A DNA stretch of 64,000 nt, from positions 1 through 64,000 of the forward strand of contig JADGPL010000011.1 in assembly GCA_017882455.1 (NCBI GenBank), in the 5' to 3' direction. Position 1 is the stretch's first letter. Every line of letters starts with the position of its first letter. The notes beneath the pieces were generated by a model. It saw only the letters and a program-made list of their open reading frames with translations. It was not told the DNA's origin and made no database searches. A program made the position numbers and the translations under genes. This DNA comes from Solirubrobacteraceae bacterium. Its GTDB lineage: Bacteria > Actinomycetota > Thermoleophilia > Solirubrobacterales > Solirubrobacteraceae. Below, in pieces: positions 1 through 64,000 of this stretch.

Positions 1-686
<686 letters not shown>

Positions 687-977
687 TTAAGACTCGACGC
701 GGGCGAGAACATCGGACTCGCGCAACACGAGCAGATCCTCCCCGTCGACCTTGATCTCGGTCCCGCCGTACTTGCTGTAGAGGACCTCGTCGTCCTTCTT
801 CACGTCCAGCGGGATGCGCTTGCCGTCCTCGTCGAGCTTGCCGTCGCCGACTGCGAGGACCTTGCCCTTCTGGGGCTTCTCCTTGGCGGTGTCGGGGAGG
901 ACGATGCCACTGGCGGTGGTCTGCTCCTCCTCGATCGCCTGCACGATCAAACGATCGCCCAGGGGCTTGAGCTTCAT
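687..977 (-). CDS. groES: Co-chaperonin GroES (Cpn10)
   Basis: The lid of the GroEL chamber, 96 aa, the normal length for the family. It starts [13 protein letters not shown], has the mobile loop around [12 protein letters not shown] (residues 17-29), and carries the roof and core segments [11 protein letters not shown] and [12 protein letters not shown]. It is the first gene of a groES-groEL operon. Its 222-nt upstream region holds a promoter bracketed by two inverted repeats of CIRCE layout, so repression by HrcA and induction by heat shock are expected. No hrcA gene is in the window. Confidence 0.98.
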
Positions 978-1052
978 ATCGAAAAAACCTCCGTCTCTGA
1001 GAATGCGACCGGCGGCCCGCGGCCCTCTGGTGACTGGGCGGAACCGCCTCTT

Positions 1053-1079
1053 TTGGCACTCCCGCGAGGAGAGTGCCAG
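1053..1079 (-). promoter_or_regulatory. CIRCE operator (HrcA site), proximal
   Basis: The inverted repeat TTGGCACTC-N9-GAGTGCCAG matches the consensus TTAGCACTC-N9-GAGTGCTAA with the canonical 9-nt spacer. It lies downstream of the predicted -10 box and would fall in the groES leader, the usual place for HrcA repression. Confidence 0.92.
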
Positions 1080-1091
1080 CTACATCCCCAA

Positions 1092-1121
1092 TATATAGAA
1101 GATCCGGCGAGGTTCAAGCAA
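1092..1121 (-). promoter_or_regulatory. groES-groEL promoter
   Basis: Read on the minus strand, a -35 TTGCTT (1116-1121) and a -10 TATATA (1092-1097) are separated by 18 nt, inside an unusually AT-rich patch. It sits exactly between the two CIRCE-type repeats. Confidence 0.65.
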
Positions 1122-1123
1122 AA

Positions 1124-1152
1124 ATTGGCAGTCGGGCCGGCAGACTGCCAAT
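1124..1152 (-). promoter_or_regulatory. Second CIRCE-like inverted repeat, distal
   Basis: A perfect 10-bp inverted repeat, ATTGGCAGTC and GACTGCCAAT, with exactly 9 nt between the arms. It has CIRCE geometry but one inner base differs (CAGTC instead of CACTC). It lies just upstream of the -35 box. It is either a second HrcA site or the site of another repressor. Confidence 0.7.
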
Positions 1153-1199
1153 CGGCCACACCTTGAGGGACGAGCTGCGCCGGTGCGGCGCCGCGGAGC

Positions 1200-1598
1200 C
1201 TAGTTCTGCGCGCCGCCGAAGCCCTTCATGGCCTCGGTCATGCCGCTGGGGTTCTCGAGGATCTGGGAGAAGCGCACCACGGTGACGGTGTCCTCGATGG
1301 ATACCGCGCGGCCGTAGATCTGTTCGAGGAAGTTGATCAGCTCCTCCTGGCGGCGGAACTCGGGGTTGTCGTGCTTGATGTCGCGCGGGGAGAGGTCGGC
1401 GAGCTTCATCACCTCGACGTTGTCGATCACCGCTTCGAAGATCCGTTCGCGCGGCGAGTACTGATAGCCGATGGTCACGAGCACGGCCTGGTTCTTGCGG
1501 TACTTGCCCGACTTGTCGCCCAGGCGGATCGTGGCCGTCTTGCGCCCGCGCTTGAGCTCGTCGGCGAAGATCGTGGAGTAGAAGTTCAGGACCTGCAT
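1200..1598 (-). CDS. ASCH-domain protein
   Basis: 132 aa with the look of the ASCH fold, a small PUA-like beta barrel proposed to bind RNA. The N-terminal block FADELKRGRKTATIRLG gives the typical G-x-K-T-x-T-x-R pattern, followed by a beta segment VLVTIGYQYSP and a loop of the DIKHDNPEFR type. No signal peptide or membrane segment is visible. It is the last gene of a three-gene minus-strand unit (crp, nudix, this gene), 13 nt after the Nudix gene. The family assignment rests on motif pattern only, and no specific RNA target can be inferred. Confidence 0.62.
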   Translation of the reverse strand: MQVLNFYSTIFADELKRGRKTATIRLGDKSGKYRKNQAVLVTIGYQYSPRERIFEAVIDNVEVMKLADLSPRDIKHDNPEFRRQEELINFLEQIYGRAVSIEDTVTVVRFSQILENPSGMTEAMKGFGGAQN

Positions 1599-1611
1599 CG
1601 CGACCGGCAGG

Positions 1612-2079
1612 CTATCGGTCTTTGGCGAGATAGGCGAGCGCGAGCGCGACCATCTCGCGCTCCGCGGTGTGCGTGAGCGCGGTCTTTGCGTCCTGCAACG
1701 CGATCCAGCGCACCTCCTCGACCTCGTCGTCGTGATCCTCGGTGTCGCCCTCGACGTAGTCGAACAGGAAGAAGGTCACTCGCTTTCCGATCGTTCGCCC
1801 GTCGCGGCGATACCAGTAGCGCGACTCGCCCAGCTCGGTCACCGCCTCGGCGAGGATGCCCGTCTCCTCCCGCACCTCCCGCCTTGCCGCCTCGATCGGC
1901 GTCTCGCCGGGGTCGACGTGGCCCTTGGGCAGGGCGAGCACACGCGAGCCGTCGGCGGCGCGACGGGTGGGCACGATCACCACCACCTGACCGTCGCGCA
2001 CGACCACGCCCCCGGCGGAGAACTCGCGCGCCTGCGAGCCCCGCGGCGGGCGGGTCGGTCGGGACGACTTAGAAGACAT
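1612..2079 (-). CDS. Nudix hydrolase
   Basis: 155-aa pyrophosphohydrolase of the MutT/Nudix family, which cleaves nucleoside-diphosphate-X substrates with Mg2+. A complete Nudix box (G-x5-E-x7-REVREETGI) spans about residues 53-75, and all metal-binding glutamates are present. The first 20 residues are basic and probably disordered. The ATG at 2079 lies inside the end of the upstream crp gene (11-nt overlap), so translation is probably coupled. The substrate cannot be told from the sequence. The box together with a YRRDGR loop resembles diadenosine-polyphosphate or NUDT2-like hydrolases. Confidence 0.93.
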   Translation of the reverse strand: MSSKSSRPTRPPRGSQAREFSAGGVVVRDGQVVVIVPTRRAADGSRVLALPKGHVDPGETPIEAARREVREETGILAEAVTELGESRYWYRRDGRTIGKRVTFFLFDYVEGDTEDHDDEVEEVRWIALQDAKTALTHTAEREMVALALAYLAKDR

Positions 2080-2767
2080 ACTGCTTCAGCGCATCGGCGT
2101 TGTGGACCACCAGGCGCCCGCGCCCCTGGGAGATCACCCCGGCGCGCTCGAGCACGGCGAGGAAGCGGCTGGCCGACTCGCGCGAGGAGCCCGCGAGCTG
2201 CGCGAGGTCGGCCTGAGTGGTCGTGACCAGCACGTCTGAGCCGTCCTTGCCGGCCGCGATCTCCTGGTCGACGAGCTCGCTGAGCACGACCGCCACCCGG
2301 CTCTGCACGGTCTGGAAGGACTGGCGCGAGAGGCGCTCGTTCATCTCGCGCAGGCGGCGCCCGAGCGCGATCACCAAGCGCGCGGCGATCGAGGGGTATT
2401 CGCCCATCAGCCGGCGCATGTCGGGCCCGAGCACCCCGACCACGCTCGTGGGCTCGAGCGCTTCCACGGTGGCCGAGCGGCGCTCGTCCTCGAACATGGC
2501 CAGCTCCCCGAAGATCTCGCCCGGCCCGAACGTGGCGAGCGTGATCGTGCGCCCGTCGCCGTGCGAGCGGACCGCCCGCAGCTGCCCCTCGCGCACGATG
2601 TAACAGGTGTCGCTCGCGTCCCCCTCGCGAAACACGGCCTCGCCGGGCTCGACCGTGCGGGGCACCGCGACCTCGGCGATCCGCTGCAGATCGCTCGGGT
2701 CCAGGGTGGAGAAGGCAGGCACCCTCCCGAGCAGTTCCACGACCTCGGCTGAGCGCGTCGCCCCCAT
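2069..2767 (-). CDS. Crp/Fnr-family transcription regulator
   Basis: About 232 aa with an N-terminal cyclic-nucleotide-binding barrel and a C-terminal winged helix. The phosphate-binding cassette reads FGELAMFEDERRSATVEA (about residues 88-105), with the E and R-S-A positions needed for cyclic-nucleotide contact. The dimer helix and a helix-turn-helix TQADLAQLAGSSRESASRFL (about 184-203) follow. No Fnr-type cysteine cluster is seen, so an oxygen-sensing FeS protein is unlikely. The ATG at 2767 is preferred to the GTG at 2770. It heads the Crp-Nudix-ASCH unit and faces away from a secreted-protein gene across 77 nt, so it may control either. In Actinobacteria a protein of this shape is often the global Crp. 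Confidence 0.93.
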   Translation of the reverse strand: MGATRSAEVVELLGRVPAFSTLDPSDLQRIAEVAVPRTVEPGEAVFREGDASDTCYIVREGQLRAVRSHGDGRTITLATFGPGEIFGELAMFEDERRSATVEALEPTSVVGVLGPDMRRLMGEYPSIAARLVIALGRRLREMNERLSRQSFQTVQSRVAVVLSELVDQEIAAGKDGSDVLVTTTQADLAQLAGSSRESASRFLAVLERAGVISQGRGRLVVHNADALKQYVF

Positions 2768-2844
2768 CACCCAGGGAATACCACAACGGGCTCGCGCCGA
2801 GACGACCGACGCCGGACAGCGAGCGGCGGCGGTATGGTCACGCC

Positions 2845-3387
2845 ATGCCCCAGCCGATCCGCACCGTGCTCCTGGGCGCCGCCGGCGTGCTCGCGGCCAT
2901 CTTCACGACGCCTGCGCTGGCGAAGAGCTCCTCTCCCGCCAAGGCTCCGCCCATCAAGGCCCACGCCCTGCTCAGCTCGCACGAACTGTGGGCCACGATC
3001 GATGTCTGCGCCCCCATCGACCAGCCCGACACCGTGGGCGTCCGCGGCTCGATGCCCGGGGACGGGCAGGCCGGCGACAGGATGTACATGAGCTTTCGCC
3101 TGCAGTACCTGAACCCCAGCAAACGCTGGGTCGACCTCTCAAGCGGCGCCGCGCCGAGCTTCGTGGCGGTCGGAGGCTCCGCGGCTGCGCGCGAGGGGGG
3201 CAGCAGCTTCCAGCTGGTGCCGGTGGCCGGCAAGCCCGCCTCGGAGCTGCGCGGGGTCGTGGACTTCCAGTGGCGTCGCGGCAGGAAGGTCCTGCTGTCA
3301 GCCGCTAGGCCCACGGTCGCGGGGCACAAGAGCGTCGCCGGCGCCGACCCCGCCGGGTTCAGCGCCGCTAGCTGCCTGATCGGCTGA
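2845..3387 (+). CDS. Secreted protein of unknown function
   Basis: 180 aa. Residues 1-26 form a Sec signal peptide with a basic start, a hydrophobic core LLGAAGVLAAIF and a likely cut after ALA. The mature part begins with a Ser/Pro/Lys-rich linker. It then has a compact domain with segments ELWATIDVCAP, RMYMSFRLQYLN and LRGVVDFQWRRGRKVLLSA that looks all-beta, with two cysteines (VCAP and the near-terminal SCLIG) that could pair. No known catalytic motif is visible. It is divergent from crp, and its 3' end overlaps the convergent GDPD gene by 20 nt. Confidence 0.72.
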   Translation: MPQPIRTVLLGAAGVLAAIFTTPALAKSSSPAKAPPIKAHALLSSHELWATIDVCAPIDQPDTVGVRGSMPGDGQAGDRMYMSFRLQYLNPSKRWVDLSSGAAPSFVAVGGSAAAREGGSSFQLVPVAGKPASELRGVVDFQWRRGRKVLLSAARPTVAGHKSVAGADPAGFSAASCLIG

Positions 3388-4093
3388 ACAGCCGCGGGTC
3401 GTTGGTGATGATGCCGTCGACGCCCATGGCGGTGAGCTTGGCGATCATCCGCGCATCGTCCACCGTCCACACGTAGATCTCGCCGCCGCCCTCCGCCACC
3501 GCCCGCAGCAGCGCGGGCGTGACCACGCGCCAGTGGGCCATGATCGCGTCGAAGCGCCCTTCGCGCAGGGCCGTGCGGACGCGGCGGGGAAGCGTGGCGC
3601 GGTAGCCGGTGAGCATCGCCAGCGCCGGGATCGCCGTGAGCATGTCGGTGGTGTAGTCGCGGCGCACGCGCGGGACCGACCAGCCGAGGCGCAGCGACGG
3701 CTCGGCCACCCTGATGCGGGCGAGGCCCGACGGGAACATGCCGCTGATCAGCGTGCGCGCCACGAGATCGCGCTCGCGCAGCGCCTCCAGCACCCGCATC
3801 TCGTAGCCCGGGAGCTTGATGTCCACGTCGAATTCGATCCCCGCGAAGGCCCCTCCCGAGAGGTGTGCGAGCGCGTCCTCGAAGCTCAGCGGCTCGCGCG
3901 AGCGCATGTCCTCGTGGTCGTGGGCGACGAGCAGCCGCCCGCTGCCGTCGGCGTGCTCGCTGAGCACGTCCAGCTCGATCATGTCCACGTCGTGGTGCAG
4001 GGCCGCGTCGAAGGACGCGAGCGTGTTGCCGGGCTCGATGTGGTGTGCGCCCTTGTGACCGACGCGGCGGGGACGCTTGGCGAGCTCGTTCAT
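3368..4093 (-). CDS. Glycerophosphodiester phosphodiesterase family protein
   Basis: 241-aa TIM-barrel enzyme of the GDPD family, which hydrolyses glycerophosphodiesters to sn-glycerol-3-phosphate and an alcohol. GHKGAHHIEPGNT (residues 12-24) gives the first catalytic His and the PxNT signature. MIELDVL (38-44) supplies the acidic metal ligands, and LLVAHDHE (about 54-61) the second His. The C-terminal IYVWTVDDARMIAKL and DGIITNDP segments match the family's ending. No signal peptide is seen, so a cytoplasmic phospholipid-salvage role is likely. The first signature has K in place of the usual R (HKG rather than HRG). It is convergent with the secreted-protein gene. Confidence 0.9.
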   Translation of the reverse strand: MNELAKRPRRVGHKGAHHIEPGNTLASFDAALHHDVDMIELDVLSEHADGSGRLLVAHDHEDMRSREPLSFEDALAHLSGGAFAGIEFDVDIKLPGYEMRVLEALRERDLVARTLISGMFPSGLARIRVAEPSLRLGWSVPRVRRDYTTDMLTAIPALAMLTGYRATLPRRVRTALREGRFDAIMAHWRVVTPALLRAVAEGGGEIYVWTVDDARMIAKLTAMGVDGIITNDPRLFSRSGS

Positions 4094-4165
4094 GCAGGCC
4101 CACGATGGCAGAGTGGCCGCCTCGACGGCGCGGAGCTCCTCGACCGTCGGGGCGCTCGCTTGGGC

Positions 4166-5479
4166 TCAGCTGCAGCGGGGCGGCCTGCGCGCAGCCTGAA
4201 GCGTCTCGACCGCGGCCTTCGGTCCGATATACGGGGCCAGAACCGTGAAGGCGAGCTGGTCGACGAGGGAGGGAAGGCGCGAGAGGCGATTGTTGGCCAC
4301 GTAGCTGCCGATGATCCCCCACAGCGCGCCCGTGACCGCTTCCAGCGCGACGTTTGGACCACGTTGGGGGACCGGGGCGGACTCGGTGAGCAGTTTGGTG
4401 AAGCCCTCCACCGAGCGCGTCATGCGCCCGATCATGCCCGGGCCGACCTCGAAGAGGTCGATGAAGGCGATCCGCAGCAGCGCCTGATGCGCCACCAGGT
4501 ACTCGACGAAGGCGCCCATCGCCCGGTAGACGGCTTCGGGCCACGACTCCGCTCCCTCGAGGCTCGGGCGAACCGACTGCAGCGCTTCGGAGACGAATTC
4601 GTCGAGGACGGCGAGGAAGCACTCTTCCTTGTTGGCGAACTGCTTGTGGAAGGCCTCGGTGGAGATCCCCGCGAACTGGGCGATCTGCGGATCGGTCAGC
4701 GTCGCGTAGCCAGAGTCGAGCGTCAGGTGCACGACCGAACCGAGCAGCCGCGCCCGCCTGTCGTCGCGCGCGAGGAAGGCCGCCGGGGTGGGCGGAACGT
4801 GCGCCGGCTTGGCCAGGCCCAGCATCCCCAGGCGCGCTGCCGCCGGTGTGCGGTAGGACTCGATCCAGTCGAGCACTTCGTCGGTCAGCGCGTACAGCTC
4901 GCGCTCGCGGCCCTCGAGCATGCGCATGAACACCACGTGGCGCACGCCCCCGACGATCGCCCGCGAGGTCAGCTTGGGGAAGCCGACCTCGTTCGGCGCC
5001 GCCGCGAACGCGGTCGCCACCAGTCGCTCGAACGTGAAGCCGGCGAGTTGCATGCGTTCGCGGGCCTTGGGGCCGATGCCGAGCGAGTCCACCAGGACGA
5101 GGCGCGGTCCCTTCGGGCTCTCGGCCACGTCGTCGAGCAGCGTCTTGCAGGCGGCGTGGACACGATTGGCCCATCCGCGCTCGCCCGCCCACGCCTCCAG
5201 CATGCGCTTGCGCGCCCCGGCCACGACGATGTCGTAGGTGGCCAGGAAGCACTGCTCCTTGTTGGAGAACTGCTCGTAGAAGGCCCGGCGCGACACGCCC
5301 GCCAGACCGATCACGTGGGCCACGGTGGTGGCGTGGTAGCCCCGCTGCGAGATCGACTCGATCATCGCGCCGTAGAGGCGGGTCCGCTGGTTGCGGGCCA
5401 CTTCCTCTCGGTCCATACCGTTCGGCCCGTGCGGCAGCCTGCGGTACAGCGGCGCCTGCTGGCCTCTTGTTCGGCTCAT
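4166..5479 (-). CDS. Tandem TetR-family regulator (two TetR units fused)
   Basis: 437 aa containing two complete TetR-like units in one chain. The first DNA-binding helix-turn-helix is TVAHVIGLAGVSRRAFYEQFSNKEQCFLATY (about residues 50-80). The second is LTDPQIAQFAGISTEAFHKQFANKEECFLAVLDEF (about 255-290). Each is followed by a helical ligand or dimerisation region. Usual TetR proteins are 190-220 aa and dimerise, whereas this one could bind an operator as a pseudo-dimer. The frame stays open to 6046, but the promoter at 5494-5522 and loss of family similarity argue for the ATG at 5479; 5416 (MDREEV) is an alternative start. A palindrome overlapping its own promoter suggests autoregulation. 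The target is unknown. Confidence 0.85.
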   Translation of the reverse strand: MSRTRGQQAPLYRRLPHGPNGMDREEVARNQRTRLYGAMIESISQRGYHATTVAHVIGLAGVSRRAFYEQFSNKEQCFLATYDIVVAGARKRMLEAWAGERGWANRVHAACKTLLDDVAESPKGPRLVLVDSLGIGPKARERMQLAGFTFERLVATAFAAAPNEVGFPKLTSRAIVGGVRHVVFMRMLEGRERELYALTDEVLDWIESYRTPAAARLGMLGLAKPAHVPPTPAAFLARDDRRARLLGSVVHLTLDSGYATLTDPQIAQFAGISTEAFHKQFANKEECFLAVLDEFVSEALQSVRPSLEGAESWPEAVYRAMGAFVEYLVAHQALLRIAFIDLFEVGPGMIGRMTRSVEGFTKLLTESAPVPQRGPNVALEAVTGALWGIIGSYVANNRLSRLPSLVDQLAFTVLAPYIGPKAAVETLQAARRPPRCS

Positions 5480-5486
5480 CCCCACG

Positions 5487-5522
5487 GTTCTAGAACATAG
5501 ACTAGTTGAATGTCGAGTGCAA
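5487..5522 (-). promoter_or_regulatory. Promoter with overlapping palindrome for the tandem TetR gene
   Basis: The minus strand shows -35 TTGCAC (5517-5522), a 17-nt spacer and -10 TATGTT (5494-5499). The perfect palindrome GTTCTAGAAC (5487-5496) overlaps the -10 and the expected transcription start, the usual place for a TetR autoregulatory operator. Confidence 0.62.
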
Positions 5523-5688
5523 GTCTTATGCATCTTTAATAACAAGCCAGTTCGAACGATTCCACCGGTGTCTCCATCCCGTGCAACCGTCCGACAGACA
5601 ATGGGATTCGGGCTATCGGGTGCAGACACGCGCAGCTTGCGGGATCCATATGGCCGGAATCCGCATGGCTGGGGGCCTTCTGCGTGTC

Positions 5689-10272
<4,584 letters not shown>

Positions 10273-10325
10273 GCACCGAGGCTAGCGGGCGGGCTGTCGC
10301 AGGATGCTCCTCCCGGCCCGCCCCG

Positions 10326-13300
10326 CTACTTGTGCTTCTTCCTGCTCTTCTTGACCTTCTTTGCCTTCGGGCACCCGGTCACCTTGATCGCCGTGGTCTG
10401 TTTCAACACGGCGCCGTTCTGCCCGGTGATGAGCGTCGGCATCTTGAGCGTCTGTCCGCACATGCTTTGCTTGGCCTTGAGCGGAAGGTTCGCGGCGAGC
10501 ACCGAGTGCGGGCCCTCGCCAAAAGTGCTTTCGAAGGAGCTGATGCGAGCGTCGGGCACCGCTTCGAAGCTCTCCGAGGTGACGCCGTGCTTGATGTGGG
10601 TCTTGCCGTCCAGCAGGATCGTCACCCCTTCGCCCTGCAGTACGAACACCAGATCGGGGAGTTCCACCGATCCATGCGAGACGAGATAGGCGGGGCCGGT
10701 GAGCGGGTGCGCGAGAACAGCGCTCACAGCCTTGGCGTTGCCGACGAGCGACGCTTCGGGACATGCCGCGGGATTGGCGTTGAAGACGGTGTCGACGCAC
10801 GCTTTGTGCAGCGTCGCCAGCCGTGAGGGCAGCTGGATCGGCAGGTCGACCTTGAGCTTGCCGATGTTGGCCTGTCCCGCTCCCGACGTCACCTTCACCT
10901 GAAGCGACGCCCCGGCCGCTTTGCTCGTCTTGCCCTGCGTGCTCGCTGAGAGCGACGGCTTGAACGGCAGCGTTGCGCAGTTGGCCGCCTCGAAAGGACT
11001 CGATACCGGGCTACTCGCTCCTTCGGTCGAGCTGATCGTGCCCGTCACGGACGACGGCTGGCAGTCCGTCGGGTTGATGACGAACCCAGGACGGTTGATG
11101 TTCACGTTCACTGTCCTGATATCGAGCGGGATGCCCTGCAGGATCGTCGGGAGCGGGTTGCTCGTCACCGTGAATTGTGCCGTTCGCGGATCGACCGTGA
11201 TCCGTGCGCGCACGATTTCTGTCCCGAGGTTGAAGGGACCGGCCACCGCCGGCACGACCATCGTGAGCCCGAACGGGGCGCCACCGTAGGGACCTGTGAG
11301 GAACGCCTTGCCACCATGCACCCATACCGGGGCTTCGCCGGGGCCCGCCGATACGGTGACTTCGCCGATCTGGCTTTCGGGACCGCAGGCCCCTGTCGTC
11401 GCGGCGGGCTCGGGACACTGGACCACGCTCTTCACGACCGCTTCCAGCCCCGGGGGGCTCGTGATGGCGACCCCGCCGAATCGCTGTTCACCGTCGGCTC
11501 GCGAGAACGTGACAGAGAAGGAGCTGCTGCCAGCGGCTTGGTTGTTCTTCGTCCCGGCAACGAGGCTCGGGGCGAAGCCGCGCCCGCAGCCCGAGGAGAT
11601 CCCGAAGCCGCTCGTGAGCACGCTCGCGAGCGGGCTGCTCCAGGGAGTGAGGGAGGTGTCGATCGTGTAGGAGCCGCATGCGGGGGGCGTGACCAGCGGG
11701 GCACGTGGGCCGCCGAAGACGCCGAGCTTGATCTCGCTGACCTGCTGCTGAGGCTCGCCTTCGAACGGCGGGTTGCCTTCGAACCTCGTCGTCAGCTGTC
11801 CCGTGAGGGGGTCCGCTTCCACGTGCCCGGCGAGCTTCACGAGCACGCCGCTGCCTTCTGCGACGAGGTAGACCGCGAGCAGGGCGCCGAACGGGTTGGC
11901 GGTCTGCTGCGCCACGAAGAGCGAGCCCTTCAGCGGGAGCTTCACGGCCGGCGAGACGAGTTCAACCGTGCCGATCTTCGAGGCTTCCGGACAGCGCTCC
12001 GCTTCGACGGAGTGCAGGGCGATCTGACCTTCCGGTCGCCCTGGTTCGGGAGTGTTCGTGCAGGCTTCCAGACCGTTGGCAGCCGAGGGCGAGATCGCCA
12101 TCCCCCGGGGGAGCTGCACCACGACGTTCTTGAGCTCGGGGGTCCCGAGGCCTTCGGGCGCTTCGTTCTGCGGAACCTTGATGTCCACCGACAGGCCGCT
12201 CGGCGATTCGGCCACGCTCGTGTCGGGGGTGATCTGGGCTTCCGGGCTGAACTGCAATGCGCCGCAGCCGACGACCGGCGGAGATTCGGTCTTGGCGGCC
12301 TTCCAGCGCGGGTCGCTGAGCACGGGGGCTCCGTTTGCATCCAGGGGTCCCGGGTTCTGCCAGGAGTCGACGTGCAATTCGGTCGTGAACGCAGGACCGC
12401 AGTCCATCGGGTTCGTGAACATGGCGATCGGCGAGCCACCGCTTTCGTCATGCGCAGCCGGATCGCCGAAGAAGATGGCACGTACGCCGCTGATGGGCAG
12501 GGCCCGCGGAAGCGGAGCGCTGGTGACACGCAGGCCGTAGTCCGTGCCGGTGCGAACGCTTGCATACATCACCACGGAGCGACCCAGGAGCGGATCGAAC
12601 ACGCCGAACTCCGCCGGATAGCCCTGCTCGGGGACGATGCTGTAGATCGGTAGCGCGCGCTCGACTCCAGGCTGGGTGATGTGGGGCTCGATCAACTCGA
12701 GCGTTCCGACCTGTGTGCTGTGGGCGCAGTTGCCGAAGTTCGTCAGATCGGTCAGCGAGCAGGTGGGCGTCGCCTGCGGATTGCCGACTATCCCCGCAGG
12801 AAGGTCGAAGACGATCTGGCGTATGTCCTCGACGGGCAGCGCATCCCTCTGCCCGCCGAGCGTGAGTGTGTTGACGCTCGGCACGTCGAAGGACGTGAAC
12901 AACGCATCGGGATGATCGCCGGCGACGGTGTCCGTTGCGCCGGTGCCATCCAGTGCGGATGCCCGCAGCGTGAGCAGACCGAACGGCGAGGACGTCGACC
13001 CTATCGGTGTCGGCGTCGTGTCCGATGGGCACACCGGCTGGCCGGACCCGCCGCATTCCGGCGCCCCGCCACCCGAGACTTCTACGACGTTTTCCACCGT
13101 ACCCGATACAGCGGTGGTCGCGACCGGGATGAAGATCGCACGCGCGTGCGCCAGGTTGCGCACCGTTTCGCTGGATGTACAGGTCACAACGCTCTGACCG
13201 GCGCCTTCGGGAAGACATTCCCAGCCGCCTTCGTTGCCGAAGGGCGTAGCCGACGTCGTGACGCCGGCGGGCAGATGGTCGACGACCGTGATCGTGCCGC

Positions 13301-13601
13301 TGGATGACACAGCGCCTATGTTCGAGATCGTGACCGTGTACTGGTCGATTTTGTCGCTCGCCTGGAAGTTCGTAGGCTGGGCGACGGACTCGATCGCCCA
13401 GGCTACGCCCTTGCCGGCTGCGAGCGCCGAGGGTGCGCCTGTGGAGGCCAGCATCGCGACCGCGGCAATCAGCCCGAAGCCCACACGGGCCGCGTTGGAT
13501 CGCGTGCGACGCATCGCGTCGGACGGGCTCGCGTGATCGCAGCAGCTCGGCCTCATCTCCTCGATGTCCATCGCCCGGGGTCGCCTGAACGGTGTCCTCA
13601 T
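10326..13601 (-). CDS. Very large secreted beta-rich protein with lysine-rich tail
   Basis: 1,091 aa of unknown function. A signal peptide lies at about residues 30-65 (RSNAARVGFGLIAAVAMLAS...ALAAG). A DUF11-like beta domain follows (DKIDQYTVTISNIGAVSSSG, VVDHLPAGV). Then come several repeats of a segment built around VQLPRGM or FDLPAGI, PTCSLTDL, CPEASKIGTVELVSP and PLTGPAYLV. The end is GQNGAVLKQTTAIKVTGCPK followed by a tail of nearly only K, R and H. The ATG at 13601 overlaps the stop of the upstream gene (TGATG), so translation is coupled and a longer N-terminal reading is not needed. I recall this as a lineage-specific surface-protein type in Thermoleophilia. Glutamate codons are mainly GAA, unlike the helicase gene downstream. 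Confidence 0.82.
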   Translation of the reverse strand: MRTPFRRPRAMDIEEMRPSCCDHASPSDAMRRTRSNAARVGFGLIAAVAMLASTGAPSALAAGKGVAWAIESVAQPTNFQASDKIDQYTVTISNIGAVSSSGTITVVDHLPAGVTTSATPFGNEGGWECLPEGAGQSVVTCTSSETVRNLAHARAIFIPVATTAVSGTVENVVEVSGGGAPECGGSGQPVCPSDTTPTPIGSTSSPFGLLTLRASALDGTGATDTVAGDHPDALFTSFDVPSVNTLTLGGQRDALPVEDIRQIVFDLPAGIVGNPQATPTCSLTDLTNFGNCAHSTQVGTLELIEPHITQPGVERALPIYSIVPEQGYPAEFGVFDPLLGRSVVMYASVRTGTDYGLRVTSAPLPRALPISGVRAIFFGDPAAHDESGGSPIAMFTNPMDCGPAFTTELHVDSWQNPGPLDANGAPVLSDPRWKAAKTESPPVVGCGALQFSPEAQITPDTSVAESPSGLSVDIKVPQNEAPEGLGTPELKNVVVQLPRGMAISPSAANGLEACTNTPEPGRPEGQIALHSVEAERCPEASKIGTVELVSPAVKLPLKGSLFVAQQTANPFGALLAVYLVAEGSGVLVKLAGHVEADPLTGQLTTRFEGNPPFEGEPQQQVSEIKLGVFGGPRAPLVTPPACGSYTIDTSLTPWSSPLASVLTSGFGISSGCGRGFAPSLVAGTKNNQAAGSSSFSVTFSRADGEQRFGGVAITSPPGLEAVVKSVVQCPEPAATTGACGPESQIGEVTVSAGPGEAPVWVHGGKAFLTGPYGGAPFGLTMVVPAVAGPFNLGTEIVRARITVDPRTAQFTVTSNPLPTILQGIPLDIRTVNVNINRPGFVINPTDCQPSSVTGTISSTEGASSPVSSPFEAANCATLPFKPSLSASTQGKTSKAAGASLQVKVTSGAGQANIGKLKVDLPIQLPSRLATLHKACVDTVFNANPAACPEASLVGNAKAVSAVLAHPLTGPAYLVSHGSVELPDLVFVLQGEGVTILLDGKTHIKHGVTSESFEAVPDARISSFESTFGEGPHSVLAANLPLKAKQSMCGQTLKMPTLITGQNGAVLKQTTAIKVTGCPKAKKVKKSRKKHK

Positions 13602-15883
13602 CACTTGCCTCTCCGGGTCGACTTGTTCGCCTTGGTGCTCGCCTTCTGGCCGTAGCTGCGTTTCGCCGCTGCTTCGCAGCGCTTTCGCTTCTTCTTGTTG
13701 CGTTTGGTCCTGCATGCCTTCAGCGCCTGCTTCAGCTTCGCGGCCCTGATCTGCGCAGCCGTCTGCTTCGGGGGGGACGGCTGCGCCGGCAGGTTCCCGT
13801 CGCCTGAGAGCGTGTTGCTGGCGAGGCCGCCGACTTCCGGGCCGCTCGTGGAGCTGCCGCGGCACTGTTCTCCCAGGCATTCCCTGGCGGGCGGCGGCCC
13901 CGGCACCCCACCGTCGATTCGCGCGTCGTAGATGTCAAGCTGGGTGTCGGTATCCTGCGACGCCAGCCGGTCGCCCGTGGTGAAGAACACATCGCTACCC
14001 GACCTGCTCGCGCCGATCAGGTTGACTCCGCTCGCATTGAAGATCACGTCCCGGTCCTGTCCGTCGGTCAGCAGGTACACGTGGCCGTCGTGGTACTCAT
14101 AGACGTTGTTCGCGAGAGCGCCTTCGCTGTTGATCGTCTGGTCGTTCAGCGCCCCTTCGGTCAAGGCGCCAGAGCCGAAGAAGAAGACGTATTCGCCGTT
14201 ATCCGAGACGCTCACCGGTGCGCTGCGGGCCGAGCCATGCCCCACAGTGGCCGGAGCGTTCATGAAATAGGAGTCGCCCGAGTTACCCTTGTTGTTGAAT
14301 CCGTTCTCTCCGATCGACACCCGGATCAGCTTCCCCGTGTCGGCGTCGTAGCGATAAAGCTGCGAGCCGGATCCTCCGGCGTCGGGAGTCAGGTCGCCGG
14401 TGCTGTTGAACACCAAATAGCGCCCGTCCGGCGTCACCTCGGTCGGCCCATCGGCCGTCAGCCTCCAATCCGCTTCGTCGGCTTCCGGGAGGGTCGCGAT
14501 TTCGCGGGTGATTCCAGGGGGGCTTTCGTAGAGCTTCAGGTGACCCCCTTCGGTCACGTAGTAGACGCGCGAGCCGTCTTCGGAGCTGCGCACAACGCCG
14601 AGCACGCCCTTCGAGATCAGGGACAGCTTGTGTCCGCTCGGAGCTTCGAAGTTGTACTCGTAGAGGTTTCGCGCTTCGTTTTCTTCGTTGTCTTCTGAGC
14701 CTGGCAACAGAGTCTGTTTGCTCAGGAAGAACACCTTCTGCCCGTTGCGCGACGCTCCCTGGTAGACGGCGGCGCGCTGTTCACTGAGGTCACATTCTTC
14801 GCAGTCCGCGTGGGAGGGCTCCGAAAGAGCCACCGTTTCCCTGCTTCCATCGGCGTGTTCGACGCGTGCGTCGACTTCCGCGACGGCTGGGCCGGTGCCT
14901 GTTTTTCCTTCCTGGGAGCACCCCCCCCTGCGAGCGGTGAAGAACACCGCGCTCCCGTCTTCCGAGATGGCATTGTCGGTGTTCCCGCTACCTGATTCTT
15001 CCCCCACGTGCATGCCCAGGTAAACCCCGCATTGGGTGATCGGTTCGCCGTTGTTCTTGACGCCGACCAGGGCCGGCACGTCCGTCCCGGTGCCTGTGTG
15101 GCCGGTGCCGACATACTCGTAGAGCGAAGCGAAGGCGACCGTCGTGTCGCCGGGCCACACGAAGTTCGTTTTGCCTTCGACCTTCGTGGAGTAGAACAGC
15201 ACCCTCGAGAGGTCCCGCGACGCGCCGGCGTACGTCGCTGCCGGTTCGTCGAATTCCCCGGGGGTCCATTCTTCTATGGCCCCGTGCGGTATCAGGGGGC
15301 CAACTTCGGCCAGGCTCCCGTCGAGGCTCCCGTCGGCTTCGTGGATGTAGAAGCGCTGGTCGATGGGGCGAGCGGATATGGGTATCTCTGCGAGCAGCGC
15401 ACGCTTGAAGTCTTCGCTCGTTTCGACAACGGCCGTATTCAGGCGTGAGCTGTTGTTGAACTGCGCCGCCGGCGGTTCGATCGAAGTCGATTGCCAGCCC
15501 GTGGGCGTCCTCGAGACGTCATAGAAGGCGCCTTCGGCGCCCACGTCGTCCGCTGCTTCACCAAAGGCCCCGAGGCTCCACATCCCCAAGTGTTCTGAGT
15601 TGGCGGCGGCGAACGAAAAGGGAAGCTCGCCGTACTTGAACGCGGGCGTTACGAGCTCGTACGCGCGGCAGTCGGGGAGCTTCGCCGACCCTCCGGTGCG
15701 GAGCGAAGCATTGGCGCACGTGTCCGCGGCGGCGCCTGGAGCGCCCGCCAGCAGGCACGCGGCCGCTGCTGTCGAAGCCAGAGTCAACCCGCCCGCGCCC
15801 AGCCGTCTCCGACCGCCACGGGTCACGCGCTCGCGCCCGCCCACGACCAGCGAACTCCAAGTGCTCGATTTGCGCCACATCAT
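13601..15883 (-). CDS. Large secreted propeller-like protein (CRAYELVTP family) with basic tail
   Basis: 760 aa, probably exported. The N-terminus MMWRKSSTWSSL carries a long signal region with hydrophobic core LTLASTAAAACLLAGAPG and a cut near AAADT. Next is the motif LPDCRAYELVTPAFKYG. Repeated blade-like units follow (for example YLVFNSTGDLTPDAGG, LYRYDADTGKLIRVS, YVFFFGSGALT), which read like PD40/TolB beta-propeller blades. The C-terminal LKACRTKRNKKKRKRCEAAAKRSYG leads into a K/R-rich tail. The start is fixed by a GGGGAGAGG ribosome site 9-10 nt before the ATG at 15883. Its stop overlaps the start of the 1,091-aa partner gene. The function is unknown, with a cell-surface role inferred. 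Confidence 0.82.
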   Translation of the reverse strand: MMWRKSSTWSSLVVGGRERVTRGGRRRLGAGGLTLASTAAAACLLAGAPGAAADTCANASLRTGGSAKLPDCRAYELVTPAFKYGELPFSFAAANSEHLGMWSLGAFGEAADDVGAEGAFYDVSRTPTGWQSTSIEPPAAQFNNSSRLNTAVVETSEDFKRALLAEIPISARPIDQRFYIHEADGSLDGSLAEVGPLIPHGAIEEWTPGEFDEPAATYAGASRDLSRVLFYSTKVEGKTNFVWPGDTTVAFASLYEYVGTGHTGTGTDVPALVGVKNNGEPITQCGVYLGMHVGEESGSGNTDNAISEDGSAVFFTARRGGCSQEGKTGTGPAVAEVDARVEHADGSRETVALSEPSHADCEECDLSEQRAAVYQGASRNGQKVFFLSKQTLLPGSEDNEENEARNLYEYNFEAPSGHKLSLISKGVLGVVRSSEDGSRVYYVTEGGHLKLYESPPGITREIATLPEADEADWRLTADGPTEVTPDGRYLVFNSTGDLTPDAGGSGSQLYRYDADTGKLIRVSIGENGFNNKGNSGDSYFMNAPATVGHGSARSAPVSVSDNGEYVFFFGSGALTEGALNDQTINSEGALANNVYEYHDGHVYLLTDGQDRDVIFNASGVNLIGASRSGSDVFFTTGDRLASQDTDTQLDIYDARIDGGVPGPPPARECLGEQCRGSSTSGPEVGGLASNTLSGDGNLPAQPSPPKQTAAQIRAAKLKQALKACRTKRNKKKRKRCEAAAKRSYGQKASTKANKSTRRGK

Positions 15884-16480
15884 TGGGTCTGCCCTCTCCC
15901 CTGCTTTGATTTCGTCGCCTCGCACGCCCGCTTCCGGACGCGGCACGCTCGTGCCGCACGACTCGGCACCCCTGGGAATCATCCTGCCATGTGTAGGCAG
16001 CACAGGCCAGCAGCGTTTCTGACTCTGACTCGGCCCGTCGAGCCGATCGACCCCCGGAGTGTCAAACAGGCACGAATACACGTTCGTATCGCGTTATCAC
16101 AGCTCCGCGTGGATCGCGGGCGCCATCGCCGGATGATCTCCCGTTTGCGGCCGCAGCGAGCACACACGGCCGCCGGACAGGCCAAGCAGGCCCCGTAAAT
16201 CCAGACTATGCGGAAAATAGCCCCCTGCGACCGCGGCACTCCGGCGGCGCAGGCCGAGCAGAGGCCGAATGATGGCTCGGCGCAGACGCGGCCCTCCTCC
16301 ACACACATATGTCTCCGGAACGCAGATCCATATTCTGTCGTCATCCAGACAGTCTGACGCCTAACGTTTCTTATTCTTCGATGGACATCTCCGTTCCACG
16401 AACTGGCTCGTATGCAGGCAAAACCCAGGATTTGCGCGAGGGACGCGGCTAGGTCTCCAAGCTCGAACAGTGGGCCGTCC
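15884..16480. other. Non-coding stretch between divergent secreted-protein genes
   Basis: About 600 nt without a credible gene. Short frames here have no ribosome site and unlikely composition. A TTGACA hexamer reads towards the 760-aa gene (minus strand, 16060-16065), but I see no good -10 at the right distance. No tRNA-like or repeat structure was recognised. Confidence 0.5.
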
Positions 16481-16509
16481 TTGACTGTTCCTCGGCTTCC
16501 GGATAATCC
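16481..16509 (+). promoter_or_regulatory. Candidate promoter for the 16.66-kb secreted-protein gene
   Basis: TTGACT (16481-16486) is followed 17 nt later by TAATCC, or 15 nt later by GATAAT (16502-16507), in a region otherwise poor in promoter-like AT patches. It would give a leader of about 150 nt. Confidence 0.35.
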
Positions 16510-16663
16510 TGGATAGGTCCTCTGCGTTTCACCAAGAGCGCATCTGACTTGGGTCGCACAGGGCTATATAGAGGAGTGCCACCTACCTGCTTGCTCGCAG
16601 TGAGCATGTGGACTGGTGGCACACAAACACAAGCGCCCTGCGACCGCGGGGCGATGGAGGTTC

Positions 16664-17329
16664 ATGTTCGTGTCCAACAAGCTCAGGCTGGTTGCTGCCA
16701 GCGCAATTGCAATGCTCGCACTGGGCGGCGCCGTGGCTTCGGCCTCCGCAGCCACAGTGCACCTGGTCGTAGCCGGCGTAACGGCTAAAAGCGGCGAAAG
16801 CTTCGCGGTGACCGGCTCGAAAACGCCTGAAACCAACGCGGAACTCAAAGTGGAAGGTGGCCCGATCGTCAAGTGCACCATCGCCGCCGGCACAGGCGAA
16901 CTGACCCAGTCCACATCGCTGTTCGGAAAAGCAGTCGTGATCAAATTCACCACCTGTAAAGTGACCAACAGCAAAACCACAGAAGAAAACTGTGAAGTCA
17001 AAGAAGTCGTCGCCAAGGGCAAGAGCAAAGAACTCGAAAGCACGTCTGAAGCGACGCTGATTCAGAACATCGAACCAGCCGAACCGTTCTCGAAGGTGAC
17101 GATTAAATCCGTCACTGGCAAAACCTGCTCACTCGCAGCCAGCGAACAGGAAGTCGTCGGACAGCAGGTAATCACGCTGCCCAAAAGCACAGAAGAAAAA
17201 ACCTCTCACGAACTCGTTGCGGCTGCATCGGGAAGCGCTCTCAAATACGCGGGCAAAGTGGCCACATTCGTTTTGAACGAGACCATCAAACTCAGCACCG
17301 AAAAAGCCTTCAAGTTGACGACGCCGTAA
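16664..17329 (+). CDS. Small secreted protein of unknown function
   Basis: About 221 aa. The signal peptide NKLRLVAASAIAMLALGGAVASASA is followed by a mature all-beta-looking domain with four cysteines (KCTIA, TTCKV, ENCEV, KTCSL), which could make two disulfides. No enzyme motif is seen. The start is uncertain: GTG 16616, ATG 16664 and GTG 16670 are in frame, and a GGAGG at 16656-16660 favours one of the last two. Composition is striking, with lysine mostly AAA and glutamate nearly all GAA, opposite to most neighbours. It is divergent from the 760-aa secreted-protein gene and may belong to the same surface-protein set. Confidence 0.72.
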   Translation: MFVSNKLRLVAASAIAMLALGGAVASASAATVHLVVAGVTAKSGESFAVTGSKTPETNAELKVEGGPIVKCTIAAGTGELTQSTSLFGKAVVIKFTTCKVTNSKTTEENCEVKEVVAKGKSKELESTSEATLIQNIEPAEPFSKVTIKSVTGKTCSLAASEQEVVGQQVITLPKSTEEKTSHELVAAASGSALKYAGKVATFVLNETIKLSTEKAFKLTTP

Positions 17330-17454
17330 GCGCATCGCGACACGAAGGACGCATGACCTAACCGTCGTGCAGTCGGGACGGGTCCACGGCCACCGTGGGC
17401 CCGTCTCGGTCGTTCACCGCTTCCCGCCCAGCACCACCGTCGCGAATGCCCAGG

Positions 17455-17895
17455 CAAGGGACCACAGCGTTTCGGGTGATCGACCGGATCGCCTCCGAGC
17501 CCGCGTTGTTGGATGCTTTGCGCTCGGCGCACGCCAGGGCACGCGAGCGCTTCTGGAAGCAGCACGGCGCGCCGGAGTCCTTGACGATCGACGTGGACGC
17601 CACGCTGATCACTGCACATTCGGAGATGGAGAAGGCGGCCGGCAACTACAAGGGCGGCTACGGCTTTCACCCCTCGCAGGCCTACGCGGATGAGGCGCGC
17701 GAGGCGCTGGGCGGCCTACTCAGGCCGGGGAACGCTCGCGCGAACACCGCCGCCGACCATGTGGCAGTGTTGGACTTGGCGCTGGCGCAGATCCCCTCCG
17801 GGCACATCGAGGAGCTGGAGATCTTGGTGCGCGCGGATTCCGCGGGCACCACACACGGGCTCGCCGACTACTGCCGCGAGGCGCGGTGTATCGCG
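17455..17895 (+). pseudogene. IS1380-type transposase fragment
   Basis: An open stretch with clear similarity to the middle of IS1380-family DDE transposases: TTAFRVIDRIASEP, LTIDVDATLITAHSE (with a catalytic Asp), AAGNYKGGYGFHP, GLLRPGNARANTAADH and EILVRADSAGTTHGL. Full members are about 450-480 aa. Here only about 145 aa remain, with neither N- nor C-terminus, and no terminal inverted repeats were found. The reading frame runs on past the homology into antisense of the lipoprotein gene, so the long frame is not a real protein. It is a dead insertion-sequence remnant, and the boundaries given are approximate. Confidence 0.85.
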
Positions 17896-17913
17896 GGCCG
17901 CACCGGCTCGAGC

Positions 17914-17933
17914 CTTGAGCGGGCCTGCTCAAG
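17914..17933 (-). terminator. Candidate terminator hairpin after the lipoprotein gene
   Basis: CTTGAGC-N6-GCTCAAG is a perfect 7-bp inverted repeat 10 nt beyond the lipoprotein stop. There is no run of U after it, so it is a weak intrinsic terminator at best. Confidence 0.4.
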
Positions 17934-17943
17934 CGTTTGCTCG

Positions 17944-18375
17944 CTACTGGACCGGGACCGCAGAGACCTTCCAGCTCTTGCCTTCCTTGACGAGCGACAC
18001 CGTGCCGGCGCGTTTCCTGCCAGCCTTGGTGCTGGTGACGTGCGCGGTCGCGGTGGAGCCGTCTGCGGCGATCTGAACGGACTGGACGCTCACTTCGAGG
18101 CTGTCGACCTCGGCGAGCTGGCTCTTGATCGCCTTTTCGCAGCCCTTCTTCCCACCGAGCCGGCTCACCACGGAGGCCGCCACGTCGTTGGCGCAGATCT
18201 TCTTTTCTTCGGCGGCCGTGGCGTCGGCCTGGAGGTTGGCGATCGTCTGCGCGACTTCGTGCTGGGCGCCCTTGAAGGAAGAGGTCGAGACCGTGTTGCC
18301 GCACGCCGCCACTGCCACCGCGCACAGCGGCAGGCAGAGCAGCGTGAGGAGCTTGGCGACGGAGGGGACCGGCAT
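17944..18375 (-). CDS. Small lipoprotein of unknown function
   Basis: 143 aa. The N-terminus MPVPSVAKLLTLLCLPLCAVAVAACG is a lipoprotein signal with lipobox VAAC, so the mature protein would begin at Cys25 and be anchored to the outer face of the membrane. The rest is a short helical part (HEVAQTIANLQADATAAEEKKICANDV) and a beta sheet ending VSLVKEGKSWKVSAV. That resembles the small NTF2-like or DUF4878-like lipoproteins in which a phosphate-group or ligand site is not evident. Two further cysteines (ICAND, KGCEK) may pair. It lies downstream of the iclR gene on the same strand (28-nt gap to its stop). Confidence 0.75.
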   Translation of the reverse strand: MPVPSVAKLLTLLCLPLCAVAVAACGNTVSTSSFKGAQHEVAQTIANLQADATAAEEKKICANDVAASVVSRLGGKKGCEKAIKSQLAEVDSLEVSVQSVQIAADGSTATAHVTSTKAGRKRAGTVSLVKEGKSWKVSAVPVQ

Positions 18376-18403
18376 ACCGGCGCCAGAGGTTATGCGACCG
18401 GCG

Positions 18404-19270
18404 CTAGTTCTGCTCGTCGTCGCGGCGATAGCCCAGGCGAGCGGAGATCCGGTCGGCGGTGGAGACGAGGTGCGGGCCGAGGGCGTCCACGAGCTCCTCG
18501 AGCGAGATCATGGAGCTGTGGGCGGCGAGGTTGACGGCGGCCACGACCTCGCGTGCCTCGTTGCGCACCGGCGCTGCGATCGCGTAGAGCTCGGCCGCGA
18601 GCTCCTGATCGTTGACGGCGAAGCCCGCCGCGAGGATCTCGTCGAGCTCCTCGCGCAGAGCTTTCTTGCTGGTGATCGTGTTGGGAGCGCGTTTGGTCAG
18701 CTTCATCGAGGCGATCAGCTCGCGCTGCTCGGACTCGGGCAGGTTGGCGAGCAGCAGCTTGCCCATCGCGGTGCAGTAGGCGGGCAGGCGCGAGCCGGTG
18801 TGGAGGCTGAGGTCGATCGCGCCCTGGCCGCGGCGGAAGCTGCGCACGCGGTCCACGTAGAGGACATCGGTGCCGTCGAGGACTCCGAGGCTGGTCGTGT
18901 AGGAGGTCCGCTGGCGCAGTTCCTCGAGGTAGGGGTGGGCGTGCTCGCGCAGCCCGGTGGAGTTCAGCGCCGACATCCCCAGATCGGTGACGCGCAGCCC
19001 GAGGCGGTACTTGCGCGATGCGCCCTGCTCGAGATAGCCCAGGGCGACGAGCGTGATCACGTAGCGGTGGGTGGTCGAGCGGCTCATGCCGAGGTCGTCG
19101 GCGATGTCGGCGATCCCGAGTACGGGGCGCTTGGGCGTGAAGCAGCCCAGGATCGCAAGGCCGCGCTCCAGCGACTGGGAGTAGCGCGGCTCGCGCAGAC
19201 TCGGAATCGACCAGGCGGGCTCCTGCCCATCCTTGTTGGCTTTGGCAGCTGGTGAACTGGTTCTGGGCAT
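18404..19270 (-). CDS. IclR-family transcription regulator
   Basis: About 288 aa. The N-terminal winged helix, LGIADIADDLGMSRSTTHRYVITLVALGYLEQ (about residues 50-82), is typical of IclR. The effector domain follows with SLGVLDGTDVLYVDRV, PAYCTAMGKLLLANL and the C-terminal AAPVRNEAREVVAAVNLAA, where IclR proteins bind small aromatic or keto acids. The ATG at 19270 with an AAGG site is preferred to the GTG at 19276. A 12-bp perfect palindrome lies about 80 nt upstream. No catabolic operon is adjacent, so the effector and targets are unknown. Confidence 0.93.
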   Translation of the reverse strand: MPRTSSPAAKANKDGQEPAWSIPSLREPRYSQSLERGLAILGCFTPKRPVLGIADIADDLGMSRSTTHRYVITLVALGYLEQGASRKYRLGLRVTDLGMSALNSTGLREHAHPYLEELRQRTSYTTSLGVLDGTDVLYVDRVRSFRRGQGAIDLSLHTGSRLPAYCTAMGKLLLANLPESEQRELIASMKLTKRAPNTITSKKALREELDEILAAGFAVNDQELAAELYAIAAPVRNEAREVVAAVNLAAHSSMISLEELVDALGPHLVSTADRISARLGYRRDDEQN

Positions 19271-19348
19271 TGGCACCTTGATCCCTGTGTTGTCCTCGGT
19301 AGACTCCCCACCACGGGAAGTTCAGTTGACTGATATATGGATCATAGT

Positions 19349-19360
19349 TCGATATATCGA
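19349..19360. promoter_or_regulatory. Palindrome upstream of iclR-type gene
   Basis: TCGATATATCGA is a perfect 12-bp palindrome in an AT-rich island upstream of the IclR-family gene, with a partly similar copy TGATATATGGATCA just before it (19331-19344). It is a candidate autoregulatory operator and promoter region. Confidence 0.5.
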
Positions 19361-19433
19361 CCAATCGATCTTAAACACTAGAGTTTCTAGTCGCGCCTGT
19401 ACGGGAGGGTCGCTGGTGCGGCGCGGAGGCGGC

Positions 19434-20627
19434 TCAGGCGCGCCCGGGAGCTGCCTGCTGCTGCTCGGCGAAGTGCTTGCTCAGCATCGTCAGCTGGCCC
19501 TGATAGCTCGAGCCGACGTCCTTTCCGTAGAGGACATCGGGTGGCTCGGCCATGCGCTCGAAGGCGAGCTTGCAGACCGGCTGGCCGTGCTCGACCATGA
19601 ACGACACGTCGCGGGCGCGCACCTCCAGCGCCGCGCGGCTGCCCGGAGCGGTCTTGTCGCGGTGGTAGCCGAAGCCAGGGTCGAAGAAGCCCGCGTAGTG
19701 GGTGCGAAGCTCCCCCGCCGTCGGGTCGTAGGCGAGCATCTCGGCGGCGTACTCCGGCGGGATGCTCACCCCCTCGGCTGAGAGCAGCAGGTAGAAGATC
19801 TCGGGCTCGAGCACGATGCGCCCGCCCCGCTCGGGGTGCACCGGCTCCCAGTAGTCGCGCCATCGCAGGGCGCCGACCTTCGTGAGGTCGATCGGCAGGC
19901 TGTTCTTCTTCGCGCGGTAGCCCACGATGCTCTCGGCCGAACCCGACACGTCCAGGCGCAGGAAGAGGCCGTCGGCGATCGAGATCTCCGACGCGTCGAC
20001 CGGCCTGGAGTCGCGGTACAGAAGCGGCGAGGAATCATGCAGAGAGATCAGCTCCTCGTCGCTGAGGCGCGCGTTGCCGGCCATCAACCGCACCTGGTTG
20101 AGAGCCAGCCCGGTCTTCACGCGGATCGCGAACGTACGCGGGACGATCTCCAGGTAGAGCCTGCCGCCATAGCCGCCGGGGATCTCGTCGAAGCGGTGGT
20201 TGCGATCGGTGAGCACGCGCGTGAACACATCCAGGCGGCCAGTCGAGCTCTTCGGATTCGCCTTCGCGCGGATCGCGTCGGGCAGGCGCAGCTCCTCGAT
20301 CAGCGGGACCAGGTAGGGCCGGTCGCGCTCGAGCGTGGCCCCGTCGCGCAGGTCGATCCTTTCGAAGGCGATGTCCTGGATCTTCTCCTCGACCGTCGAG
20401 TCGCTGTCCGGCAGGAAGCTGCACCTGAGCGCCCATGCGTGCTCGCCGAGTCGCAGGTCGATGCTCGCCGGCTGCACCGACTCGCCCGGGATCCGCCACG
20501 CCCCCGCGACGATCCACCCCTGTGCGATCGCCTTGCGCAGGCTCTGGGAGGGGAGCACCCCCGGGGATGGCGCGAGGGTGCGTGCGGAGTCGCGCGGAGC
20601 GGCGCTCGAAGCTTGTGCAGGGCTCAC
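19434..20627 (-). CDS. dcd: dCTP deaminase, two-domain type
   Basis: 397 aa, about twice the usual Dcd length, matching the tandem-domain 2'-deoxycytidine 5'-triphosphate deaminase family. The enzyme converts dCTP to dUTP for thymidylate synthesis. The first half has the core signature KANPKSSTGRLDVFTRV (about residues 121-137) with the S-S-x-x-R active-site motif, followed by IPGGYGGRLYLEIVPRTF. The second half repeats the fold with HYAGFFDPGFGYH (about 312-324) and ends VCKLAFERM. GTG at 20627 gives this length, though the first 25 residues look disordered and a later start is possible. It lies upstream of the iclR-type gene on the same strand. Confidence 0.9.
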   Translation of the reverse strand: MSPAQASSAAPRDSARTLAPSPGVLPSQSLRKAIAQGWIVAGAWRIPGESVQPASIDLRLGEHAWALRCSFLPDSDSTVEEKIQDIAFERIDLRDGATLERDRPYLVPLIEELRLPDAIRAKANPKSSTGRLDVFTRVLTDRNHRFDEIPGGYGGRLYLEIVPRTFAIRVKTGLALNQVRLMAGNARLSDEELISLHDSSPLLYRDSRPVDASEISIADGLFLRLDVSGSAESIVGYRAKKNSLPIDLTKVGALRWRDYWEPVHPERGGRIVLEPEIFYLLLSAEGVSIPPEYAAEMLAYDPTAGELRTHYAGFFDPGFGYHRDKTAPGSRAALEVRARDVSFMVEHGQPVCKLAFERMAEPPDVLYGKDVGSSYQGQLTMLSKHFAEQQQAAPGRA

Positions 20628-20843
20628 GTGAAAGCCGATCGATTCATGGCCTTGAGAAGTGTATGGACCGCCCGGGCGAACACCGCGAGACGCTCGCCGT
20701 GTGAGTACGTGGGGTGCTGGCGAGTAGGAGACAGCCCTGGCAATGGTCGGACTGATGAAACTACAGTCGCGAAGAGGGGTTTCGAGCTTTTACCCGCACC
20801 GCAGTCGGGCTCGCACAGCGTGTTCGGGGGGCGGTGGGGGCTT

Positions 20844-20874
20844 GAGCATCGTCCTACCCTCTCCGACGATGCTC
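20844..20874. repeat. Perfect 10-bp inverted repeat in the dcd-yhaM intergenic region
   Basis: GAGCATCGTC and GACGATGCTC flank an 11-nt loop. This is the only structured element I can see in the 404-nt gap (20628-21031) between divergently transcribed dcd and the OB-HD gene. It has no poly-U tail in either direction, so it is more likely an operator or RNA hairpin than a simple terminator. The rest of the gap holds no credible gene. Confidence 0.55.
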
Positions 20875-21031
20875 GGGAAGAGATCGAGGCGTCCCCCCGA
20901 TGCCAGGTCTCCGCGGGCGTCGTGGTCCTCGGGCCGCGGCGTCCGTGAAGGCCTGGCGCGCAGGGGTACTCGAGGCGAGTGAGGCTACGTGCCTTCGGAG
21001 TCCCGTCCGCGACCACCTCTAACTTCAGGCC

Positions 21032-22033
21032 ATGCTCTTGAACGAGCTCACCGACGGCCTGGAGATCGACCAGGTCCTCCTCGTTCGCGAGGCCGAGCGC
21101 CGTAGCCGGCGCGACGGCGGCGAGTACCTGCGCCTACAGCTCGCGGACCGCACGGGCGCTGTGGCGTGCATGGTCTGGGAGGACCTGGGCATGGTCGAAC
21201 AGCTGGCGCGGGCGGGCGAGCCGGTGAGGGTGCGCGGGCGCTACACAGTGCATCCGCGCTTCGGCCCGCAGATCAACCTGCGCGGGCTCGAGGCGGCCGC
21301 CCCCGGAAGCTTCGACGCCAAGGACCTGCTCGACGGGCCCGCACGCGAGATCGAGCAGATGGAAGCCGAAGTGCGCGACCTGCTGGACACGATCCAGGAG
21401 CCACATCTGCGGAGCCTGCTCGAGCGCGTCTTCGGCGAGAGCTCTGAGATGTGGGCCGGCTATCGGCTGGCTCCGGCGGCCAAGTACTACCACCAGGCCT
21501 ATCGTCACGGCCTGCTCGAGCACTGCCTCGGGGTCGCCCAGGCGGTCAGCGCGATCAGCGCCACCTTCCCGGGGATCGATCGCGACGTGGCGGTGACCGG
21601 CGCGCTGCTGCACGACATCGGCAAGCTCGAGGCCTATACGGACGATCCGCGCAACATCGACCTCACGGACGCCGGGCGCCTGCACGGCGAGATCGCGCTC
21701 GGCTACTACCGCATCCGGCGCGCGATCGAGGACATCGAGGGGTTCCCCCCCGAGCTGGCTCAGGCGGTCGGGCACATCATCCTCTCCCATCACGGCACGT
21801 TGGAGCACGGCAGCCCGGTGGTGCCGTGCACGCGCGAGGCTACGCTCGTGCACATGATCGACAACCTCGGCGGTCGGCTCGGAAGCTTTGACCGGATCGA
21901 GAAGGAGCTCGCCCCGGGGCGGCGCTGGTCCGGTTTCGACCGCGCGATCGGCGCCGGCGCGTTCTTCGCCGAGCGTGGCGGCGAAGCACCCCAGCTCGAC
22001 GAGCCGGGCCTGCCCGCCCGCGAAGCCGCCTGA
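21032..22033 (+). CDS. YhaM-like OB-fold/HD-domain 3'-5' exoribonuclease
   Basis: 333 aa. The N-terminal OB-fold nucleic-acid-binding domain (about residues 10-90) contains YLRLQLADRTGAVACMVW. The HD metal-dependent phosphohydrolase domain (about 150-300) has the ligand set H164 (GLLEHCLGV), LLHDIGKLEAY (H194-D195), LHGEIALGYY and ILSHHG. This order is that of YhaM/CBF1-type 3'-to-5' exoribonucleases acting on RNA and single-stranded DNA. The C-terminal 30 residues are a variable tail. A cyclic-nucleotide phosphodiesterase role is less likely because of the OB domain. It stands alone, 76 nt before pafBC on the same strand. Confidence 0.87.
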   Translation: MLLNELTDGLEIDQVLLVREAERRSRRDGGEYLRLQLADRTGAVACMVWEDLGMVEQLARAGEPVRVRGRYTVHPRFGPQINLRGLEAAAPGSFDAKDLLDGPAREIEQMEAEVRDLLDTIQEPHLRSLLERVFGESSEMWAGYRLAPAAKYYHQAYRHGLLEHCLGVAQAVSAISATFPGIDRDVAVTGALLHDIGKLEAYTDDPRNIDLTDAGRLHGEIALGYYRIRRAIEDIEGFPPELAQAVGHIILSHHGTLEHGSPVVPCTREATLVHMIDNLGGRLGSFDRIEKELAPGRRWSGFDRAIGAGAFFAERGGEAPQLDEPGLPAREAA

Positions 22034-22109
22034 AGTTCCGCAAATAGCGGGGCGCCGGTTTCGCCCAGCGGCATCCGCATCGCCGTCGGCTTCTATCTTT
22101 CAGAGCCAG

Positions 22110-24254
22110 ATGGCAAAGGACACCGAGAAGCTGATCCGCCAGCTCTCGCTGATCTCCTACCTGATGGCCGAGCGACGGCCGGTCACGGCCCTGGAGATCC
22201 GGCGCGACGTTGAGGGCTACAGCGGCATGAACGAGGACGCGTTCGCGCGACGCTTCTACGCGGATCGCTCGGAGCTGGAATCGCTGCGCATCCAGCTGAC
22301 CGTCGAGCGACCCGCCGACGGCGCGGCCGAGCAGGAGAACTACTCCCTGCGGCCAGAGAACTTCCATCTGCCCGCGATCGCGTTCACCGACAAGGAGCTC
22401 GCGGCCCTGCAGACCGCACTCAGCCTGCTCGACGGCGAATTCGCCTACGCGGAGCCGCTGCGCCTGGCGCTGCAGCAGATCACCTGGGGGCGCCCAAGCC
22501 CGCTGCGCGCGCCTGAGCAGCGCTCGGTGGCGCTCGGCATAACAGCCTCGGCCGGCGGCCACGAGCTCTCGGCGCGCCTGGCCAAGGTCGAGACGGCGAT
22601 ATTCCGCAACAAGACGATCCTGTTCGAGTACTACACGATGGAGCGCGACGAGGTTGGCGCGCGCAAGGTCGACCCCTACCACCTGCTCTTCCAGGGTGGC
22701 CAGTTCTACCTGCTCGGCTACTCCCACGAGCGCAAGGCTGTGCGCGTCTTCCGCCTGACGCGCATCCGCGGCAAGGTCTCCTATGCCACCAAGGCCGAGC
22801 ACGACTTCCGCCGTCCCGCCGACTTCGACCCTCGCGCCTACGCCAACCGCGCCGACTGGCAGCTCGGCGACGAGCGCGGGGTGGCCGAGGTCCTGATCTG
22901 CGAGCGGATCGCCTGGCAGATCGAACGACACTTCGGCCGCTATGGCGAGATTCGTGAGGACCGGGGCGAGACGGTCTTCCTCACCGGCTACTCCAACCCC
23001 CGCAGCATCGTCTCGTGGGTGATGGGGCTCGGCCCGAACGCACGCCTGCTCGGTCCCGAGGAGCTCACGGAGGAGCTCAGGCGACGTCTGGACCTGCTTG
23101 TCGAACGCCATGGCGAGGTCGTCCCATCTGCTCCGCCGGGGCGAGGTCGCGCAGGCGCGAAAGCGCCGGGCACGGCGGTGGGCGCGCGAATCACGGGCTC
23201 GGCACGCTCGCGGGCCGGACGCAGGGGTGAGCCAGGCGGCGAGGGCGAGAACGGCTCCGCGCGAGCCGACACGGCGATCCGTCCCGAGCGCTTCGCCCGG
23301 CTGGTCACGCTGGCCAGCATCCTGATCAAGGCCGGCCGCGAAGGCGAGCGGGTCTCGATGAAGGAGGTCTGCGAGCGCCTGCAGCTGAGCGAGGACGAGC
23401 TGCGCGAGGACGTGAACGTGCTGAACGTCGTCAACTTCGGCGGTGGCTCGTACGTGCTCTACGCCGAGATCAAGGAGGAGACCGGCGAGATCGAGGTCGA
23501 CCCCGAGCCCTACAGCGACAATTTCGATCGCCCTGCCCGTCTGCTGCCGGTGGAGGCGAAGGCGCTCGTAGCGGCGATCGATCTGATCGGCGAGCACATT
23601 CCCGAGGGCTCGCTGACCTCCGCACGCGAGAAGATCGTGGCAGCGCTGGGCGAGGACCCGATGGAGCAGGGGCTGCAGGTGGCCCCCACGGCGGGTGATG
23701 ACTCCGGCGTCGCGCGCCTGGTCTCCAAGGCGATCGTCGCACGCAAGCTGATCGAGATCGAGTACTACAAGGCAAACGAGGACGAGCTGGTGCCCAGGAA
23801 GGTGGAGCCCTACGCGCTCACCAACGGCCGCGAGGGCTGGTATGTGGCCTCGTTCGACCCCGAGCGCGACGGCGTGCGCCACTTCCGCCTCGACCGCATC
23901 AAGAAGGTGACCGTGACCGACGAGAAGTTCGAGCCGCGGCCCGAGGTCGATCCGGCCGCCGAGGTCGACGGGTGGCTGCGCACGGGCGAGGTGCCCGCCT
24001 CGCGCACCGCGCGCGTGTGGGTGTCCCCCGAGCGCGCCCGCTGGGCGCGCGAGGCGCGCCGCGTGGTCGAGGAGTGGAGCGACGGCTCGGTCGTGGTCGA
24101 GCTGAGCTTCGCCGGGGCCGACTGGCTCGTGCGCGAGATCCTCAGGGAAGCCGGCGACGCCGCCGTGCTCGAGCCCGAGGACGCGCGCGAGGCGGTGCGC
24201 GAGGCGGCGATCCGGCTGCGCGAGGCCAGCGCCGCCCCCGCCGGCGTCACCTGA
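22110..24254 (+). CDS. pafBC: Fused PafB-PafC WYL-domain transcription regulator
   Basis: 714 aa made of two WYL regulators end to end. Each half has a winged helix (first MAKDTEKLIRQLSLISYLMAERRPVTALEI; second RLVTLASILIKAGREGERVSMKEVCERL at about residue 400) and a WYL domain (first KTILFEYYTMERDEVGARKVDPYHLLF; second KLIEIEYYKANEDELVPRKVEPYAL). They are joined by a Gly/Arg/Ala linker at about 330-395. In mycobacteria PafB and PafC are separate proteins that together activate the RecA/LexA-independent DNA-damage response; natural fusions are known. WYL domains are thought to sense single-stranded DNA or other nucleic-acid signals. Only the ATG at 22110 fits the family start. Confidence 0.9.
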   Translation: MAKDTEKLIRQLSLISYLMAERRPVTALEIRRDVEGYSGMNEDAFARRFYADRSELESLRIQLTVERPADGAAEQENYSLRPENFHLPAIAFTDKELAALQTALSLLDGEFAYAEPLRLALQQITWGRPSPLRAPEQRSVALGITASAGGHELSARLAKVETAIFRNKTILFEYYTMERDEVGARKVDPYHLLFQGGQFYLLGYSHERKAVRVFRLTRIRGKVSYATKAEHDFRRPADFDPRAYANRADWQLGDERGVAEVLICERIAWQIERHFGRYGEIREDRGETVFLTGYSNPRSIVSWVMGLGPNARLLGPEELTEELRRRLDLLVERHGEVVPSAPPGRGRAGAKAPGTAVGARITGSARSRAGRRGEPGGEGENGSARADTAIRPERFARLVTLASILIKAGREGERVSMKEVCERLQLSEDELREDVNVLNVVNFGGGSYVLYAEIKEETGEIEVDPEPYSDNFDRPARLLPVEAKALVAAIDLIGEHIPEGSLTSAREKIVAALGEDPMEQGLQVAPTAGDDSGVARLVSKAIVARKLIEIEYYKANEDELVPRKVEPYALTNGREGWYVASFDPERDGVRHFRLDRIKKVTVTDEKFEPRPEVDPAAEVDGWLRTGEVPASRTARVWVSPERARWAREARRVVEEWSDGSVVVELSFAGADWLVREILREAGDAAVLEPEDAREAVREAAIRLREASAAPAGVT

Positions 24255-24259
24255 TCCGC

Positions 24260-24763
24260 GTGAGCCGCCGCGAGCAGATCAGGATGAGCGACGCCGAGGC
24301 CGCCTCGTTCCTGGGCGAGGAGCGAACGGTCACCTGCGCCACCACGGGGCCTCGCGGCTGGCCGCACCTGATGCCGCTCTGGTACGTCCCGCGCGACGTC
24401 CCGCCCGGTGAGCCGGCCCCGCGCCTGTGGGCATGGACATACGGCGTCTCGCAGAAGGTTCGCAACCTCGAGCGGGACCCGCGCGCGAGCCTGCAGGTGG
24501 AGGCGGGCGAGCAGTATCAGGAGCTGCGAGGGGTGATGCTCGAGTGCGAGGTGGTCGTGCACCGCGACCTCGACGTGGTCAAAGCCCTGGGCCATGAGAT
24601 CTTTGCCCGCTACGCCTCTCCTCGCGGCGAGCCGCCCGCCGAGAGCCTGCCCGTGGAGGTCGGTGAGATGGTCGACAGGCAGGCCGTCAAGCGCGTGGCC
24701 CTCGAGTTCGTCGAGCTCAGGCGCGCGAGCTGGGACCACCGCAAGCTCGGCGGCACCTACTGA
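24260..24763 (+). CDS. PPOX-class F420/FMN-dependent protein
   Basis: 167 aa, one split-barrel domain of the pyridoxamine-phosphate-oxidase-like superfamily. GPRGWPHLMPLWYV (about residues 29-42) and a central KVRNLERDPRASLQVEAGEQY (about 72-92) match F420H2- or FMN-binding members. GTG at 24260 gives the family-typical beginning SRREQIRM; the ATG at 24284 is a shorter alternative. It starts 5 nt after pafBC, so it is probably cotranscribed with it. The substrate is unknown. Confidence 0.8.
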   Translation: MSRREQIRMSDAEAASFLGEERTVTCATTGPRGWPHLMPLWYVPRDVPPGEPAPRLWAWTYGVSQKVRNLERDPRASLQVEAGEQYQELRGVMLECEVVVHRDLDVVKALGHEIFARYASPRGEPPAESLPVEVGEMVDRQAVKRVALEFVELRRASWDHRKLGGTY

Positions 24764-24783
24764 TCGCGTAGGGTGGTCCCCGC

Positions 24784-25875
24784 ATGGAGTCGCTCAAGGG
24801 ACTGATCCTCTCCGGGGGCAAGGGCACGCGGCTGCGCCCGATCACGCATACCAGCGCCAAGCAGCTGGTCCCCGTGGCCAACAAGCCGGTGCTCTTCTAC
24901 GGCATCGAGGCGATGGCCGAGGCCGGGATCGAGGAGATCGGGATCATCATCGCCCCAGAGACCGGGGCCGAGATCGAAGCCGTGGCCGGCGACGGCTCGC
25001 GCTTCGGCCTATCCATCACCTACATCGTCCAGGACGAGCCGCTCGGCCTCGCCCACGCGGTGCTCACGGCGGAGCCGTTCCTGGGGGAGAGCCCGTTCGT
25101 GATGTACCTCGGCGACAACCTGCTCCAGGGGGGGATCGCCGACCTCGTGGCGGCATTCGCCGAGCACGAGCCCGACGCCCTGATCCTGCTCACTCCTGTA
25201 CCGGACCCAGAGAACTACGGAGTGGCGGAGCTCGCTCCCGCGCAGGCCGGCGAGATCGGGCGCGTGGTGCGCCTCGTGGAGAAGCCCTCCGAGCCGGCGA
25301 CCGACCTGGCACTGGTGGGTGTCTACATGTTCACAGCCGGCATCCATGACGCGGCGCGTGCGATCGAACCCTCGCCACGCGGCGAGCTCGAGATCACCGA
25401 CGCGATCCAGCACCTGGTGGACTCGGGCAAGCGCGTGGAGCCCCACGTGGTGCGCGGGTGGTGGAAGGACACGGGGCGCCTGGAGGACATGCTCGAGGCC
25501 AACCGCCTGATCCTCGACAATCTGATGGAGCGCGTGGAGGGTGAGCTGATCGACTCGCAGGTGGACGGGCGCGTCGTGATCGAGCCCGGAGCCCGCCTCG
25601 AACGCACCACGGTGCGCGGCCCCGCGATCGTGGGGGCCGGGGCCCGGCTCAGCGACTGCTACATAGGCCCCTACACCGCCATCGGCGAGCGCTGCGTGAT
25701 CTCGGGCGCCGAGGTCGAGCACTCGATCCTGCTCGCCGGGTGCACCGTGAGCGATCTCGACGGGCGGATGGAGTCCTCGCTGCTCGGGCGCAACGTCACG
25801 ATCAGGCGGGGCGATCGCCAGCCGCGCGCCTACCGCTTCATGGTGGGGGACAACTCGGACATCTCGATCCTGTGA
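24784..25875 (+). CDS. rmlA: Glucose-1-phosphate thymidylyltransferase, long form
   Basis: 363-aa nucleotidyltransferase that makes dTDP-glucose from glucose-1-phosphate and dTTP. ILSGGKGTRLRPIT (residues 8-21) is the nucleotide-binding signature, followed by SAKQLVPVANKPVLFY. The catalytic Asp lies in MYLGDNLLQGG (about 109). VVRGWWKDTGRLEDMLEANRLIL is the family's sugar-binding stretch. Residues 255-350 form a left-handed beta-helix (hexapeptide repeats such as VVIEPGARLERTTVRGPAIVGAG), which marks the long StrD/RmlA-long subfamily. The gene opens a tightly packed cassette, overlapping rmlD by 4 nt. Confidence 0.93.
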   Translation: MESLKGLILSGGKGTRLRPITHTSAKQLVPVANKPVLFYGIEAMAEAGIEEIGIIIAPETGAEIEAVAGDGSRFGLSITYIVQDEPLGLAHAVLTAEPFLGESPFVMYLGDNLLQGGIADLVAAFAEHEPDALILLTPVPDPENYGVAELAPAQAGEIGRVVRLVEKPSEPATDLALVGVYMFTAGIHDAARAIEPSPRGELEITDAIQHLVDSGKRVEPHVVRGWWKDTGRLEDMLEANRLILDNLMERVEGELIDSQVDGRVVIEPGARLERTTVRGPAIVGAGARLSDCYIGPYTAIGERCVISGAEVEHSILLAGCTVSDLDGRMESSLLGRNVTIRRGDRQPRAYRFMVGDNSDISIL

Positions 25876-26741
25876 GGGTGCTCGTGACCGGCGCCGCCGG
25901 GATGCTCGGCCTGGATGTGCTGCGGGCCGGTGAGCGCGCCGGCCACGAGCTGATCGGGCTGGACCTCCCCGAGATCGACATCACCGACCCGGCCTCCGTG
26001 GAGGGAGCGCTGCAGCGGGTCGCCCCGGACGCGGTGCTCAACTGCGCAGCGCTGACCGACGTCGACGCCCAGGAGTCCAAACGCGAGCTTGCACAGGCCG
26101 TCAACGGGGACGGCGCCGGCAATCTCGCGCGCGCGGCCGCCGCGGCAGGCGTTCCCCTCGTGCACGTCTCGACCGACTACGTCTTCAGTGGCGAGGCGCC
26201 CCATGACGCCGCGGGCAAGCCGCGTCCGTACCTCGAGTCCGATCCCACCGGCCCCCGCTCGGTCTACGGCGAGACCAAGCTCGCGGGCGAGCAGCAGGTG
26301 CTCGCCGCCTCGCCGCGCCACACCGTCGCGCGCACGGCCTGGTTGTTCGGAGTCGGGGGACGCAACTTCGTCGAGACGATGCTCACGCTTTCCTGCGAGC
26401 GCGACGCCGTTCAGGTGGTCGTCGATCAGGAGGGCTGCCCGACGTGGAGCGGGCACCTCGCGCCCGCCCTGCTCGGGCTGATCGAGCGTGGCGTCTGTGG
26501 TCTCGTCCACCTGGCCGGCTCGGGCCACGTGTCCTGGAACGGCTTCGCCCGCGAGATCTTCCGCCAAGCCGAGGTCGAGTGTCGCGTCGAGGAGGCCAGC
26601 AGCGCGGAGATGGCGCGCCCCGCGCCGCGCCCAGCGTGGTCGGCGCTCGAGTCAGAGCGCGAGGACGTGCTCCCGCTTCCGCCCTGGCAGGACGGGGTGG
26701 CGGGCTATCTGGCGGCTCGCGCTGGGATGATGCGCGCATGA
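25872..26741 (+). CDS. rmlD: dTDP-4-dehydrorhamnose reductase
   Basis: 289 aa, short-chain dehydrogenase fold. The NADPH site is GAAGMLG (residues 7-13), followed by LNCAALTDVDAQE. The catalytic region is STDYVFSG (about 99-106) with Y and K of VYGETKLAGE (about 132-141). It reduces dTDP-4-keto-L-rhamnose to dTDP-L-rhamnose when RmlC is present. The GTG at 25872 overlaps the rmlA stop (GTGA), indicating translational coupling. Since rmlC is not in the cassette, a different dTDP-6-deoxy-hexose end product cannot be excluded. Confidence 0.92.
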   Translation: MRVLVTGAAGMLGLDVLRAGERAGHELIGLDLPEIDITDPASVEGALQRVAPDAVLNCAALTDVDAQESKRELAQAVNGDGAGNLARAAAAAGVPLVHVSTDYVFSGEAPHDAAGKPRPYLESDPTGPRSVYGETKLAGEQQVLAASPRHTVARTAWLFGVGGRNFVETMLTLSCERDAVQVVVDQEGCPTWSGHLAPALLGLIERGVCGLVHLAGSGHVSWNGFAREIFRQAEVECRVEEASSAEMARPAPRPAWSALESEREDVLPLPPWQDGVAGYLAARAGMMRA

Positions 26742-27745
26742 GACTGCTCGTCTGTGGCGGGGCCGGCTTCATCGGCTCCACCTTCGCCCGCCAGCGCCTG
26801 AGGGAGCACGGCGACGAGGTGACCGTGTTCGACAAGCTCACCTATGCAGGCCGCGAGGAGAACTTCCACGACATCGGCGAGGATCCGCGGTTTCGCTTCA
26901 TCAGGGGTGCGATCGAGGATCGCGAGGCGCTCGCCGCGGCGGTGGAGGCGGCCTCGCCGGAGGCGATCGTGAACTTCGCCGCCGAGACGCATGTGGACCG
27001 CTCGATCGCCGAGCCCGACGCATTTGTGCGCACGCACGCCCTTGGTACCTACGTCTTGCTCGACGCCGCCCGCGAGCGCGACCTGCGCTACGTGCAGGTA
27101 TCGACCGACGAGGTGTATGGCTCGATCGATGAGGGCACCTTCACCGAGGAGAGCCCGCTGGCGCCCTCCTCGCCCTACTCGGCCACGAAGGCCGGCGCCG
27201 ATCTGCTCGTGCAGAGCTACTTCCACACCTATGGCCTGCAGGCTCTGATCTGCCGCGGGTCGAACAACTACGGCCCCTACCAGTACCCCGAGAAGCTGAT
27301 CCCGCTGATGGTCCTCAACGCCCTCCACGGCGACTCGCTGCCCATCTACGGGGACGGGATGCAGGTGCGCAACTGGATCCACTCCACAGACTTCGCCGCC
27401 GCCATCGGCCACGTGCTCGAGCACGGCCACCCCGGCGACGTCTACAACGCGGGCGGCCCCGACGAGGAGGCCAACATGACCGTCGTGCGGCGCATCGTCG
27501 AGCTGACCGGGGCGAGCGAGTCGCAGATCGAGCACGTCGCCGACCGCCCCGGCCACGACGTGCGCTACTCGCTCTCCTCGGAGAAGGTGCGCGCGCTCGG
27601 CTGGGAGCCGCGGGTGCGCTTCGAGGAGGGCCTCGGGCAGACGGTGGCGTGGTATCGGGACAACGGGTGGTGGTGGGAGCCGATCCGCTCGGGCGACTAC
27701 CGCGCCTACTACGAGCGCCAGTACGGGCGCTCGCTGCACGGCTGA
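26738..27745 (+). CDS. rmlB: dTDP-glucose 4,6-dehydratase
   Basis: 335 aa, extended short-chain dehydrogenase. CGGAGFIGSTF (about residues 6-16) binds NAD. VSTDEVYGSI (about 120-129) contains the T-D-E catalytic triplet of the dehydratases. SPYSATKAGADLL gives the Tyr-x3-Lys pair, and RGSNNYGPYQYPEKLIP is highly conserved. It makes dTDP-4-keto-6-deoxyglucose from the RmlA product. The ATG overlaps the rmlD stop (ATGA). The three genes form one translational unit that ends here; the next 290 nt lead to a secreted-protein gene. Confidence 0.95.
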   Translation: MRLLVCGGAGFIGSTFARQRLREHGDEVTVFDKLTYAGREENFHDIGEDPRFRFIRGAIEDREALAAAVEAASPEAIVNFAAETHVDRSIAEPDAFVRTHALGTYVLLDAARERDLRYVQVSTDEVYGSIDEGTFTEESPLAPSSPYSATKAGADLLVQSYFHTYGLQALICRGSNNYGPYQYPEKLIPLMVLNALHGDSLPIYGDGMQVRNWIHSTDFAAAIGHVLEHGHPGDVYNAGGPDEEANMTVVRRIVELTGASESQIEHVADRPGHDVRYSLSSEKVRALGWEPRVRFEEGLGQTVAWYRDNGWWWEPIRSGDYRAYYERQYGRSLHG

Positions 27746-27961
27746 TCCGTCCGCGATTCCAGCCGGCCGCATCGGTTCCGCCGGCCATGCTGAACGGAGC
27801 GCCCATCCATTTTGGACCGCGCACGCGGGCGATCGGGCTGCATACGAGGGTCGATCCTTCTGCTCAGTCGAAAGTCAGAAACACATCCGCCGTTCTGGCC
27901 CAATAGAGACTCGCGAATACTCGATAGTCGTATGAGCCTTAGAAACAGTCGGAAACAAGAC

Positions 27962-27991
27962 TTGACGATTGGTGAGAGGGAACACTAGCCT
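27962..27991 (+). promoter_or_regulatory. Candidate promoter for the 28-kb secreted-protein gene
   Basis: TTGACG (27962-27967), an 18-nt spacer and TAGCCT (27986-27991) lie within the 298-nt AT-richer gap after rmlB. Nothing else recognisable is in that gap. Confidence 0.45.
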
Positions 27992-28043
27992 CACAGCGTT
28001 GTTAGTACTGGCTGGACAATAACGAAAAGACGAAAGTGTGATT

Positions 28044-28958
28044 ATGGTGAAAATAACTAGGCTACGACGCTCCGGTACCGGTAGTCGCGTAGCCGTCCTG
28101 GCGATCGCGACGGCGCTGGTCTGCCTCGTGTCAGCCTCTGCGGCACTGGCAAAAGCTCCTACTGGGGACTTCGCAAGATTCGCGCAGTGTCCCCGATTCA
28201 CAAAAGGGGTGAACTTCTGCGAGTTCACGCAGATCAAAAGCGGAGAAGTGAAGATCGGTTCGACCACGGTCCCGATCGAAAAAACGATCACCCTTCAGGG
28301 CGGCTATAACCGCAACGAAGAAAAAGAACCGATCACAGAGACGTTCGTGGGCGCGCTCAATGGTGAAACGCTGTCGAAAACGCCCCAGAAAGTTCCCGGC
28401 GGACTGCTTGATCTCGTCAGGTGCAACGAAATCAGCAACATCATCGAGCGCATAGCGTGTGAATTGGTGTTCGAAAACGGTGTCACCGGCGTAAACGCGA
28501 TCACCGAACTGGCCAAGCCGGCCAGTTCGATCGGCATCAACACCGACAACCTCCTCTCAACCCATGGTGTTGCGCTTTCGCTTCCGACCAAGGTTCGCCT
28601 CGAAAACGCGTTCCTCGGCAGTGAATGCTACATCGGGTCGAGCTCGAGTCCCGTGACCCTAAACCTCACGGATGGCACAACCAGCCCGCCCCCGCCGAAC
28701 AAACCGATCAGCGGCAAACTCGGCAACCTCGAATTCCTTGATGAATTCGAACTCATCGAAATCAACAACAACACGCAGGTCGATAACTCGTTCTCCGCAC
28801 CCGGTGCAAGCGGCTGCGGCGGCATCTTCTCGTTCCTGATCGACCCGATCATCGACGCGAAACTCGGCCTTCCCTCGGCAGCAGGCAAGAACACTGCGGT
28901 CCAGAACGGCACCGTGTACGAGGCGACGGCCGAAACCGTGATCAACAGCGAAAAATAG
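28044..28958 (+). CDS. Secreted protein of a lineage-specific family
   Basis: 304 aa with a signal peptide (SRVAVLAIATALVCLVSASAALA, about residues 13-35). The mature part has six cysteines (AQCPRF, NFCEFT, VRCNEI, IACEL, SECYIG, SGCGGIF). Conserved-looking blocks are SGEVKIGSTTVPIEKTITLQGG, VGALNGETLSKTPQKVPGG, FLGSECYIGSSSSPVTLNL and SPPPPNKPISGKLG. I recall very similar unannotated proteins in Solirubrobacterales, but no function. The ATG at 28044 has a GAAAG ribosome site 7 nt away; the GTG at 28038 is a less likely start. It strongly prefers GAA and AAA codons, like the 16.66-kb gene. A perfect terminator hairpin follows, so the gene is monocistronic. Confidence 0.78.
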   Translation: MVKITRLRRSGTGSRVAVLAIATALVCLVSASAALAKAPTGDFARFAQCPRFTKGVNFCEFTQIKSGEVKIGSTTVPIEKTITLQGGYNRNEEKEPITETFVGALNGETLSKTPQKVPGGLLDLVRCNEISNIIERIACELVFENGVTGVNAITELAKPASSIGINTDNLLSTHGVALSLPTKVRLENAFLGSECYIGSSSSPVTLNLTDGTTSPPPPNKPISGKLGNLEFLDEFELIEINNNTQVDNSFSAPGASGCGGIFSFLIDPIIDAKLGLPSAAGKNTAVQNGTVYEATAETVINSEK

Positions 28959-28980
28959 TCGCTGACTCACGTTCGAGGCA

Positions 28981-29012
28981 CGGAGGGCCCGCCGGAGTTG
29001 GCGGGCCCTCCG
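28981..29012 (+). terminator. Strong terminator hairpin
   Basis: CGGAGGGCCCGCC and GGCGGGCCCTCCG form a perfect 13-bp stem with a 6-nt loop, 23 nt after the secreted-protein stop. No U-run follows, as is common in high-GC actinobacteria. It could also serve the convergent aspS transcript. Confidence 0.82.
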
Positions 29013-29148
29013 GCCGTCTCAGGCACGCCAATCGCCGAGCCAAGCCCGCGTTCAAACCAGCCGCCAGACGGGCGCAGGCCGTCCAATCGTCAACCCCTTG
29101 GACCCACCGCGTTGACAGACGTGCGCTTCCGCTGTCCCTGCGGCCCGC

Positions 29149-30456
29149 TCAAGGCTCGAGCCGGTGCGGCCCGCGATACAGCAACGTGACCTCTCTCACG
29201 TTCTCCTGTCCGAGCATCTGCATCAGCAGGCGGGTCAGGCCGAAGCCGAACCCGCCGTGCGGGGGCGCGCCGAAGCGGAAGAAGTTCAGGTAGTACTGGA
29301 TCGGGTCCACGTCGACGTGCTTGTCGGCGGCCTGTGCCAGCAGCTGCTCGTAGCGATGCTCGCGCTGGGCGCCCGTGGTGAGCTCGATCCCCCGCCACAG
29401 CAGGTCGAAGCTCCTGGTCAGAGTCGGATCGTCGGGGTGGCGCATGTGGTAGAAGGGCCGCACCGTCGTGGGGTAGTCGGTCACGAACGCGAACTCGTGG
29501 CCCTGTTGCTCCTTGATCAGGGCCGAGAGCGCCCGCTCGCTCGGCGGGTCGAGATCGTGGCCGGCGCCCGGCGCCTCGTGGCCCGCGTCGCGGAGCATCT
29601 GCTTTGCGTCCTCGAGGCTCACCCGAGGGAAGGGGACCGTCGGGACGATCAACTCGACGCCGAACGTCTCGGCGATCGCCTCGCCGTGGGCCTCCTTCAC
29701 GCGCGTGAGCACGTGCGCCAGCCAGCGCTCCTCGAAGGCCATCACGTCATCGTGGGAGTCGATCCAGGAGATCTCCACGTCCACGCTCGTGAACTCGGTG
29801 TCGTGGCGCGAGGTGAAGGAGGGGTTGGCGCGGAACACCGGGCCGACCTCGAAGACCTTGCCGAAGCCCGCCGCCATCGCCATCTGCTTGTAGAACTGCG
29901 GCGACTGGGCCAGGTAGGCGTCGCCGTCGAAGTAGTCGACATGGAACAGCTCCGCGCCGGACTCGCTCGCCGAGGACATGAGCTTCGGCGTGTGCAGCTC
30001 GATGAAGCCCTCGCCGCGCCAGAGCTCGCGCATGGCGTGCTCGGCCGTGGTCTGCACCGCGAAGATCAGGCGCCTGTCCGGGCGGCGCAGGTCGAGGTAG
30101 CGCCAGTCGATCCGCTTGTCCAGGGCCGAGTCCGCCGCGATCGGCACCTCGGGCTCGGCCAGGGAGTCGACCTGCAGGCCCTCCAGCTTCAGCTCCAGGC
30201 CGCCGAGCTTCACGCGCTCGTCCGCCACGGCCGTCCCCGTGACCGTCACCGCCGACTCGGCCGTCAGCGCGCTCACCGCCTCGTTGAGCTCGCTCGGCGG
30301 GTCCTGCTTGGGGAGGACCGCCTGTGCAAGCCCGGTTTCGTCACGCACGATCAGGAACTGCATGCTCTTCTGGTCGCGCACGGTCTGCACCCAGCCGCGG
30401 ACAGTCACCGGCTCGCCGACGCGCCTGGGCAGCTCGTTGATGAATGTTCGCTCCAC
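29149..30456 (-). CDS. aspS: Aspartyl-tRNA synthetase, archaeal/short type
   Basis: 435-aa class II synthetase charging tRNA-Asp (possibly also tRNA-Asn). The N-terminal OB anticodon-binding domain (about residues 15-100) contains VRGWVQTVRDQKSMQFLIVRD. Motif 2 is GPVFRANPSFTSRHDTEF (about 205-222), and motif 3 is GFGFGLTRLLMQML (about 408-421). The protein lacks the roughly 100-aa GAD insertion of typical bacterial AspRS (about 590 aa), so it belongs to the archaeal-type group, many of which are non-discriminating. The GTG at 30456 (VERTFINELPRRVG) matches the family start. It ends convergently with the secreted gene. Confidence 0.92.
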   Translation of the reverse strand: MERTFINELPRRVGEPVTVRGWVQTVRDQKSMQFLIVRDETGLAQAVLPKQDPPSELNEAVSALTAESAVTVTGTAVADERVKLGGLELKLEGLQVDSLAEPEVPIAADSALDKRIDWRYLDLRRPDRRLIFAVQTTAEHAMRELWRGEGFIELHTPKLMSSASESGAELFHVDYFDGDAYLAQSPQFYKQMAMAAGFGKVFEVGPVFRANPSFTSRHDTEFTSVDVEISWIDSHDDVMAFEERWLAHVLTRVKEAHGEAIAETFGVELIVPTVPFPRVSLEDAKQMLRDAGHEAPGAGHDLDPPSERALSALIKEQQGHEFAFVTDYPTTVRPFYHMRHPDDPTLTRSFDLLWRGIELTTGAQREHRYEQLLAQAADKHVDVDPIQYYLNFFRFGAPPHGGFGFGLTRLLMQMLGQENVREVTLLYRGPHRLEP

Positions 30457-30532
30457 GGGTTGCCACCCTATCCAAGGCGTGGCTTTGCGGCCGTGAGAGC
30501 CATCACCGTTGGGGCTTGGGCTCGAGCGATGA

Positions 30533-30835
30533 GCAAACTGCCTCGTCCTTGGCGAGCTGTGGTTCGGATTCACCAATGGATCCAAGCTACACCAGAACGC
30601 CGAGGGCCTTGAACGCTTCCTCGCCACACCACGAGTGCAGATACTCCAGCTCGGCGAGCAGACCGCACGCATCTTCGGAGAGACCTCCGCGCTGCTGCGA
30701 AAAGCCGGCATCGCGATTCAGCAGAACGACATCTGGATAGCCGCCCTCTGCAAGCAACACGGCTTTGCGCTCGCCACCCGCGACCAGGGCTTCCACCATG
30801 TTCTCGGGCTCGAGGTCATCGACACGTCCGCTTAG
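30533..30835 (+). pseudogene. Truncated PIN-domain (VapC-type) toxin
   Basis: An open frame following an in-frame TGA encodes about 100 residues matching the C-terminal two thirds of a PIN-domain ribonuclease: LGELWFGFTNGSKLHQNAEG, then IQQNDIWIAALC with one catalytic Asp, then ALATRDQGFHHVLGL with another, ending IDTSA. The first 35-50 residues, with the starting LDTN catalytic Asp of VapC toxins, are missing, and no good start or ribosome site is visible. No VapB-like antitoxin is found next to it. It is most likely a decayed toxin-antitoxin remnant wedged between two tRNA-synthetase genes. Confidence 0.75.
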
Positions 30836-30874
30836 AACTGGGAATGCACATCGCGGCGTGGAGCGCATGCGTCT

Positions 30875-30900
30875 CTCTGTATCACCATGGCGATACAGAG
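30875..30900. repeat. 26-bp near-perfect inverted repeat
   Basis: CTCTGTATC and GATACAGAG flank an A-CCATGG-C core, where CCATGG is itself palindromic. It lies 39 nt after the PIN remnant and 36 nt before the end of valS, between two convergent units, so it may act as a bidirectional terminator or be a relic of a mobile element. Confidence 0.6.
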
Positions 30901-30935
30901 CTTGCGAGGAGAGCAAACCCCCTCGGGATACCCGC

Positions 30936-33572
30936 CTACCCCTCCTCAGCCAGCTCCACCTCGACGGCGAACTCACCGTCCACCACCGGCTCGAGCGCCT
31001 CGATCGAGCCGGCCAGGCACAGGTCGCCACTGCCGAGCTCCAGCGCGTCCAGACGCTCGGCCGTGTCGCGAACGACGACCCGCACGACAGGCGCCCGCAT
31101 CGGACGCCGCGCCTGCGACTTGGCCTTGCGCACCTCACGCAGCACGTCCGCGGTCACCTCGAGCGCCACAGCCTCCCTGCCCGCACCGTCCTGAGCGGCG
31201 CCATCGTCCATCCTGCCAGCTCGCGCCAGCGCCGTGAGCTCGGCGGCCCCAGGCCAGGCCGCGCGGTGCACCGAGCCCTCCTGCCACCACGACCACACCT
31301 CCTCGCACACGAACGGCAGGAAGGGAGCGAACAACCGCTGGAAGACGGACAGGGAGACGCGCAGCGCAAGGCTCACCGACGCGCTGACAGCCGGGTCGGG
31401 ATCGTAGCGCCGGCCCTTGACGAGCTCCAGGTAGAAGTCGCAGTACCACCAGAAGAAGGTCTCAGCGCGCTCGAGCGCGCGCGCGTAGTCGTAGGACTCG
31501 AAGCTGTCGCCCGCCTCGCCCGCCACGCCCGCCAGCCGCGCGATCAGCGCACGGTCGAGCGGATGCGTCAGCTGCTCTCCGCCCGGCGGCAGGTCGGCAA
31601 GCGCGAACTTGGATGCGTTCAGGAGCTTCACCGCCAGGCGCCTTCCGACCTTCATCTGCTGGGCGTCGAAGGCCGTGTCGGTGCCCGGCCGGCCGTTGGC
31701 CGCCCAATAGCGCACCGCATCGGCTCCGTACTCCTCGAGCAGGTGCATCGGCGTGACCACGTTGCCCTTGGACTTGGACATCTTCTTGCGGTCCGGATCG
31801 AGCACCCAGCCCGAGATCGCCGCGTTGCGCCAGGGCAGCTCTGCGTAGTCGAGGTGCGAGCGCAGGATCGTCGAGAACAGCCAGGTCCTGATGATGTCGT
31901 GGGCCTGCGGGCGCACGTCCATCGGGAACACCTTCTCGAAGAGCTCCTGATCCTCTCCCGCCTGCCCCGCTATCTGTGGGGTCAGCGAGGAGGTCGCCCA
32001 CGTGTCCATCACATCAGGGTCGCCCGCGAAGCCGTTCGGCTGGCCCCGCTGGGAGGCTTGGAAGCCGTCCGGCACGTCCGTGGAGGGGTCGACCGGAAGC
32101 TGCTCGGGACTCGCCGCGATCGGCTGGTCGTGGAGGATGGCTCCGGCCGAGTCGATCGGATACCAGACCGGGAAGGGCACGCCGAAGAAGCGCTGGCGGC
32201 TCACGCACCAGTCGCCCGTCAGCCCGTTGACCCAGTCCTCGAAGCGCGCTCGCATGTAGGCGGGGTGCCACTCGAGCTCCCGTCCGCGCGCGATCAGCTC
32301 GTCACGGTGCTCGATCGTGCGGATGAACCACTGCCTGCTCGTCACGATCTCGACCGGGCGCTCGCCCTTCTCGAAGAACTTGACCGCCCTGTTCACCGGC
32401 ACGGGCTCGCCGATCAGATCGCCGGACTCCTCCAGCAGCTCCACGATCCGCCTGCGCGCCTGGTTGATCGTGCGCCCGCTCAGCTCGCCGTAGCTCGCGC
32501 GCGCGAGAGCTAGGTCGGCGGACTCCCACCCAGGCTCCCCCCACGGGACCTCGCTCAGGCGCCCGTCGGGGCCGAGCACCGAGCGCACCGGCAACCCGAG
32601 CTCGCGCCACCACATCACGTCGGTGAGGTCGCCGAAGGTGCACACCATCACCAGACCGGTGCCCTTGTCCTGCTCGACCAGCGGGTGGGTCATGACGGGC
32701 ACGCTGGTTCCGAACAGCGGGGTCAGCGCCTCGCCGCCCACGAGGTCGCGATGGCGCTCGTCGTCGGGGTGCGCGAGCAGCGCCACGCACGCCGGGATCA
32801 GCTCCGGCCGCGTCGTCTCGATCAGCGCACCGCCCCCGAAGCGCACGCGGTGCATGGCTCCAGGTCGCTCGCGATCCTCGAGCTCGGCCTGGGCCACGGC
32901 CGTCTGGAAGTCCACATCCCACAGCGTCGGCGCCTCCAGCTGGTAGGCCCCGCCCCGCCCCAGCAGACCGAGGAAGGAGCGCTGGGAGACCCTCTGGGCC
33001 AGGCGCCCGATCGTGGTGTAGGTCATCGACCAGTCCACCGACAGCCCGAGCGTGCGCCACAGCGACTCGAACACCTGCTCGTCGCTCTCGGTCAGGCGCA
33101 GGCACAGCTCCACGAAGTTCGGCCGCGAGATCGCCACCGGGTCCTTCTCCGAAGGCTCCTGGGGCGGCTCGAAGGCGGCGTCATAGGGCACTGACGGATC
33201 GCAGCGCACGCCGAAGTGATTCTGCACGCGCCGCTCTGTCGGCAGGCCGTTGTCGTCCCAGCCCATCGGGTAGAAGACCTCCATGCCACGCATCCGCCGG
33301 TAGCGGGCGACCGCGTCGGTGTGCGTGTAGGAGAAGACGTGTCCGACATGGAGCGAGCCGCTGACCGTCGGCGGTGGGGTGTCGATCGAGAACACGCGCT
33401 CGCGCGGCGCCGAGCGATCGAAGCGATAGACGCCGTCTGCCTCCCACACGGCGCTCCACCTGGCCTCGAGGCCGTCGAGCGTCGGGCGCTCGGGGACGCC
33501 CGGGCGCGGCGGCTCGGCTGGCGAATCGGCCGTGAGCGCCGTGTTCGGCTCGGATGACTGGATGGGGGCCAA
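30936..33572 (-). CDS. valS: Valyl-tRNA synthetase
   Basis: 878-aa class I synthetase. The HIGH motif appears as GSLHVGHV (about residues 72-79), and the KMSKS loop as KKMSKSKGNVV (about 600). The editing domain lies between them (ALIETTRPELIPACVALLAH, DKGTGLVMVCTFGD), and the anticodon-binding helices follow (TFFWWYCDFYLELVKGR). DWCVSRQRFFGVPFPVWY and DVMDTWATSSLTPQI are typical of ValRS. The C-terminal coiled coil is short or modified. The predicted start is TTG at 33572 (APIQSSEP), with a weak ribosome site, and the exact start is uncertain within the first 30 disordered residues. No T-box leader was recognised upstream. Confidence 0.94.
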   Translation of the reverse strand: MAPIQSSEPNTALTADSPAEPPRPGVPERPTLDGLEARWSAVWEADGVYRFDRSAPRERVFSIDTPPPTVSGSLHVGHVFSYTHTDAVARYRRMRGMEVFYPMGWDDNGLPTERRVQNHFGVRCDPSVPYDAAFEPPQEPSEKDPVAISRPNFVELCLRLTESDEQVFESLWRTLGLSVDWSMTYTTIGRLAQRVSQRSFLGLLGRGGAYQLEAPTLWDVDFQTAVAQAELEDRERPGAMHRVRFGGGALIETTRPELIPACVALLAHPDDERHRDLVGGEALTPLFGTSVPVMTHPLVEQDKGTGLVMVCTFGDLTDVMWWRELGLPVRSVLGPDGRLSEVPWGEPGWESADLALARASYGELSGRTINQARRRIVELLEESGDLIGEPVPVNRAVKFFEKGERPVEIVTSRQWFIRTIEHRDELIARGRELEWHPAYMRARFEDWVNGLTGDWCVSRQRFFGVPFPVWYPIDSAGAILHDQPIAASPEQLPVDPSTDVPDGFQASQRGQPNGFAGDPDVMDTWATSSLTPQIAGQAGEDQELFEKVFPMDVRPQAHDIIRTWLFSTILRSHLDYAELPWRNAAISGWVLDPDRKKMSKSKGNVVTPMHLLEEYGADAVRYWAANGRPGTDTAFDAQQMKVGRRLAVKLLNASKFALADLPPGGEQLTHPLDRALIARLAGVAGEAGDSFESYDYARALERAETFFWWYCDFYLELVKGRRYDPDPAVSASVSLALRVSLSVFQRLFAPFLPFVCEEVWSWWQEGSVHRAAWPGAAELTALARAGRMDDGAAQDGAGREAVALEVTADVLREVRKAKSQARRPMRAPVVRVVVRDTAERLDALELGSGDLCLAGSIEALEPVVDGEFAVEVELAEEG

Positions 33573-33628
33573 GGCTCGATCGTACCCGCACGCCGCGGCG
33601 CGGCGGCGGAGGAGCCCGGACTGCGCGC

Positions 33629-34057
33629 TCAGGCGCCGACGGCCAGAGCCCGCGGCGACTCATCGACCAGCAGGCCGGCCGCGAACGCGCGGCGGTCGCG
33701 CTCGGCGCTGTGGGAGGGGCAGTACGCGCCCCGAAGGCGGCCGTCGCCGAGACCGTAGGCGAGCCACACCTCATCCCTCCAGGCAAAGCGAAAGAAGCGG
33801 TTGCCGCGCTTCTCGTTGCGCGCGAGCTCGCGCCGCAAGGCGGCGCTGGCGACCGCGAAGGGGACGCTCGCCGAGCACGAGCAGCCGTGCTCCAGATAGC
33901 CGCTCGAGACGCACCGCAACTCCGCGCCAAGCGCCTCCGGGGCGCCGGGCGCGGGGCGCGCGTCGAGACCGCCCACCACGTCCGCGAACGCGTGGTCCCA
34001 GTCCGGGCCCGGCTCATCCCTGTCGACCGTCAACGCTCCTGCCTTCGTTTCATCCAT
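33629..34057 (-). CDS. Hypothetical cysteine-containing protein
   Basis: 142 aa, start fixed by GGAGG six nt before the ATG at 34057 (MDETKAGAL). The middle has GYLEHGCSCSASVPFAVA and the end GRLRGAYCPSHSAERDRRAF, so a C-x-C and a C-x2-H pair could form a metal site. Between them is an aromatic/basic stretch RGNRFFRFAWRDEVWLAYGLG. No signal peptide or membrane segment is visible. I do not recognise the family. It is divergent from the oxidase operon and just downstream of nothing else on its strand. Confidence 0.6.
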   Translation of the reverse strand: MDETKAGALTVDRDEPGPDWDHAFADVVGGLDARPAPGAPEALGAELRCVSSGYLEHGCSCSASVPFAVASAALRRELARNEKRGNRFFRFAWRDEVWLAYGLGDGRLRGAYCPSHSAERDRRAFAAGLLVDESPRALAVGA

Positions 34058-34369
34058 GTCAAGCCTCCGGCATCGGTCTTGCGCGTCGAGGGCCGCGCTC
34101 CCCCTGCCCGAATCGGGCAACTCATGTCGTCCTTTTCGGGCAAGCATCGACGAAGCTTCGCGCTATTCGCGACTTTCGGACGCTTGTACTACCTGTCGAG
34201 GCGCGCGCGCAGGACAACCTCCATCCGCTTCTCACGGAGGCCTGAGCCCAGGCCCAGAGGCCGTTCCCAGCCCTTTCTAAGAGAATTCTCATCTATGGGG
34301 GGATTCCCAGGTTGCCTGTGGAGGCATAGACTCGCCTCGTCTGGGGAGCAAGTGGAGTGGGGAGCGCAG
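34058..34369. promoter_or_regulatory. 312-nt divergent regulatory region upstream of the oxidase operon
   Basis: This region holds the inverted repeat TGCCCGA-A-TCGGGCA (34105-34119), a further direct copy of TCGGGCAA (34136-34143) and a perfect palindrome GAGAATTCTC (34281-34290) in an AT-rich patch. No complete gene is seen. A possible -35/-10 pair (TTCCCA, 17 nt, TAGACT, ending near 34333) reads towards the oxidase genes but is weak. Confidence 0.45.
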
Positions 34370-35041
34370 TTGAGCACACTGGCCAAGAAGGTCCTGGGAG
34401 TGGGGAGCGCGGTCGTCGTTCTGGGCGTGCTGATCGGCCTTTACGTGGCCAGCTGGGCTACGAGCCAGCCGAATACGATCGTCGCCTCCGCCGCGCCGCC
34501 CCCGAGCGGCGGAACGCAGCTCACACTCGAGACGGTCGCCGCGATCGGGCCCAAGTACGAGCCCTCGCACCCCGACTGGGTCTCCTACCTGGTGCGCAAG
34601 GACAACAAGTGGATCCACAGCACGATCTACTCGGTGCCAGCCAACTCGGTCGTCCACGTGACGCTTTACCAGTACGACGGCGACAGCGGCCTGCGCAACC
34701 CGTTTCTCTCCCAGGTCCAGGGGACAGTTGGCGAGACCGAGACGGTGGACGGCAAGACGATCAACTCGATCCCGCCCGAAGAAGCCTCGCACACCTTCGT
34801 GATCCCGCAGCTCGGGGTGTTCGTGCCGCTCCCGGGCGTGCCGGAAGAAGCCAAGAACCAGTGCGAATTCGCGCCCTGTGAAGGCGCCGCGCACCGCACG
34901 ATCACCTTCAGCTTCCGCACCGGCAAGAAGGGTCGCTATCGCTGGCAGTGCTTCGTGCCCTGTGCGGCCGGCTACATCGACGGCTTTGGAGGGCCGATGC
35001 AGACGCTCGGCTACATGGACGGCTTCATCAACGTGGTCTAG
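34370..35041 (+). CDS. Membrane-anchored cupredoxin-like protein of the oxidase operon
   Basis: 223 aa. One N-terminal membrane segment (VLGVGSAVVVLGVLIGLYVASW, residues 8-29) anchors a periplasmic-side beta barrel. The C-terminal part resembles a copper site: His141 (ASHTFVIPQLGV), then Cys194 and Cys198 (RWQCFVPCAAG) and Met210 or Met216. Subunit II CuA has C-x3-C-x3-H-x2-M, but here no histidine follows the CX3C pair, so this is not a standard CuA centre. Two more cysteines (Cys165, Cys170) may form a disulfide. The TTG start at 34370 has GGGGAG five nt before it; GTG 34352 is an alternative. Stop-to-start distance to subunit II is 2 nt. It may be an electron-transfer or copper-delivery partner. 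Confidence 0.75.
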   Translation: MSTLAKKVLGVGSAVVVLGVLIGLYVASWATSQPNTIVASAAPPPSGGTQLTLETVAAIGPKYEPSHPDWVSYLVRKDNKWIHSTIYSVPANSVVHVTLYQYDGDSGLRNPFLSQVQGTVGETETVDGKTINSIPPEEASHTFVIPQLGVFVPLPGVPEEAKNQCEFAPCEGAAHRTITFSFRTGKKGRYRWQCFVPCAAGYIDGFGGPMQTLGYMDGFINVV

Positions 35042-35043
35042 CG

Positions 35044-35898
35044 ATGGCCGCTGAGACGCATCCGGGCACCCCGGAACCGAATCACGCGCGACGCTTCACC
35101 GCCCTGTGGGTGATCTCCTCGCTGATCGCCACGCCGCTGGTGATCTTCCTGCTCGGCCCGAGCCTGCCGCCGGGCAACGGCAGCGAACAGGCCTCGGGGC
35201 ACGTCACCGACAACACGGTGCTGCTGGCGATGGCCACGCCGGTCCTGCTGCTCGTCGTGATCTATCTGATCTACGCCTCGATCTTCTTTCGCCAGCCGAA
35301 GGGCGGCGTCCTCGAAGGTCCAGCCGTTCGCGGCGACTCGCGCGTCCAGACCGCCTGGGTCGTGATCACCTCGGTGCTGGTTCTCTCGCTCGCCGCCTAC
35401 GGCACCGTGCGCCTGCTCGCCGACAACGGCGCAGGTTCGGGCTCGGGCCCCAAGCCGCTGACGGTGCCGAAGGGCCCGAAGCTTCCGGTCCAGGTGATCG
35501 CGCAGCAGTGGGCCTTCACCTATCGCTATCCGACCTACGGGGGCGTCGAGACCACCCACCTCGAGCTTCCCGACAACGAGATGGTCGAACTGCACGTCAC
35601 CTCGATCGACGTGATCCACTCGTTCTGGGCCTACAAGCTCGGGGTCAAGGCCGACGCCAACCCCGGCGTCGACAACATCGCCTTCGTCAAGCCCACCCAC
35701 GAACAGTCCTTCGAGGTCCGCTGCTCGGAGCTCTGCGGCATCTGGCACGGCTACATGTTCGACAAAGGCCACGTCGTCTCTCCCGCCGCCTTTGAAACCT
35801 GGATCCACGAACAACAGACGAAGTTCGCACCGGCCACCAAGGTGCTGCCGCCCTACAGCAAGACCTACTCACCCGAACCGACGAGGCGCGCAGAATGA
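35044..35898 (+). CDS. ctaC: Cytochrome c oxidase subunit II
   Basis: 284 aa with two membrane helices (about residues 20-40 and 60-82), plus another hydrophobic stretch at 103-122, before the cupredoxin domain. A full set of CuA ligands is present: His192 (DVIHSFW), then Cys227, Glu229, Cys231, His235 and Met238 in CSELCGIWHGYM. It takes electrons from cytochrome c or another donor and passes them to subunit I. No C-terminal cytochrome c domain is attached (unlike caa3 types). The ATG lies 2 nt after the cupredoxin gene, and the stop overlaps subunit I (ATGA). Confidence 0.96.
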   Translation: MAAETHPGTPEPNHARRFTALWVISSLIATPLVIFLLGPSLPPGNGSEQASGHVTDNTVLLAMATPVLLLVVIYLIYASIFFRQPKGGVLEGPAVRGDSRVQTAWVVITSVLVLSLAAYGTVRLLADNGAGSGSGPKPLTVPKGPKLPVQVIAQQWAFTYRYPTYGGVETTHLELPDNEMVELHVTSIDVIHSFWAYKLGVKADANPGVDNIAFVKPTHEQSFEVRCSELCGIWHGYMFDKGHVVSPAAFETWIHEQQTKFAPATKVLPPYSKTYSPEPTRRAE

Positions 35899-37793
35899 GC
35901 ACGACCGCAGCAGCCGCATCCACCCCGCAGCCGATCGGGCGTCCGCTGTGGCGCAAGCTGATCGGCTTCAACCTGCTGACCGCCGTGATCCTCGGCGTGG
36001 GCGGCTACTACCTGGGCTGGTTCATCGGGCATCAGATCTCCGGGAAAAGCTTCGAATTCCAGACCGCGACCGACGAGAACGACGTCGCGCTGTTGCTCGC
36101 CTACTTCTTCGGCGTCGTCGGCTTCCTGATCGGCCTGGGCTTCGCCAACTACCCGGTCTCGCGCCTGCTCGGCAAGCCGGCCTCGCTGCGCGAGAAGGAG
36201 GAGCAGGGCATCGGGCGCTACTTCGGCCTGTGCACCGACCACAAGGTCGTGGGCATCCAGTATCTGGTGGGCATCGGGCTGTTCTTCTTCATCGGCGGTC
36301 TGAACGCGATGCTGATCCGGACTGAGCTGCTGCATCCCGTCCCCACCTTCGTGGGACCCAATCAATACCTATCCCTCGTCGGCATGCACGGCACGATGAT
36401 GATGGGAATGATGACCTCGGGCATCCTCGGCCCGTTCGCCAACTACTTCGTGCCGATCATGATCGGTGCCAGGCGCATGGCCTTCCCGCGGATCGAGGCG
36501 CTCACCTTCTGGCTGCTGATGGCCGCTGGGTTCATCCTCGTCTCGACGATCTTCTTCGGCGGCTTCCCCACCGGCTGGACCGGCTATGAGCCGCTCAACG
36601 ACCAAGCCGTCATGGGCATGGACTCATACATCTGCTTCTTCGCCCTCGTCGGGCTCTCGATGTGCCTGCTCGGCCTGAACATGATGGCCACGATCATCAC
36701 CATGCGCGCGCCCGGGCTGACGTGGTCGCGCCTGCCGATCTTCGTGTGGTCGGTGTTCGCAACCTCGGTACTGATGGTGCTGGCGGCGCCGATGCTGATC
36801 GCGACGCTGCTGATGGCGGCGCTGGACCGCACGATCAGCACCTCCTTCTTCGTCGCCGGGGGCGGCGGGAGCTCCTACCTGTTCGAGAACCTGTTCTGGT
36901 TCTTCGGGCACCCCGAGGTCTACATCCTCGCGCTGCCCGGATTCGGCATCGTGCTGGAGCTGCTGCCCGTGTTCACGCGCAAGCCGCTGTGGGGCTACCG
37001 CCTGGCGGTCTCGGGCATGCTCGGCGTGAGCCTCCTGAGCTTCTTCGTGTGGCAGCACCACCTGTTCGTGAGCGGCATCAACGCCGATCTGCGCCCCTTC
37101 TACATGCTCTCCACCGAGATCATCTCGGTGCCCACCGGCTTCATCTTCCTGTGCTTCATGGGCACCATGTGGAAGTCGCGAACGTCCTTCACGGTGCCGA
37201 TGCTGTTCTGCGTCGCCTGGGCCTTCAACTTCCTGCTCGGGGGCCTGTCAGGCGTGTTCCTGTCGGACAGCCCGAGCGACACGGACACGCACGGGAGCTT
37301 CTTCGTGATGGCCCACTTCCACTACACGATCATGGGCGGGCTGATCTTCACGTTCTTCGCGGGCATCTACTACTGGGTACCCAAGATGACCGGGCTGCGC
37401 TTCAACGAGCGCCTGTCGAAGATCCACTTCTGGAGCATGTTCGTGGCCTTCAACTCGACCTTCCTGCCGCTGTTCGTGCTGGGTATGGAGGGCATGCCCA
37501 GACGCGTGAGCACCTACTCCCCGAGCCTGCAGGCGCTGAACGTGTGGGTATCGATCTCCGCGTTCGTGCTCGGGCTCTCGATGCTGGTGTTTCTCGTAAA
37601 CGCCGTCTACTCGCTGATCTTCGTGCGGTTGCGCGCCGAGTCCAATCCGTGGCGCTCCAAGTCGCTTGAGTGGCAGGTGCCGACGCCGGTGCCGGTCAAC
37701 AACTTCGAGCAGATCCCGGTGTTCGACTCCGATCCCTACGACTACGGCACGCCCTTGACCGTGGGCGGGGCGCCGGCCACGGCGGGAGCCTGA
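35895..37793 (+). CDS. ctaD: Heme-copper oxidase subunit I with unusual proton-channel residues
   Basis: 632-aa catalytic subunit. Metal ligands are complete: His165 (GMHGTMM) and His476 for the low-spin heme, His474 for the high-spin heme (MAHFHY), and His339, His388 and His389 for CuB (FGHPEVYI, WQHHLF). Glu341 and Tyr343 in GHPEVY are those of the A-type group. Two extra hydrophobic segments (about 23-45 and 66-84) precede the usual first helix. Aligned by eye to Paracoccus and Rhodobacter enzymes, the D-channel Asp of GAPDMAFPR is Arg194 (GARRMAFPR) and the Asn after it is Glu201. The K-channel Lys of PTGxK is Ile417 (PTGFI). The enzyme therefore lacks both standard channel-entrance residues. 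Confidence 0.95.
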   Translation: MSTTAAAASTPQPIGRPLWRKLIGFNLLTAVILGVGGYYLGWFIGHQISGKSFEFQTATDENDVALLLAYFFGVVGFLIGLGFANYPVSRLLGKPASLREKEEQGIGRYFGLCTDHKVVGIQYLVGIGLFFFIGGLNAMLIRTELLHPVPTFVGPNQYLSLVGMHGTMMMGMMTSGILGPFANYFVPIMIGARRMAFPRIEALTFWLLMAAGFILVSTIFFGGFPTGWTGYEPLNDQAVMGMDSYICFFALVGLSMCLLGLNMMATIITMRAPGLTWSRLPIFVWSVFATSVLMVLAAPMLIATLLMAALDRTISTSFFVAGGGGSSYLFENLFWFFGHPEVYILALPGFGIVLELLPVFTRKPLWGYRLAVSGMLGVSLLSFFVWQHHLFVSGINADLRPFYMLSTEIISVPTGFIFLCFMGTMWKSRTSFTVPMLFCVAWAFNFLLGGLSGVFLSDSPSDTDTHGSFFVMAHFHYTIMGGLIFTFFAGIYYWVPKMTGLRFNERLSKIHFWSMFVAFNSTFLPLFVLGMEGMPRRVSTYSPSLQALNVWVSISAFVLGLSMLVFLVNAVYSLIFVRLRAESNPWRSKSLEWQVPTPVPVNNFEQIPVFDSDPYDYGTPLTVGGAPATAGA

Positions 37794-37795
37794 GC

Positions 37796-38482
37796 ATGTC
37801 CTCACCCAGCGAAGAGCTGCCCCTCGGCCTGCCTGTCCTCCCGAAGGGAGGGATGGTCCCGCCGGTTCCGGCGGGGGTGGAGATCCCACCCGAGCCGCCT
37901 GACGTCGGGGCACGTGCGCTGTCGGTCGCCGCGCGACTGCTGTGCGGCGCGAGCACCTTCTTCTTCCTGGCCTTCCTGTTCGCCTACTTCTACCTTCGCT
38001 CGATCAACCAGAACCACATGTGGCGCCCCGCGCACGTCAAACCCGACCAGGCGCTCGGCGCAGTGTTCATCGTCTGCGTGATCCTGAGCGTGATCATCAC
38101 GATCGTTGCCGGGCGCCAGATGAAGGCGGGCTCGCGCAGCTGGGTCGGGCCGGCGATAGGCGGCGTGGTGCTGGGGATCGTGGGAGTGGCGGTCCAGTGC
38201 GTGGAGTACACCAGCCAGCACTTCGGCCCCACCGACGGCGCCTTCGCCAGCGTGTTCTGCGCCTGGACCGGCTTCTACCTGATCGCGATGCTCGCCACGA
38301 TGTACTGGCTGGAGACCCAGGTCGCGACCGAGCTGCGCGCACGGCGCACACCCGCACATAGCGAGGGGGACATCGAGGAGCCCGACAAGCTGATTGCTCC
38401 CGGCCTCGACGCGGCCGTCTTCTACTGGGGCTTCCTGGGAGGCATCGGGGTCGTGACGTACGTGACGCTGTACCTCCTGTAG
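37796..38482 (+). CDS. ctaE: Cytochrome c oxidase subunit III
   Basis: 228 aa with five predicted membrane helices. A proline-rich cytoplasmic start (PPVPAGVEIPPEPP) precedes the first helix (ARLLCGASTFFFLAFLFAYFYLRS), which carries the typical FxxxFxxYFYLR pattern. Later segments include GAFASVFCAWTGFYLIAMLATMYWLE and AVFYWGFLGGIGVVTYVTLYLL. It stabilises the catalytic core. A 2-nt gap separates it from ctaD, and its TAG stop overlaps the GTG of ctaG by one base. Confidence 0.92.
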   Translation: MSSPSEELPLGLPVLPKGGMVPPVPAGVEIPPEPPDVGARALSVAARLLCGASTFFFLAFLFAYFYLRSINQNHMWRPAHVKPDQALGAVFIVCVILSVIITIVAGRQMKAGSRSWVGPAIGGVVLGIVGVAVQCVEYTSQHFGPTDGAFASVFCAWTGFYLIAMLATMYWLETQVATELRARRTPAHSEGDIEEPDKLIAPGLDAAVFYWGFLGGIGVVTYVTLYLL

Positions 38483-39357
38483 TGCTCGCCACGGCGGCAG
38501 CGACCCCGGGCTTCTGGGACTGGTCGTTCAACCCGCCGCTGGTCCTGATCGTCGACCTCGCCGTGCTCTATTGGCTCGGCGACCGGCGCACCGTCACGCC
38601 CGCGCGCAAGCGCAACCCGCAGCGCTGGCGCAGCGTCTACTTCTACGCCGGCCTCGCCGTGCTCGCGATCGCGCTGGCCTCACCGGTGGAGCTCCTCAGC
38701 GCGCAGCTCTTCTGGGTGCACATGCTCCAGCACGTGCTGCTGCTGGTGGTGGCCGCGCCGCTGATCGTGCTCTCGCGCCCGTGGATCAGGATCTGGCGGT
38801 GCCTGCCGCTCGACACGCGGCGCTGGCTGGGACGGGGCCTCAGCCAGGGGGAGCACACGGCGCCGCTGCGCGCGCTCAGCCGCGCCCTCGGCCGGCCCGC
38901 CACCGGCTTCGTCCTCTTCTCGGGCGTGCTGCTTGCCTGGCACATCCCGGCCATGTTCGACGCCACGCTCCGCTCGAGTGCCCTGCACGCCCTCGAGCAC
39001 ACCCTGTTCTTCACGACCGCGATCATGTTCTGGAAGCAGGTGATCCCCTCGGCCCCGCTACACGCCAGCCTCGCGGCACCGCAGCGCGTTCTCTACCTCG
39101 TCGGCGCCATGATCGTGAGCTGGGCGCTGGCGGTCGTGCTGGCGCTCGCGCCACACCCGCTGTATGACTTCTATGCCAACCAGACCCATCGTCCGGGCGG
39201 GCTCTCCGCGATCGGCGATCAACACCTCGCCGCCGGCATAATGTGGGTGCCCGGATCGATCACCTTCCTGATCGTCGTCTTCGTCTACCTCAACCGCTGG
39301 CTGACGCCCGTCGAGTCCGGGCAGTCCCGGACCCCCCGGCTGGCAGGCGAGCACTAG
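38482..39357 (+). CDS. ctaG: Cytochrome c oxidase assembly protein CtaG (caa3 type)
   Basis: 291-aa polytopic membrane protein (about seven helices) of the caa3_CtaG family, a copper-insertion assembly factor unrelated to the Cox11 type. Signature parts are FWVHMLQHVLLLVVAAPLIVLSRP (about residues 75-98), GVLLAWHIPAMFDATLRSSALHALEHTLFF (about 150-180) and DQHLAAGIMWVPGSITFLIV (about 255-275). The histidines in HMLQH, AWHIP, HALEH and DQHLA are the likely metal-binding residues. The GTG start is coupled to the ctaE stop (TAGTG). Confidence 0.9.
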   Translation: MLATAAATPGFWDWSFNPPLVLIVDLAVLYWLGDRRTVTPARKRNPQRWRSVYFYAGLAVLAIALASPVELLSAQLFWVHMLQHVLLLVVAAPLIVLSRPWIRIWRCLPLDTRRWLGRGLSQGEHTAPLRALSRALGRPATGFVLFSGVLLAWHIPAMFDATLRSSALHALEHTLFFTTAIMFWKQVIPSAPLHASLAAPQRVLYLVGAMIVSWALAVVLALAPHPLYDFYANQTHRPGGLSAIGDQHLAAGIMWVPGSITFLIVVFVYLNRWLTPVESGQSRTPRLAGEH

Positions 39358-39366
39358 GAGAACTCA

Positions 39367-39501
39367 ATGCCAGACGTAATCCCCATCGCCTCGGGCTTCC
39401 TGACCGGCTCGATCCTCACGCTCGTGCTCCCGCTCGGCGTGTTGATCCTGGTGGCCATCTGGTACGTGATCCTGTGGCGAAACGGCTCAGGCGAACGCTG
39501 A
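39367..39501 (+). CDS. 44-aa single-helix membrane peptide at the end of the oxidase operon
   Basis: A short frame with a very good ribosome site (AGGAG six nt before the ATG), nine nt after ctaG. The peptide begins MPDVIPIASGFLTGS, has one hydrophobic helix (LTLVLPLGVLILVAIWYVILW, about residues 17-37) and ends RNGSGER. Small subunit-IV-like peptides of this kind are common companions of heme-copper oxidases, but I cannot match it to a named family. It ends 10 nt before the end of the convergent sco gene. Confidence 0.78.
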   Translation: MPDVIPIASGFLTGSILTLVLPLGVLILVAIWYVILWRNGSGER

Positions 39502-39511
39502 TCGCCTGAGC

Positions 39512-40198
39512 TCAGCGTGAGGCGAGCTTGGGGACGTCGTGCGCGATCTCGCTCGGTTCGAAGGTCGCGGGGTACACGGTCGTAAGCCTGCCGCTCGCAC
39601 TGATTCCGTAGACGAGCGCCGAGTGCGCCACCAGGTCCGGCTGGCCGACCTCGCGCTTGGAGCCCACGCTCCACGCCGCCCAGGTGCGGGCGAGCTCGCC
39701 GCCCGAGCCGATCAGATACTGCATCCTCCCGGTCATCTCGTGTGCGTGCAGGAACCGCCCCACCGCCGCCGGCGTGTCGCCGTGCGGATCCACAGACACG
39801 GCGATCACCTGGGCCTGGGAGGCCCGCGAGCCGAGCATGTTCAGCCCGACCCTGAGGTTCGAGGCGATCAGCGGGCACACGTCCGGGCAGCTGGCATAGA
39901 GAAAGGTCACGAGCACCGCCCGGCCGCGGTACTGCCTGAGGCTGATCGGCCTGCCCTGGTAGTTGCGCAGGTCGATCGCGGGCGCCTGGCGCGCGGGGAG
40001 GGTGAGCGTCCCCAGCAGGCCGCTGCCCGAGCCCGACTCCTGCGCGCCTCCGGGGAGCACGGGCCTGCTCGAGCCTTTGAACAGCAGGAAGGAGAGCCCT
40101 GCCACGATCACGAGCAGCGCGAGCATCGGAGCCAGCAGTCGCGGCCAGAGCCTGGGAGGCGCCGCGGCGGGAGGGGCAGTCGTGCTCGGCTCGCTCAT
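39512..40198 (-). CDS. SCO1/SenC-type copper chaperone
   Basis: 228 aa, thioredoxin-like fold anchored by one N-terminal helix (about residues 20-40). Copper ligands are Cys104 and Cys108 (ASCPDVCP) and His192 (LVAHSALVYG), the classical SCO set, with VDPHGDTP (about 137-143) also typical. It delivers copper to the CuA site of oxidase subunit II, in line with the convergent oxidase operon. The ATG overlaps the stop of the upstream fic gene (ATGA), an unexpected partner for an oxidase-assembly gene. Confidence 0.95.
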   Translation of the reverse strand: MSEPSTTAPPAAAPPRLWPRLLAPMLALLVIVAGLSFLLFKGSSRPVLPGGAQESGSGSGLLGTLTLPARQAPAIDLRNYQGRPISLRQYRGRAVLVTFLYASCPDVCPLIASNLRVGLNMLGSRASQAQVIAVSVDPHGDTPAAVGRFLHAHEMTGRMQYLIGSGGELARTWAAWSVGSKREVGQPDLVAHSALVYGISASGRLTTVYPATFEPSEIAHDVPKLASR

Positions 40199-41529
40199 AG
40201 CTCTTCCCCCAGCCCTGAGTGTAAAGGGCGGGGCGATTGTGGGGTTTCACTGATCGCTCGCCTGCTAGGCACCGTCCTGGCAGGCGGCGACGTGCACGTG
40301 TCGCTTGCAGGACTGGCCAGCTGGCGCTCGAGGTCAGTGAACGCCTCGATGATCTCCGGTGCCTCGTACGCGCGATTGCGCCGACCGATTGTGATCTGGC
40401 GAAGGATGTCCGCTTGAACGAGACGCTGGATGGCGTCGTTGGCGGGCTTGAACGTGCGGCCGAGCAGAGTTGCCGCGCTCTCGGCCGTGAGCGCTGGGGC
40501 ACCTGGAAGCCGATGAAGCAAGAGGTCTGTTGCAGAGTTGGCACGGACGCGGCCAAGGCGGTCGCGCCATTGCTCCTCCAGGGCAGCGGCGCGCGACTCG
40601 AACGCTGTTGCGTCGGCGACTGAGCGGAAGCAGGCGCCGGCGAAGGTCGCCACCCAAGTATTCACGCCTCTGCTCGCCGCAGAGGAGCTTGGTGACCCTA
40701 GGCAGCGGAACGCCGTGAGCCCGCCGACGTAGTCCCGTGCCAGCGTGGCGAGCACGAGCGACACCGGTGGCAAGACGCGCAGAGCCAGCCCCCGGCGACG
40801 CAACACCAGGTGAATGATCGCGCGGCCCGTGCGACCGTTTCCATCGACGAAGGGGTGGATGGTCTCGAACTGCGCGTGGGCGATTGCGGCCTGTGCAACC
40901 GCGGGCAGGTCATCGGCGTTGCAGAACCCACAGAGGTCATCCATGAGGTCGGACACGGCCTCCGGAGGTGGAGGAACGTAGTCCGCCGAGCATGGGTTGT
41001 AGTCGCTGCCGCCGATCCAGCTCTGGACTTGCCTGAAGCTGCCTCCATGCGATTCGAGACGCGTGCCGGCGAGCAGTCGTCGATGAATCTCCAAGAGCAC
41101 GTCAACCGTGATCTCATCTTTCGATCCGATGCGTTCAACGCCGTAGAGCATTGCGTCGATGTTCCCAAGCACCTCCGTGGCGGTCACGTCAGGCGGTGGC
41201 TCACGCATCCGGCGGACAGCCTCGGCGCGTAGGAGGCGCCGCGCACCGATCTCAAGCCCCTCGATCCGTGAGGACGCCACGGACTCGGCGCGCAGCAGAA
41301 TCCGCGCGAGCGCCTCCGTGTCGACGAGCGCCCTGGCCTCAGCGTTCAACCGGGTGATCGCGGCCTCGGCGTCGGCAACATCGGCGGCCACGTCACCGTC
41401 GAGCACAAATCGACGACCGATGAGTTGATCCGGCATGTAGGCCGTGTAATCGCAGGAGCGACTGTCTCGACGCGACAATCCGGTCCCGCCCATCTCGCTT
41501 CGCCAACGCCGCTTCAAAAGCTTCGACAT
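40195..41529 (-). CDS. Fic-family AMPylase, class II
   Basis: 444 aa. The core motif HPFVDGNGRTGR (residues 225-236) is a full match to the catalytic Fic signature with His225. An inhibitory helix with S-x3-E-G (SSRIEG, 86-91) precedes it, so this is a class II self-inhibited Fic protein with an N-terminal regulatory domain (about 1-120). A C-terminal winged-helix-like part (AESAATLLGRTFKPANDAIQRLVQ, about 355-378) and a 35-residue polar tail follow. Fic enzymes transfer AMP to hydroxyl side chains of target proteins, and the target here is unknown. An AAGGAG site precedes the ATG and lies within a 33-bp inverted repeat. It overlaps sco by 4 nt. Confidence 0.93.
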   Translation of the reverse strand: MSKLLKRRWRSEMGGTGLSRRDSRSCDYTAYMPDQLIGRRFVLDGDVAADVADAEAAITRLNAEARALVDTEALARILLRAESVASSRIEGLEIGARRLLRAEAVRRMREPPPDVTATEVLGNIDAMLYGVERIGSKDEITVDVLLEIHRRLLAGTRLESHGGSFRQVQSWIGGSDYNPCSADYVPPPPEAVSDLMDDLCGFCNADDLPAVAQAAIAHAQFETIHPFVDGNGRTGRAIIHLVLRRRGLALRVLPPVSLVLATLARDYVGGLTAFRCLGSPSSSAASRGVNTWVATFAGACFRSVADATAFESRAAALEEQWRDRLGRVRANSATDLLLHRLPGAPALTAESAATLLGRTFKPANDAIQRLVQADILRQITIGRRNRAYEAPEIIEAFTDLERQLASPASDTCTSPPARTVPSRRAISETPQSPRPLHSGLGEEL

Positions 41530-41537
41530 GAAATCTC

Positions 41538-41570
41538 CTTATTGGCGCTTAATATATAACCTCCAATAAG
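41538..41570 (-). promoter_or_regulatory. Inverted repeat over the fic promoter and ribosome site
   Basis: CTTATTGG and CCAATAAG are perfect 8-bp arms separated by 17 nt of AT-rich sequence with a -10-like TATATT. The proximal arm overlaps the AAGGAG ribosome site (41535-41540). It is a likely operator for autoregulation, or an RNA hairpin masking the start. Confidence 0.6.
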
Positions 41571-41616
41571 AATGCGCGAGCGTCGGAGATTGCTGCCGAG
41601 CGGGCGTGCGGAGCGG

Positions 41617-42399
41617 TCAGCTCATGCTCACATAGCCGGTGGCTTCGCCGGGATTACGCACGTTCGCCGCGACCTTGTTTTCGTAGTTGCCCTCGATCGT
41701 GGCGATCTGCCCATTGGGCAGCACGCCGCGCACGATCCCCACGTGCTCGCTTCCGAACGCGATCAGATCGCCCGGCTTGGGCACCACCCCGGGACCGTTC
41801 GTGACCGTGCGGCCGCTGCTCTGCGCCCACGACCAGATCTCGGAGACCGAGCCGAGACCCTGACCCTGCGCACCGATCGGCACGCCGGCCTGCTGGGCTG
41901 CCCACGAGGCGAAGTACGCACACCACGGCTCACCGGGCATCGCACCGGCCGTCGCCGTGCGGTACTGAGCGATGGCCGGCGATTCGTTGGACCCGGGCGG
42001 CTGCTCGCTCTGGCCGATCTGGCTTTCGGCCACCGCCACGATGCGGCTGCCCACACTCCCGCTCGAGCCGGGCGCGGAGGAGCCGGCCACCCCCTGGAGG
42101 CCCTGGACGCTCTGGAGTCCATAGGCAGCACTGCCACTGCCGGGCAAGGGTGCATAGCTCGAGATGCCCGATTGCCCGGGCGCAGCCGGCAGCGCCACAG
42201 CGGCGGAGGATGCAGCGGTGGGGGTGGTAGAGCTGGCCTGATTGAGCGCAACCGCGAAAGACGGTCCGCTGCCGCCCCCGCCTTCTGCGGGGGCTTCGAC
42301 ACCGCCGGTGAGCGAGCTGCGCGCGCTGAGCAGCGTCGAGGGGTCCGCGACAGCCTGTCTGATCGCGCTGATGCGATCAAGCGTGGATTCGATCGACAT
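41617..42399 (-). CDS. CHAP-domain peptidoglycan hydrolase linked to the flagellum
   Basis: 260 aa. The C-terminal half is a CHAP amidase/endopeptidase: Cys160 in GEPWCAYFASWAAQQAGV, PKPGDLIAFGSEHVGIV with His219, then IEGNYENKVAANV. The N-terminal 115 residues are Ser/Ala/Gly-rich and disordered, with no Sec signal peptide. They contain GPSFAVALNQA (Phe48), a motif shared with FliK and other flagellar export candidates here. A sigma-28-like promoter ends 9 nt before the ATG at 42399, which supports this start. Position beside flagellin and the promoter type suggest a flagellum-specific wall hydrolase (FlgJ-like role). The substrate bond is unproven. Confidence 0.82.
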   Translation of the reverse strand: MSIESTLDRISAIRQAVADPSTLLSARSSLTGGVEAPAEGGGGSGPSFAVALNQASSTTPTAASSAAVALPAAPGQSGISSYAPLPGSGSAAYGLQSVQGLQGVAGSSAPGSSGSVGSRIVAVAESQIGQSEQPPGSNESPAIAQYRTATAGAMPGEPWCAYFASWAAQQAGVPIGAQGQGLGSVSEIWSWAQSSGRTVTNGPGVVPKPGDLIAFGSEHVGIVRGVLPNGQIATIEGNYENKVAANVRNPGEATGYVSMS

Positions 42400-42408
42400 C
42401 GCCCCGGG

Positions 42409-42435
42409 TAATCGGCAGCGACGCACCTACGTTGA
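42409..42435 (-). promoter_or_regulatory. Sigma-28 (FliA)-like promoter of the CHAP gene
   Basis: Boxes TCAACGTA (42428-42435) and GCCGATTA (42409-42416) with an 11-nt spacer, compared with consensus TAAAGTTT-N11-GCCGATAA. The -10 ends 9 nt before the ATG, predicting an almost leaderless transcript. Confidence 0.6.
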
Positions 42436-42596
42436 GAAAGAGAGACGGGCGACCGTCGCCGCCCGCCTCGACCACCGTTCCCTCGATGAAGCGGCGGTAT
42501 ATGGCTTCTGCCGGCCACTTTCATGGCCGTCCGAAGCGTTATGACCCCCTGGCGGCGACCGATCGAAGACCGGCCGGCGATCAGACGGCTTCGCTG

Positions 42597-42627
42597 CAGC
42601 GGTGGCGTCCTCTAAACGCCACCGCTG
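42597..42627 (-). terminator. Terminator hairpin after flagellin
   Basis: CAGCGGTGGCG and CGCCACCGCTG form a perfect 11-bp stem with a 9-nt loop, 12 nt after the flagellin stop. No U-run follows. Confidence 0.8.
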
Positions 42628-42639
42628 AGGAAGATGTGA

Positions 42640-43425
42640 CTACTGCAGGAGCTTCAGAACGGCGTTCGGCAGCTGGTTGGCCTGCGCGAGGATCGACACG
42701 CCGGCCTGCTGGAGAACCTGCTCCTTGGTGAAGTTGGTCATTTCCGCAGCCATGTTGACGTCCTTGATCCCGCTCACCGCGGAGGCGAGATTCTGGCTGT
42801 AGACTTCCAGGTTGGAGATCGTGTACTGAACGCGGTTCTGCACCGAGCCGAATTCACCGGCGGCCGTCGTGACTTTGCTGATGGCTTCGTCGATGCTCTT
42901 GATTTCTTTGAGTTCGGCTTTTTCGGTGGCTTTTTCCAGCGCGAGGGTTTTGACGGCGATCACTTCTTCGTCGTTCGCGCCGACCTGGAAGGAGATCGTG
43001 GCTTCTTCGGAGAGCAGCGCCACTCCGTTGAACTTGGTCGTTTCACCGACGCGCTTGATCTCTTCTTTGAGCTGCGTGGCCTCAGATTCGATCGCTTCCT
43101 TGTCCGTTTCCGAGGTCGTGCCGTTGGCGAACTGCACGGCGAGCTCGCGGATGCGCTGGAGCATCCCGACGACGTCGTTGATCGAGCCCTGAGCCGTCTG
43201 TGCGAGCGAGATGGCGTCCTGGCTGTTCTGCGTCGCCTGGTTGAGGCCGTTGACCTGCGCCTGCAGCCGTTCGCTGATGGCGTAGCCGGCGACGTCGTCG
43301 GCGGCCGAGTTGACGCGCAGGCCCGAGGACAGGCGCTGCATCGAAGATGCCAGCATGTTCTCGGTGTTGTTGAGGTTCCTGCTCGCGTTCAGCGCCGCGA
43401 TGTTGGTGTTCACTGTTAGGGACAT
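42640..43425 (-). CDS. fliC: Flagellin
   Basis: 261-aa filament subunit, close to the minimal size, with D0/D1 helices and only a short central part. It starts MSLTVNTNIAALNASRNLNN, has RLSSGLRVNSAADDVAGYAISERL (about residues 32-55), and ends ILAQANQLPNAVLKLLQ, all textbook flagellin. The central insert (VGANDEEVIAVKTLALEKATEKAELKE) is lysine/glutamate-rich. AAGGAG precedes the ATG by 8 nt, and a clear sigma-28 promoter lies about 70 nt upstream. It is monocistronic, with an 11-bp terminator. Glutamate is nearly all GAA and many lysines are AAA, unlike flhA, flhF or fliM. Confidence 0.98.
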   Translation of the reverse strand: MSLTVNTNIAALNASRNLNNTENMLASSMQRLSSGLRVNSAADDVAGYAISERLQAQVNGLNQATQNSQDAISLAQTAQGSINDVVGMLQRIRELAVQFANGTTSETDKEAIESEATQLKEEIKRVGETTKFNGVALLSEEATISFQVGANDEEVIAVKTLALEKATEKAELKEIKSIDEAISKVTTAAGEFGSVQNRVQYTISNLEVYSQNLASAVSGIKDVNMAAEMTNFTKEQVLQQAGVSILAQANQLPNAVLKLLQ

Positions 43426-43491
43426 GCGTTCATCTCCTTGATGACGTTGTTGTGGTGGGTCCCGAGCCGACTCCGTGTCAACTCACGCCGT

Positions 43492-43518
43492 TTATCGTCA
43501 GCGCACCGGGAAACTTGA
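43492..43518 (-). promoter_or_regulatory. Sigma-28 (FliA) promoter of flagellin
   Basis: Boxes TCAAGTTT (43511-43518) and GACGATAA (43492-43499) are separated by exactly 11 nt, a near-consensus FliA promoter. The leader to the ATG would be about 60 nt. Confidence 0.85.
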
Positions 43519-43589
43519 GGGGAGGCCTCCCCCATATGGACGAGATTCCATGTCGGCCGCCGATCTCCTGCAAGGCGCGGGCGCCCTGC

Positions 43590-43808
43590 TCAGACGCGCA
43601 CGTCGATGTGGCGCGGCCCGTCCTCCCCATCCTCTCGATCCTCCGGCGGCGTCTTAGCGGCCTGCTCCCGGCGCTTACGCTGCTCGTCCTCGTCCTCGTG
43701 CGAGGGGCGGTCGCGCTCGCGCGATATCCGCTGCAGCCGCTGCACCGGCGGCACGCCCGCCCGTGGCAGCGCGGGCGGGCCGGGGGCGATCGGGTGGATC
43801 GGGTCCAT
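43590..43808 (-). CDS. Small charged protein of the flagellar operon
   Basis: 72 aa: MDPIHPIAPGPPALPRAGVPPV, then an Arg/Glu/Asp-rich stretch (RISRERDRPSHEDEDEQRKR) and the ending PRHIDVRV. It is probably disordered with a short conserved C-terminus. It starts 12 nt after the preceding gene on the same strand, with a GGGGA site four nt before the ATG, and its length and position between PilZ/FlhF genes and flagellin argue that it is real. I think comparable small genes sit at this place in related genomes, but this is recall, not a search. The function is unknown. Confidence 0.6.
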   Translation of the reverse strand: MDPIHPIAPGPPALPRAGVPPVQRLQRISRERDRPSHEDEDEQRKRREQAAKTPPEDREDGEDGPRHIDVRV

Positions 43809-43820
43809 CGCGTCCCCGGC

Positions 43821-44348
43821 CTAGCTGCCTGCTCTCGCGCCGGCGCGCCCACGCCCTGACGAGACGAGCGCGTCAGGCTGTCCCTGGGCTCCCTGCGTGG
43901 CCGCGAGCAGCCGCTGCTCGCGGGCCTTTATCTCGATCACCACGAGGCGGCGCCACGCGAACACCGCGCCCGCCCAGGCCGCGACGTAGCAGACGATCCC
44001 CGCGAGCAGGGCGCGTAGTCCTGCATCCACGGGCGTGGCGGTAGGCAGCGACAGGTAGCCCCCGATCAGAAAGCCCCCCAGCCCACCCCAGCTCTTGGCG
44101 CGGGCCACCGCGCGGGCGGCCCGAGGGTGAGCGGCGATGCTCGGCTCGCCGCCGGCCTCCTCGGCGGGTGCGCTGGCCTTCTTGCCCTTCTTGCCCTTGT
44201 CCTTCTTGCCCTTCTCGGACTTCTCGGCCTTGACCTCCGCGGGCGGATCGGCGGGGGCCTCCACCGCGGGAGCTTTCACCGGCGCAGCCGTGGCGAGCTC
44301 GGCGGCGAGCGTGGGGGCGGCGGCGGGTGCCTGCGCTTCAGCTGCCAT
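43821..44348 (-). CDS. Two-helix membrane protein of the flagellar operon
   Basis: 175 aa. The N-terminal 65 residues are Ala/Pro/Lys-rich, with a lysine block (EKSEKGKKDKGKKGKK). Then come two probable membrane segments (GLGGFLIGGYLSLPTATP and ALLAGIVCYVAAWAGAVFAW, about residues 88-130), a basic amphipathic helix (RRLVVIEIKAREQRLL) and a short tail. It overlaps the PilZ gene by 11 nt and is followed by the 72-aa gene. I do not recognise the family. Its place suggests an accessory to FlhF or PilZ motility control. Confidence 0.7.
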   Translation of the reverse strand: MAAEAQAPAAAPTLAAELATAAPVKAPAVEAPADPPAEVKAEKSEKGKKDKGKKGKKASAPAEEAGGEPSIAAHPRAARAVARAKSWGGLGGFLIGGYLSLPTATPVDAGLRALLAGIVCYVAAWAGAVFAWRRLVVIEIKAREQRLLAATQGAQGQPDALVSSGRGRAGARAGS

Positions 44349-45003
44349 CGCGCTCCTCGGTCTGCAGCCCGCGGCGGCGTTCGTTGCGCTGGCACTCGAA
44401 GATGAAACGGACGAGGCGCCGACGGTCGAGATCGCTGATGTCCTGGAAGGCGACCGCGAGGCGTCCCATGCCGTCGATGCGCACCACCTTGCCCCGTCCC
44501 GTTATCGGCAGCACTCCCTGGGTGATCGTGAGCTGGAACTTGACCTCCTCGCCGACCTTCAGGGTGTCGGGGCCCGCGAGCAGGAAACCGCCGCCGCTGA
44601 GATCGACCGTGTAGCTCTGGACCTCCTGGCGATCTCCGCCCGTGTAGACCACCACGGGCCGGGCGGACTGAATGCGAACGTACTCGCGTTCCTGGAGCAC
44701 CTCGATCGAGCGCGGCCCCTCGATGCGCAGCACGTCGGGCTCGCTCGGATCATCGATGACGGCGGTGCCGCACAGGCGCACGCGCCCACGCGGGCCCGCG
44801 TACTCGAGCACCATGCCGTCGAGATCGCTCGCGCCGAACGGCTTGGTAGGCACGAGCACGACGACGAGCAGCGCGTTGGGCTCGCGGGAGATCACGCGCG
44901 CGGGTACCCGCCCGCCGGCAGGAGTGCTGAGGATCACCGTCTCCGCGCGCCCGGGCAGCTGCATGGGCGTCGAGGCCTGGCGCTTGTCCCGTCGCAGTCT
45001 CAT
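44338..45003 (-). CDS. PilZ-domain c-di-GMP-binding protein (YcgR-like)
   Basis: 221 aa. The N-terminal YcgR-like barrel (about residues 10-95) is followed by a PilZ domain with the c-di-GMP pattern R-x3-R (EREYVRIQSARPVVVY, about 102-117) and D-x-S-x2-G (VDLSGGGFLLAG, about 132-143). The end RRLVRFIFECQRNERRR is typical of the family. Such proteins slow or redirect the flagellar motor when c-di-GMP is high. The ATG at 45003 overlaps the flhF stop (ATGA). Confidence 0.88.
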   Translation of the reverse strand: MRLRRDKRQASTPMQLPGRAETVILSTPAGGRVPARVISREPNALLVVVLVPTKPFGASDLDGMVLEYAGPRGRVRLCGTAVIDDPSEPDVLRIEGPRSIEVLQEREYVRIQSARPVVVYTGGDRQEVQSYTVDLSGGGFLLAGPDTLKVGEEVKFQLTITQGVLPITGRGKVVRIDGMGRLAVAFQDISDLDRRRLVRFIFECQRNERRRGLQTEERDGS

Positions 45004-46358
45004 GGCAGCAGTTTCGCGGCCAGGCCCGTCGGATCGATTCGCGTCAGCCGCCATCCGCCGGCGCGCGAGCGGGACCGGTCGAGCATGTACTCGGGGGCGA
45101 GGCCGAACATGCACGCCAGCTCGACCACCACGCCGATCTGATCGGTCTCCTCGGCGTGGGTCACAGCCAGCGCGTTGGCCCCGAGCGGCTTCAGCGCCTC
45201 GAGCAGTTGCGCGGCGGCGGTTGTGCCGAGCGTGGCGGGCAGGGCGATCACGACCCGCTCGGGCTTCAGAGCGCCGAGGAGCCGCGCCAGCTCGCGGATG
45301 CTCGTCCGATCGACCGGCGAGAGGCCCGGCGTGTCAACGACGGCCAGTCCGCCCGCCCTGGCGCTGCGCAGCGCGCGCAGCGCTCGCGGCGCGCTTGCGG
45401 GCGTGGGCTTCATGATCTGCGGGCTGAGGATCAGCTCGAGCTCCCCGCGCTCGGAGGGCCGCAGTAGCGTGGCGCAGCTCGCTGGAAGCGTGGAGCCTGT
45501 GCGGTATGCCCCGAGCAGGGCCGCACACGTGGTCGTCTTGCCCGCGCCCCCGGCGCCGACCAGCACGATCGCCGCGCCCTTGCTCGGCAACGCGGGCGCC
45601 ACCGGGATGCGCTGCACGAGCACGCTGCGAACAGCCTGGGCGAGCCCCAGGCGCGGCGCCAGCGGCAGCGTGTGAGCTGTGGCGGCGTCGATCAGCTCGC
45701 CCGCCAGCTCCTCGCTGATGCCAAGGCGGCGCAGGCTGCGCTCCACGCCCGCGCGGGCGCGCGCGTGTGAGCCCGGTGCGACCGTGCGACGTTCCGGTTG
45801 CAGCGGGGGCGCGGAGGCATGCTCCCGGCGGGCGCTCCCAGGCGGGGGCGGCAGCTGCTCGCGGGGGATCATCTCCTGGAAGTCGACGCCGAAGTCGGCC
45901 GACTCGCGGGGCCGCTGCGATGCGGGGGGACGGGGGACGAACTGCGGACGCTCGGCGCGCGCGAGGGCGGCGAGGTGAGCCGTCACATAGGCGCTGCCGT
46001 GGGCCGGGCGGGGTGGCGGCTCGCGCGTGAAGAAGGGCGGAGGCGGCGCGGCGGGAGGAGGAGGAGGAGGAGGAGGAGGAGGAGCTTGCGACGGCCGAGG
46101 CGCGAGCGCGGACGGGCGCGATGGTGGTGGCGGCGGTGCGGGCGGTACGGCGCTGTGCTCTTCGTCGTAGATGTCGATCCGCGGAGAGCCCGGCATCGCC
46201 TCGAGCTCCACGAACGGATGTTGGAAGAAGCCGAGGATCCCCCCCGTCAGACCCTCGCGGCGGCGCACGATGATCGCCTCGGAGCCCAGCTCGCGCTGGA
46301 TGCGGGGGATCAGCTCGTCGACCGCCCGGCCGCGGTAGGTGCGCGTGGGAGTGCTCAC
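45000..46358 (-). CDS. flhF: FlhF, SRP-type GTPase for flagellar placement
   Basis: 452 aa. The N-terminal B domain (TRTYRGRAVDELIPRIQRELGSEAIIV) is followed by a long proline-rich linker (about residues 75-135, with an uninterrupted run of ten prolines coded by CCT repeats). The NG GTPase core comes next: P-loop LVGAGGAGKTTTCAALL (about 265-281), DTPGLSPVD (about 345) and ALAVTHAEETDQIG, where the usual TKLDE motif is THAEE. FlhF sets the number and position of flagella. GTG start overlapping the flhA stop. Confidence 0.92.
   Translation of the reverse strand: MSTPTRTYRGRAVDELIPRIQRELGSEAIIVRRREGLTGGILGFFQHPFVELEAMPGSPRIDIYDEEHSAVPPAPPPPPSRPSALAPRPSQAPPPPPPPPPPAAPPPPFFTREPPPRPAHGSAYVTAHLAALARAERPQFVPRPPASQRPRESADFGVDFQEMIPREQLPPPPGSARREHASAPPLQPERRTVAPGSHARARAGVERSLRRLGISEELAGELIDAATAHTLPLAPRLGLAQAVRSVLVQRIPVAPALPSKGAAIVLVGAGGAGKTTTCAALLGAYRTGSTLPASCATLLRPSERGELELILSPQIMKPTPASAPRALRALRSARAGGLAVVDTPGLSPVDRTSIRELARLLGALKPERVVIALPATLGTTAAAQLLEALKPLGANALAVTHAEETDQIGVVVELACMFGLAPEYMLDRSRSRAGGWRLTRIDPTGLAAKLLP
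46054..46083. repeat. Ten-copy GGA triplet repeat in flhF
   Basis: A pure (GGA)10 tract on the plus strand, encoding ten consecutive prolines of FlhF. Copy-number slippage would change the linker length without breaking the frame. Confidence 0.9.
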
Positions 46359-48415
46359 GCGTGTATCACCCCGATCGTTTCAACGTTTATGCCTGGGGAG
46401 ATCTCGTTGTAGGAGCAGACCGCCAGGTGTGGCTGGGCCTGTGCGATCAGCCGGCGCAGGTGCCGGCGTACGCGCGCCGAGCACAGCAGCACGGGCTTGG
46501 CGCCGAGCCCCGTGGCGTGCTCGACCTGTGCCCGCAGCGCGGTCACGATCGCCTGCGCCCGCGGCGGGTCCATGGCGAGGTACTCGCCATCGGTGGTCTG
46601 GGTGATCGATGTGGAGACCTCCTGCTCGATTGAGGGGTCTAGTGTGATCGCTTGGAGGCGCAACTGCTCGTCCAGGTGCGGAGCTGTGATCGCCCGGCCC
46701 AACGCCTGGCGAGCGTACTCCGATAGGAGACTCGTGTCCCGTGTTGTTCGCGCCTTGTCGCCGATCGCCTCCAGGATCGTGCCGAGATCGCGGATCGGCA
46801 CGCCCTCGCCGAGCAGCGACTGCAGCACCCGCTGGATCTCTCCGAGCGAGAGCGCCTCGGGAACGACCTCATCGACGACGGCCGCGTTCGTCTCCTTGAG
46901 CCTGTCGAGCAGGGCGCGCACATCCTGGCGGGTGAGCAGCTCGGCGGCGTGCGTGCGGATCGTCTCGGTGAGGTGGGTCACGATCACCGACTCGGCGTCC
47001 ACGACCGTGTAGCCGAGCGACTCGGCCTCGGCGCGCCCGGACTCGTGCACCCACATGGCCTCCAGGCCGAAGGCGGGCTCGCGCGTGGGGATTCCCTGCA
47101 GCGTGCCACTGGCATCGCCCGGGTCCATCGCGAGCAGGTGGCCCGGCATGATCCGCCCGCGCGTGACCTCCGAGCCGCGGACCTTCAGGACGTACTCGTG
47201 GGACTCCATGCCGAGCTCGTCGTGGATGCGCACCGGCGGTATCACCAGGCCGAGCTCGCTGGCGATCTGGCGGCGGATCATGCTGACCCGCCGCAGCAGC
47301 GAACCACCGGAGCCACCGTCGACGAGCGGGACGAGGCCAAAGCCTATGGCGAGCTCCAGCGCGTCGATTCCCACCTCGCCCATCGGCTCCTGGCCGGGAG
47401 CCGGCAGCGCCGCCTTGGCGGCGGCCGCGTCCTTGGCCTCCTTGGCCTTGACTCCCGGCAGCCCGTCGCGCACGGCCCAGCCGACGGCGCCGAAGATCGC
47501 GGCGATGATGATGAACGGAAGCTTGGGCAGCCCGGGGATCAAGGCGAAGCCACCGATCGCGCCGGCGGCCACCAGGGGCGCCTTGCGCTGGGCCAGTATC
47601 TGCCCGGCGATGTCAGACCCGAGATCCCTGTCGGAGGCGGCGCGGGTGACGATGATGCCGGTGGCGACCGAGATCAGCAGCGCCGGGACCTGCGCGGCCA
47701 GGCCATCGCCGACCGTCAACAGCGAGTACTGGTGAGTGGCTTCGCTGAAGCCGAGGTGGCGCTGGGCCATGCCGACGATGATTCCGCCGACGAGGTTGAT
47801 CGCAGTGATGATCAGCGCAGCCATGGCGTCGCCTTTGACGAACTTGGACGCCCCGTCCATGGCGCCGTAGAAGTCCGCCTCGCGGGCGATGTCCGCGCGG
47901 CGCGCGCGTGCCTGTTCGTCTGTGATCAGACCCGCGTTGAGGTCGGCGTCGATCGCCATCTGCTTGCCGGGCATCGCGTCGAGCGTGAAGCGTGCGCCCA
48001 CCTCGGCCACACGCCCGGCGCCGTTGGTGACGACCACGAACTGGATCACCACGAGGATCAGGAAGATGACGAGGCCGACGACCACGTTGCCGCCGACGAC
48101 GAATTCGCCGAAGGACTTCACCACACTGCCGGCGTCGCCGCTGGTGAGGATCAGGCGCGTGACCGACACGTTGATCGCCAGGCGGAACATGGTTGTGAGC
48201 AGCAGAAGGCTCGGAAAGGACGCGAAGTCCAATGCCTTGCCGAGATACATGGTGGTCGCCACGATCGTGAGCGCAGCGGCGATGTTGACCGTGATCAGCA
48301 GGCTGAGCAGGGCCGACGGCAGCGGCACCACAAGCATCGTGACCACGAGCACCACCGCGACCGCCGCGAGCATGTCGGCGTGCGGCACGAACCTGCGCAG
48401 CGAGGCGCTGTTCAC
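46355..48415 (-). CDS. flhA: FlhA, flagellar export gate protein
   Basis: 686 aa. About eight membrane helices (residues 10-310) with conserved AGDADIARE-type parts: RVAEVGARFTLDAMPGKQMAIDADLNAGLITDEQARARR (about 140-180) is the FHIPEP region. The large cytosolic domain (about 340-686) includes GRIMPGHLLAMDPG and ends CSYNEISPGINVETIGVI. FlhA uses the proton motive force and docks chaperone-substrate complexes. The GTG at 48415 overlaps the flhB stop. Confidence 0.97.
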   Translation of the reverse strand: MNSASLRRFVPHADMLAAVAVVLVVTMLVVPLPSALLSLLITVNIAAALTIVATTMYLGKALDFASFPSLLLLTTMFRLAINVSVTRLILTSGDAGSVVKSFGEFVVGGNVVVGLVIFLILVVIQFVVVTNGAGRVAEVGARFTLDAMPGKQMAIDADLNAGLITDEQARARRADIAREADFYGAMDGASKFVKGDAMAALIITAINLVGGIIVGMAQRHLGFSEATHQYSLLTVGDGLAAQVPALLISVATGIIVTRAASDRDLGSDIAGQILAQRKAPLVAAGAIGGFALIPGLPKLPFIIIAAIFGAVGWAVRDGLPGVKAKEAKDAAAAKAALPAPGQEPMGEVGIDALELAIGFGLVPLVDGGSGGSLLRRVSMIRRQIASELGLVIPPVRIHDELGMESHEYVLKVRGSEVTRGRIMPGHLLAMDPGDASGTLQGIPTREPAFGLEAMWVHESGRAEAESLGYTVVDAESVIVTHLTETIRTHAAELLTRQDVRALLDRLKETNAAVVDEVVPEALSLGEIQRVLQSLLGEGVPIRDLGTILEAIGDKARTTRDTSLLSEYARQALGRAITAPHLDEQLRLQAITLDPSIEQEVSTSITQTTDGEYLAMDPPRAQAIVTALRAQVEHATGLGAKPVLLCSARVRRHLRRLIAQAQPHLAVCSYNEISPGINVETIGVIHA

Positions 48416-49482
48416 GAGGCCAGCCTCCTGCGCCCAGCCAGGCGGTAGACGAAGGCGAGCACGCGCGCGACCGCCGCATATAGCTCCTCAGGGATGACCT
48501 GACCGATCTCCACCGATTGGTGAAGCGCCCGCGCGAGCGGCGGGTCGGCGACGACTGGCACGTCGTTTTCCTCGGCCACGCGCCTGATCTGCGCGGCGAT
48601 CAGGTCCTGGCCCTTGGCGATCAACTCGGGGGCGGTGCGCGAGCCGTCGTAGCGCAGGGCCACGGCGAAGTGCGTGGGGTTGGTGACGACCACGTCGGCT
48701 TCGGGGACAGCGGCCATCATGCGCGCGCGGGCGGCCTGCATCTGACGTCGGCGCAGGGCCGCTTTGACCTCGGCCGAGACCCCGTACTGGCGCGTCTCGT
48801 CCTTGACCTGCTGCTTGGTCATCTTCAGCTGCTGCTCGTGGCGGTAGCGCTTCCACCCGTAGTCCAACAGCCCGATCGCCACATAGGCGAAGGCCGCGCG
48901 CTGAGCGATCCCCAAGGCGCGCTGGCCGAAGAGCACGCCGAGGGCGGCCGGCTGGATGCCGACCACAGAGGCCAGGCTCGTCAATCCGGGTAGCAGCGCC
49001 AGACCCGCGACGACGCCGACCACCGCGACCTTCGCGCTCGCCTTGAGCACCTCGAACGGGAGGTTCGGCCCGAGCAGGTTCTTCAATCCGGACGCGGGGT
49101 TGACCCGGCGGAAGTCCGGTTTCAGCCCGTGGGCGCTCGGCCGAAAGCCGACCTGTGCGACGCCCGCGAGCACCCCCGCGACCATGCACGTGCCGGCGAT
49201 CGGCCCGACGGTCAGCGCGATCGTGGAGAGCGTGGAGTGCATCAGCCCGTTGAGGCCGGCCGCCGTGGTGGCGCGGCCAGGATGGCTGATGTCGCCGAGC
49301 ATCTCGCGGAAGGTCGCGGCGCCTGCGGCGGCGATCCTCGAGCCCGTCATGCTGATCGCCAGCAGCCCCGCGATCAGCACGACCGAGCCGCCCAGGTCGC
49401 TGCTGCGCGCCACCTGCCCCTTCTCTCGCGCGCGCTTGCGGTGCTTGGGTGTCGCCTTCTCTGTGCGGTCGTCGCTTGCCAT
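48412..49482 (-). CDS. flhB: FlhB, export-switch protein
   Basis: 356 aa with four membrane helices and a cytosolic domain containing the self-cleavage site NPTH (VVTNPTHFAVALRY, about residue 260). The N-terminus DDRTEKATPKHRKRAREKGQVARSSDL is classic for FlhB. The protein switches export from hook to filament substrates after cleavage. ATG 49482 is 6 nt after the fliR stop. Confidence 0.97.
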   Translation of the reverse strand: MASDDRTEKATPKHRKRAREKGQVARSSDLGGSVVLIAGLLAISMTGSRIAAAGAATFREMLGDISHPGRATTAAGLNGLMHSTLSTIALTVGPIAGTCMVAGVLAGVAQVGFRPSAHGLKPDFRRVNPASGLKNLLGPNLPFEVLKASAKVAVVGVVAGLALLPGLTSLASVVGIQPAALGVLFGQRALGIAQRAAFAYVAIGLLDYGWKRYRHEQQLKMTKQQVKDETRQYGVSAEVKAALRRRQMQAARARMMAAVPEADVVVTNPTHFAVALRYDGSRTAPELIAKGQDLIAAQIRRVAEENDVPVVADPPLARALHQSVEIGQVIPEELYAAVARVLAFVYRLAGRRRLAS

Positions 49483-49488
49483 CTGGAT

Positions 49489-50268
49489 CTAGGCCACGTG
49501 CAGCGCGCCGAGCGCCGCGCCCACGCTCACCGAGAGCTGTTCGGAGAGCCAGTTGGAGAAGAAGGGCAGCGACGCGGCGACCACCAGCATCGTGACCGCC
49601 ACCTTCGTGGGAAAGCCGACCGCGAACACGTTCAGCTGGGGAACCACCCGTGAGACCACACCGAAGGCAACGTCGGTGATCAGCAGCGCCACCAGCACCG
49701 GCGCGGCGATCTCGAGAGCGGCTGTGAACACGCCGCTGAAGACATGCTCGGCGCCGCCCACAAGCGAGGACAGGCGCGGGCCCTTCGTGAGGGGAACGAG
49801 CTGGAAGGTGCGGTCGAGGCCGCGCAGCGTCCAGGCATCGCCGCCGATGACCAGGAAGATGAGGGTGCCGACGAGTGAGTAGATGCGGGAGATGACGGCG
49901 CTCTGCTCGCCGTTCATCGGGTTGATCAGGGCCCCGTAGGAGAAGCCTGAGATCACGTCGATCATCGCGCCGGCCGATTCGACCGCCGCCAGCAGGACGG
50001 CGAGCGTGAAGGCGAAGCCGAGCCCCGTGAGCAGGCCCACGATCACCAGTCCCCCGAGCGCGAGCGGATCGCTGGGCACATGCTGACCGTGCATGGCGAT
50101 CGGGGTCAGGCCGATCGCGATGGCCACCGCGATGACCGAGCGCACCCGCGGCGGGATCAGCGCTGAGGAGAACAGCGGCGCGATGAAGAACAGCGGCGTG
50201 ACGCGGGCAAGCACGAGGATGAAGCCGGCGAGCTCGTTGCCCGCCAGCCGGCTGAGCAGGGCGCTCAC
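49489..50268 (-). CDS. fliR: FliR, export apparatus membrane protein
   Basis: 259 aa, six or so membrane helices (for example FILVLARVTPLFFIAPLFSS and FGVVSRVVPQLNVFAVGFPTKVAVTMLVV), matching FliR in length and in the C-terminal motif RVxPQxNVFxVGFP. The GTG at 50268 overlaps the fliQ stop (GTGA); the frame remains open further upstream, but that part has no family similarity. Confidence 0.95.
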   Translation of the reverse strand: MSALLSRLAGNELAGFILVLARVTPLFFIAPLFSSALIPPRVRSVIAVAIAIGLTPIAMHGQHVPSDPLALGGLVIVGLLTGLGFAFTLAVLLAAVESAGAMIDVISGFSYGALINPMNGEQSAVISRIYSLVGTLIFLVIGGDAWTLRGLDRTFQLVPLTKGPRLSSLVGGAEHVFSGVFTAALEIAAPVLVALLITDVAFGVVSRVVPQLNVFAVGFPTKVAVTMLVVAASLPFFSNWLSEQLSVSVGAALGALHVA

Positions 50269-50537
50269 GAGCCGACCATCGTCGGTATCGAGGTGTACAG
50301 CGCGGTCGTGTAGGAGACCAGCTGTCCGAGCATCCACGGACCCAGCAGCACCACGACCACTGCCATGCCGACGATCTTGGGGATCAGCGTGAGGCTCTGC
50401 TCCTGGATCTGGGTGACGGCCTGGAAGATGCTGATGACCAGACCGATCACCAGGCCGACCAGCAGCAGCGGCCCGGCGATCTTCAGCGCGAGGCTCATGG
50501 CCTGCGAGGCGAGGTTCACGACCGTGTCCTGGTTCAC
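50265..50537 (-). CDS. fliQ: FliQ, export apparatus membrane protein
   Basis: 90 aa with two helices (ALKIAGPLLLVGLVIGLVISIFQAVTQ and IVGMAVVVVLLGPWMLGQLVSY). The QAVTQIQEQSLTLIPKIVGM stretch is the FliQ signature. GTG start, 31 nt after fliP. Confidence 0.96.
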   Translation of the reverse strand: MNQDTVVNLASQAMSLALKIAGPLLLVGLVIGLVISIFQAVTQIQEQSLTLIPKIVGMAVVVVLLGPWMLGQLVSYTTALYTSIPTMVGS

Positions 50538-50568
50538 GAGATGGCGGGGATCGGGAGCGGGTTTCTCA

Positions 50569-51219
50569 TCAGTGGAAGCTCTGCACGAGGGCTTTGATGA
50601 CCAGGTCCCAGCCGTCGACCAGGACGAACAGGAGGATCTTGAACGGCAGCGAGATGAAGGTGGGCGGCAGCATGATCATGCCCATGCTCATCAGCGTCGA
50701 AGAGACGATCAGGTCGATGATCAGGAATGGCAGGAAGATCAAGAAGCCGATCTGAAACGCGGTCTTGAGCTCCGAGATGATGAAGGCCGGGATCAGCACC
50801 TCGGTGGGCACTTCGGCACGCTTGTGCGGCGCCTTGTCGTGGGCCAGGCTGACGAACAGCGAGATGTCCTGGGTGCGCGTCTGGCGGAACATGAATTCGC
50901 GCAGCGGCTCCTCGGCGCGTTTGATTGCCGTGGTCGTGCTGATCTGGTGGTGTGTGAGCGGTTCGACCGCGTCTTTCTTGATCGTGTTGATGGTCGGCGC
51001 CATCACGAAGATCGTCAGGAACAGGGCGATGCCGACCAGCACCTGGTTGGGCGGGGCGCTGGCCGTGCCGACAGCGGTGCGGATGAAGCCGAGCACGATC
51101 AGGATCCGGCTGAACCCCGTCACGGTGAAGAGCACCGCCGGGACGAGCGTCAGGCCGCCGATCAGCAGCAGGACCTGGACGGCGTTGGAGGAGTTGAGGT
51201 TCAACGGCGCACCGTCCAT
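50569..51219 (-). CDS. fliP: FliP, export apparatus membrane protein
   Basis: 216 aa. Segments VTGFSRILIVLGFIRTAVGTASAPPNQVLVGIALFLT, ELKTAFQIGFLIFLPFLIIDLIVSSTLMSMGMIMLPP and SLPFKILLFVLVDGWDLVIKALV are diagnostic. It lacks the cleaved N-terminal signal sequence found in many proteobacterial FliP proteins. The start lies inside the end of fliO (19-nt overlap). Confidence 0.97.
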   Translation of the reverse strand: MDGAPLNLNSSNAVQVLLLIGGLTLVPAVLFTVTGFSRILIVLGFIRTAVGTASAPPNQVLVGIALFLTIFVMAPTINTIKKDAVEPLTHHQISTTTAIKRAEEPLREFMFRQTRTQDISLFVSLAHDKAPHKRAEVPTEVLIPAFIISELKTAFQIGFLIFLPFLIIDLIVSSTLMSMGMIMLPPTFISLPFKILLFVLVDGWDLVIKALVQSFH

Positions 51220-51854
51220 TCACGCACACGCTCGATCAGACCCGAGGACGGCGAGGGCATGCGCATCGGATCGGGACGGTGTCCTCCGGAGGCGCCGGCG
51301 CCCCAATGCTGCTCGGAGCTCATCGGACCGAGCCGCGGCTCGGATGCCTTGGTGGCGCTCAGCAGCGAGCGTCGTGGGCGGGGGGGCGGCGGATCGAGCA
51401 GCGGCAGGCCGGCCGCGCGCGCCTGCTCCTCGGTGTAGCGGTGGATCGGGACCAGGCCGTGCTCGCCGGCCCCGAGCAGCACATAGTCGCTTCCGGCTCG
51501 CACCAGATGCACCGAGCGTCCCGAGCCGAGCGTGAGCGCGGCCACACTGGCCAGCCCGGCGGTGGAGATCTGCGGGTCGCGCCCCGCCTTGACCTGGCGC
51601 AGGATCCAGTAGAGCCCCCAGATCACGGCGATGACGATCGCGAGACCGACGATCGTGCGCACGATGCTGGCCCCACCTGAGCTCGTCTGCGGCGCGGTCG
51701 AGGAGGGGCTGAGGTTCAGGGGCGTGTTTTCGCCGCCCGCTTTGCTGCTCGCCAGCGCCAGCGCCGTGACCGGGCAGGCGAACGCGAGCAGGCAGGCGCC
51801 AAGCACCGCGGCCACCTGCGCGACCGCACGGGAAAGCGGGATCAGCTTAGTCAT
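51201..51854 (-). CDS. fliO: FliO, flagellar biosynthesis protein
   Basis: 217 aa. The signal-like N-terminus (AVAQVAAVLGACLLAFACPVTALA) is followed by one membrane helix (IVRTIVGLAIVIAVIWGLYWILRQVKAG, about residues 63-90). The compact FliO domain reads LTLGSGRSVHLVRAGSDYVLLGAGEHGLVPIHRY (about 106-140). A Pro/Ser-rich tail follows. FliO helps assemble the FliP ring. A hairpin and a sigma-28-like promoter lie immediately upstream, in the 133-nt gap after the fliM-N gene. Confidence 0.88.
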   Translation of the reverse strand: MTKLIPLSRAVAQVAAVLGACLLAFACPVTALALASSKAGGENTPLNLSPSSTAPQTSSGGASIVRTIVGLAIVIAVIWGLYWILRQVKAGRDPQISTAGLASVAALTLGSGRSVHLVRAGSDYVLLGAGEHGLVPIHRYTEEQARAAGLPLLDPPPPRPRRSLLSATKASEPRLGPMSSEQHWGAGASGGHRPDPMRMPSPSSGLIERVREWTVRR

Positions 51855-51857
51855 CGA

Positions 51858-51884
51858 GGGACGACTCCGAGGAAGAGTCGTCCC
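51858..51884 (-). promoter_or_regulatory. Leader hairpin sequestering the fliO ribosome site
   Basis: GGGACGACTC and GAGTCGTCCC form a perfect 10-bp stem with a 7-nt loop ending 3 nt before the fliO ATG. The only ribosome-site-like GGAG lies in the start of the proximal arm, so the hairpin could block initiation. Confidence 0.6.
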
Positions 51885-51887
51885 CGG

Positions 51888-51914
51888 TTATCGGCCCGAG
51901 TGGGCGGGGCTTGA
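51888..51914 (-). promoter_or_regulatory. Sigma-28-like promoter upstream of fliO
   Basis: TCAAGCCC (51907-51914), an 11-nt spacer, then a perfect GCCGATAA -10 (51888-51895). It would start transcription just before the fliO hairpin and could drive fliO to flhF. Confidence 0.6.
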
Positions 51915-51987
51915 GGCGGGCAATCCCGACGCCGAGCGACGGAGGCGGGCCGGCGCCGCAGAAGCCATGAGCCCTCAGATGAGGACG

Positions 51988-53301
51988 CTAGGTCAGCTGC
52001 TCGATCTGCACGCCCCAGGCGCCGTCGCCGGTGACGACGAGGCTGCCGCTCGCGAAGCACAGCCCGTTGGCAAATAGCTCGACCGGCGCCTGAGCGTCCT
52101 GGTCGAGCTCGACCACCGCTCCGGGGCTCAGCTCCAGTGCGCGACCGAGCGGAAGGTGGGTCCTCCCGAGCTCGGCCCAGACACGCACGAAGATGCTGCT
52201 CAGGATCGCGGGTTTCGCGAGCGTGGGCTCGCCGCCGGCGAGGTGGGCACGCGCGCGTTCGAGCTCGGCGCGCCCGAGCGTCGCAAAGGTGTCGGCGCGG
52301 CGTGGCGGCTCGCCGGTGGCCTCGAGCTTGATCGCCCTGCGGGTCCCGCTGCGTCCGGGGCGTCCGCGACCGAGCGTGACGCCCTCGGCGTACAGCAGGA
52401 CACCGTCCCCGGAGCGCTCCTGCAGCGCCACGAGTGTGCCGGGGACGAGCTCGAGCACCCGCTCGAGCCCCATCTGCGCCGAGCCGACCTCGGCCCGCAG
52501 CAGCACCTGCGCGCCGGCCACGCCGCGGCGCAGGGCCTCCGATCCGTGGGCGCCCCCGTCTTGCGTCGGCGCTCCCGCCGCGCGGATGCTCTCGGCGATC
52601 GGCTCCACGGCCGTCCACGGGATCAGCAGGGACATCGCGGCGGACGCTCCGTCGATGCTGCTGTGCAGCTTGACCGCCAGGGTGGGCTCGGCGACCGCGC
52701 TCAGCACGCCGGCGTCACCCTCGAGATCGACTTCTCCGCGGTCGAGCTCGGGGCCGCCGAGATCGCACCACGCCAGCGATAGCTCGTTGACCGTTGCATC
52801 GAGCAGGCCTCTGGTGAGCACCCAGTCGATCTCGCTGAGATGGCGCTGCGGCGGCGCCTGCGCGGCCTCGCCTCCGAGCAGGCATTCGAGCGCCTGCAGG
52901 ATCAACGGAAGCTCGACGCTCAACAGCATCTGACGCTCGATCGAGCTCTCCTGCACGGCCACGGCGAGCGAGTCCGCCGGTAGCTGGGCCTTGGCCGCGG
53001 CCCATGTGTGCTGGGCTATCTCGAATACGCCGATCTGGACCTCGGCTTTCAGCTCGCTGCCCAGGCGCCCGGAGAGCTCCTCGCAGAACGGCTCCAACGC
53101 GCCCGCGATGCGATGCCTGATCTCGGTTGTGAACTTCGTCGGCTGGGAGAAGTCGAGCGCCCGTACGCGCTCTCCCTGCGCCTCCGTCGAGCGGCCCTGC
53201 CCGTCGGGCTGCTCGCCCTCGTCGGCCGCCGGCCCCTTCTTGGCCTTCGGCTTCCTGGCCTTTGACTCCTTGTCCCGCTTGGCGCTCTCGCTCACCGCCA
53301 T
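51988..53301 (-). CDS. fliM: FliM-FliN fusion, C-ring switch protein
   Basis: 437 aa. The lysine-rich N-terminus (about 1-40) is followed by a FliM-type start (RALDFSQPTKFTTEIRHRIAGALEPFCEELSGRL) and CheC-like middle domain (about 50-235). Two SpoA domains come next: one at about 262-330 (VLLRAEVGSAQMGLERVLELVPGTLVAL) and a second FliN-like one at about 362-437 (FVRVWAELGRTHLPLGRALELSPGAVVELDQ). Ordinary FliM has one SpoA domain. The N-terminal CheY-binding motif (LSQxEIDALL) is not visible. A separate FliN follows upstream, so the C-ring may have mixed stoichiometry. Confidence 0.88.
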   Translation of the reverse strand: MAVSESAKRDKESKARKPKAKKGPAADEGEQPDGQGRSTEAQGERVRALDFSQPTKFTTEIRHRIAGALEPFCEELSGRLGSELKAEVQIGVFEIAQHTWAAAKAQLPADSLAVAVQESSIERQMLLSVELPLILQALECLLGGEAAQAPPQRHLSEIDWVLTRGLLDATVNELSLAWCDLGGPELDRGEVDLEGDAGVLSAVAEPTLAVKLHSSIDGASAAMSLLIPWTAVEPIAESIRAAGAPTQDGGAHGSEALRRGVAGAQVLLRAEVGSAQMGLERVLELVPGTLVALQERSGDGVLLYAEGVTLGRGRPGRSGTRRAIKLEATGEPPRRADTFATLGRAELERARAHLAGGEPTLAKPAILSSIFVRVWAELGRTHLPLGRALELSPGAVVELDQDAQAPVELFANGLCFASGSLVVTGDGAWGVQIEQLT

Positions 53302-53308
53302 GGCTCGA

Positions 53309-53713
53309 TCAGCCCTGCACCGGGTCGGGGTCCTCCGCGGAGGCACTCTCGGTGCTCGCCACGGCGTCGGCGTCGGACTGCATCTGCGCATCAGCGGAGT
53401 CGGCGTCCTGGCGCCCGTCGAGGATCTCAGTGATGCGCAGACCGTACTGCTCGTCCACGACGATCACCTCGCCTCGCGCGATCGGCGTGCCGTTGACGAG
53501 CAGATCCGCGGGCTCTCCCGCCTGGCGCTCGAGGCTCACGACCGACCCCGGATGTAGGTCGAGGGTCTCGCCGACCGTGATGTGCGCGCGCCCGATCTCG
53601 ACGCTGAGCTCCATCGGGATGTCGCTGAGACGACTCAGGTCCGCTTCGGGCGACCCGGCGCCGTTTGACTGCTCAGCCTGGTCGAACTGCTCGTACTCGA
53701 TTGTCTCGGTCAC
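53309..53713 (-). CDS. fliN: FliN, C-ring switch protein
   Basis: 134 aa with a single SpoA domain in the middle: DIPMELSVEIGRAHITVGETLDLHPGSVVSLERQAGEPADLLVNGTPIARGEVIVVDEQYGLRITEI (about residues 31-97). Acidic, disordered ends flank it; the C-terminal 35 residues are Asp/Ala/Ser-rich. It forms the base of the C-ring with FliM and the export ATPase. GTG start, 7 nt upstream of fliM-N. Confidence 0.94.
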   Translation of the reverse strand: MTETIEYEQFDQAEQSNGAGSPEADLSRLSDIPMELSVEIGRAHITVGETLDLHPGSVVSLERQAGEPADLLVNGTPIARGEVIVVDEQYGLRITEILDGRQDADSADAQMQSDADAVASTESASAEDPDPVQG

Positions 53714-53721
53714 GCTCTCTC

Positions 53722-54156
53722 CTATTGGACGGTGAGGTCTGGGAACAGCACCGATTCGGCTTTGACGTCCGTCTGCTTCGTGATGGCAGCCAGTATCTGG
53801 TGGCGGATTGCGAGCCTACTGTGAGCGTCCACGAGCACTTCACCGCTCTGGTTGGTCACGGCGTTGGTCACGATTTCACGAACGAGCGGTTCCTCGGGCA
53901 GGGTCCCTGCCGATTCCGAGCTCGAGGAGCTCGCCCCGGCGGTCGCGCCATCGCTCTGCCCGGGCGCCAGCTGCAGCGCCACGGTGAGCTTTGCGTAGCG
54001 ACCGTCGGAGAGGTTGAGCAGGAACGACTGCGGCATCACATAGATGGTGCCCTTGATCTTCTCCTTGACCACGGGCTTGGGCTTGGTCATGGTGTAACCG
54101 CCGAACAACAGGATCGGAAGCGCGACGGCGAGCATGATCTTCTTGTTCTTGAACAT
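53722..54156 (-). CDS. fliL: FliL, motor-associated membrane protein
   Basis: 144 aa with one N-terminal membrane helix (IMLAVALPILLFGGYTM, residues 7-23) and the FliL domain (YVMPQSFLLNLSDGRYAKLTVALQLAPG, LPEEPLVREIVTNAVTNQ). It supports stator function at the motor. The ATG lies 12 nt after motB. Confidence 0.9.
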   Translation of the reverse strand: MFKNKKIMLAVALPILLFGGYTMTKPKPVVKEKIKGTIYVMPQSFLLNLSDGRYAKLTVALQLAPGQSDGATAGASSSSSESAGTLPEEPLVREIVTNAVTNQSGEVLVDAHSRLAIRHQILAAITKQTDVKAESVLFPDLTVQ

Positions 54157-54168
54157 TGTCTTCCCTGA

Positions 54169-55035
54169 CTATGGTTCGCTTTCGGAGCGGTAGATCCGCT
54201 TCATGACGATTTCCACACGGCGGTTGCGCGCACGGCCGGCGGCCGTCGCGTTGCTGGCCAACGGGTGCTGTTCGGCGTAGCCGGTGGCGGTGAGACGGTG
54301 GGGGCTCACGCCGCGTTCGGCCAGGAAGCGCACCACGGTGCTCGCACGCGCGGTGGATAGCTCCCAGTTGCTCGGGTACACCCCACCGTGGATGGGCACG
54401 CTGTCGGTGTTGCCTTCGACGTCGATCGGGTGTGTCTCATCGACGTTGAGCAGCTGGCCGATCTCACCGAGCAGAGCATGTGAGCGGCCCTCGAGCGTGG
54501 CCTGGCCGGATTCGAAGAGGAGGTCGTCGGTGAGCACCTTGATCACCAGGCCGCGAGCTTCGATCGACGTTTGCACGCTCTTGGCGAAGCCGTGGGCGCG
54601 GGCGTAGGCGTCGAGCTGGGCCTTGATGTGCGCGAACACCGCCGACTCGTGCTGCGCCGCGACGGCCACCTGCTGGGAGGCGGTGGCGCTCTGGGAGGCG
54701 TGTGCGGTGCTGTTCTGCAGGCGGCTCGCACCCATCGTGGTCACCGGCTCGATCGCCTGCAGTTCGACGCTCGCGGGAACGTGGCTGGAGTTGGCCGTGG
54801 AGCCCTGCTGGGATATCGCTTTGCCGCCGGGAAGGATGTTGCCCGAGAACGCAGCCTTGAGGGACTGCTGCAGCGTCTGGTACTTGGAGATGTTGACCGA
54901 GGAGATCGAGAACAGCACCATGAACAGCGCCATCAAGAGCGTGATCATGTCCGCGTAGGTCAACAGCCAGCGCTCGCTGCTCTCCTCCTCCTGGCCGCCG
55001 CCGTGGCGGCGGCCGCGACTGCGCCCCCGGGACAT
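54169..55035 (-). CDS. motB: MotB, stator protein
   Basis: 288 aa. One membrane helix, WLLTYADMITLLMALFMVLFSIS (residues 23-45), holds the proton-binding Asp29. The C-terminal OmpA-like peptidoglycan-binding domain (about 175-285) carries IDVEGNTDSVPIHGGVYPSNWELSTARAS and AGRARNRRVEIVMKR. It anchors the stator to the cell wall. It follows motA after one base. The N-terminal tail is Arg/Gly/His-rich. Confidence 0.97.
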   Translation of the reverse strand: MSRGRSRGRRHGGGQEEESSERWLLTYADMITLLMALFMVLFSISSVNISKYQTLQQSLKAAFSGNILPGGKAISQQGSTANSSHVPASVELQAIEPVTTMGASRLQNSTAHASQSATASQQVAVAAQHESAVFAHIKAQLDAYARAHGFAKSVQTSIEARGLVIKVLTDDLLFESGQATLEGRSHALLGEIGQLLNVDETHPIDVEGNTDSVPIHGGVYPSNWELSTARASTVVRFLAERGVSPHRLTATGYAEQHPLASNATAAGRARNRRVEIVMKRIYRSESEP

Positions 55036-55036
55036 C

Positions 55037-55840
55037 TCAGGCTGCCTGCGCCTCGACGTTGAGGGGAGCCACGTTGTCCTCGCCGTCGGCCCGCTCGACG
55101 GGGGGCAGATAGGACATCAGCTTTTCGGAGACCAGCCGCGGGTTATCGCCCGCCTGGATCGAGAGAATGCCCTCGAGCGTCATCATGCGCAGCTCGATCT
55201 CTTCGGCCGAGATCGCCTTCAGGCGGTTTGCGATCGGTAGGAAGATCACGTTGGCGGCGCCCACGCCCATCAGCGTGGCGATGAAGGCGGCCGAGATGGA
55301 CGGGCCGAGCGTGGCGGGCGCGGCGAGGTTCTGCAGCACGTGCACGAGGCCGAGCACCGTGCCGATGATCCCCATCGTCGGGGCGAATCCCCCGGCCTTC
55401 TCGAACGGCGCCGCGGAGGCCTCGTGGCGGGCGGCCATCCCGTCGACCTCGGCCTCGAGGATCGTGTGGACCATCTCGGGGTCGGTCCCGTCGACGACCA
55501 GTTGCAGGGCGTTGCGGGTGAAGCGGTCCTCGATCTCGCCGAGCTGGGCGTCGAGCGCCAGCAGCCCCTCGCGACGGGCCTTGTCGGCGAGCGCGACGAG
55601 CCGGTCCAGCTGGCCGCGCATGTCAGGCGGTTCGGCCGAGAACACCATCTTGTAGAGGCTGGGCACGCGCTTCATCGAGTCCATGCCGACGCTCGCGAGC
55701 GTCACGCCCGCGGTGCCACCCAGGATGATCATGAGCGCGGGGATGTTTATGAACGAGGCCGGACTGGTCCCGTCCATCATCGAGCTCATGATCAGGGAGC
55801 CAAAGGCCAGCCCTATTCCAATGGCCGTTGCAGCCTTCAT
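55037..55840 (-). CDS. motA: MotA, stator protein
   Basis: 267 aa with four membrane helices, including FINIPALMIILGGTAGVTLASVG (residues 30-52), APTMGIIGTVLGLVHVLQNL (about 155-174) and SAAFIATLMGVGAANVIFLPIANRL (about 184-208). A cytoplasmic loop carries charged residues (MKRVPSLYKMVFSAEPPDM) for the rotor contact. It forms the proton-driven stator with MotB. Spacing and signature match PomA/MotA of Gram-positive bacteria. A weak sigma-28-like promoter lies directly upstream. Confidence 0.96.
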   Translation of the reverse strand: MKAATAIGIGLAFGSLIMSSMMDGTSPASFINIPALMIILGGTAGVTLASVGMDSMKRVPSLYKMVFSAEPPDMRGQLDRLVALADKARREGLLALDAQLGEIEDRFTRNALQLVVDGTDPEMVHTILEAEVDGMAARHEASAAPFEKAGGFAPTMGIIGTVLGLVHVLQNLAAPATLGPSISAAFIATLMGVGAANVIFLPIANRLKAISAEEIELRMMTLEGILSIQAGDNPRLVSEKLMSYLPPVERADGEDNVAPLNVEAQAA

Positions 55841-55849
55841 TGCCCCCTT

Positions 55850-55876
55850 TCATCGGCTGGTGCACGCAATCCTTCA
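55850..55876 (-). promoter_or_regulatory. Possible sigma-28-like promoter of motA
   Basis: TGAAGGAT (55869-55876), 11 nt, GCCGATGA (55850-55857), with the -10 ending 9 nt before the motA ATG. This is weaker than the flagellin and fliJ sites but has the same geometry. Confidence 0.4.
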
Positions 55877-55934
55877 GTCCTGCACGGCCGAGCTGCACAA
55901 ACTGACGAATGCGCCCCAGCGTGGGGCTCAGCTC

Positions 55935-56225
55935 TCAGCTCGGCGTGTCCTCGACCGCGGAGAGCCGCGGCGACTCGCGGCGAAGTCCCGCCGGCCCGGG
56001 CGCCGGCTGGCGCGGGGTGCCACGACGGCGCAGAGCGTCGCTGAGGACAGCGGCGCGGTTGGCATGCACCGCCGCCACGACCTCCTCGGGCGTCTCGGCC
56101 ACCACGACCTTCGCCCCGGTGGCGAGTGCGATCACCGTGTCCGGCGTCGATTCCACGGTCACGATCATGTCGGGGTTCAGTTGGAATGGCTCGTCGCTGT
56201 GTCCGAGCCGGTTGAGCGTGATCAT
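55935..56225 (-). CDS. flbD: FlbD-family flagellar protein
   Basis: 96 aa. The N-terminal 60 residues, ITLNRLGHSDEPFQLNPDMIVTVESTPDTVIALATGAKVVVAETPEEVV, match the small FlbD/SwrD family of Gram-positive bacteria, which in Bacillus (SwrD) boosts motor power. The C-terminal 35 residues (RRRGTPRQPAPGPAGLRRESP) are a disordered extension. GAGGGAG precedes the ATG at 56225 by five nt. It sits between the hook gene and motA-motB, in line with a stator-related role. Confidence 0.85.
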   Translation of the reverse strand: MITLNRLGHSDEPFQLNPDMIVTVESTPDTVIALATGAKVVVAETPEEVVAAVHANRAAVLSDALRRRGTPRQPAPGPAGLRRESPRLSAVEDTPS

Positions 56226-56258
56226 CGCTGCTCCCTCGTTGCGATTACATAGCCGCGG

Positions 56259-56289
56259 GGTGGGACGGCGACGAGCGCGCCGCCCCACC
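56259..56289 (-). terminator. Hairpin in the flgE-flbD gap (possible attenuator)
   Basis: GGTGGGACGGCG and CGCCGCCCCACC pair over 12 bp with one mismatch around a 7-nt loop, in the 150-nt gap between flgE and flbD. No U-run follows. It could partly terminate transcription so that hook protein is made in excess. Confidence 0.5.
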
Positions 56290-56375
56290 TCGGGCTCCTC
56301 GGAGTGTCTCTCGACTGATACCCCCTTCTTCCTCGTCTTCAGATCTGATCGCAGAAGCTGCCGTGCCGGCGGCTC

Positions 56376-57272
56376 CTACGCCATCGTCACCACCGTCTGC
56401 AGCATTTCGGCCGCAGTGGTGATCACGCGCGAGTTGGCCTGATAGCCGCGCTCGGCGGTGATCATGTTGGTCATCTCGGTGGCAAGGTCGACGTTGGACA
56501 TCTCGAGCACCCCGCCGATCGTGGAGCCGAACCCGGGCGTGTCGGGGGTGCCGACTATCGGGGTACCCGAGTTGGCGGTCTGCGCCCACAGCGATCCACC
56601 GAGCCGTTCGAGCCCGGATTCGTTGGCGAACGTGGCGAGTGACACGAATCCCGCCGTGACGCGCTGCTGGTAGGTTTTCGATTCGGGGTTGTTGTCGGTG
56701 TAGCTGACCGATCCGTCCTGTCCGATCGTGATGTTGGTCGATCCCGGCGGAATCCGCAGGAAGCTGTCTTCTTTGCCGGGTGCGTAGGTCGTACCGGCTT
56801 CGCCCACGGTCGCCACTGCGTTGCGGCCGATCACGTATTCGCCGGCCGAGGTCGTGAGGAACCCCTGCGTGTTCGTGGTGAGGTCTCCGGCGCGCGTGTA
56901 GTCGACGTTCGCCGGCAGGCCGCTCGTATACGGTTCTTTGGCAGGCGGGGTGCCGGCTCCCACGCGCAGGAAGCCCGAACCCTCGATCGCGACGTCGAGC
57001 GGGTTGTTGGTGGACTGGAAGGAGCCCTCGGTCATTTCGTTGTGGGTCGCGTTGACCTGCACGCCGAGGCCTATCTGCACGGGGTTCGACCCTCCGTTGG
57101 TGCTCGTCGGCCCAGAGGCGCCGCGGATCACCTGTGTGAGCTCATCGGCGAATGTGACACTCGAGGCCTTGTAGCCCACGGTGTTCACGTTCGCCAGGTC
57201 CGAGGCGGTGTCGTTGAGCATCGCCTGGTTCGCGTCGAGGCCGCTGATCGCGGCATACATTCCTGCCATCAT
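56376..57272 (-). CDS. flgE: Flagellar hook protein (FlgE/FlgF/FlgG family)
   Basis: 298 aa. The N-terminus MYAAISGLDANQAMLNDTASDLANVNTVGYKAS is the rod/hook signature. The middle has NPLDVAIEGSGFLRVG and DYTRAGDLTTNTQGFL, and the C-terminus is SNVDLATEMTNMITAERGYQANSRVITTAAEMLQTV. It is shorter than typical FlgE (about 400 aa) and could be read as FlgG. The neighbours FliK, FlgD and the TIGR02530-type gene point to the hook protein. Glutamate and lysine codons are mostly GAA and AAA. The ATG-ATG start at 57272 follows a 69-nt gap. Confidence 0.88.
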   Translation of the reverse strand: MMAGMYAAISGLDANQAMLNDTASDLANVNTVGYKASSVTFADELTQVIRGASGPTSTNGGSNPVQIGLGVQVNATHNEMTEGSFQSTNNPLDVAIEGSGFLRVGAGTPPAKEPYTSGLPANVDYTRAGDLTTNTQGFLTTSAGEYVIGRNAVATVGEAGTTYAPGKEDSFLRIPPGSTNITIGQDGSVSYTDNNPESKTYQQRVTAGFVSLATFANESGLERLGGSLWAQTANSGTPIVGTPDTPGFGSTIGGVLEMSNVDLATEMTNMITAERGYQANSRVITTAAEMLQTVVTMA

Positions 57273-57341
57273 CCTGACTGCCCTTCCTTTCGCGGCCTCC
57301 TCGTCGAGGTCCAGCCGCAGCTTGAGCCGTTTCGCCCTCTC

Positions 57342-57755
57342 TCAGGCGATCACGGCGCTGTCGATGTTGGTGAACACGTTGTCTTTCATCTGCTGCGATC
57401 CCACGGCGGTTATCACCGTGCGGTTGCTGACGGACACCACGAATGCGGTGCCGTCGACAAGAACCAGGGAGTCGCGCGAGCCCTTGCTCGCGGCGCGTCC
57501 CACCCCGTCGGAGAGCCTGGAGAGCGTGGAGGCGTCCAGCTCGATCCCGCGGCGTTCGACGCGCGCCAGCGCGTGGCGCGAGAACTGAAGCGGCTGGGCG
57601 CCCCCGGCCTGCTCGAGGGCCTCGGCGAAGCTCGGGGTGCCGGCGGCGCCCGGTGTCGAGCTGGGTTTGGCGGCCTGCCCGGGCGCGGGCGCGGGGGCGG
57701 ACGGACCGGTGAGCCCTCCGGGCGGAACCAGAGCGGGATTCGAGATGGTGCTCAA
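57342..57755 (-). CDS. Flagellar operon protein, TIGR02530-type
   Basis: 137 aa. The C-terminal 85 residues, FSRHALARVERRGIELDASTLSRLSDGVGRAASKGSRDSLVLVDGTAFVVSVSNRTVITAV, match the small unnamed family found beside flgD/flgE in many Gram-positive flagellar operons. The N-terminal part is Pro/Ala-rich and contains GTPSFAEALEQA (Phe43), a motif also in FliK and the two wall hydrolases. Start TTG at 57755, overlapping the flgD stop (TTGA). The function is unknown; hook-assembly or export roles are plausible. Confidence 0.82.
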   Translation of the reverse strand: MSTISNPALVPPGGLTGPSAPAPAPGQAAKPSSTPGAAGTPSFAEALEQAGGAQPLQFSRHALARVERRGIELDASTLSRLSDGVGRAASKGSRDSLVLVDGTAFVVSVSNRTVITAVGSQQMKDNVFTNIDSAVIA

Positions 57756-58153
57756 TGGACTTCCGTGATGCTCGAGAGCTTGACGCCGGGGACGCCTTCG
57801 ATCGTGACCGTGGTGCCCGATGCGGTGGACTGGACCGCCTGGACCGCGCCGGTGGCCTTTTCGCCGGAGGTGTTGGTGTAGGAGACCGTTCGCCCGATCA
57901 GGGCGACCGCACCCGAGAGCTCGCTGGCGTTTGCGAGGTTGGTCGTCTGCTCGACCTGCGTGAACTGCGCGAGCTCGCTGACGTATTCGTTGGTGTTGGC
58001 CGGCTGCAGGGGATCCTGCGACTGCAGCTGGGCGATCATCAGTTTGAGGAAGTCGTTCTGGCCCAGGACGCTGCTGGGGTTTTCCGGGGCCGGGGAGGAC
58101 TTCGGCGAGGCCGCAGCGGCGGCCTGGGCGGTGGGGACTGGGCTGGCGCTCAT
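57752..58153 (-). CDS. flgD: FlgD, hook-cap scaffolding protein
   Basis: 133 aa. The conserved FlgD N-terminal region is complete: LGQNDFLKLMIAQLQSQDPLQPANTNEYVSELAQFTQVEQTTNLAN (about residues 30-76). A short beta part follows (IGRTVSYTN, VTIEGVPGVKLSSITEV). The later Ig/tudor-like domain of enteric FlgD is missing, as in many Gram-positive versions. NDFLKLM (Phe35) fits the export-gate motif of hook subunits. It follows fliK after 18 nt. Confidence 0.94.
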   Translation of the reverse strand: MSASPVPTAQAAAAASPKSSPAPENPSSVLGQNDFLKLMIAQLQSQDPLQPANTNEYVSELAQFTQVEQTTNLANASELSGAVALIGRTVSYTNTSGEKATGAVQAVQSTASGTTVTIEGVPGVKLSSITEVH

Positions 58154-58171
58154 GTTGCTTGTCCTTTCATC

Positions 58172-59923
58172 TCAGGCGAGCACGTCCACGAGACGGCCGG
58201 CCGGCGACCCGACAGGCGCAGATGTGCCGTCGAGGCCGAGTGACTGGGTGCTCTCTCCCTCATCGGGAGAGGTCGAGGTGGTCGAGGCGGACTGTTCGCC
58301 GGCTCCGGCGAAGCGCCCTTCGTGCTCGCCCGACTGGGACTGCCCGAAGGTGGATACGTCGAGGCGCAGCAGCGAGACCCCGAGCGAGCTGAGCGACTGG
58401 TGGAGATCGGCGCGTCCCTGGGCGAGCGCCTGTGCGGCGGCGGGCGTATCCGCGGTGACTCGCGCGGTCAGGCCGTCGGCGGTCTGGGAGAGATGGATGC
58501 GTATTTCGCCGAGCTCGGCGGGCTGCAACGCGATCCGCGCCTGCGTGAGCCCCTGCCGCGCGGCCAGGTCGATCGTGGCCCGGATCGCGTCGATCATGTC
58601 CTGCATGCCGACCCCTGTGCCCAGCACGGGCGCGTCCGAAGCGCTGGTTGGCGATGGCGTGGCGGGCCCTTCGATGCCTGATGTCGCCACCAGGCTCGCG
58701 TCACCGGCCTGGGCCGTGGAACCCGTCTCGCTCGCCGAAGCCACAGCCACGAGGGCCGCCGGACGTCCTTGACCGCGACCGGGACCGCTGGAGTCGCCGC
58801 CCGCTGCCTGTCCGCCGGGCTGCTGGGCCGCGGGGGCGCTCACTCCCGGGGCGGCCGTGCCAGCGGGACCGGATGCCGATCTCGCGGCGTGAGCCAGCTG
58901 ACCGGCGACTGCGTCCGCCGTCACAGCGCTGCTCGCGAGCTGTGCCTGGGCCGGGGAGCTCTGCGGCGGAGCGGCCTCTGCCTGCGCCGGCGTGGCAGGG
59001 GAGCCGACCGGCTGTTCTGGGACGTCGCTCGGCGCCGCTGTTTGCACGACAGGTTCGAGCACGGACGGCGTTGGCGACGCTGCCCCTTCCAGCGCCCGGC
59101 CCCCCGCTGCGGGACTCGCCGCAGCCTGTGTGAGCGTGGGAGTCGTGGAGCCTGGCGCCGCTTCGGTGGGCCCCGGCGCCGGTTCAGCGTGCCCCGGCGC
59201 CGCTTCGGCCGGTCGGGAGGTGGGGCTGACCGGCGCCTGCAGCGGGACGGTGTCAGAGCTGGCAGACGTTGCAGGCGGCGCTAGGGCTACGGAGGCGTCC
59301 GTGCTGCCAGGCGCCGCGAGGCTTGCGGGCGCCGCGGGGATCGCGGCGGTCGTGGGGTTCGCGGCAGCTGGCTGGGCGCCGCCCTGGTCAGCGGCGGGCG
59401 CGGCGGCGAGCGGCGGCGGGGCGGGCGCCGCCACGACAACCGTGGGAGCGGGCGCGGGGTCGAGGAGTACCGGCGCCTGAGCAGCGCCCGGGCTGACGAC
59501 CGGGGACGAGCCGGACGCGGTGGGTGTCGAGAACGCGGTGGGTGTGGATGACGGCGTGGGGGTGGCAGCGGCTCCCGAGAGGGCGGACGGCGAGGCGAGC
59601 TGCCCGTGAGCGTCAGCGGCGGCTGATGGCGGCTTGGCTTCGGATTCTGCGGCCGGGGCTGCGGTCGGCGTCGAGGCAGAGCTGTCGCCGGCAGCGGCTT
59701 CTGTGGCGGCTTCTGTGCCTTGCTCGCGGTGAGCGGGCGCCATCCTGGCGCCGTGCCGTTCTGTGTCGCCTTGCTGATGGCCTTCCGCGTCTGCGGTCCG
59801 GGCCCAATGTTCGGCGAGCGCGCTCTGGAAGAGCGGCGCTCCCGGCGGCCCGCCGGGCGGCGCGGGCCCGGCGCTCGGCGGCGGGGCACTCGGCGGTGGC
59901 ACGGGCGCGGACACGACGATCAT
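58172..59923 (-). CDS. fliK: FliK, hook-length control protein
   Basis: 583 aa. Residues 1-400 are low-complexity Ala/Pro/Ser/Thr-rich ruler sequence. The C-terminal Flg_hook domain (about 460-550) reads RIALQPAELGEIRIHLSQTADGLTARVTADTPAAAQALAQGRADLHQSLSSLGVSLLRLDV, the expected FliK core that contacts FlhB. A Gly/Ser-rich tail follows. The N-terminus has LFQSALAEHW (Phe32), matching the FxxxL export motif. The ATG at 59923 overlaps the transglycosylase stop (ATGA). Confidence 0.92.
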   Translation of the reverse strand: MIVVSAPVPPPSAPPPSAGPAPPGGPPGAPLFQSALAEHWARTADAEGHQQGDTERHGARMAPAHREQGTEAATEAAAGDSSASTPTAAPAAESEAKPPSAAADAHGQLASPSALSGAAATPTPSSTPTAFSTPTASGSSPVVSPGAAQAPVLLDPAPAPTVVVAAPAPPPLAAAPAADQGGAQPAAANPTTAAIPAAPASLAAPGSTDASVALAPPATSASSDTVPLQAPVSPTSRPAEAAPGHAEPAPGPTEAAPGSTTPTLTQAAASPAAGGRALEGAASPTPSVLEPVVQTAAPSDVPEQPVGSPATPAQAEAAPPQSSPAQAQLASSAVTADAVAGQLAHAARSASGPAGTAAPGVSAPAAQQPGGQAAGGDSSGPGRGQGRPAALVAVASASETGSTAQAGDASLVATSGIEGPATPSPTSASDAPVLGTGVGMQDMIDAIRATIDLAARQGLTQARIALQPAELGEIRIHLSQTADGLTARVTADTPAAAQALAQGRADLHQSLSSLGVSLLRLDVSTFGQSQSGEHEGRFAGAGEQSASTTSTSPDEGESTQSLGLDGTSAPVGSPAGRLVDVLA

Positions 59924-60591
59924 GGCAGGCTCCCTGCGCTCGTCGCTGGGTTCGCCTGACGGTAGCTTTCGGCGTAGCCGAGCACTTTGGAGACGTAGCT
60001 CTGCGTTTCGGCATAGGGCGGCACTCCGCCGTACTGCTGGACCGCCCCCGGGCCCGCGTTGTACGCGGCCAGCGCATCGGTCGTGTTTCCGCCGAACTTG
60101 CTCATCATCTGGCTCAGGTAGCGCGCGCCCCCTTCGATCGATTCAGCCGGGTTCAAGGGGTTGGCCACCCCCATCGAGGAGGCCGTGCCCGGCATCAGCT
60201 GGGTCAGGCCACTCGCACCCACGCTGCTCTGCGAGTTGGGATCGAAGCCCGACTCCTGCTGGATCAGGCCGTGCAGCACGGCGGGGTCCAGCCCGTAGCG
60301 CTGAGCGGCTTGGGCGATCAGGGCGTCGTAGGGGGTCGACTGCGAGGAGCCGCTCGAGCCCTGGGCGGCGGCAGGAGTCGCAGAAGCGGCAGTGGCGCTC
60401 TGCAACGCCTGGGCGAAGGCGGGTGAGCCGGAGGAGGCCGGCGCGGCGCCAGCGGTCGTGGGCGGCGCGGGCACCGCTCCGGTGGCGGCCTGGCGCGTCT
60501 GTTCGACGAGGGCCTGGAGCTGCGCGACTCGCTGGGAGACGGCGAGCTCCCCCGCCGGCGCAGAGGCTGCCGTCAGCGCTTCGGTGCTCAC
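59920..60591 (-). CDS. Lytic transglycosylase (SLT domain) of the flagellar operon
   Basis: 223 aa. The C-terminal SLT domain (about residues 86-205) carries LHGLIQQESGFDPNSQ with catalytic Glu113, GASGLTQLMPGTASSMG and ALAAYNAGPGAVQQYGGVPPY. It cuts peptidoglycan glycan strands. The N-terminal 85 residues are Ala/Pro/Ser-rich with no Sec signal and contain SPAFAQALQSA (Phe59), the motif shared with FliK and the CHAP hydrolase. GTG start overlapping fliJ (GTGA). A FlgJ-like role in opening the wall for rod passage is inferred. Confidence 0.9.
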   Translation of the reverse strand: MSTEALTAASAPAGELAVSQRVAQLQALVEQTRQAATGAVPAPPTTAGAAPASSGSPAFAQALQSATAASATPAAAQGSSGSSQSTPYDALIAQAAQRYGLDPAVLHGLIQQESGFDPNSQSSVGASGLTQLMPGTASSMGVANPLNPAESIEGGARYLSQMMSKFGGNTTDALAAYNAGPGAVQQYGGVPPYAETQSYVSKVLGYAESYRQANPATSAGSLP

Positions 60592-61046
60592 GCCGGGCTC
60601 CGGCGGAAGCGAATGGTGGCAATCTCATCGAGCGCGTTGCGCTCGCGGCGCTCCATCTCGCGGTCGTGCTCGCCGCGGTGGCGCTCGCGCAGGCGGTTGA
60701 GCATCTCGTGCTCGCTGGCGGCGCTGGCAAGCTCGGCGTCGCGGTTGGCCACGTCGGTCTCACACCGTTGGAGCTCTTGGGCGTGCAGCCCGCGCTGGGT
60801 CTCGATCCGCTCGAGGAACGCCTGGCGCGCCTGCAGCTCGGTGGCGCTCACGGTCGCCGCGCCGGCTGTGACGCTGCGCTGCTCGGTGCGCGCGTGCTCG
60901 AGATCGGCCTCGGCGCCGCGCAGCTCCTCCTCGGTGCTCGCGCGGCGTGAGACCGCTTTGGCGAGCTCCTGCTGGGCGAGCTTCTCCTTGCGCTCGCGCA
61001 CCGCCCGGACGCGCTCCAGGCGAAATCGAAACGAGGGCCCAGTCAT
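60588..61046 (-). CDS. fliJ: FliJ, export chaperone
   Basis: 152-aa, almost entirely helical coiled coil (FRFRLERVRAVRERKEKLAQQELAKAVSRR at residues 6-35; LRERHRGEHDREMERRERNALDEIA near the end), as expected for FliJ, which activates the FlhA gate together with FliI. A strong sigma-28-like promoter lies in the 63-nt gap after fliI, with the -10 only 7 nt before the ATG. Confidence 0.9.
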   Translation of the reverse strand: MTGPSFRFRLERVRAVRERKEKLAQQELAKAVSRRASTEEELRGAEADLEHARTEQRSVTAGAATVSATELQARQAFLERIETQRGLHAQELQRCETDVANRDAELASAASEHEMLNRLRERHRGEHDREMERRERNALDEIATIRFRRSPA

Positions 61047-61053
61047 TGCCTGT

Positions 61054-61080
61054 TTATCGGACGGGGTCTCGGGTTCTTTA
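61054..61080 (-). promoter_or_regulatory. Sigma-28-like promoter upstream of fliJ
   Basis: TAAAGAAC (61073-61080), an 11-nt spacer and TCCGATAA (61054-61061). The -10 ends 7 nt before the fliJ ATG, predicting a leaderless transcript. Together with the fliO site it would let FliA boost genes in the middle of the operon. Confidence 0.65.
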
Positions 61081-61109
61081 GCCGGTGGTCGAAGTCCACG
61101 GGGGCGGAC

Positions 61110-62603
61110 TCAGATGCTCAGCCCGAGCGCCGGTATCGCCGGTGCACCGCCCGCCGCGAGGCCGCCCAGCGCTCCGAGTCCCTGCGAGTGCCCGGGGATG
61201 ACCTCCTCGGCGTCCGGAGGATGCTCTGCGCCGCTCAGCTCCCTGGCGCCCGCGAGCGAGCCGGCGAGCTCGAGCAGTCGCGCATCGGTGGCCACCGGGT
61301 CGCTGCGCTCCTCCACGGGCTGGCGCAGGAAGTCCTCGATCGCCCCACGGCAAGCGAGCGCGGTGTCCAGCGCCGGGTCGCTGCCCTGCTGATAGGCGCC
61401 GATCGCGACCAGGTCCTCCTTCTCACGCAGCACGGCCAGGGCGCCGCGCAGGCGCTGGCCGGCCGCGGCGACCTCGGGTGAGACGATCTCACCGACCAGT
61501 CGCGAGACGCTGTGCAGGACGTCGATCGCTGGGTAATGGCCGGCGTGGGCCAGCGAGCGCGTGAGCACCACGTGGCCGTCGAGGATCGAGCGAACGGCAT
61601 CTGCGATCGGCTCATTCATGTCATCGCCGTCGACCAGCACGGTGTACAGCGCGGTGATCGATCCGCTCGTGCTGGTGCCCGCGCGCTCGAGCAGCCGTGG
61701 GAGCAGCGCGAACACGCTGGGGGTGTAGCCACGTGTCGCCGGTGGCTCACCGATTGCGAGCCCCACCTCGCGCTGGGCCATCGCGAAGCGGGTCACCGAG
61801 TCCATCATCAGCATCACGTCGTGGCCCTGGTCGCGGAAGTACTCGGCGATGGTCGTGGCGGTGAATGCCGCCTTGATCCGCACGAGGGCCGGCTGGTCGG
61901 AGGTCGCGACGATCACCACCGAGCGCTCGAGCGCGTCGCCGAGATCGCGCTCGATGAACTCGCGAACCTCGCGACCGCGCTCGCCGACGAGCGCGATCAC
62001 GTTGATGGAGGCGCTGGTCGAGCGAGCGATCATCCCCAGCAGCGAGGACTTTCCGACGCCCGAGCCCGCAAAGATGCCGAGACGCTGCCCGCGTCCGCAG
62101 GGCACGAGGCCGTCGAGCGCGCGCACGCCCAGCCCGACGCGCTCGCTGATGCGCGGGCGCGAGAGCGCGCTCGGGGGAGCGGCGACCGTCGAGCGGGCGA
62201 TGCCGCCTGGAATCACGCCGCCGTCGTCGGGGATGCCCAGTCCGTCGACGACGCGACCGAGCAGAGCGTCGCCGACCGAGATCCGGAAGGGGGCGCCCGT
62301 GGCGAGCACCCGTGTCCCCGGGCCGATCCCGTGCAGCTCCCCGAGTGGCATCAGCAGCGTGCGCCCTTCGCGGAAGCCGACAACCTCCGAAGGGACGGGC
62401 GCCCGCCCACCCGCCCGCCCGCCCGCGCGGTTGCGGTCGGTTCCCACCAGGCACACCTCGCCCACCTCGGCCTGCAGCCCAGTCGCCTCGATGATCAAGC
62501 CGATGAGATTGCTGACGAAGCCGTGGCGCCTGGCGAGATCGGCCTCGTGAACCGCCTGCCCAGCTCTCGCAAGCAGCGCGCCCGTCCTCGGCGGATCGCT
62601 CAT
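61110..62603 (-). CDS. fliI: FliI, flagellar export ATPase
   Basis: 497 aa, longer than the usual 430-460. Walker A is GIFAGSGVGKSSLLGMIA (about residues 176-193). Walker B is DVMLMMDSVTRFAMAQREVGLAIGEPPATRGYTPSVF (about 256-292), with the DSVTRxAxAxREV signature. It energises export with FliH and FliJ. An R/G repeat (RAGGRAGGRAP, about 59-69) lies in the N-domain, and a C-terminal extension of about 50 residues (EHPPDAEEVIPGHSQG...) is unusual. ATG overlaps the fliH stop (ATGA). Confidence 0.95.
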   Translation of the reverse strand: MSDPPRTGALLARAGQAVHEADLARRHGFVSNLIGLIIEATGLQAEVGEVCLVGTDRNRAGGRAGGRAPVPSEVVGFREGRTLLMPLGELHGIGPGTRVLATGAPFRISVGDALLGRVVDGLGIPDDGGVIPGGIARSTVAAPPSALSRPRISERVGLGVRALDGLVPCGRGQRLGIFAGSGVGKSSLLGMIARSTSASINVIALVGERGREVREFIERDLGDALERSVVIVATSDQPALVRIKAAFTATTIAEYFRDQGHDVMLMMDSVTRFAMAQREVGLAIGEPPATRGYTPSVFALLPRLLERAGTSTSGSITALYTVLVDGDDMNEPIADAVRSILDGHVVLTRSLAHAGHYPAIDVLHSVSRLVGEIVSPEVAAAGQRLRGALAVLREKEDLVAIGAYQQGSDPALDTALACRGAIEDFLRQPVEERSDPVATDARLLELAGSLAGARELSGAEHPPDAEEVIPGHSQGLGALGGLAAGGAPAIPALGLSI

Positions 62604-63226
62604 TCGCTGTGCTCGCCGCCGGCGAGCTCGGTCGCGATCACCTCGCGGGCGCGCTCGAGCTGGGTCTGCACGCCGGCGTCGATCTCGCCCTCGACGGTGC
62701 GCACAACCGCTCCGCCCACGCCGACGCGCTGATCGCCCTGGATATCGCGCAGCTCGATGCCAGCGGCCTGAGCGTGGAGATCGCCGATCGCCGCCGAGAC
62801 CGTCTCGAGATCGCGCGGGTTGACGAGCACGGCGATCCCGCGCCTGTCGCTGACGCGGCGCAGCGTGCCCTGCACCACGTCGATCACGAGCTCGGGCCGC
62901 GCCTGCAGAGCGCCCGCGAGGATCTTCTCGGCCAGCGACAGGGCGAGCTCGATCGCGTCGCGCTCGACCGCTTCGGCAATCTCGGCGCGCAGCGACTGCA
63001 CGCCGGCGAGCGCCTCGCGCAGGGCGGCCGCTGCGGCGGTTCTCTCGGCCTGCCCGTCGGCGAGCCCGGCGGCCCGACCCTCGGCCAGGCCCTCCGCGCG
63101 CGCCTGCTCGCGGATGCGCTCAGCGGCGGCGTTGGCCTCGGCGAGCACCCGGGCCGGGCCGTCCCGGGGCGGAGGCTCAGACGGCTCGAGCTGCTCGAAG
63201 TCGTAGCTGACGGCGGCCTCAGACAA
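62600..63226 (-). CDS. fliH: FliH, negative regulator of FliI
   Basis: 208 aa. The helical N-terminal half has glycine/alanine spacing (RVLAEANAAAERIREQARAEGLAEGRAAGLADGQAERTAAA), the GxxxG-like repeat of FliH. A C-terminal domain follows (LSLAEKILAGALQARPELVIDVVQGTLRRV, IAVLVNPRDLETV, GGAVVRTVEGEIDAGVQTQLERARE). It links the ATPase to the C-ring. TTG start, 8-nt overlap with fliG. Confidence 0.92.
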   Translation of the reverse strand: MSEAAVSYDFEQLEPSEPPPRDGPARVLAEANAAAERIREQARAEGLAEGRAAGLADGQAERTAAAAALREALAGVQSLRAEIAEAVERDAIELALSLAEKILAGALQARPELVIDVVQGTLRRVSDRRGIAVLVNPRDLETVSAAIGDLHAQAAGIELRDIQGDQRVGVGGAVVRTVEGEIDAGVQTQLERAREVIATELAGGEHSE

Positions 63227-64000
63227 CGCCTTCGCCCTCCTCCCCGTCCTCCTCGCCGGCGATCACGATCGTGCCGGCCTCCTCGAGCTTGCGCACGACC
63301 GCCACGACCCGGCTCTGCGCCTGATCGATGTCACGTTTGCGCTGAGGCGGCTGGATCTCCATCTCCTCCTTGAGCATCGCGGCCCCGCGCTCGGACATGT
63401 TCGCGAGCAGCACCTCCTTGACGCTCTCCTCGGCGCCGCGCAGCGCCAGCACGAGATCCTTCTGATCGACCTCGCGCAGCACCTGCTGGATGGCGCGCTC
63501 GTCGAGCTTGACGATGTCCTCGAAGACGAAGAGCATGCCGCGCACCTCCTCGGCGAGGCCCTTGTCGGTGCTCGCGAGGTTCTCGAGCACGTTGCGCTCG
63601 AGCGAGCGGTCGGCGTGGTTGAGGATTCCGGCGAGAGCCCTGGCCCCGCCGGCCGAGGCGTATTGCTGCTCGGCGACCGCCGTCAGCTTGTGTCGCAGGA
63701 CCTCCTCGACCTGCTGGATCACGCGCGAGCTGGTCTCCCCCATGCGGGCTATGCGCAGCGCCACCTCGGGCTGCTGGCGCTCAGGCAGGTGCGAGAGCAC
63801 GCCGGCCGCGAGGTTGGTATGCAGGCTGGCGAGCACCAGCGCGATCGTCTGCGGGGACTCGTTGCGCAGCAGGCCGACTATGCGCTCGGGGGGGACGCGA
63901 CGCAGGAACTCGAAGGGCCGCACCTCGGCGCCGCTGGAGAGACGGCCGAGAAGCTCGGCCGCACGCTCCGCTCCGAGCGCCCGCTCGATCACCTCCCGCG
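63219..64000 (-). CDS. fliG: FliG, C-ring motor protein, 5' end outside the window
   Basis: At least 260 aa of the C-terminal and middle domains. SPQTIALVLASLHTNLAAGVLSHLP is the EHPQTIA-type block. The torque helix appears as MLFVFEDIVKLDERAIQQVLREVDQKDLVLALRGAEESVKEVLLANMSERGAAML, with the charged residues that meet MotA. The end is acidic (AGEEDGEEGEGVV). The true start, about 80 residues further, lies beyond the right edge. It is the first visible gene of the flagellar operon. Confidence 0.97.
   Translation of the reverse strand, partial: REVIERALGAERAAELLGRLSSGAEVRPFEFLRRVPPERIVGLLRNESPQTIALVLASLHTNLAAGVLSHLPERQQPEVALRIARMGETSSRVIQQVEEVLRHKLTAVAEQQYASAGGARALAGILNHADRSLERNVLENLASTDKGLAEEVRGMLFVFEDIVKLDERAIQQVLREVDQKDLVLALRGAEESVKEVLLANMSERGAAMLKEEMEIQPPQRKRDIDQAQSRVVAVVRKLEEAGTIVIAGEEDGEEGEGVV

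What the first reader, a model, noticed from the sequence alone, without database searches (positions are those of the whole stretch)
10326..15883. Translationally coupled pair of giant secreted proteins of unknown function
A 760-aa propeller-like exported protein (CRAYELVTP type) and a 1,091-aa beta-rich exported protein overlap by TGATG, so they are made in fixed ratio. Neither matches a named system. The strict coupling suggests one surface complex, with the propeller as binding part and the DUF11-like repeats as stalk.
Basis: partly seen in the sequence, partly recalled or inferred. Interest (0 to 1): 0.74.

Follow-up and report, generated by a model that had tools for sequence, protein, structure and literature searches.

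The report
Co-evolving coupled pair of exported proteins
Two large exported proteins, one a beta-propeller and the other a rod-like chain of four repeated modules, are encoded as a fast-evolving gene pair copied up to 20 or more times per genome in a poorly known class of soil bacteria, and probably form a family of cell-surface recognition complexes for which I found no description.

Summary
A (760 aa, window 13601-15883, minus) is one 8-9-bladed beta-propeller with a basic helical-hairpin tail. B (1,091 aa, 10326-13601, minus) is an Ig/DUF11-like domain followed by four homologous modules matching no Pfam, NCBIfam or PDB sequence. The genes overlap at GTGATG. The pairing is conserved across Solirubrobacterales: 79 of 79 assessable A loci in a 61-genome survey, and 19 of 19 in three Conexibacter genomes, have B next to them. 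Among 92 pairs, 64 share the 4-nt overlap and 86 start B within 10 nt of A's stop. In one genome, 21 paralogous pairs diverged together (A/B distance r = 0.78; 0 of 2,000 shuffles). Natural B-A and C-A-B fusions exist, C being an NHL-propeller/FN3 module usually fused to A. A evolves faster than B. At a syntenic locus the pair is 33-40% identical while flanking genes are 79-88%. Best reading: a secreted recognition or adhesion complex with a variable propeller head on a conserved scaffold, held by basic tails rather than a sortase or membrane anchor. Physical association is well supported; location, ligand and function are inferred. 'DUF11 repeats as stalk' is wrong in detail.

The parts
13601..15883 (-). 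Gene A: exported beta-propeller protein, 760 aa (CRAYELVTP family)
   Evidence: ORF; model pLDDT 80; 39-member alignment
15725..15883 (-). Putative signal peptide of A (residues 1-53)
   Evidence: Sequence: basic n-region, hydrophobic stretch, AAA|D; inferred, no predictor run
13916..15667 (-). Single open 8-9-bladed beta-propeller of A (residues 73-656)
   Evidence: AF2; VIA Z 13.4 to the DPP IV propeller 5yp1_D (366 aligned, rmsd 4.8), Z 13.3 to eIF2A 8dys; Pfam PD40 21.9 bits, cut-off 20.9
13652..13759 (-). Helical-hairpin basic tail of A (residues 709-744, two Cys)
   Evidence: AF2 pLDDT above 90 in its core; 6 hits in the genome, 5 of them in A or B proteins
13599..13604 (-). Overlap of A stop and B start (GTGATG)
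   Evidence: Sequence; conserved in paralogues and homologues
10326..13601 (-). Gene B: exported partner protein, 1,091 aa
   Evidence: ORF; model pLDDT 89; 64-member alignment
13416..13601 (-). N-terminal extension and putative signal peptide of B (residues 1-62)
   Evidence: Sequence; all 86 coupled starts are followed by such a hydrophobic segment
12996..13415 (-). Ig/DUF11(CLIPPER)-like domain of B (residues 63-202), optional in the family
   Evidence: VIA Z 12.6, 121 residues, rmsd 2.7 to 9ifr; sequence below curated cut-offs
12267..12995 (-). B module 1
   Evidence: hhalign to modules 2-4, E 1e-21 to 2e-12
11598..12266 (-). B module 2
   Evidence: hhalign to the other modules, E 8e-19 to 2e-27
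10980..11597 (-). B module 3, with the most conserved stretch of the pair
10368..10979 (-). B module 4
10329..10367 (-). Basic C-terminal tail of B (KAKKVKKSRKKHK)
   Evidence: Sequence; net charge of the last 40 residues is +11 at the median over 142 B proteins

Best explanation
A and B are the two obligate subunits of an exported, probably cell-surface-associated, recognition or adhesion complex. Both are secreted by signal peptides and made from one mRNA by coupled translation so that they can assemble together. A (in most relatives with an extra N-terminal NHL propeller plus FN3 arm, module C) is the fast-evolving ligand-facing head. B, a cysteine-rich rod of four repeated modules with an optional Ig/DUF11 domain, is the conserved scaffold. 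Neither has a sortase motif or a C-terminal transmembrane anchor, so the strongly basic C-terminal tails (K/R-rich or helical hairpin) probably hold the complex to anionic wall polymers or to each other. Lineages multiply the pair as a unit and let the head diverge, giving a repertoire of binding specificities. Shown: pairing of every checkable A with B, overlapping genes, co-divergence, natural fusions, predicted folds, tail charge, rate difference. Inferred: physical complex, surface location, anchoring by charge, ligand binding, ligand identity.
For: Pairing: 79 of 79 assessable A loci in 61 genomes (three further A loci lie at contig ends); 19 of 19 in three Conexibacter genomes searched from the A side (with L162); 65 of 79 B loci across Solirubrobacterales have A upstream on the same strand. 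Coupling: 64 of 92 pairs with the 4-nt overlap, 86 of 92 within 10 nt. Co-divergence: r = 0.775 within one genome, 0 of 2,000 shuffles, maximum 0.40. Fusions: B-A in one chain (L120), C-A-B in one chain (L119), C fused to A, fused to B, or a separate gene after B. Folds. A less conserved than B in 210 of 210 within-genome comparisons. Syntenic locus: A 33% and B 40% identical, against Lhr 79% and IclR 88%. No sortase motif or C-terminal hydrophobic helix in 99 A or 142 B proteins; median net charge of the last 40 residues +15 and +11, against +1 for other long window ORFs.
Against: No ligand, localisation or expression data. The two chains could not be modelled together. Solo and tandem relatives of B exist without A, so B can work alone in some lineages. 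Three pairs have the order B then A. Fast divergence could reflect relaxed constraint or replacement by another paralogue rather than selection on binding. The L119 fusion could include an assembly frameshift.
Confidence: 0.6

Rival explanations
1. The pair is a polymer- or nutrient-capture device: an actinobacterial functional analogue of SusC/SusD loci, where each paralogous pair binds a different polysaccharide or organic compound and is switched by its own regulator.
For: Many paralogous, translationally coupled, exported pairs per genome; a TetR-type regulator lies next to the pair on the same strand in 14 of 79 loci (about 3 expected from background density), mostly in two genomes.
Against: No hydrolase, lectin domain or transporter was noticed beside the pairs (neighbours were not annotated systematically). 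In this window the downstream neighbour is an Lhr-type helicase. The TetR association is a minority.
Confidence: 0.18
2. A and B are structural components of a wall coat or extracellular matrix and have no specific ligand.
For: Rod-like modular B, basic tails, high copy number, no catalytic domain found.
Against: Structural coats are usually conserved and few; here 21 pairs in one genome have diverged to 27-77% (A) and 42-81% (B) identity, the head fastest. Many congeners have few or no A copies.
Confidence: 0.14
3. The pair mediates kin recognition or antagonism between neighbouring cells (polymorphic surface recognition).
For: Repertoire differs greatly between close relatives; the syntenic pair diverged far more than its flanks; modular shuffling of heads and tails.
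Against: No toxin, immunity or defence domain found (PADLOC and PHROGs negative).
Confidence: 0.08

Closest known systems
Fibrillar adhesins (FA-like proteins; PMC9210967, PMC12617251)
   Same: Large secreted modular proteins with a rod of repeated beta domains, one of them DUF11/CLIPPER-like, and a probable binding head
   Different: Head and rod are on two coupled genes; the head is a beta-propeller, not a described adhesive domain; the four rod modules match no searched family; no sortase or membrane anchor
Prolyl-oligopeptidase/DPP IV beta-propellers
   Same: Open single propeller of similar size; best solved fold match of A
   Different: No alpha/beta-hydrolase domain; 11% identity
TolB and PD40 proteins
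   Same: PD40-type blades; weak sequence hit to TolB (E 0.11)
   Different: No Tol-Pal context noticed beside the pairs; different tail; constant partner B
SusC/SusD pairs of Bacteroidota
   Same: Many paralogous, exported gene pairs per genome inherited as units (comparison from general knowledge)
   Different: Unrelated folds (propeller plus modular rod); no outer-membrane barrel or lipoprotein

Membership tests
Fibrillar adhesin (FA-like) | Large secreted protein with a repetitive stalk | tested here: met
   B: 1,091 aa, signal-peptide-like N-terminus, four homologous modules plus Ig domain
Fibrillar adhesin (FA-like) | Known adhesive domain | tested here: inconclusive
   No adhesive Pfam domain in A or B; A is a propeller whose ligand is unknown
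Fibrillar adhesin (FA-like) | Cell-surface anchor (sortase motif or similar) | tested here: not met
   0 of 99 A and 0 of 142 B have a sortase motif or a C-terminal hydrophobic helix
DUF11/CLIPPER domain | CnaA/Ig-like fold | tested here: met
   Z 12.6, 121 residues, rmsd 2.7 to 9ifr for B residues 63-202
DUF11/CLIPPER domain | Sequence above the curated cut-off | tested here: not met
   NCBIfam DUF11 repeat 15.6 of 24 bits; Pfam DUF7933 15.7 of 26.5
S9 prolyl-oligopeptidase/DPP IV | C-terminal alpha/beta-hydrolase catalytic domain | tested here: not met
   Nothing but a helical hairpin follows the propeller in the model; no hydrolase Pfam hit
TolB | TolB-type sequence and N-terminal domain | tested here: inconclusive
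   Only E 0.11 over about 80 profile positions
SusC/SusD pair | TonB-dependent barrel plus helical lipoprotein | tested here: not met
   Models are a propeller and a beta-module rod

The most novel reading that the evidence does not exclude
Thermoleophilia carry an undescribed, lineage-expanded repertoire of exported complexes (A, B and often C). The pair is duplicated as a unit, the propeller head is diversified and some copies have their own TetR regulator, so that each complex recognises a different ligand: a modular extracellular recognition system of a monoderm phylum comparable in scale to SusCD repertoires.
Probability: 0.3. Interest if true: 0.82.

Novelty: new variant of a known kind. 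Interest (0 to 1): 0.66.

Why it matters
Thermoleophilia are common soil actinobacteria, and the searches here found no description of this surface biology. A two- or three-part exported complex that can take up several percent of a genome (21 or more pairs in a 3.3 Mb genome) and diverges much faster than its flanks is likely to be central to how these cells interact with their surroundings. It also supplies a four-module protein family absent from Pfam and a well-defined test: do A and B bind each other, and what does the head bind. Cultured Conexibacter arvalis and Patulibacter medicamentivorans carry homologous loci, so it can be tested now.

Tried and rejected
Rejected: chance overlap; B as DUF11 repeats; peptidase activity from the DPP IV fold match (no hydrolase domain); defence or phage origin (PADLOC and PHROGs empty). 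Failed: class- and family-wide searches with the A alignments gave no answer, so the A side of the survey rests on 61 relatives and three Conexibacter genomes. Literature searches for these proteins found nothing relevant. A Pfam scan of the whole B alignment was over the size limit. VIA hits for B come almost only from the Ig domain, so the fold of the four modules against solved structures is barely tested.

Full report
Observation. The window carries two overlapping minus-strand genes, A (13601-15883, 760 aa) and B (10326-13601, 1,091 aa), at the stated coordinates. The junction GTGATG lets B start at GTG (-4) or ATG (-1), with a purine-rich Shine-Dalgarno-like sequence just upstream. Later ATGs exist in B, so the exact start is inferred from the conserved overlap.

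Copies in the same genome. The genome holds four A-B pairs and two solo B relatives. Three pairs have the order A-B and one (contig 36) has B-A.

Pairing. In 61 relatives, 82 merged A loci were found. All 79 that can be assessed have B beside them (of the 58 pairs listed first, 55 are in order A-B and 3 in order B-A); the other three lie at contig ends. These searches are capped per genome, so counts are lower bounds. A GTDB scan for B gave 79 loci from Solirubrobacterales MAGs, Conexibacter isolates, Patulibacter and others; 65 have A upstream on the same strand and 14 are B alone or tandem B. Starting from A in three Conexibacter genomes, 19 of 19 copies have B directly downstream (one of them, L162). 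So every A that could be checked comes with B, while B has a solo branch.

Coupling. Of 92 unique A-B junctions, 64 share the 4-nt overlap, two more only the 1-nt overlap, and 86 have a B-frame start within 10 nt, against a mean of 1.5 in-frame starts per position elsewhere. All 86 are followed by a hydrophobic signal-peptide-like segment.

Co-divergence. The pair is duplicated and diverges as a unit. A is less conserved than B in all 210 comparisons.

Third module and fusions. Many relatives carry an NHL-propeller plus FN3 module (C). It is usually fused to the N-terminus of A, sometimes a separate gene after B, sometimes fused to B. One locus encodes C-A-B in a single chain (L119) and another B-A (L120). 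The L119 linker could hide a frameshift; in L120 no second signal peptide is seen between the halves. The window pair lacks C.

Structures. A is predicted as one open propeller of 8-9 blades (pLDDT 80), closest to DPP IV and eIF2A/eIF3b propellers (Z about 13), without a catalytic domain, ending in a two-cysteine helical hairpin. That hairpin occurs six times in the genome, five times in A or B proteins. B (pLDDT 89) has an Ig/DUF11-like domain (Z 12.6 to 9ifr; this is the CLIPPER domain of PMC12617251) and four homologous modules with recurrent cysteines (profile-profile E 2e-12 to 2e-27). No PDB sequence relative was found for B. The DUF11-like domain is absent from many paired B proteins (HMM starts).

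Anchoring. None of 99 A or 142 B proteins has a sortase motif or a C-terminal hydrophobic helix. Tails are basic: median net charge over the last 40 residues +15 (A) and +11 (B), against +1 for other long ORFs of the window, some of which may not be real genes. In Conexibacter and Patulibacter a different basic tail, which looks beta-rich by sequence, replaces the hairpin. Wall binding by charge is an inference.

Evolutionary speed. In the relative RYN_261 (L141) the same locus order holds (IclR, A, B, Lhr). IclR is 88% and Lhr 79% identical to the window, but A 33% and B 40%. Either the pair evolves very fast or it was exchanged for another paralogue. In MAG MGR_bin406 (L143) a pair also lies beside Lhr, in another orientation, which suggests a turnover site.

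Regulation. A TetR-type regulator sits directly beside the pair on the same strand in 14 of 79 loci, against about 3 expected, mostly in two genomes. In the window a tandem TetR protein lies at about 4201-5413, behind Lhr.

Reading. The sequence evidence supports an obligate complex with a variable propeller head and a conserved modular scaffold. A recognition or adhesion role is the most likely function because there is no catalytic domain, the head is variable and the repertoire is expanded. It would work like a split fibrillar adhesin but fails the anchor criterion of that class (PMC9210967), so it is not filed as a member. Rivals are a SusCD-like capture system, a structural coat and kin recognition.

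Limits. No complex model, ligand, localisation or expression data; surveys depend on capped searches and MAG contigs; related pairs are not statistically independent, although they are divergent (median identity 38% for A and 49% for B within G016).

Noticed in passing
window 4201-5413 (-); L129, L130, L131, L132, L134-L136, L142, L144-L146, L154, L166, L182: A TetR-type regulator (tandem two-domain in the window) is often directly beside the A-B pair on the same strand (14 of 79 loci, about 3 expected); in the window it is separated from B by an Lhr-type helicase.
   Followed up: partly
window 5689-10272; L141; L143: The pair lies beside the Lhr-type helicase gene in three congeners but in different orientations; flanking genes are 79-88% identical while the pair is 27-40%, suggesting a turnover site.
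   Followed up: partly
L155, L179, L181, L184, L186, L188, L198: Solo B relatives share conserved neighbours across loci, one of them a membrane protein that looks like a CHASE3-type sensor; no A was seen beside these B genes, and most that reach their stop end in a different C-terminal extension.
   Followed up: no
G042:C7:254270-259498; G039:C7:15035-24382: Open frames of 7,223 and 5,628 codons contain many B-type modules in a row, in genus g17 of the same order.
   Followed up: no
L205, L206, L207: Tandem arrays of three B-type genes without A in divergent Actinomycetota and Thermoleophilia MAGs.
   Followed up: no
window 9744-9825 (+): ARAGORN calls a tRNA-Ser (cga) antisense inside the Lhr gene; probably spurious.
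   Followed up: no
window 16616-17329 (+): A small protein with a signal-peptide-like N-terminus is divergently transcribed upstream of A.
   Followed up: no
L213 (G000:C44:138111-138224): The only other protein found in this genome with the two-cysteine hairpin tail is a small protein with a signal-peptide-like N-terminus, open frame 264 aa.
   Followed up: no

What the first reader, a model, noticed from the sequence alone, without database searches (positions are those of the whole stretch)
34370..39501. Heme-copper oxidase whose subunit I lacks both standard proton-channel entrance residues
All heme and CuB ligands and the Glu of GHPEVY are present. In ungapped comparison by eye with Paracoccus/Rhodobacter aa3 enzymes, the D-channel Asp of GAPDMAFPR is Arg194 and the Asn after it Glu201, while the K-channel Lys of PTGxK is Ile417. 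Two extra N-terminal hydrophobic segments are present. Either proton uptake uses other residues (perhaps the extra helices or Glu201), or the enzyme pumps differently.
Basis: partly seen in the sequence, partly recalled or inferred. Interest (0 to 1): 0.78.

Follow-up and report, generated by a model that had tools for sequence, protein, structure and literature searches.

The report
Cytochrome oxidase with rewired proton entrances
A soil-bacterial relative of our own oxygen-consuming respiratory enzyme has lost one of its two proton entry routes entirely and has moved the acidic entrance residue of the other about two helix turns inward, an arrangement shared by more than 120 sequences from Actinomycetota and a Chloroflexota-like phylum that reproduces mutations previously made only in the laboratory.

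Summary
Subunit I (window 35895-37793) keeps every metal ligand and the active-site Tyr/Glu. In Rhodobacter numbering D132 is Arg194, N139 is Glu201 and K362 is Ile417. The K route is lost more thoroughly than reported: S299 is Leu354 and the subunit II entrance E101 is Gln102. None of this is local noise. In 124 homologues with the same D-site signature, position 132 is R/K (120), N (1) or G (1), 139 is Glu in 118 of 123, K362 is never Lys, and E286 and Y288 are invariant. The tree gives a ladder: K/E101(II) lost with a helix VIII Glu gained, then E286, then the D132/N139 change. Three members without Glu201 carry Asp at N207, and one carries a Glu on the same helix III face; one has neither. 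I read it as an A-family O2 reductase with no K route and a re-entranced D route whose carboxylate sits at position 139, paralleling the engineered D132N/N139D enzyme. The extra N-terminal helices are a known '2TM' trait shared with canonical relatives and do not explain it. Whether it pumps is untested. Verdict: new variant of a known kind.

The parts
34370..35041 (+). membrane-anchored cupredoxin (223 aa, TTG start), first gene of the operon; invariant His141, Cys194-x3-Cys198, Met210, Met216
   Evidence: ORF; homologue in the same place in nearly all clade loci and in K-less GHPEVY relatives; AlphaFold pLDDT 88.9 with one TM helix and a cupredoxin barrel; Foldseek best hits rusticyanin and CuA domains; no Pfam family
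35044..35898 (+). cytochrome c oxidase subunit II with complete CuA site (H192, C227, E229, C231, H235, M238)
   Evidence: COX2/CoxB profile hits; CuA ligands 85/85 in clade loci
35347..35349 (+). codon of Gln102 of subunit II, the position of the K-route entrance Glu (E101(II) in R. sphaeroides)
   Evidence: alignment: Glu in 35/35 relatives that have K362, in 0/21 K-less D+ relatives, in 3/84 clade members
35895..37793 (+). subunit I (COX1, 632 aa), the subject of the finding
   Evidence: PF00115 421 bits; alignments to solved structures; AlphaFold model and structural match
35973..36137 (+). two extra N-terminal transmembrane helices (residues 27-49 and 63-81), the '2TM' trait
   Evidence: AlphaFold secondary structure; same extension in relatives with canonical channels; trait described in PMC8239418
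36474..36476 (+). codon of Arg194 (D132 position, D-route entrance)
   Evidence: R 117, K 3, N 1, G 1 of 122 clade members covered
36495..36497 (+). codon of Glu201 (N139 position), proposed new D-route carboxylate
   Evidence: Glu in 118 of 123
36915..36923 (+). codons of Glu341-Val342-Tyr343 (E286 and the cross-linked Tyr Y288)
   Evidence: 124/124 Glu and 124/124 Tyr in the clade
36954..36956 (+). codon of Leu354 (S299 position, K route)
   Evidence: Ser kept in 20 of 124 clade members
37116..37127 (+). codons Glu408 to Ser411 (R. sphaeroides 353-356), acidic and polar residues gained on helix VIII when Lys was lost
   Evidence: Glu408 123/123 and Ser411 123/123 in the clade; both also in all 21 K-less D+ relatives
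37143..37145 (+). codon of Ile417 (K362 position, K route)
   Evidence: I 88, T 22, V 9, L 4, K 0 in the clade
37796..38482 (+). cytochrome c oxidase subunit III
   Evidence: PF00510 35.4 bits over cut-off
38482..39357 (+). CtaG-type CuB assembly factor
   Evidence: PF09678 184 bits
39512..40198 (-). SCO1/SenC copper chaperone, facing the operon
   Evidence: PF02630 75 bits

Best explanation
This is an A-family, CuA-bearing oxygen reductase that has given up the K route and takes its protons through a remodelled D route. The carboxylate that normally sits at the mouth (Asp132) has been replaced by Arg/Lys. Its role is taken by a Glu two helix turns further in (Glu201 at the N139 position), which feeds Asn207 and Glu286 as usual. 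Shown by sequence: the loss of all K-route entry residues in subunits I and II, the D132/N139 change, the retention of E286, Y288, N207, N121 and Y33, and the order of events. Inferred: that Glu201 is protonated from the cytoplasm and carries both chemical and, if any, pumped protons, and that Glu408/Ser411 help the electrostatics or local proton transfer near the active site in place of Lys362. Not shown: whether protons are pumped.
For: Glu at 139 in 118 of 123 members, with R/K/N/G and never Asp at 132; D132 with N139 in all 21 K-less relatives outside the clade. L148 is a natural D132N/N139E and L149 a D132G/N139E. The two changes map to one branch of the tree (between the 106-tip node, support 1.0, and the 96-tip node, support 0.915). 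Where Glu139 is lost, Asn207 is Asp in L087, L090 and L188 (one lineage) and residue 212 is Glu in L052; 212 is 11 residues on from 201, so on the same helix face. E286 and Y288 124/124, N207 Asn/Asp 124/124, Y33 121/121, N121 112 of 122. K-route loss is concerted over two subunits (K362, S299, E101(II)). CuA, CuB and heme ligands and the assembly factors CtaG and SCO1 are kept. Laboratory parallel: N139D alone decouples pumping (PMC12901375); Branden et al. [quoted passage not shown]
Against: The main change happened once, so the coupling of D132 loss and N139E is one event plus two small re-adjustments. One member (L249) has Ser at 139 and no other carboxylate found in the route. S201, a water-holding D-route serine kept in the K-less relatives (18 Ser, 3 Thr of 21), became M/L/I/V in 122 of 124 on or near the same branch, which could mean the upper D route is degrading. 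T. thermophilus ba3, whose D route is inactive, also has Arg (R100) at this position (PMC12901375 Table 2). No coordinates were available to measure distances or water paths.
Confidence: 0.58

Rival explanations
1. The enzyme is a naturally decoupled, non-pumping oxidase: Glu201 lets chemical protons in quickly but, as in the N139D single mutant, protons are not pumped, so only the chemical charge separation is conserved.
For: Substitutions at 139 (D, T, S) retain O2 reduction but abolish pumping in bacterial enzymes (PMC12901375). Most genomes examined that carry it also carry one or two other COX1 genes; in the window's genome these have canonical channels, so a non-pumping side oxidase would be affordable. 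S201 is lost.
Against: E286 and the rest of the coupling machinery (R481/R482, W172, Y175) are invariant. The engineered double change D132N/N139D is reported, from memory, to pump again.
Confidence: 0.3
2. The D route is dead, as in ba3 oxidases, and protons come by a new K-like route near helices VIII/IX using Glu408, Ser411, Thr414, Tyr343 with Asn445 and Asp458.
For: Glu408 is present in every K-less member and absent from every sampled sequence with K362; Asn445 and Asp458 are gained with it. ba3 has Arg at the D132 position and Thr at the K362 position (PMC12901375), and 22 clade members have Thr at 417. An unrelated Pseudosulfitobacter enzyme (L141) also combines Glu at 353 with loss of K362.
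Against: Glu408 was gained while D132/N139 were still intact, so it does not replace the D route. E286, N207 and Y33 would not need to stay invariant. Glu408 lies nine residues (about 13 A) towards the outer side of K362, so the inner half of such a route has no identified polar residues; S299 and E101(II) are gone.
Confidence: 0.2
3. It is an alignment error, pseudogene or nitric oxide reductase rather than an oxygen reductase.
For: None found; considered because both entrances looked absent.
Against: Structural superposition 1.1-1.2 A, open frames in over 120 homologues, invariant GHPEVY tyrosine and HH/HFH ligands, CuA subunit and assembly factors. The NOR motifs H-x-(Arom)-x-E and HHx(Arom)(Arom)x17E (PMC3084760) are not matched: Tyr343 stands at the Glu position.
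Confidence: 0.02

Closest known systems
Family A1 heme-copper oxygen reductases (R. sphaeroides, P. denitrificans, mycobacterial aa3)
   Same: Fold, heme/CuB/CuA ligands, E286, Y288, N121, N207, Y33, T359, subunits I-III
   Different: D132 to Arg, N139 to Glu, S201 to Met, S299 to Leu, K362 to Ile, E101(II) to Gln; Glu408/Ser411 gained; 2TM extension; extra cupredoxin
2TM COX1 group of Degli Esposti et al. 2021 (PMC8239418), and the A2-type (YSHPAVY) 2TM oxidases of Actinomycetota and Chloroflexota
   Same: Two extra N-terminal helices; nearest relatives in the tree
   Different: Those sampled keep D132 and N139, and the deepest keep K362; the paper reports several losses of the K route in archaeal COX1, but I found no report of the D132/N139 change
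Engineered R. sphaeroides D132N/N139D and N139D oxidases (Branden 2006, cited in PMC4550891)
   Same: Carboxylate removed from 132 and placed at 139
   Different: Natural, Glu rather than Asp, Arg/Lys rather than Asn at 132, and no K route
B-family ba3 oxidase (T. thermophilus)
   Same: Arg at the D132 position, Thr at K362 in some members
   Different: ba3 lacks E286 and N207 and uses a different K route; sequence match to subunit I is only E 4e-7 versus about 1e-128 for family A

Membership tests
Heme-copper oxygen reductase, family A | COX1 fold and family-A sequence affinity | tested here: met
   Z 53 and 1.2 A over 495 residues to R. sphaeroides; TIGR02891 552.6 bits, below that model's equivalog cut-off of 670.75
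Heme-copper oxygen reductase, family A | Six His metal ligands and helix VI tyrosine (HPEVY) | tested here: met
   Invariant in the clade
A1 type as defined by channel residues (PMC3084760) | D-route Asp124, Asn131, Ser193 (P. denitrificans numbering) | tested here: not met
   Arg194, Glu201, Met256
A1 type as defined by channel residues (PMC3084760) | D-route Asn113, Asn199, Tyr35, Glu278 | tested here: met
   Asn183, Asn262, Tyr123, Glu341
A1 type as defined by channel residues (PMC3084760) | K-route Lys354, Ser291 | tested here: not met
   Ile417, Leu354
A1 type as defined by channel residues (PMC3084760) | K-route Thr351 and Tyr280 | tested here: met
   Thr414, Tyr343
A2 type | YSHPAVY in place of GHPEVY | tested here: not met
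   Glu at this position in all 124
2TM COX1 group (PMC8239418) | two extra N-terminal TM helices | tested here: met
   residues 27-49 and 63-81
2TM COX1 group (PMC8239418) | position in that paper's basal clade with iron oxidizers | tested here: inconclusive
   My tree nests it beside A2-type 2TM enzymes of Actinomycetota; no Acidithiobacillus sequence could be fetched
B family | no D-route residues, alternative K route of Thr/Ser/Tyr | tested here: not met
   E286, N207, Y33 kept; Leu at the S299 position, Thr at K362 only in 22 of 124
NOR families | Glu in place of the helix VI Tyr; HHx(Arom)(Arom)x17E | tested here: not met
   Tyr343 invariant; spacing of Glu408 differs
Proton-pumping oxidase | H+/e- above zero | not testable with these tools
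   needs purified enzyme

The most novel reading that the evidence does not exclude
A natural one-route family-A oxidase: both chemical and pumped protons pass through a single D pathway whose entrance carboxylate has been moved from 132 to 139, with the K pathway abolished in both subunits, and it still pumps.
Probability: 0.38. Interest if true: 0.78.

Novelty: new variant of a known kind. Interest (0 to 1): 0.62.

Why it matters
Why changes at Asn139 decouple pumping, and why family A needs two input routes when B and C manage with one, are long-standing questions studied with hand-made mutants. Here evolution has fixed the equivalent of K362I + S299L + E101(II)Q + D132R + N139E in more than 120 sequences across Actinomycetota and a second phylum, with living intermediates that carry only the K-route change. 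Two isolates (Trebonia kvetii, Acidiferrimicrobium sp. IK) make it directly testable.

Tried and rejected
Extra N-terminal helices as the new route: rejected, they occur with canonical channels. NOR identity: rejected on motif. B-type K route: rejected, its Ser/Tyr partners are absent. A real presence in Burkholderiales, Acidobacteriota, Gemmatimonadaceae or Chlamydiae, suggested by record titles: at least the two tested (L051, L050) lie in genomes grouped with the window's own class, so these titles look like mislabels. An Acidithiobacillus rus-operon COX1 for comparison could not be fetched. Plasmid search gave only canonical oxidases below 46% identity in the listed rows. Geometry of Glu408 could not be measured because model coordinates are not returned.

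Full report
OBSERVATION. The operon at 34370-39357 encodes a small cupredoxin, subunits II, I and III and the CuB assembly factor CtaG, with a SCO1 gene facing it at 39512-40198. Subunit I aligns without ambiguity to solved family-A oxidases (E about 1e-128), and its predicted structure superposes on R. sphaeroides subunit I at 1.1-1.2 A over about 495 residues. An explicit alignment to 1M56 gives D132=Arg194, N139=Glu201, K362=Ile417, S299=Leu354, S201=Met256, M353=Glu408 and A356=Ser411. Y33, N121, N207, E286, Y288, T352, T359, both arginines 481/482 and all metal ligands are kept.

NOT AN ACCIDENT. Searches of whole genomes and of GTDB contigs brought in 124 homologues with the same D-site signature, about 50-90% identical to the window protein. 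About 55 of 398 sampled genomes of the window's class carry it (counted). So do 12 of 251 genomes of the phylum of G508, a Chloroflexota-labelled MAG, 12 of 296 in the class of G514 (a Microthrix-labelled MAG) and 27 of 201 in the family of Trebonia kvetii. Isolates include Trebonia kvetii (two copies) and Acidiferrimicrobium sp. IK. In the 124: position 132 is R 117, K 3, N 1, G 1; position 139 is E 118, Q 3, S 2; position 362 is I 88, T 22, V 9, L 4 and never K; E286 and Y288 are invariant.

K ROUTE. Loss is concerted across two subunits. The entrance Glu of subunit II (E101(II)) is Glu in 35 of 35 relatives that have K362, in none of 21 relatives that lack K362 but keep D132, and in 3 of 84 clade members, mostly replaced by Gln. 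Loss of the Lys coincides with gain of Glu408 and Ser411 on helix VIII and of Asn445 and Asp458. This is a feature of a wider group than the clade itself.

D ROUTE. The tree gives an ordered ladder. 2TM A2-type enzymes with D, N and K (L182-L185) come first. Next come enzymes that lost K and gained Glu408 but keep D, N and YSHPAVY (L127-L129, L168-L171, L175, L177, L180, L181; node support 1.0). Then come enzymes with GHPEVY that still have D and N (L125, L131, L154, L172-L174, L176, L178, L179, L187; support 1.0). Last is the clade with D132 replaced and N139 turned to Glu (support 0.915, parent 1.0). No sequence was found with Asp132 together with Glu139. L148 and L149 carry Asn and Gly at 132 with Glu139. 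Of five clade members without Glu139, three (one lineage: L087, L090, L188) have Asp at N207, one (L052) has a Glu 11 residues further along helix III and so on the same face, and one (L249) has neither. This is what one would expect if the route needs a carboxylate but tolerates where it sits. The helix-face statement for L052 is inferred from periodicity, not from coordinates.

MECHANISM. I infer that Glu201 is the proton acceptor and donor of the D route, with Arg193/Arg194 at the mouth tuning its pKa, and that protons then reach Asn262 (N207) and Glu341 (E286). Removing Asp132 in ordinary enzymes blocks uptake, and changing Asn139 to Asp, Thr or Ser decouples pumping (PMC4321873, PMC12901375). 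The combination D132N/N139D was built in R. [quoted passage not shown] which mutants were used and that pumping returned is my recollection, as the paper is not held. Against this, Ser201 became hydrophobic in 122 of 124 members, and Arg at position 132 also occurs in ba3, whose D route is inactive (PMC12901375). With K gone, the protons normally taken through K in the reductive phase must use the D route or a local path near Glu408; this is not resolved.

WHAT IS KNOWN. The 2TM extension and multiple losses of the K route are described (PMC8239418). Channel-based A1/A2/B/C definitions are in PMC3084760.

EXTRA SUBUNIT. The first gene encodes a TM-anchored cupredoxin (pLDDT 89). Its nearest folds by Foldseek are rusticyanin and CuA domains, while VIA-align ranks several cupredoxins close together (CupA, nitrite reductase, nitrosocyanin, rusticyanin). 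It has an invariant His, CxxxC and two Met but lacks the second CuA His. It accompanies the K-less GHPEVY enzymes, with or without the D change. It may be an electron-entry subunit; this was not pursued.

Noticed in passing
34370-35041: A cupredoxin family without a Pfam model, conserved with this oxidase. His141, Cys194, Cys198, Met210 and Met216 are invariant, so it looks like a CuA-type site with the second His missing, possibly replaced by Met.
   Followed up: partly
L001, L002 (G000:C40:38383-39720 and 44266-45588): The same genome carries two more COX1 genes, a canonical A1 and a 2TM A2-type, both with D132, N139 and K362, and one CtaA.
   Followed up: yes
subunit I residue 467 (window 37293-37295): The non-redox Mg ligand D412 is Gly in 95 of 96 clade sequences and in the K-less GHPEVY relatives, while H411 is kept, so the Mg site near the water and proton exit may be altered.
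   Followed up: no
L141 (Pseudosulfitobacter plasmid, 1456-4020): An unrelated long COX1 reading frame with Glu at 353, Gln at K362, Ser at N139 and Glu at N207: a second, independent case of displaced channel carboxylates.
   Followed up: no
L119, L121: Divergent heme-copper subunits in the same class with Glu at the K362 position and Leu or Val at E286; type not determined.
   Followed up: no
L050, L051: Contigs titled Acidobacteriota and Burkholderiales lie in genomes that the genome tool groups with the window's own class; the record titles look wrong.
   Followed up: partly
L091:3124-4857: In Trebonia kvetii CtaG and SCO1 are fused in one reading frame next to the operon, and a UbiA-family gene (probable heme O synthase) follows it.
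   Followed up: no

What the first reader, a model, noticed from the sequence alone, without database searches (positions are those of the whole stretch)
42409..61080. A set of sigma-28 promoters with invariant 11-nt spacers, several leaderless, inside the flagellar island
Boxes like TAAAG-N14-CCGATAA occur before flagellin (43492-43518), the CHAP hydrolase (42409-42435), fliO (51888-51914) and fliJ (61054-61080), with a weaker one before motA (55850-55876). In three cases (CHAP, fliJ, motA) the -10 ends only 7-9 nt before the ATG, predicting leaderless mRNAs. Late-sigma promoters inside export-apparatus genes would create a positive feedback loop unlike the enteric hierarchy.
Basis: partly seen in the sequence, partly recalled or inferred. 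Interest (0 to 1): 0.75.

Follow-up and report, generated by a model that had tools for sequence, protein, structure and literature searches.

The report
FliA promoters, often leaderless, flagellar island
In this soil actinobacterium and its relatives, nearly every flagellar operon, early parts included, carries a conserved promoter for the flagellar sigma factor FliA, often so close to the start codon that the mRNA should have almost no leader; this suggests one switch turns on the whole flagellum rather than the step-wise cascade of E. coli.

Summary
All five boxes exist, on the minus strand, as canonical sigma-28 sites of 8-11-8 (TMAAGNNN-N11-GCCGATMA). An E. coli consensus scan ranks fliC, fliJ, fliO and motA 1st to 4th in the window and CHAP 6th. 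High scores occur essentially only at spacer 11. The genome is a Solirubrobacteraceae MAG (Actinomycetota). Islands from 27 relatives show the boxes conserved at fliJ, motA, fliO and fliC, and at further units outside the window: flgB(-flgC-fliEFGHI), fliS, flaG-fliD, flgF and flgG. Boxes are about 90% identical within the genus, spacers 39%. Operon-internal genes lack them. At fliJ, motA, CHAP, fliS and flgF the -10 ends 7-11 nt before the start in most genomes. With the E. coli sigma-28 start (6 bp past the -10) these mRNAs are leaderless or have leaders of a few nt; this is inferred, with no RNA data. The likely reader is a FliA-class sigma encoded in the island, which tracks flagella, rather than WhiG, found with or without flagella. 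The claimed positive feedback is not supported: fliA has no box here, no FlgM was found here, and E. coli FliA also transcribes fliLMNOPQR. One sigma driving flagellar genes is already reported in Actinoplanes; the conserved near-leaderless layout appears to be the new part.

The parts
42409..42435 (-). sigma-28-type promoter box before the CHAP gene (TCAACGTA-N11-GCCGATTA), -10 ends 9 nt before ATG
   Evidence: rank 6; also in G020 at 8 nt; other relatives
41617..42399 (-). CHAP-domain protein, 260 aa, predicted leaderless
   Evidence: Pfam CHAP PF05257 E 3e-11; start codon
43492..43518 (-). sigma-28-type promoter box of flagellin (TCAAGTTT-N11-GACGATAA), 66 nt leader region
   Evidence: rank 1; 7 of 17 genomes
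42640..43425 (-). flagellin fliC, 261 aa, with AAGGAG ribosome site
   Evidence: Pfam flagellin N and C domains; AAGGAG upstream in 14 of 18 genomes
51888..51914 (-). sigma-28-type promoter box of fliO (TCAAGCCC-N11-GCCGATAA), 33 nt before ATG
   Evidence: rank 3; 16 of 19 genomes
51855..51882 (-). predicted fliO leader, mostly one hairpin ending just before ATG
   Evidence: stem-loop also in relatives
51201..51854 (-). fliO, first gene of fliOPQR-flhBA
   Evidence: Pfam FliO; flhA, flhB
55850..55876 (-). sigma-28-type promoter box of motA (TGAAGGAT-N11-GCCGATGA), -10 ends 9 nt before ATG
   Evidence: rank 4; 10 of 21 genomes at spacer 11, 4 more at spacer 12
55037..55840 (-). motA, predicted leaderless
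   Evidence: Pfam MotA_ExbB
61054..61080 (-). sigma-28-type promoter box of fliJ (TAAAGAAC-N11-TCCGATAA), -10 ends 7 nt before ATG
   Evidence: rank 2; 9 of 22 genomes at spacer 11, all at 7-8 nt; 4 more at spacer 12
60588..61046 (-). fliJ, predicted leaderless, followed by SLT, fliK, flgD, flgE
   Evidence: Pfam FliJ, SLT, Flg_hook, FlgD, Flg_bbr_C

Best explanation
The boxes are genuine promoters for a FliA-class (sigma-28) sigma factor encoded in the same flagellar island (C3:72469-73281, about 8.5 kb past the window end). Shown from sequence: nearly every transcription unit of the island begins with a conserved box TMAAGNNN-N11-GCCGATMA; operon-internal genes do not; the box stays within 7-11 nt of the start codon at fliJ, motA, CHAP, fliS and flgF in most genomes that have it. 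Inferred: RNA polymerase with FliA starts 6-8 nt past the -10, on or just before the start codon, giving leaderless or near-leaderless mRNAs for these genes and short leaders for fliO, fliC, flgB, flgG and flaG-fliD. Inferred: because basal body, export, rod, hook, stator and filament units all carry the box, FliA activity is the on-switch for most of the flagellum, and timing between early and late parts must come from elsewhere (promoter strength, translation, export), not from a sigma cascade.
For: E. coli-derived matrix ranks four of the five boxes 1-4. In 1.2 Mb of islands from 28 genomes, scores of 10.5 or more: 44 at spacer 11, 7 at 12, 0-2 at any other from 3 to 21. Genome-wide, all 3 exact matches of TMAAG-N14-GCCGATMA in 3.3 Mb lie in the flagellar island (fliO, flaG-fliD, flgG) and 6 of the 27 with at most one mismatch do; most of the other 21 lie inside coding frames. 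Per gene, boxes of 9 or more within 110 nt at spacer 11: fliO 16/19, fliJ 9/22, motA 10/21, fliC 7/17, flgB 14/26, fliS 14/24, flgF 14/25, flgG 11/25; none for flgK, flgL, flgN, fliF, fliG, fliH, fliQ, fliR, flhB, motB. flaG-fliD boxes (FlaG identified in relatives). Pairwise identity within the genus: -35 core 0.93, -10 0.87, spacer 0.39, 15 nt upstream 0.41. Distance 7-11 nt in 42 of 49 spacer-11 sites at fliJ, motA, CHAP, fliS, flgF. E. coli aer starts 6 bp past the sigma-28 -10 octamer (PMC2859248). FliA-class sigma present in 26 of 27 FliI-positive relatives and 9 of 73 FliI-negative ones, Fisher p 2e-15.
Against: No RNA evidence of any kind; the genome appears to be a metagenome assembly. 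Conservation is incomplete: about half the relatives fall below my score cut at fliJ, motA or fliC, so turnover or weaker sites exist. The near-leaderless layout was not seen at motA outside the order. Nine relatives have the FliA-class sigma without a detected FliI. Score weights are my own reading of the textbook consensus. Identity figures for boxes are biased upward because sites were picked by score.
Confidence: 0.82

Rival explanations
1. The boxes are read by the second sigma of the same family, the WhiG orthologue (C27:121957-122700), perhaps under c-di-GMP control by RsiG, rather than by the island's FliA.
For: WhiG and FliA share promoter specificity (PMC8325347). The genome has a clear WhiG, 370.8 bits against a cut-off of 343. 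WhiG reads such promoters in Rubrobacter, a sister class.
Against: WhiG-class proteins are present in flagellated and unflagellated relatives alike, while the FliA-class protein tracks FliI and lies among flagellar genes. In Rubrobacter WhiG targets are type IV pilus and c-di-GMP genes.
Confidence: 0.12
2. The boxes are FliA promoters, but fliJ, motA, CHAP, fliS and flgF are mainly read through from upstream operons or from other promoters, so that leaderless mRNAs are minor products.
For: fliJ follows fliI by 63 nt and motA follows flbD by 94 nt on the same strand, so read-through is possible.
Against: The 7-11 nt placement persists across two families while spacers and flanks diverge, which suggests the position itself matters.
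Confidence: 0.2
3. Chance resemblance in a GC-rich genome.
For: GCCGATCA-like strings are common here: 436 sites at up to two mismatches genome-wide.
Against: Spacer controls, shuffles, placement and conservation.
Confidence: 0.01

Closest known systems
E. coli/Salmonella class 3 sigma-28 (FliA) promoters, TAAAGTTT-N11-GCCGATAA
   Same: Same two octamers and the same 11-nt spacer (PMC2859248); fliC, motA and fliDST-type targets shared; the E. coli fliL operon containing fliO is also a FliA target (PMC4183435).
   Different: -35 is TMAAG with a preceding C; -10 ends MA with CCRGG after it; flgB-fliEFGHI, flgF and flgG units carry boxes here; start codon within 7-11 nt at five genes; no FlgM found in this genome.
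Actinoplanes missouriensis flagellar cluster under FliA-family sigmas
   Same: Actinobacterial flagellar genes under WhiG-like flagellar sigmas (stated in PMC8325347). From memory of Jang et al. 2016, which the library does not hold: eleven mapped starts share CTCA-N15-17-GCCGAA, suggesting one sigma for all flagellar genes.
   Different: Different class (Actinomycetia, zoospores); the consensus here is closer to E. coli; leaderless layout not known to me from that work and not checkable here.
WhiG/RsiG switch of Rubrobacter and Streptomyces
   Same: Same promoter class; a WhiG orthologue is present here.
   Different: Targets there are pilus, c-di-GMP or sporulation genes, not flagellar ones (PMC8325347).

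Membership tests
sigma-28 (FliA) dependent promoter | -35 TAAA(G) and -10 GCCGATAA octamers | tested here: met
   the second-last base of the -10 is C more often than A in this clade
sigma-28 (FliA) dependent promoter | 11-nt spacer between octamers | tested here: met
   a minority of 12 in relatives
sigma-28 (FliA) dependent promoter | cognate FliA-class sigma in the genome | tested here: met
   TIGR02479 191.7 bits against cut-off 189.6; below the narrower FliA model (170.9 against 201)
sigma-28 (FliA) dependent promoter | transcription start 6-8 nt past the -10, dependent on FliA | not testable with these tools
   needs RNA and a mutant or in vitro transcription
leaderless mRNA | 5' end at or within a few nt of the start codon | tested here: inconclusive
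   -10 ends 7-11 nt before the start at five genes, conserved; the 5' end itself is not measured
enteric three-tier hierarchy with FlgM checkpoint | FlgM anti-sigma in the genome | tested here: not met
   no PF04316 match over cut-off; a profile of relatives' FlgM-like proteins finds none in G000 (assembly about 95% complete, 150 of 164 first-look candidates scored). FlgM-like proteins exist in many relatives.
enteric three-tier hierarchy with FlgM checkpoint | basal-body and rod operons not under FliA | tested here: not met
   conserved boxes at flgB (14/26), flgF (14/25), flgG (11/25)

The most novel reading that the evidence does not exclude
In Solirubrobacterales, essentially the whole flagellum is one FliA regulon without a sigma cascade, and many of its mRNAs are leaderless because the promoter abuts the start codon; assembly order would then be set after transcription, and in species without FlgM there would be no export-coupled sigma checkpoint.
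Probability: 0.4. Interest if true: 0.68.

Novelty: new variant of a known kind. Interest (0 to 1): 0.52.

Why it matters
Flagellar assembly is the textbook case of just-in-time gene expression by a sigma/anti-sigma cascade. A large actinobacterial clade whose early and late flagellar genes share one FliA promoter type would be a natural test of whether that cascade is needed for ordered assembly. It also links a specific sigma factor to leaderless translation: the promoter position, not only the mRNA, would fix how these genes are translated.

Tried and rejected
Literal N14 pattern: no match. The site at 41539 before the Fic gene: rank 5, but a normal ribosome site overlaps it and the gene is absent from the relatives' islands; rejected. 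FlgM in G000: the Pfam hit at C27:71529 lies in a 525-codon frame that reads like cytidylate kinase (my reading); rejected. Box upstream of fliA: none at spacer 11 within 110 nt in any genome, only three weak spacer-12 candidates. GT gene: no box in this genome though 7 of 18 relatives have one. Near-leaderless motA box across the phylum: not found outside the order; another actinobacterial family of lower GC uses mostly spacer-12 boxes 52-69 nt upstream with ribosome sites. Actinoplanes papers PMC4966450, PMC6597397 and PMC11522434 are not held.

Full report
Observation. The five boxes are on the minus strand at the stated coordinates and read as 8-11-8 sigma-28 sites. The shorthand in the finding is off by one base (N15 to CCGATAA). 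Using the E. coli consensus with my own position weights, and no information from these boxes, fliC, fliJ, fliO and motA are the four best of about 128,000 positions in the window, and CHAP is sixth. Scores of 10 or more occur four times at spacer 11 and once in total at spacers 5-10 and 12-18. A dinucleotide-shuffle control on a degenerate pattern gave 5 matches against 0.35 expected.

Where it is. The genome is 3.3 Mb in 51 contigs. Named relatives put it in Solirubrobacteraceae, order Solirubrobacterales, Actinomycetota. The island runs past the window end: fliF, fliE, flgC, flgB, fliS, fliD, a flaG-like gene and a glycosyltransferase-like gene on the minus strand, then fliA, flgF, flgG, flgN, flgK and flgL on the plus strand (gene names outside the window are partly my reading of the sequences; FliS, FlaG by two relatives).

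Full set of boxes in this genome, numbered on contig C3 (the window is C3:1-64000). In the window: CHAP, fliC, fliO, motA, fliJ. Beyond it: flgB (67164-67190), fliS (about 67942-67968), flaG-fliD (69800-69826), flgF (about 73309-73335), flgG (74071-74097). All three exact genome-wide matches of TMAAG-N14-GCCGATMA lie in the island: fliO, flaG-fliD and flgG. Of the 21 one-mismatch matches elsewhere, most are inside coding frames.

Conservation. FliI was found in 27 of 100 relatives and their islands were fetched. Over 1.2 Mb the count of high-scoring sites peaks sharply at spacer 11, with a minor peak at 12. Per gene, boxes lie at the starts of transcription units (fliO 16 of 19 genomes, flgB 14/26, fliS 14/24, flgF 14/25, flgG 11/25, motA 10/21, fliJ 9/22, fliC 7/17), and genes inside operons have almost none. 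Within the genus, boxes are 0.87-0.93 identical against 0.39 for the spacer and 0.41 for the 15 nt upstream; the box figure is inflated by selection on score, the low spacer figure is not. The clade consensus is C-TMAAG-N3-N11-GCCGAT-MA followed by a CCRGG-like stretch.

Leader length. At fliJ, motA, CHAP, fliS and flgF the -10 ends 7-11 nt before the start codon in 42 of 49 spacer-11 sites. E. coli aer RNA starts 6 bp past the -10 octamer (PMC2859248). That rule leaves leaders of about 2-6 nt, and a start on the nearest purine often falls at or next to the start codon. There is no room for a ribosome site between a start there and the start codon. fliC keeps AAGGAG in most genomes. Leaderless genes are common in Actinobacteria (my own knowledge), so this is plausible translation biology, but no 5' end has been measured.

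Which sigma. Two FliA/WhiG-family sigmas are above the family cut-off. The one at C27, beside an integrase-like recombinase that I read as XerC, is WhiG by NCBI's equivalog cut-off; the one in the island is over the family cut-off but below the narrower FliA model. Among 100 relatives the island type occurs in 26 of 27 FliI-positive and 9 of 73 FliI-negative genomes (Fisher p 2e-15); the WhiG type occurs in both sets. I therefore assign the boxes to FliA, with WhiG as a rival because the two share specificity (PMC8325347).

Feedback and hierarchy. The feedback claim needs fliA, or the release of FliA, to depend on these promoters. No spacer-11 box lies within 110 nt before fliA. FlgM was not found in this genome by the Pfam model or by a profile of relatives' FlgM-like proteins, though many relatives have one. 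In E. coli, FliA already transcribes fliLMNOPQR but not flgB or fliF (PMC4183435). The real difference here is that the flgB unit and the flgF and flgG units carry boxes. A single-sigma flagellar regulon is not new for the phylum: PMC8325347 states that Actinoplanes flagellar genes are directed by WhiG-like flagellar sigmas, and I recall Jang et al. 2016 drawing that conclusion for all flagellar genes (not held).

Reach. A draw of 296 genomes across the phylum, with the 30 best MotA loci read, shows no near-leaderless motA box of good score outside the order. This bears on motA only.

Limits. No expression data; start codons are predicted and were checked only by alignment; matrix weights are mine; relatives were chosen by having FliI.

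Noticed in passing
window 51855-51887 (minus strand), fliO leader: The predicted fliO leader is mostly one hairpin (GGACGACUCUUCCUCGGAGUCGUCC, z -3.0) beginning about at the predicted transcription start and ending a few nt before ATG. Stem-loops of different sequence (for example CGACCCG/CGGGTCG) occupy the same leader in relatives.
   Followed up: partly
upstream of fliO (window about 51855-51862) and of fliA (about 20 nt before its ATG at C3:72469): A TCCCTC(G) motif close to the start codon is shared by the fliO (9/19 genomes) and fliA (7/22) leaders against about 0.7% expected; function unknown.
   Followed up: partly
relatives G016, G031, G033, G035, G044, G051, G053, G055, G056, G070, G076 (L194-L205): Short FlgM-like proteins are found in many flagellated relatives, none in this genome.
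   Followed up: partly
G024, G048, G073, G086, G096: Genomes with the FliA-class sigma but no detected FliI; either missing contigs or another role for this sigma.
   Followed up: no
window 40195-41529: A Fic/DOC-family gene sits directly after the CHAP gene and is absent from all relatives' islands fetched.
   Followed up: no
L212, L215-L218, L221-L223 (actinobacterial family f26): motA there has sigma-28 boxes with 12-nt spacers, 52-69 nt upstream, with ribosome sites.
   Followed up: no
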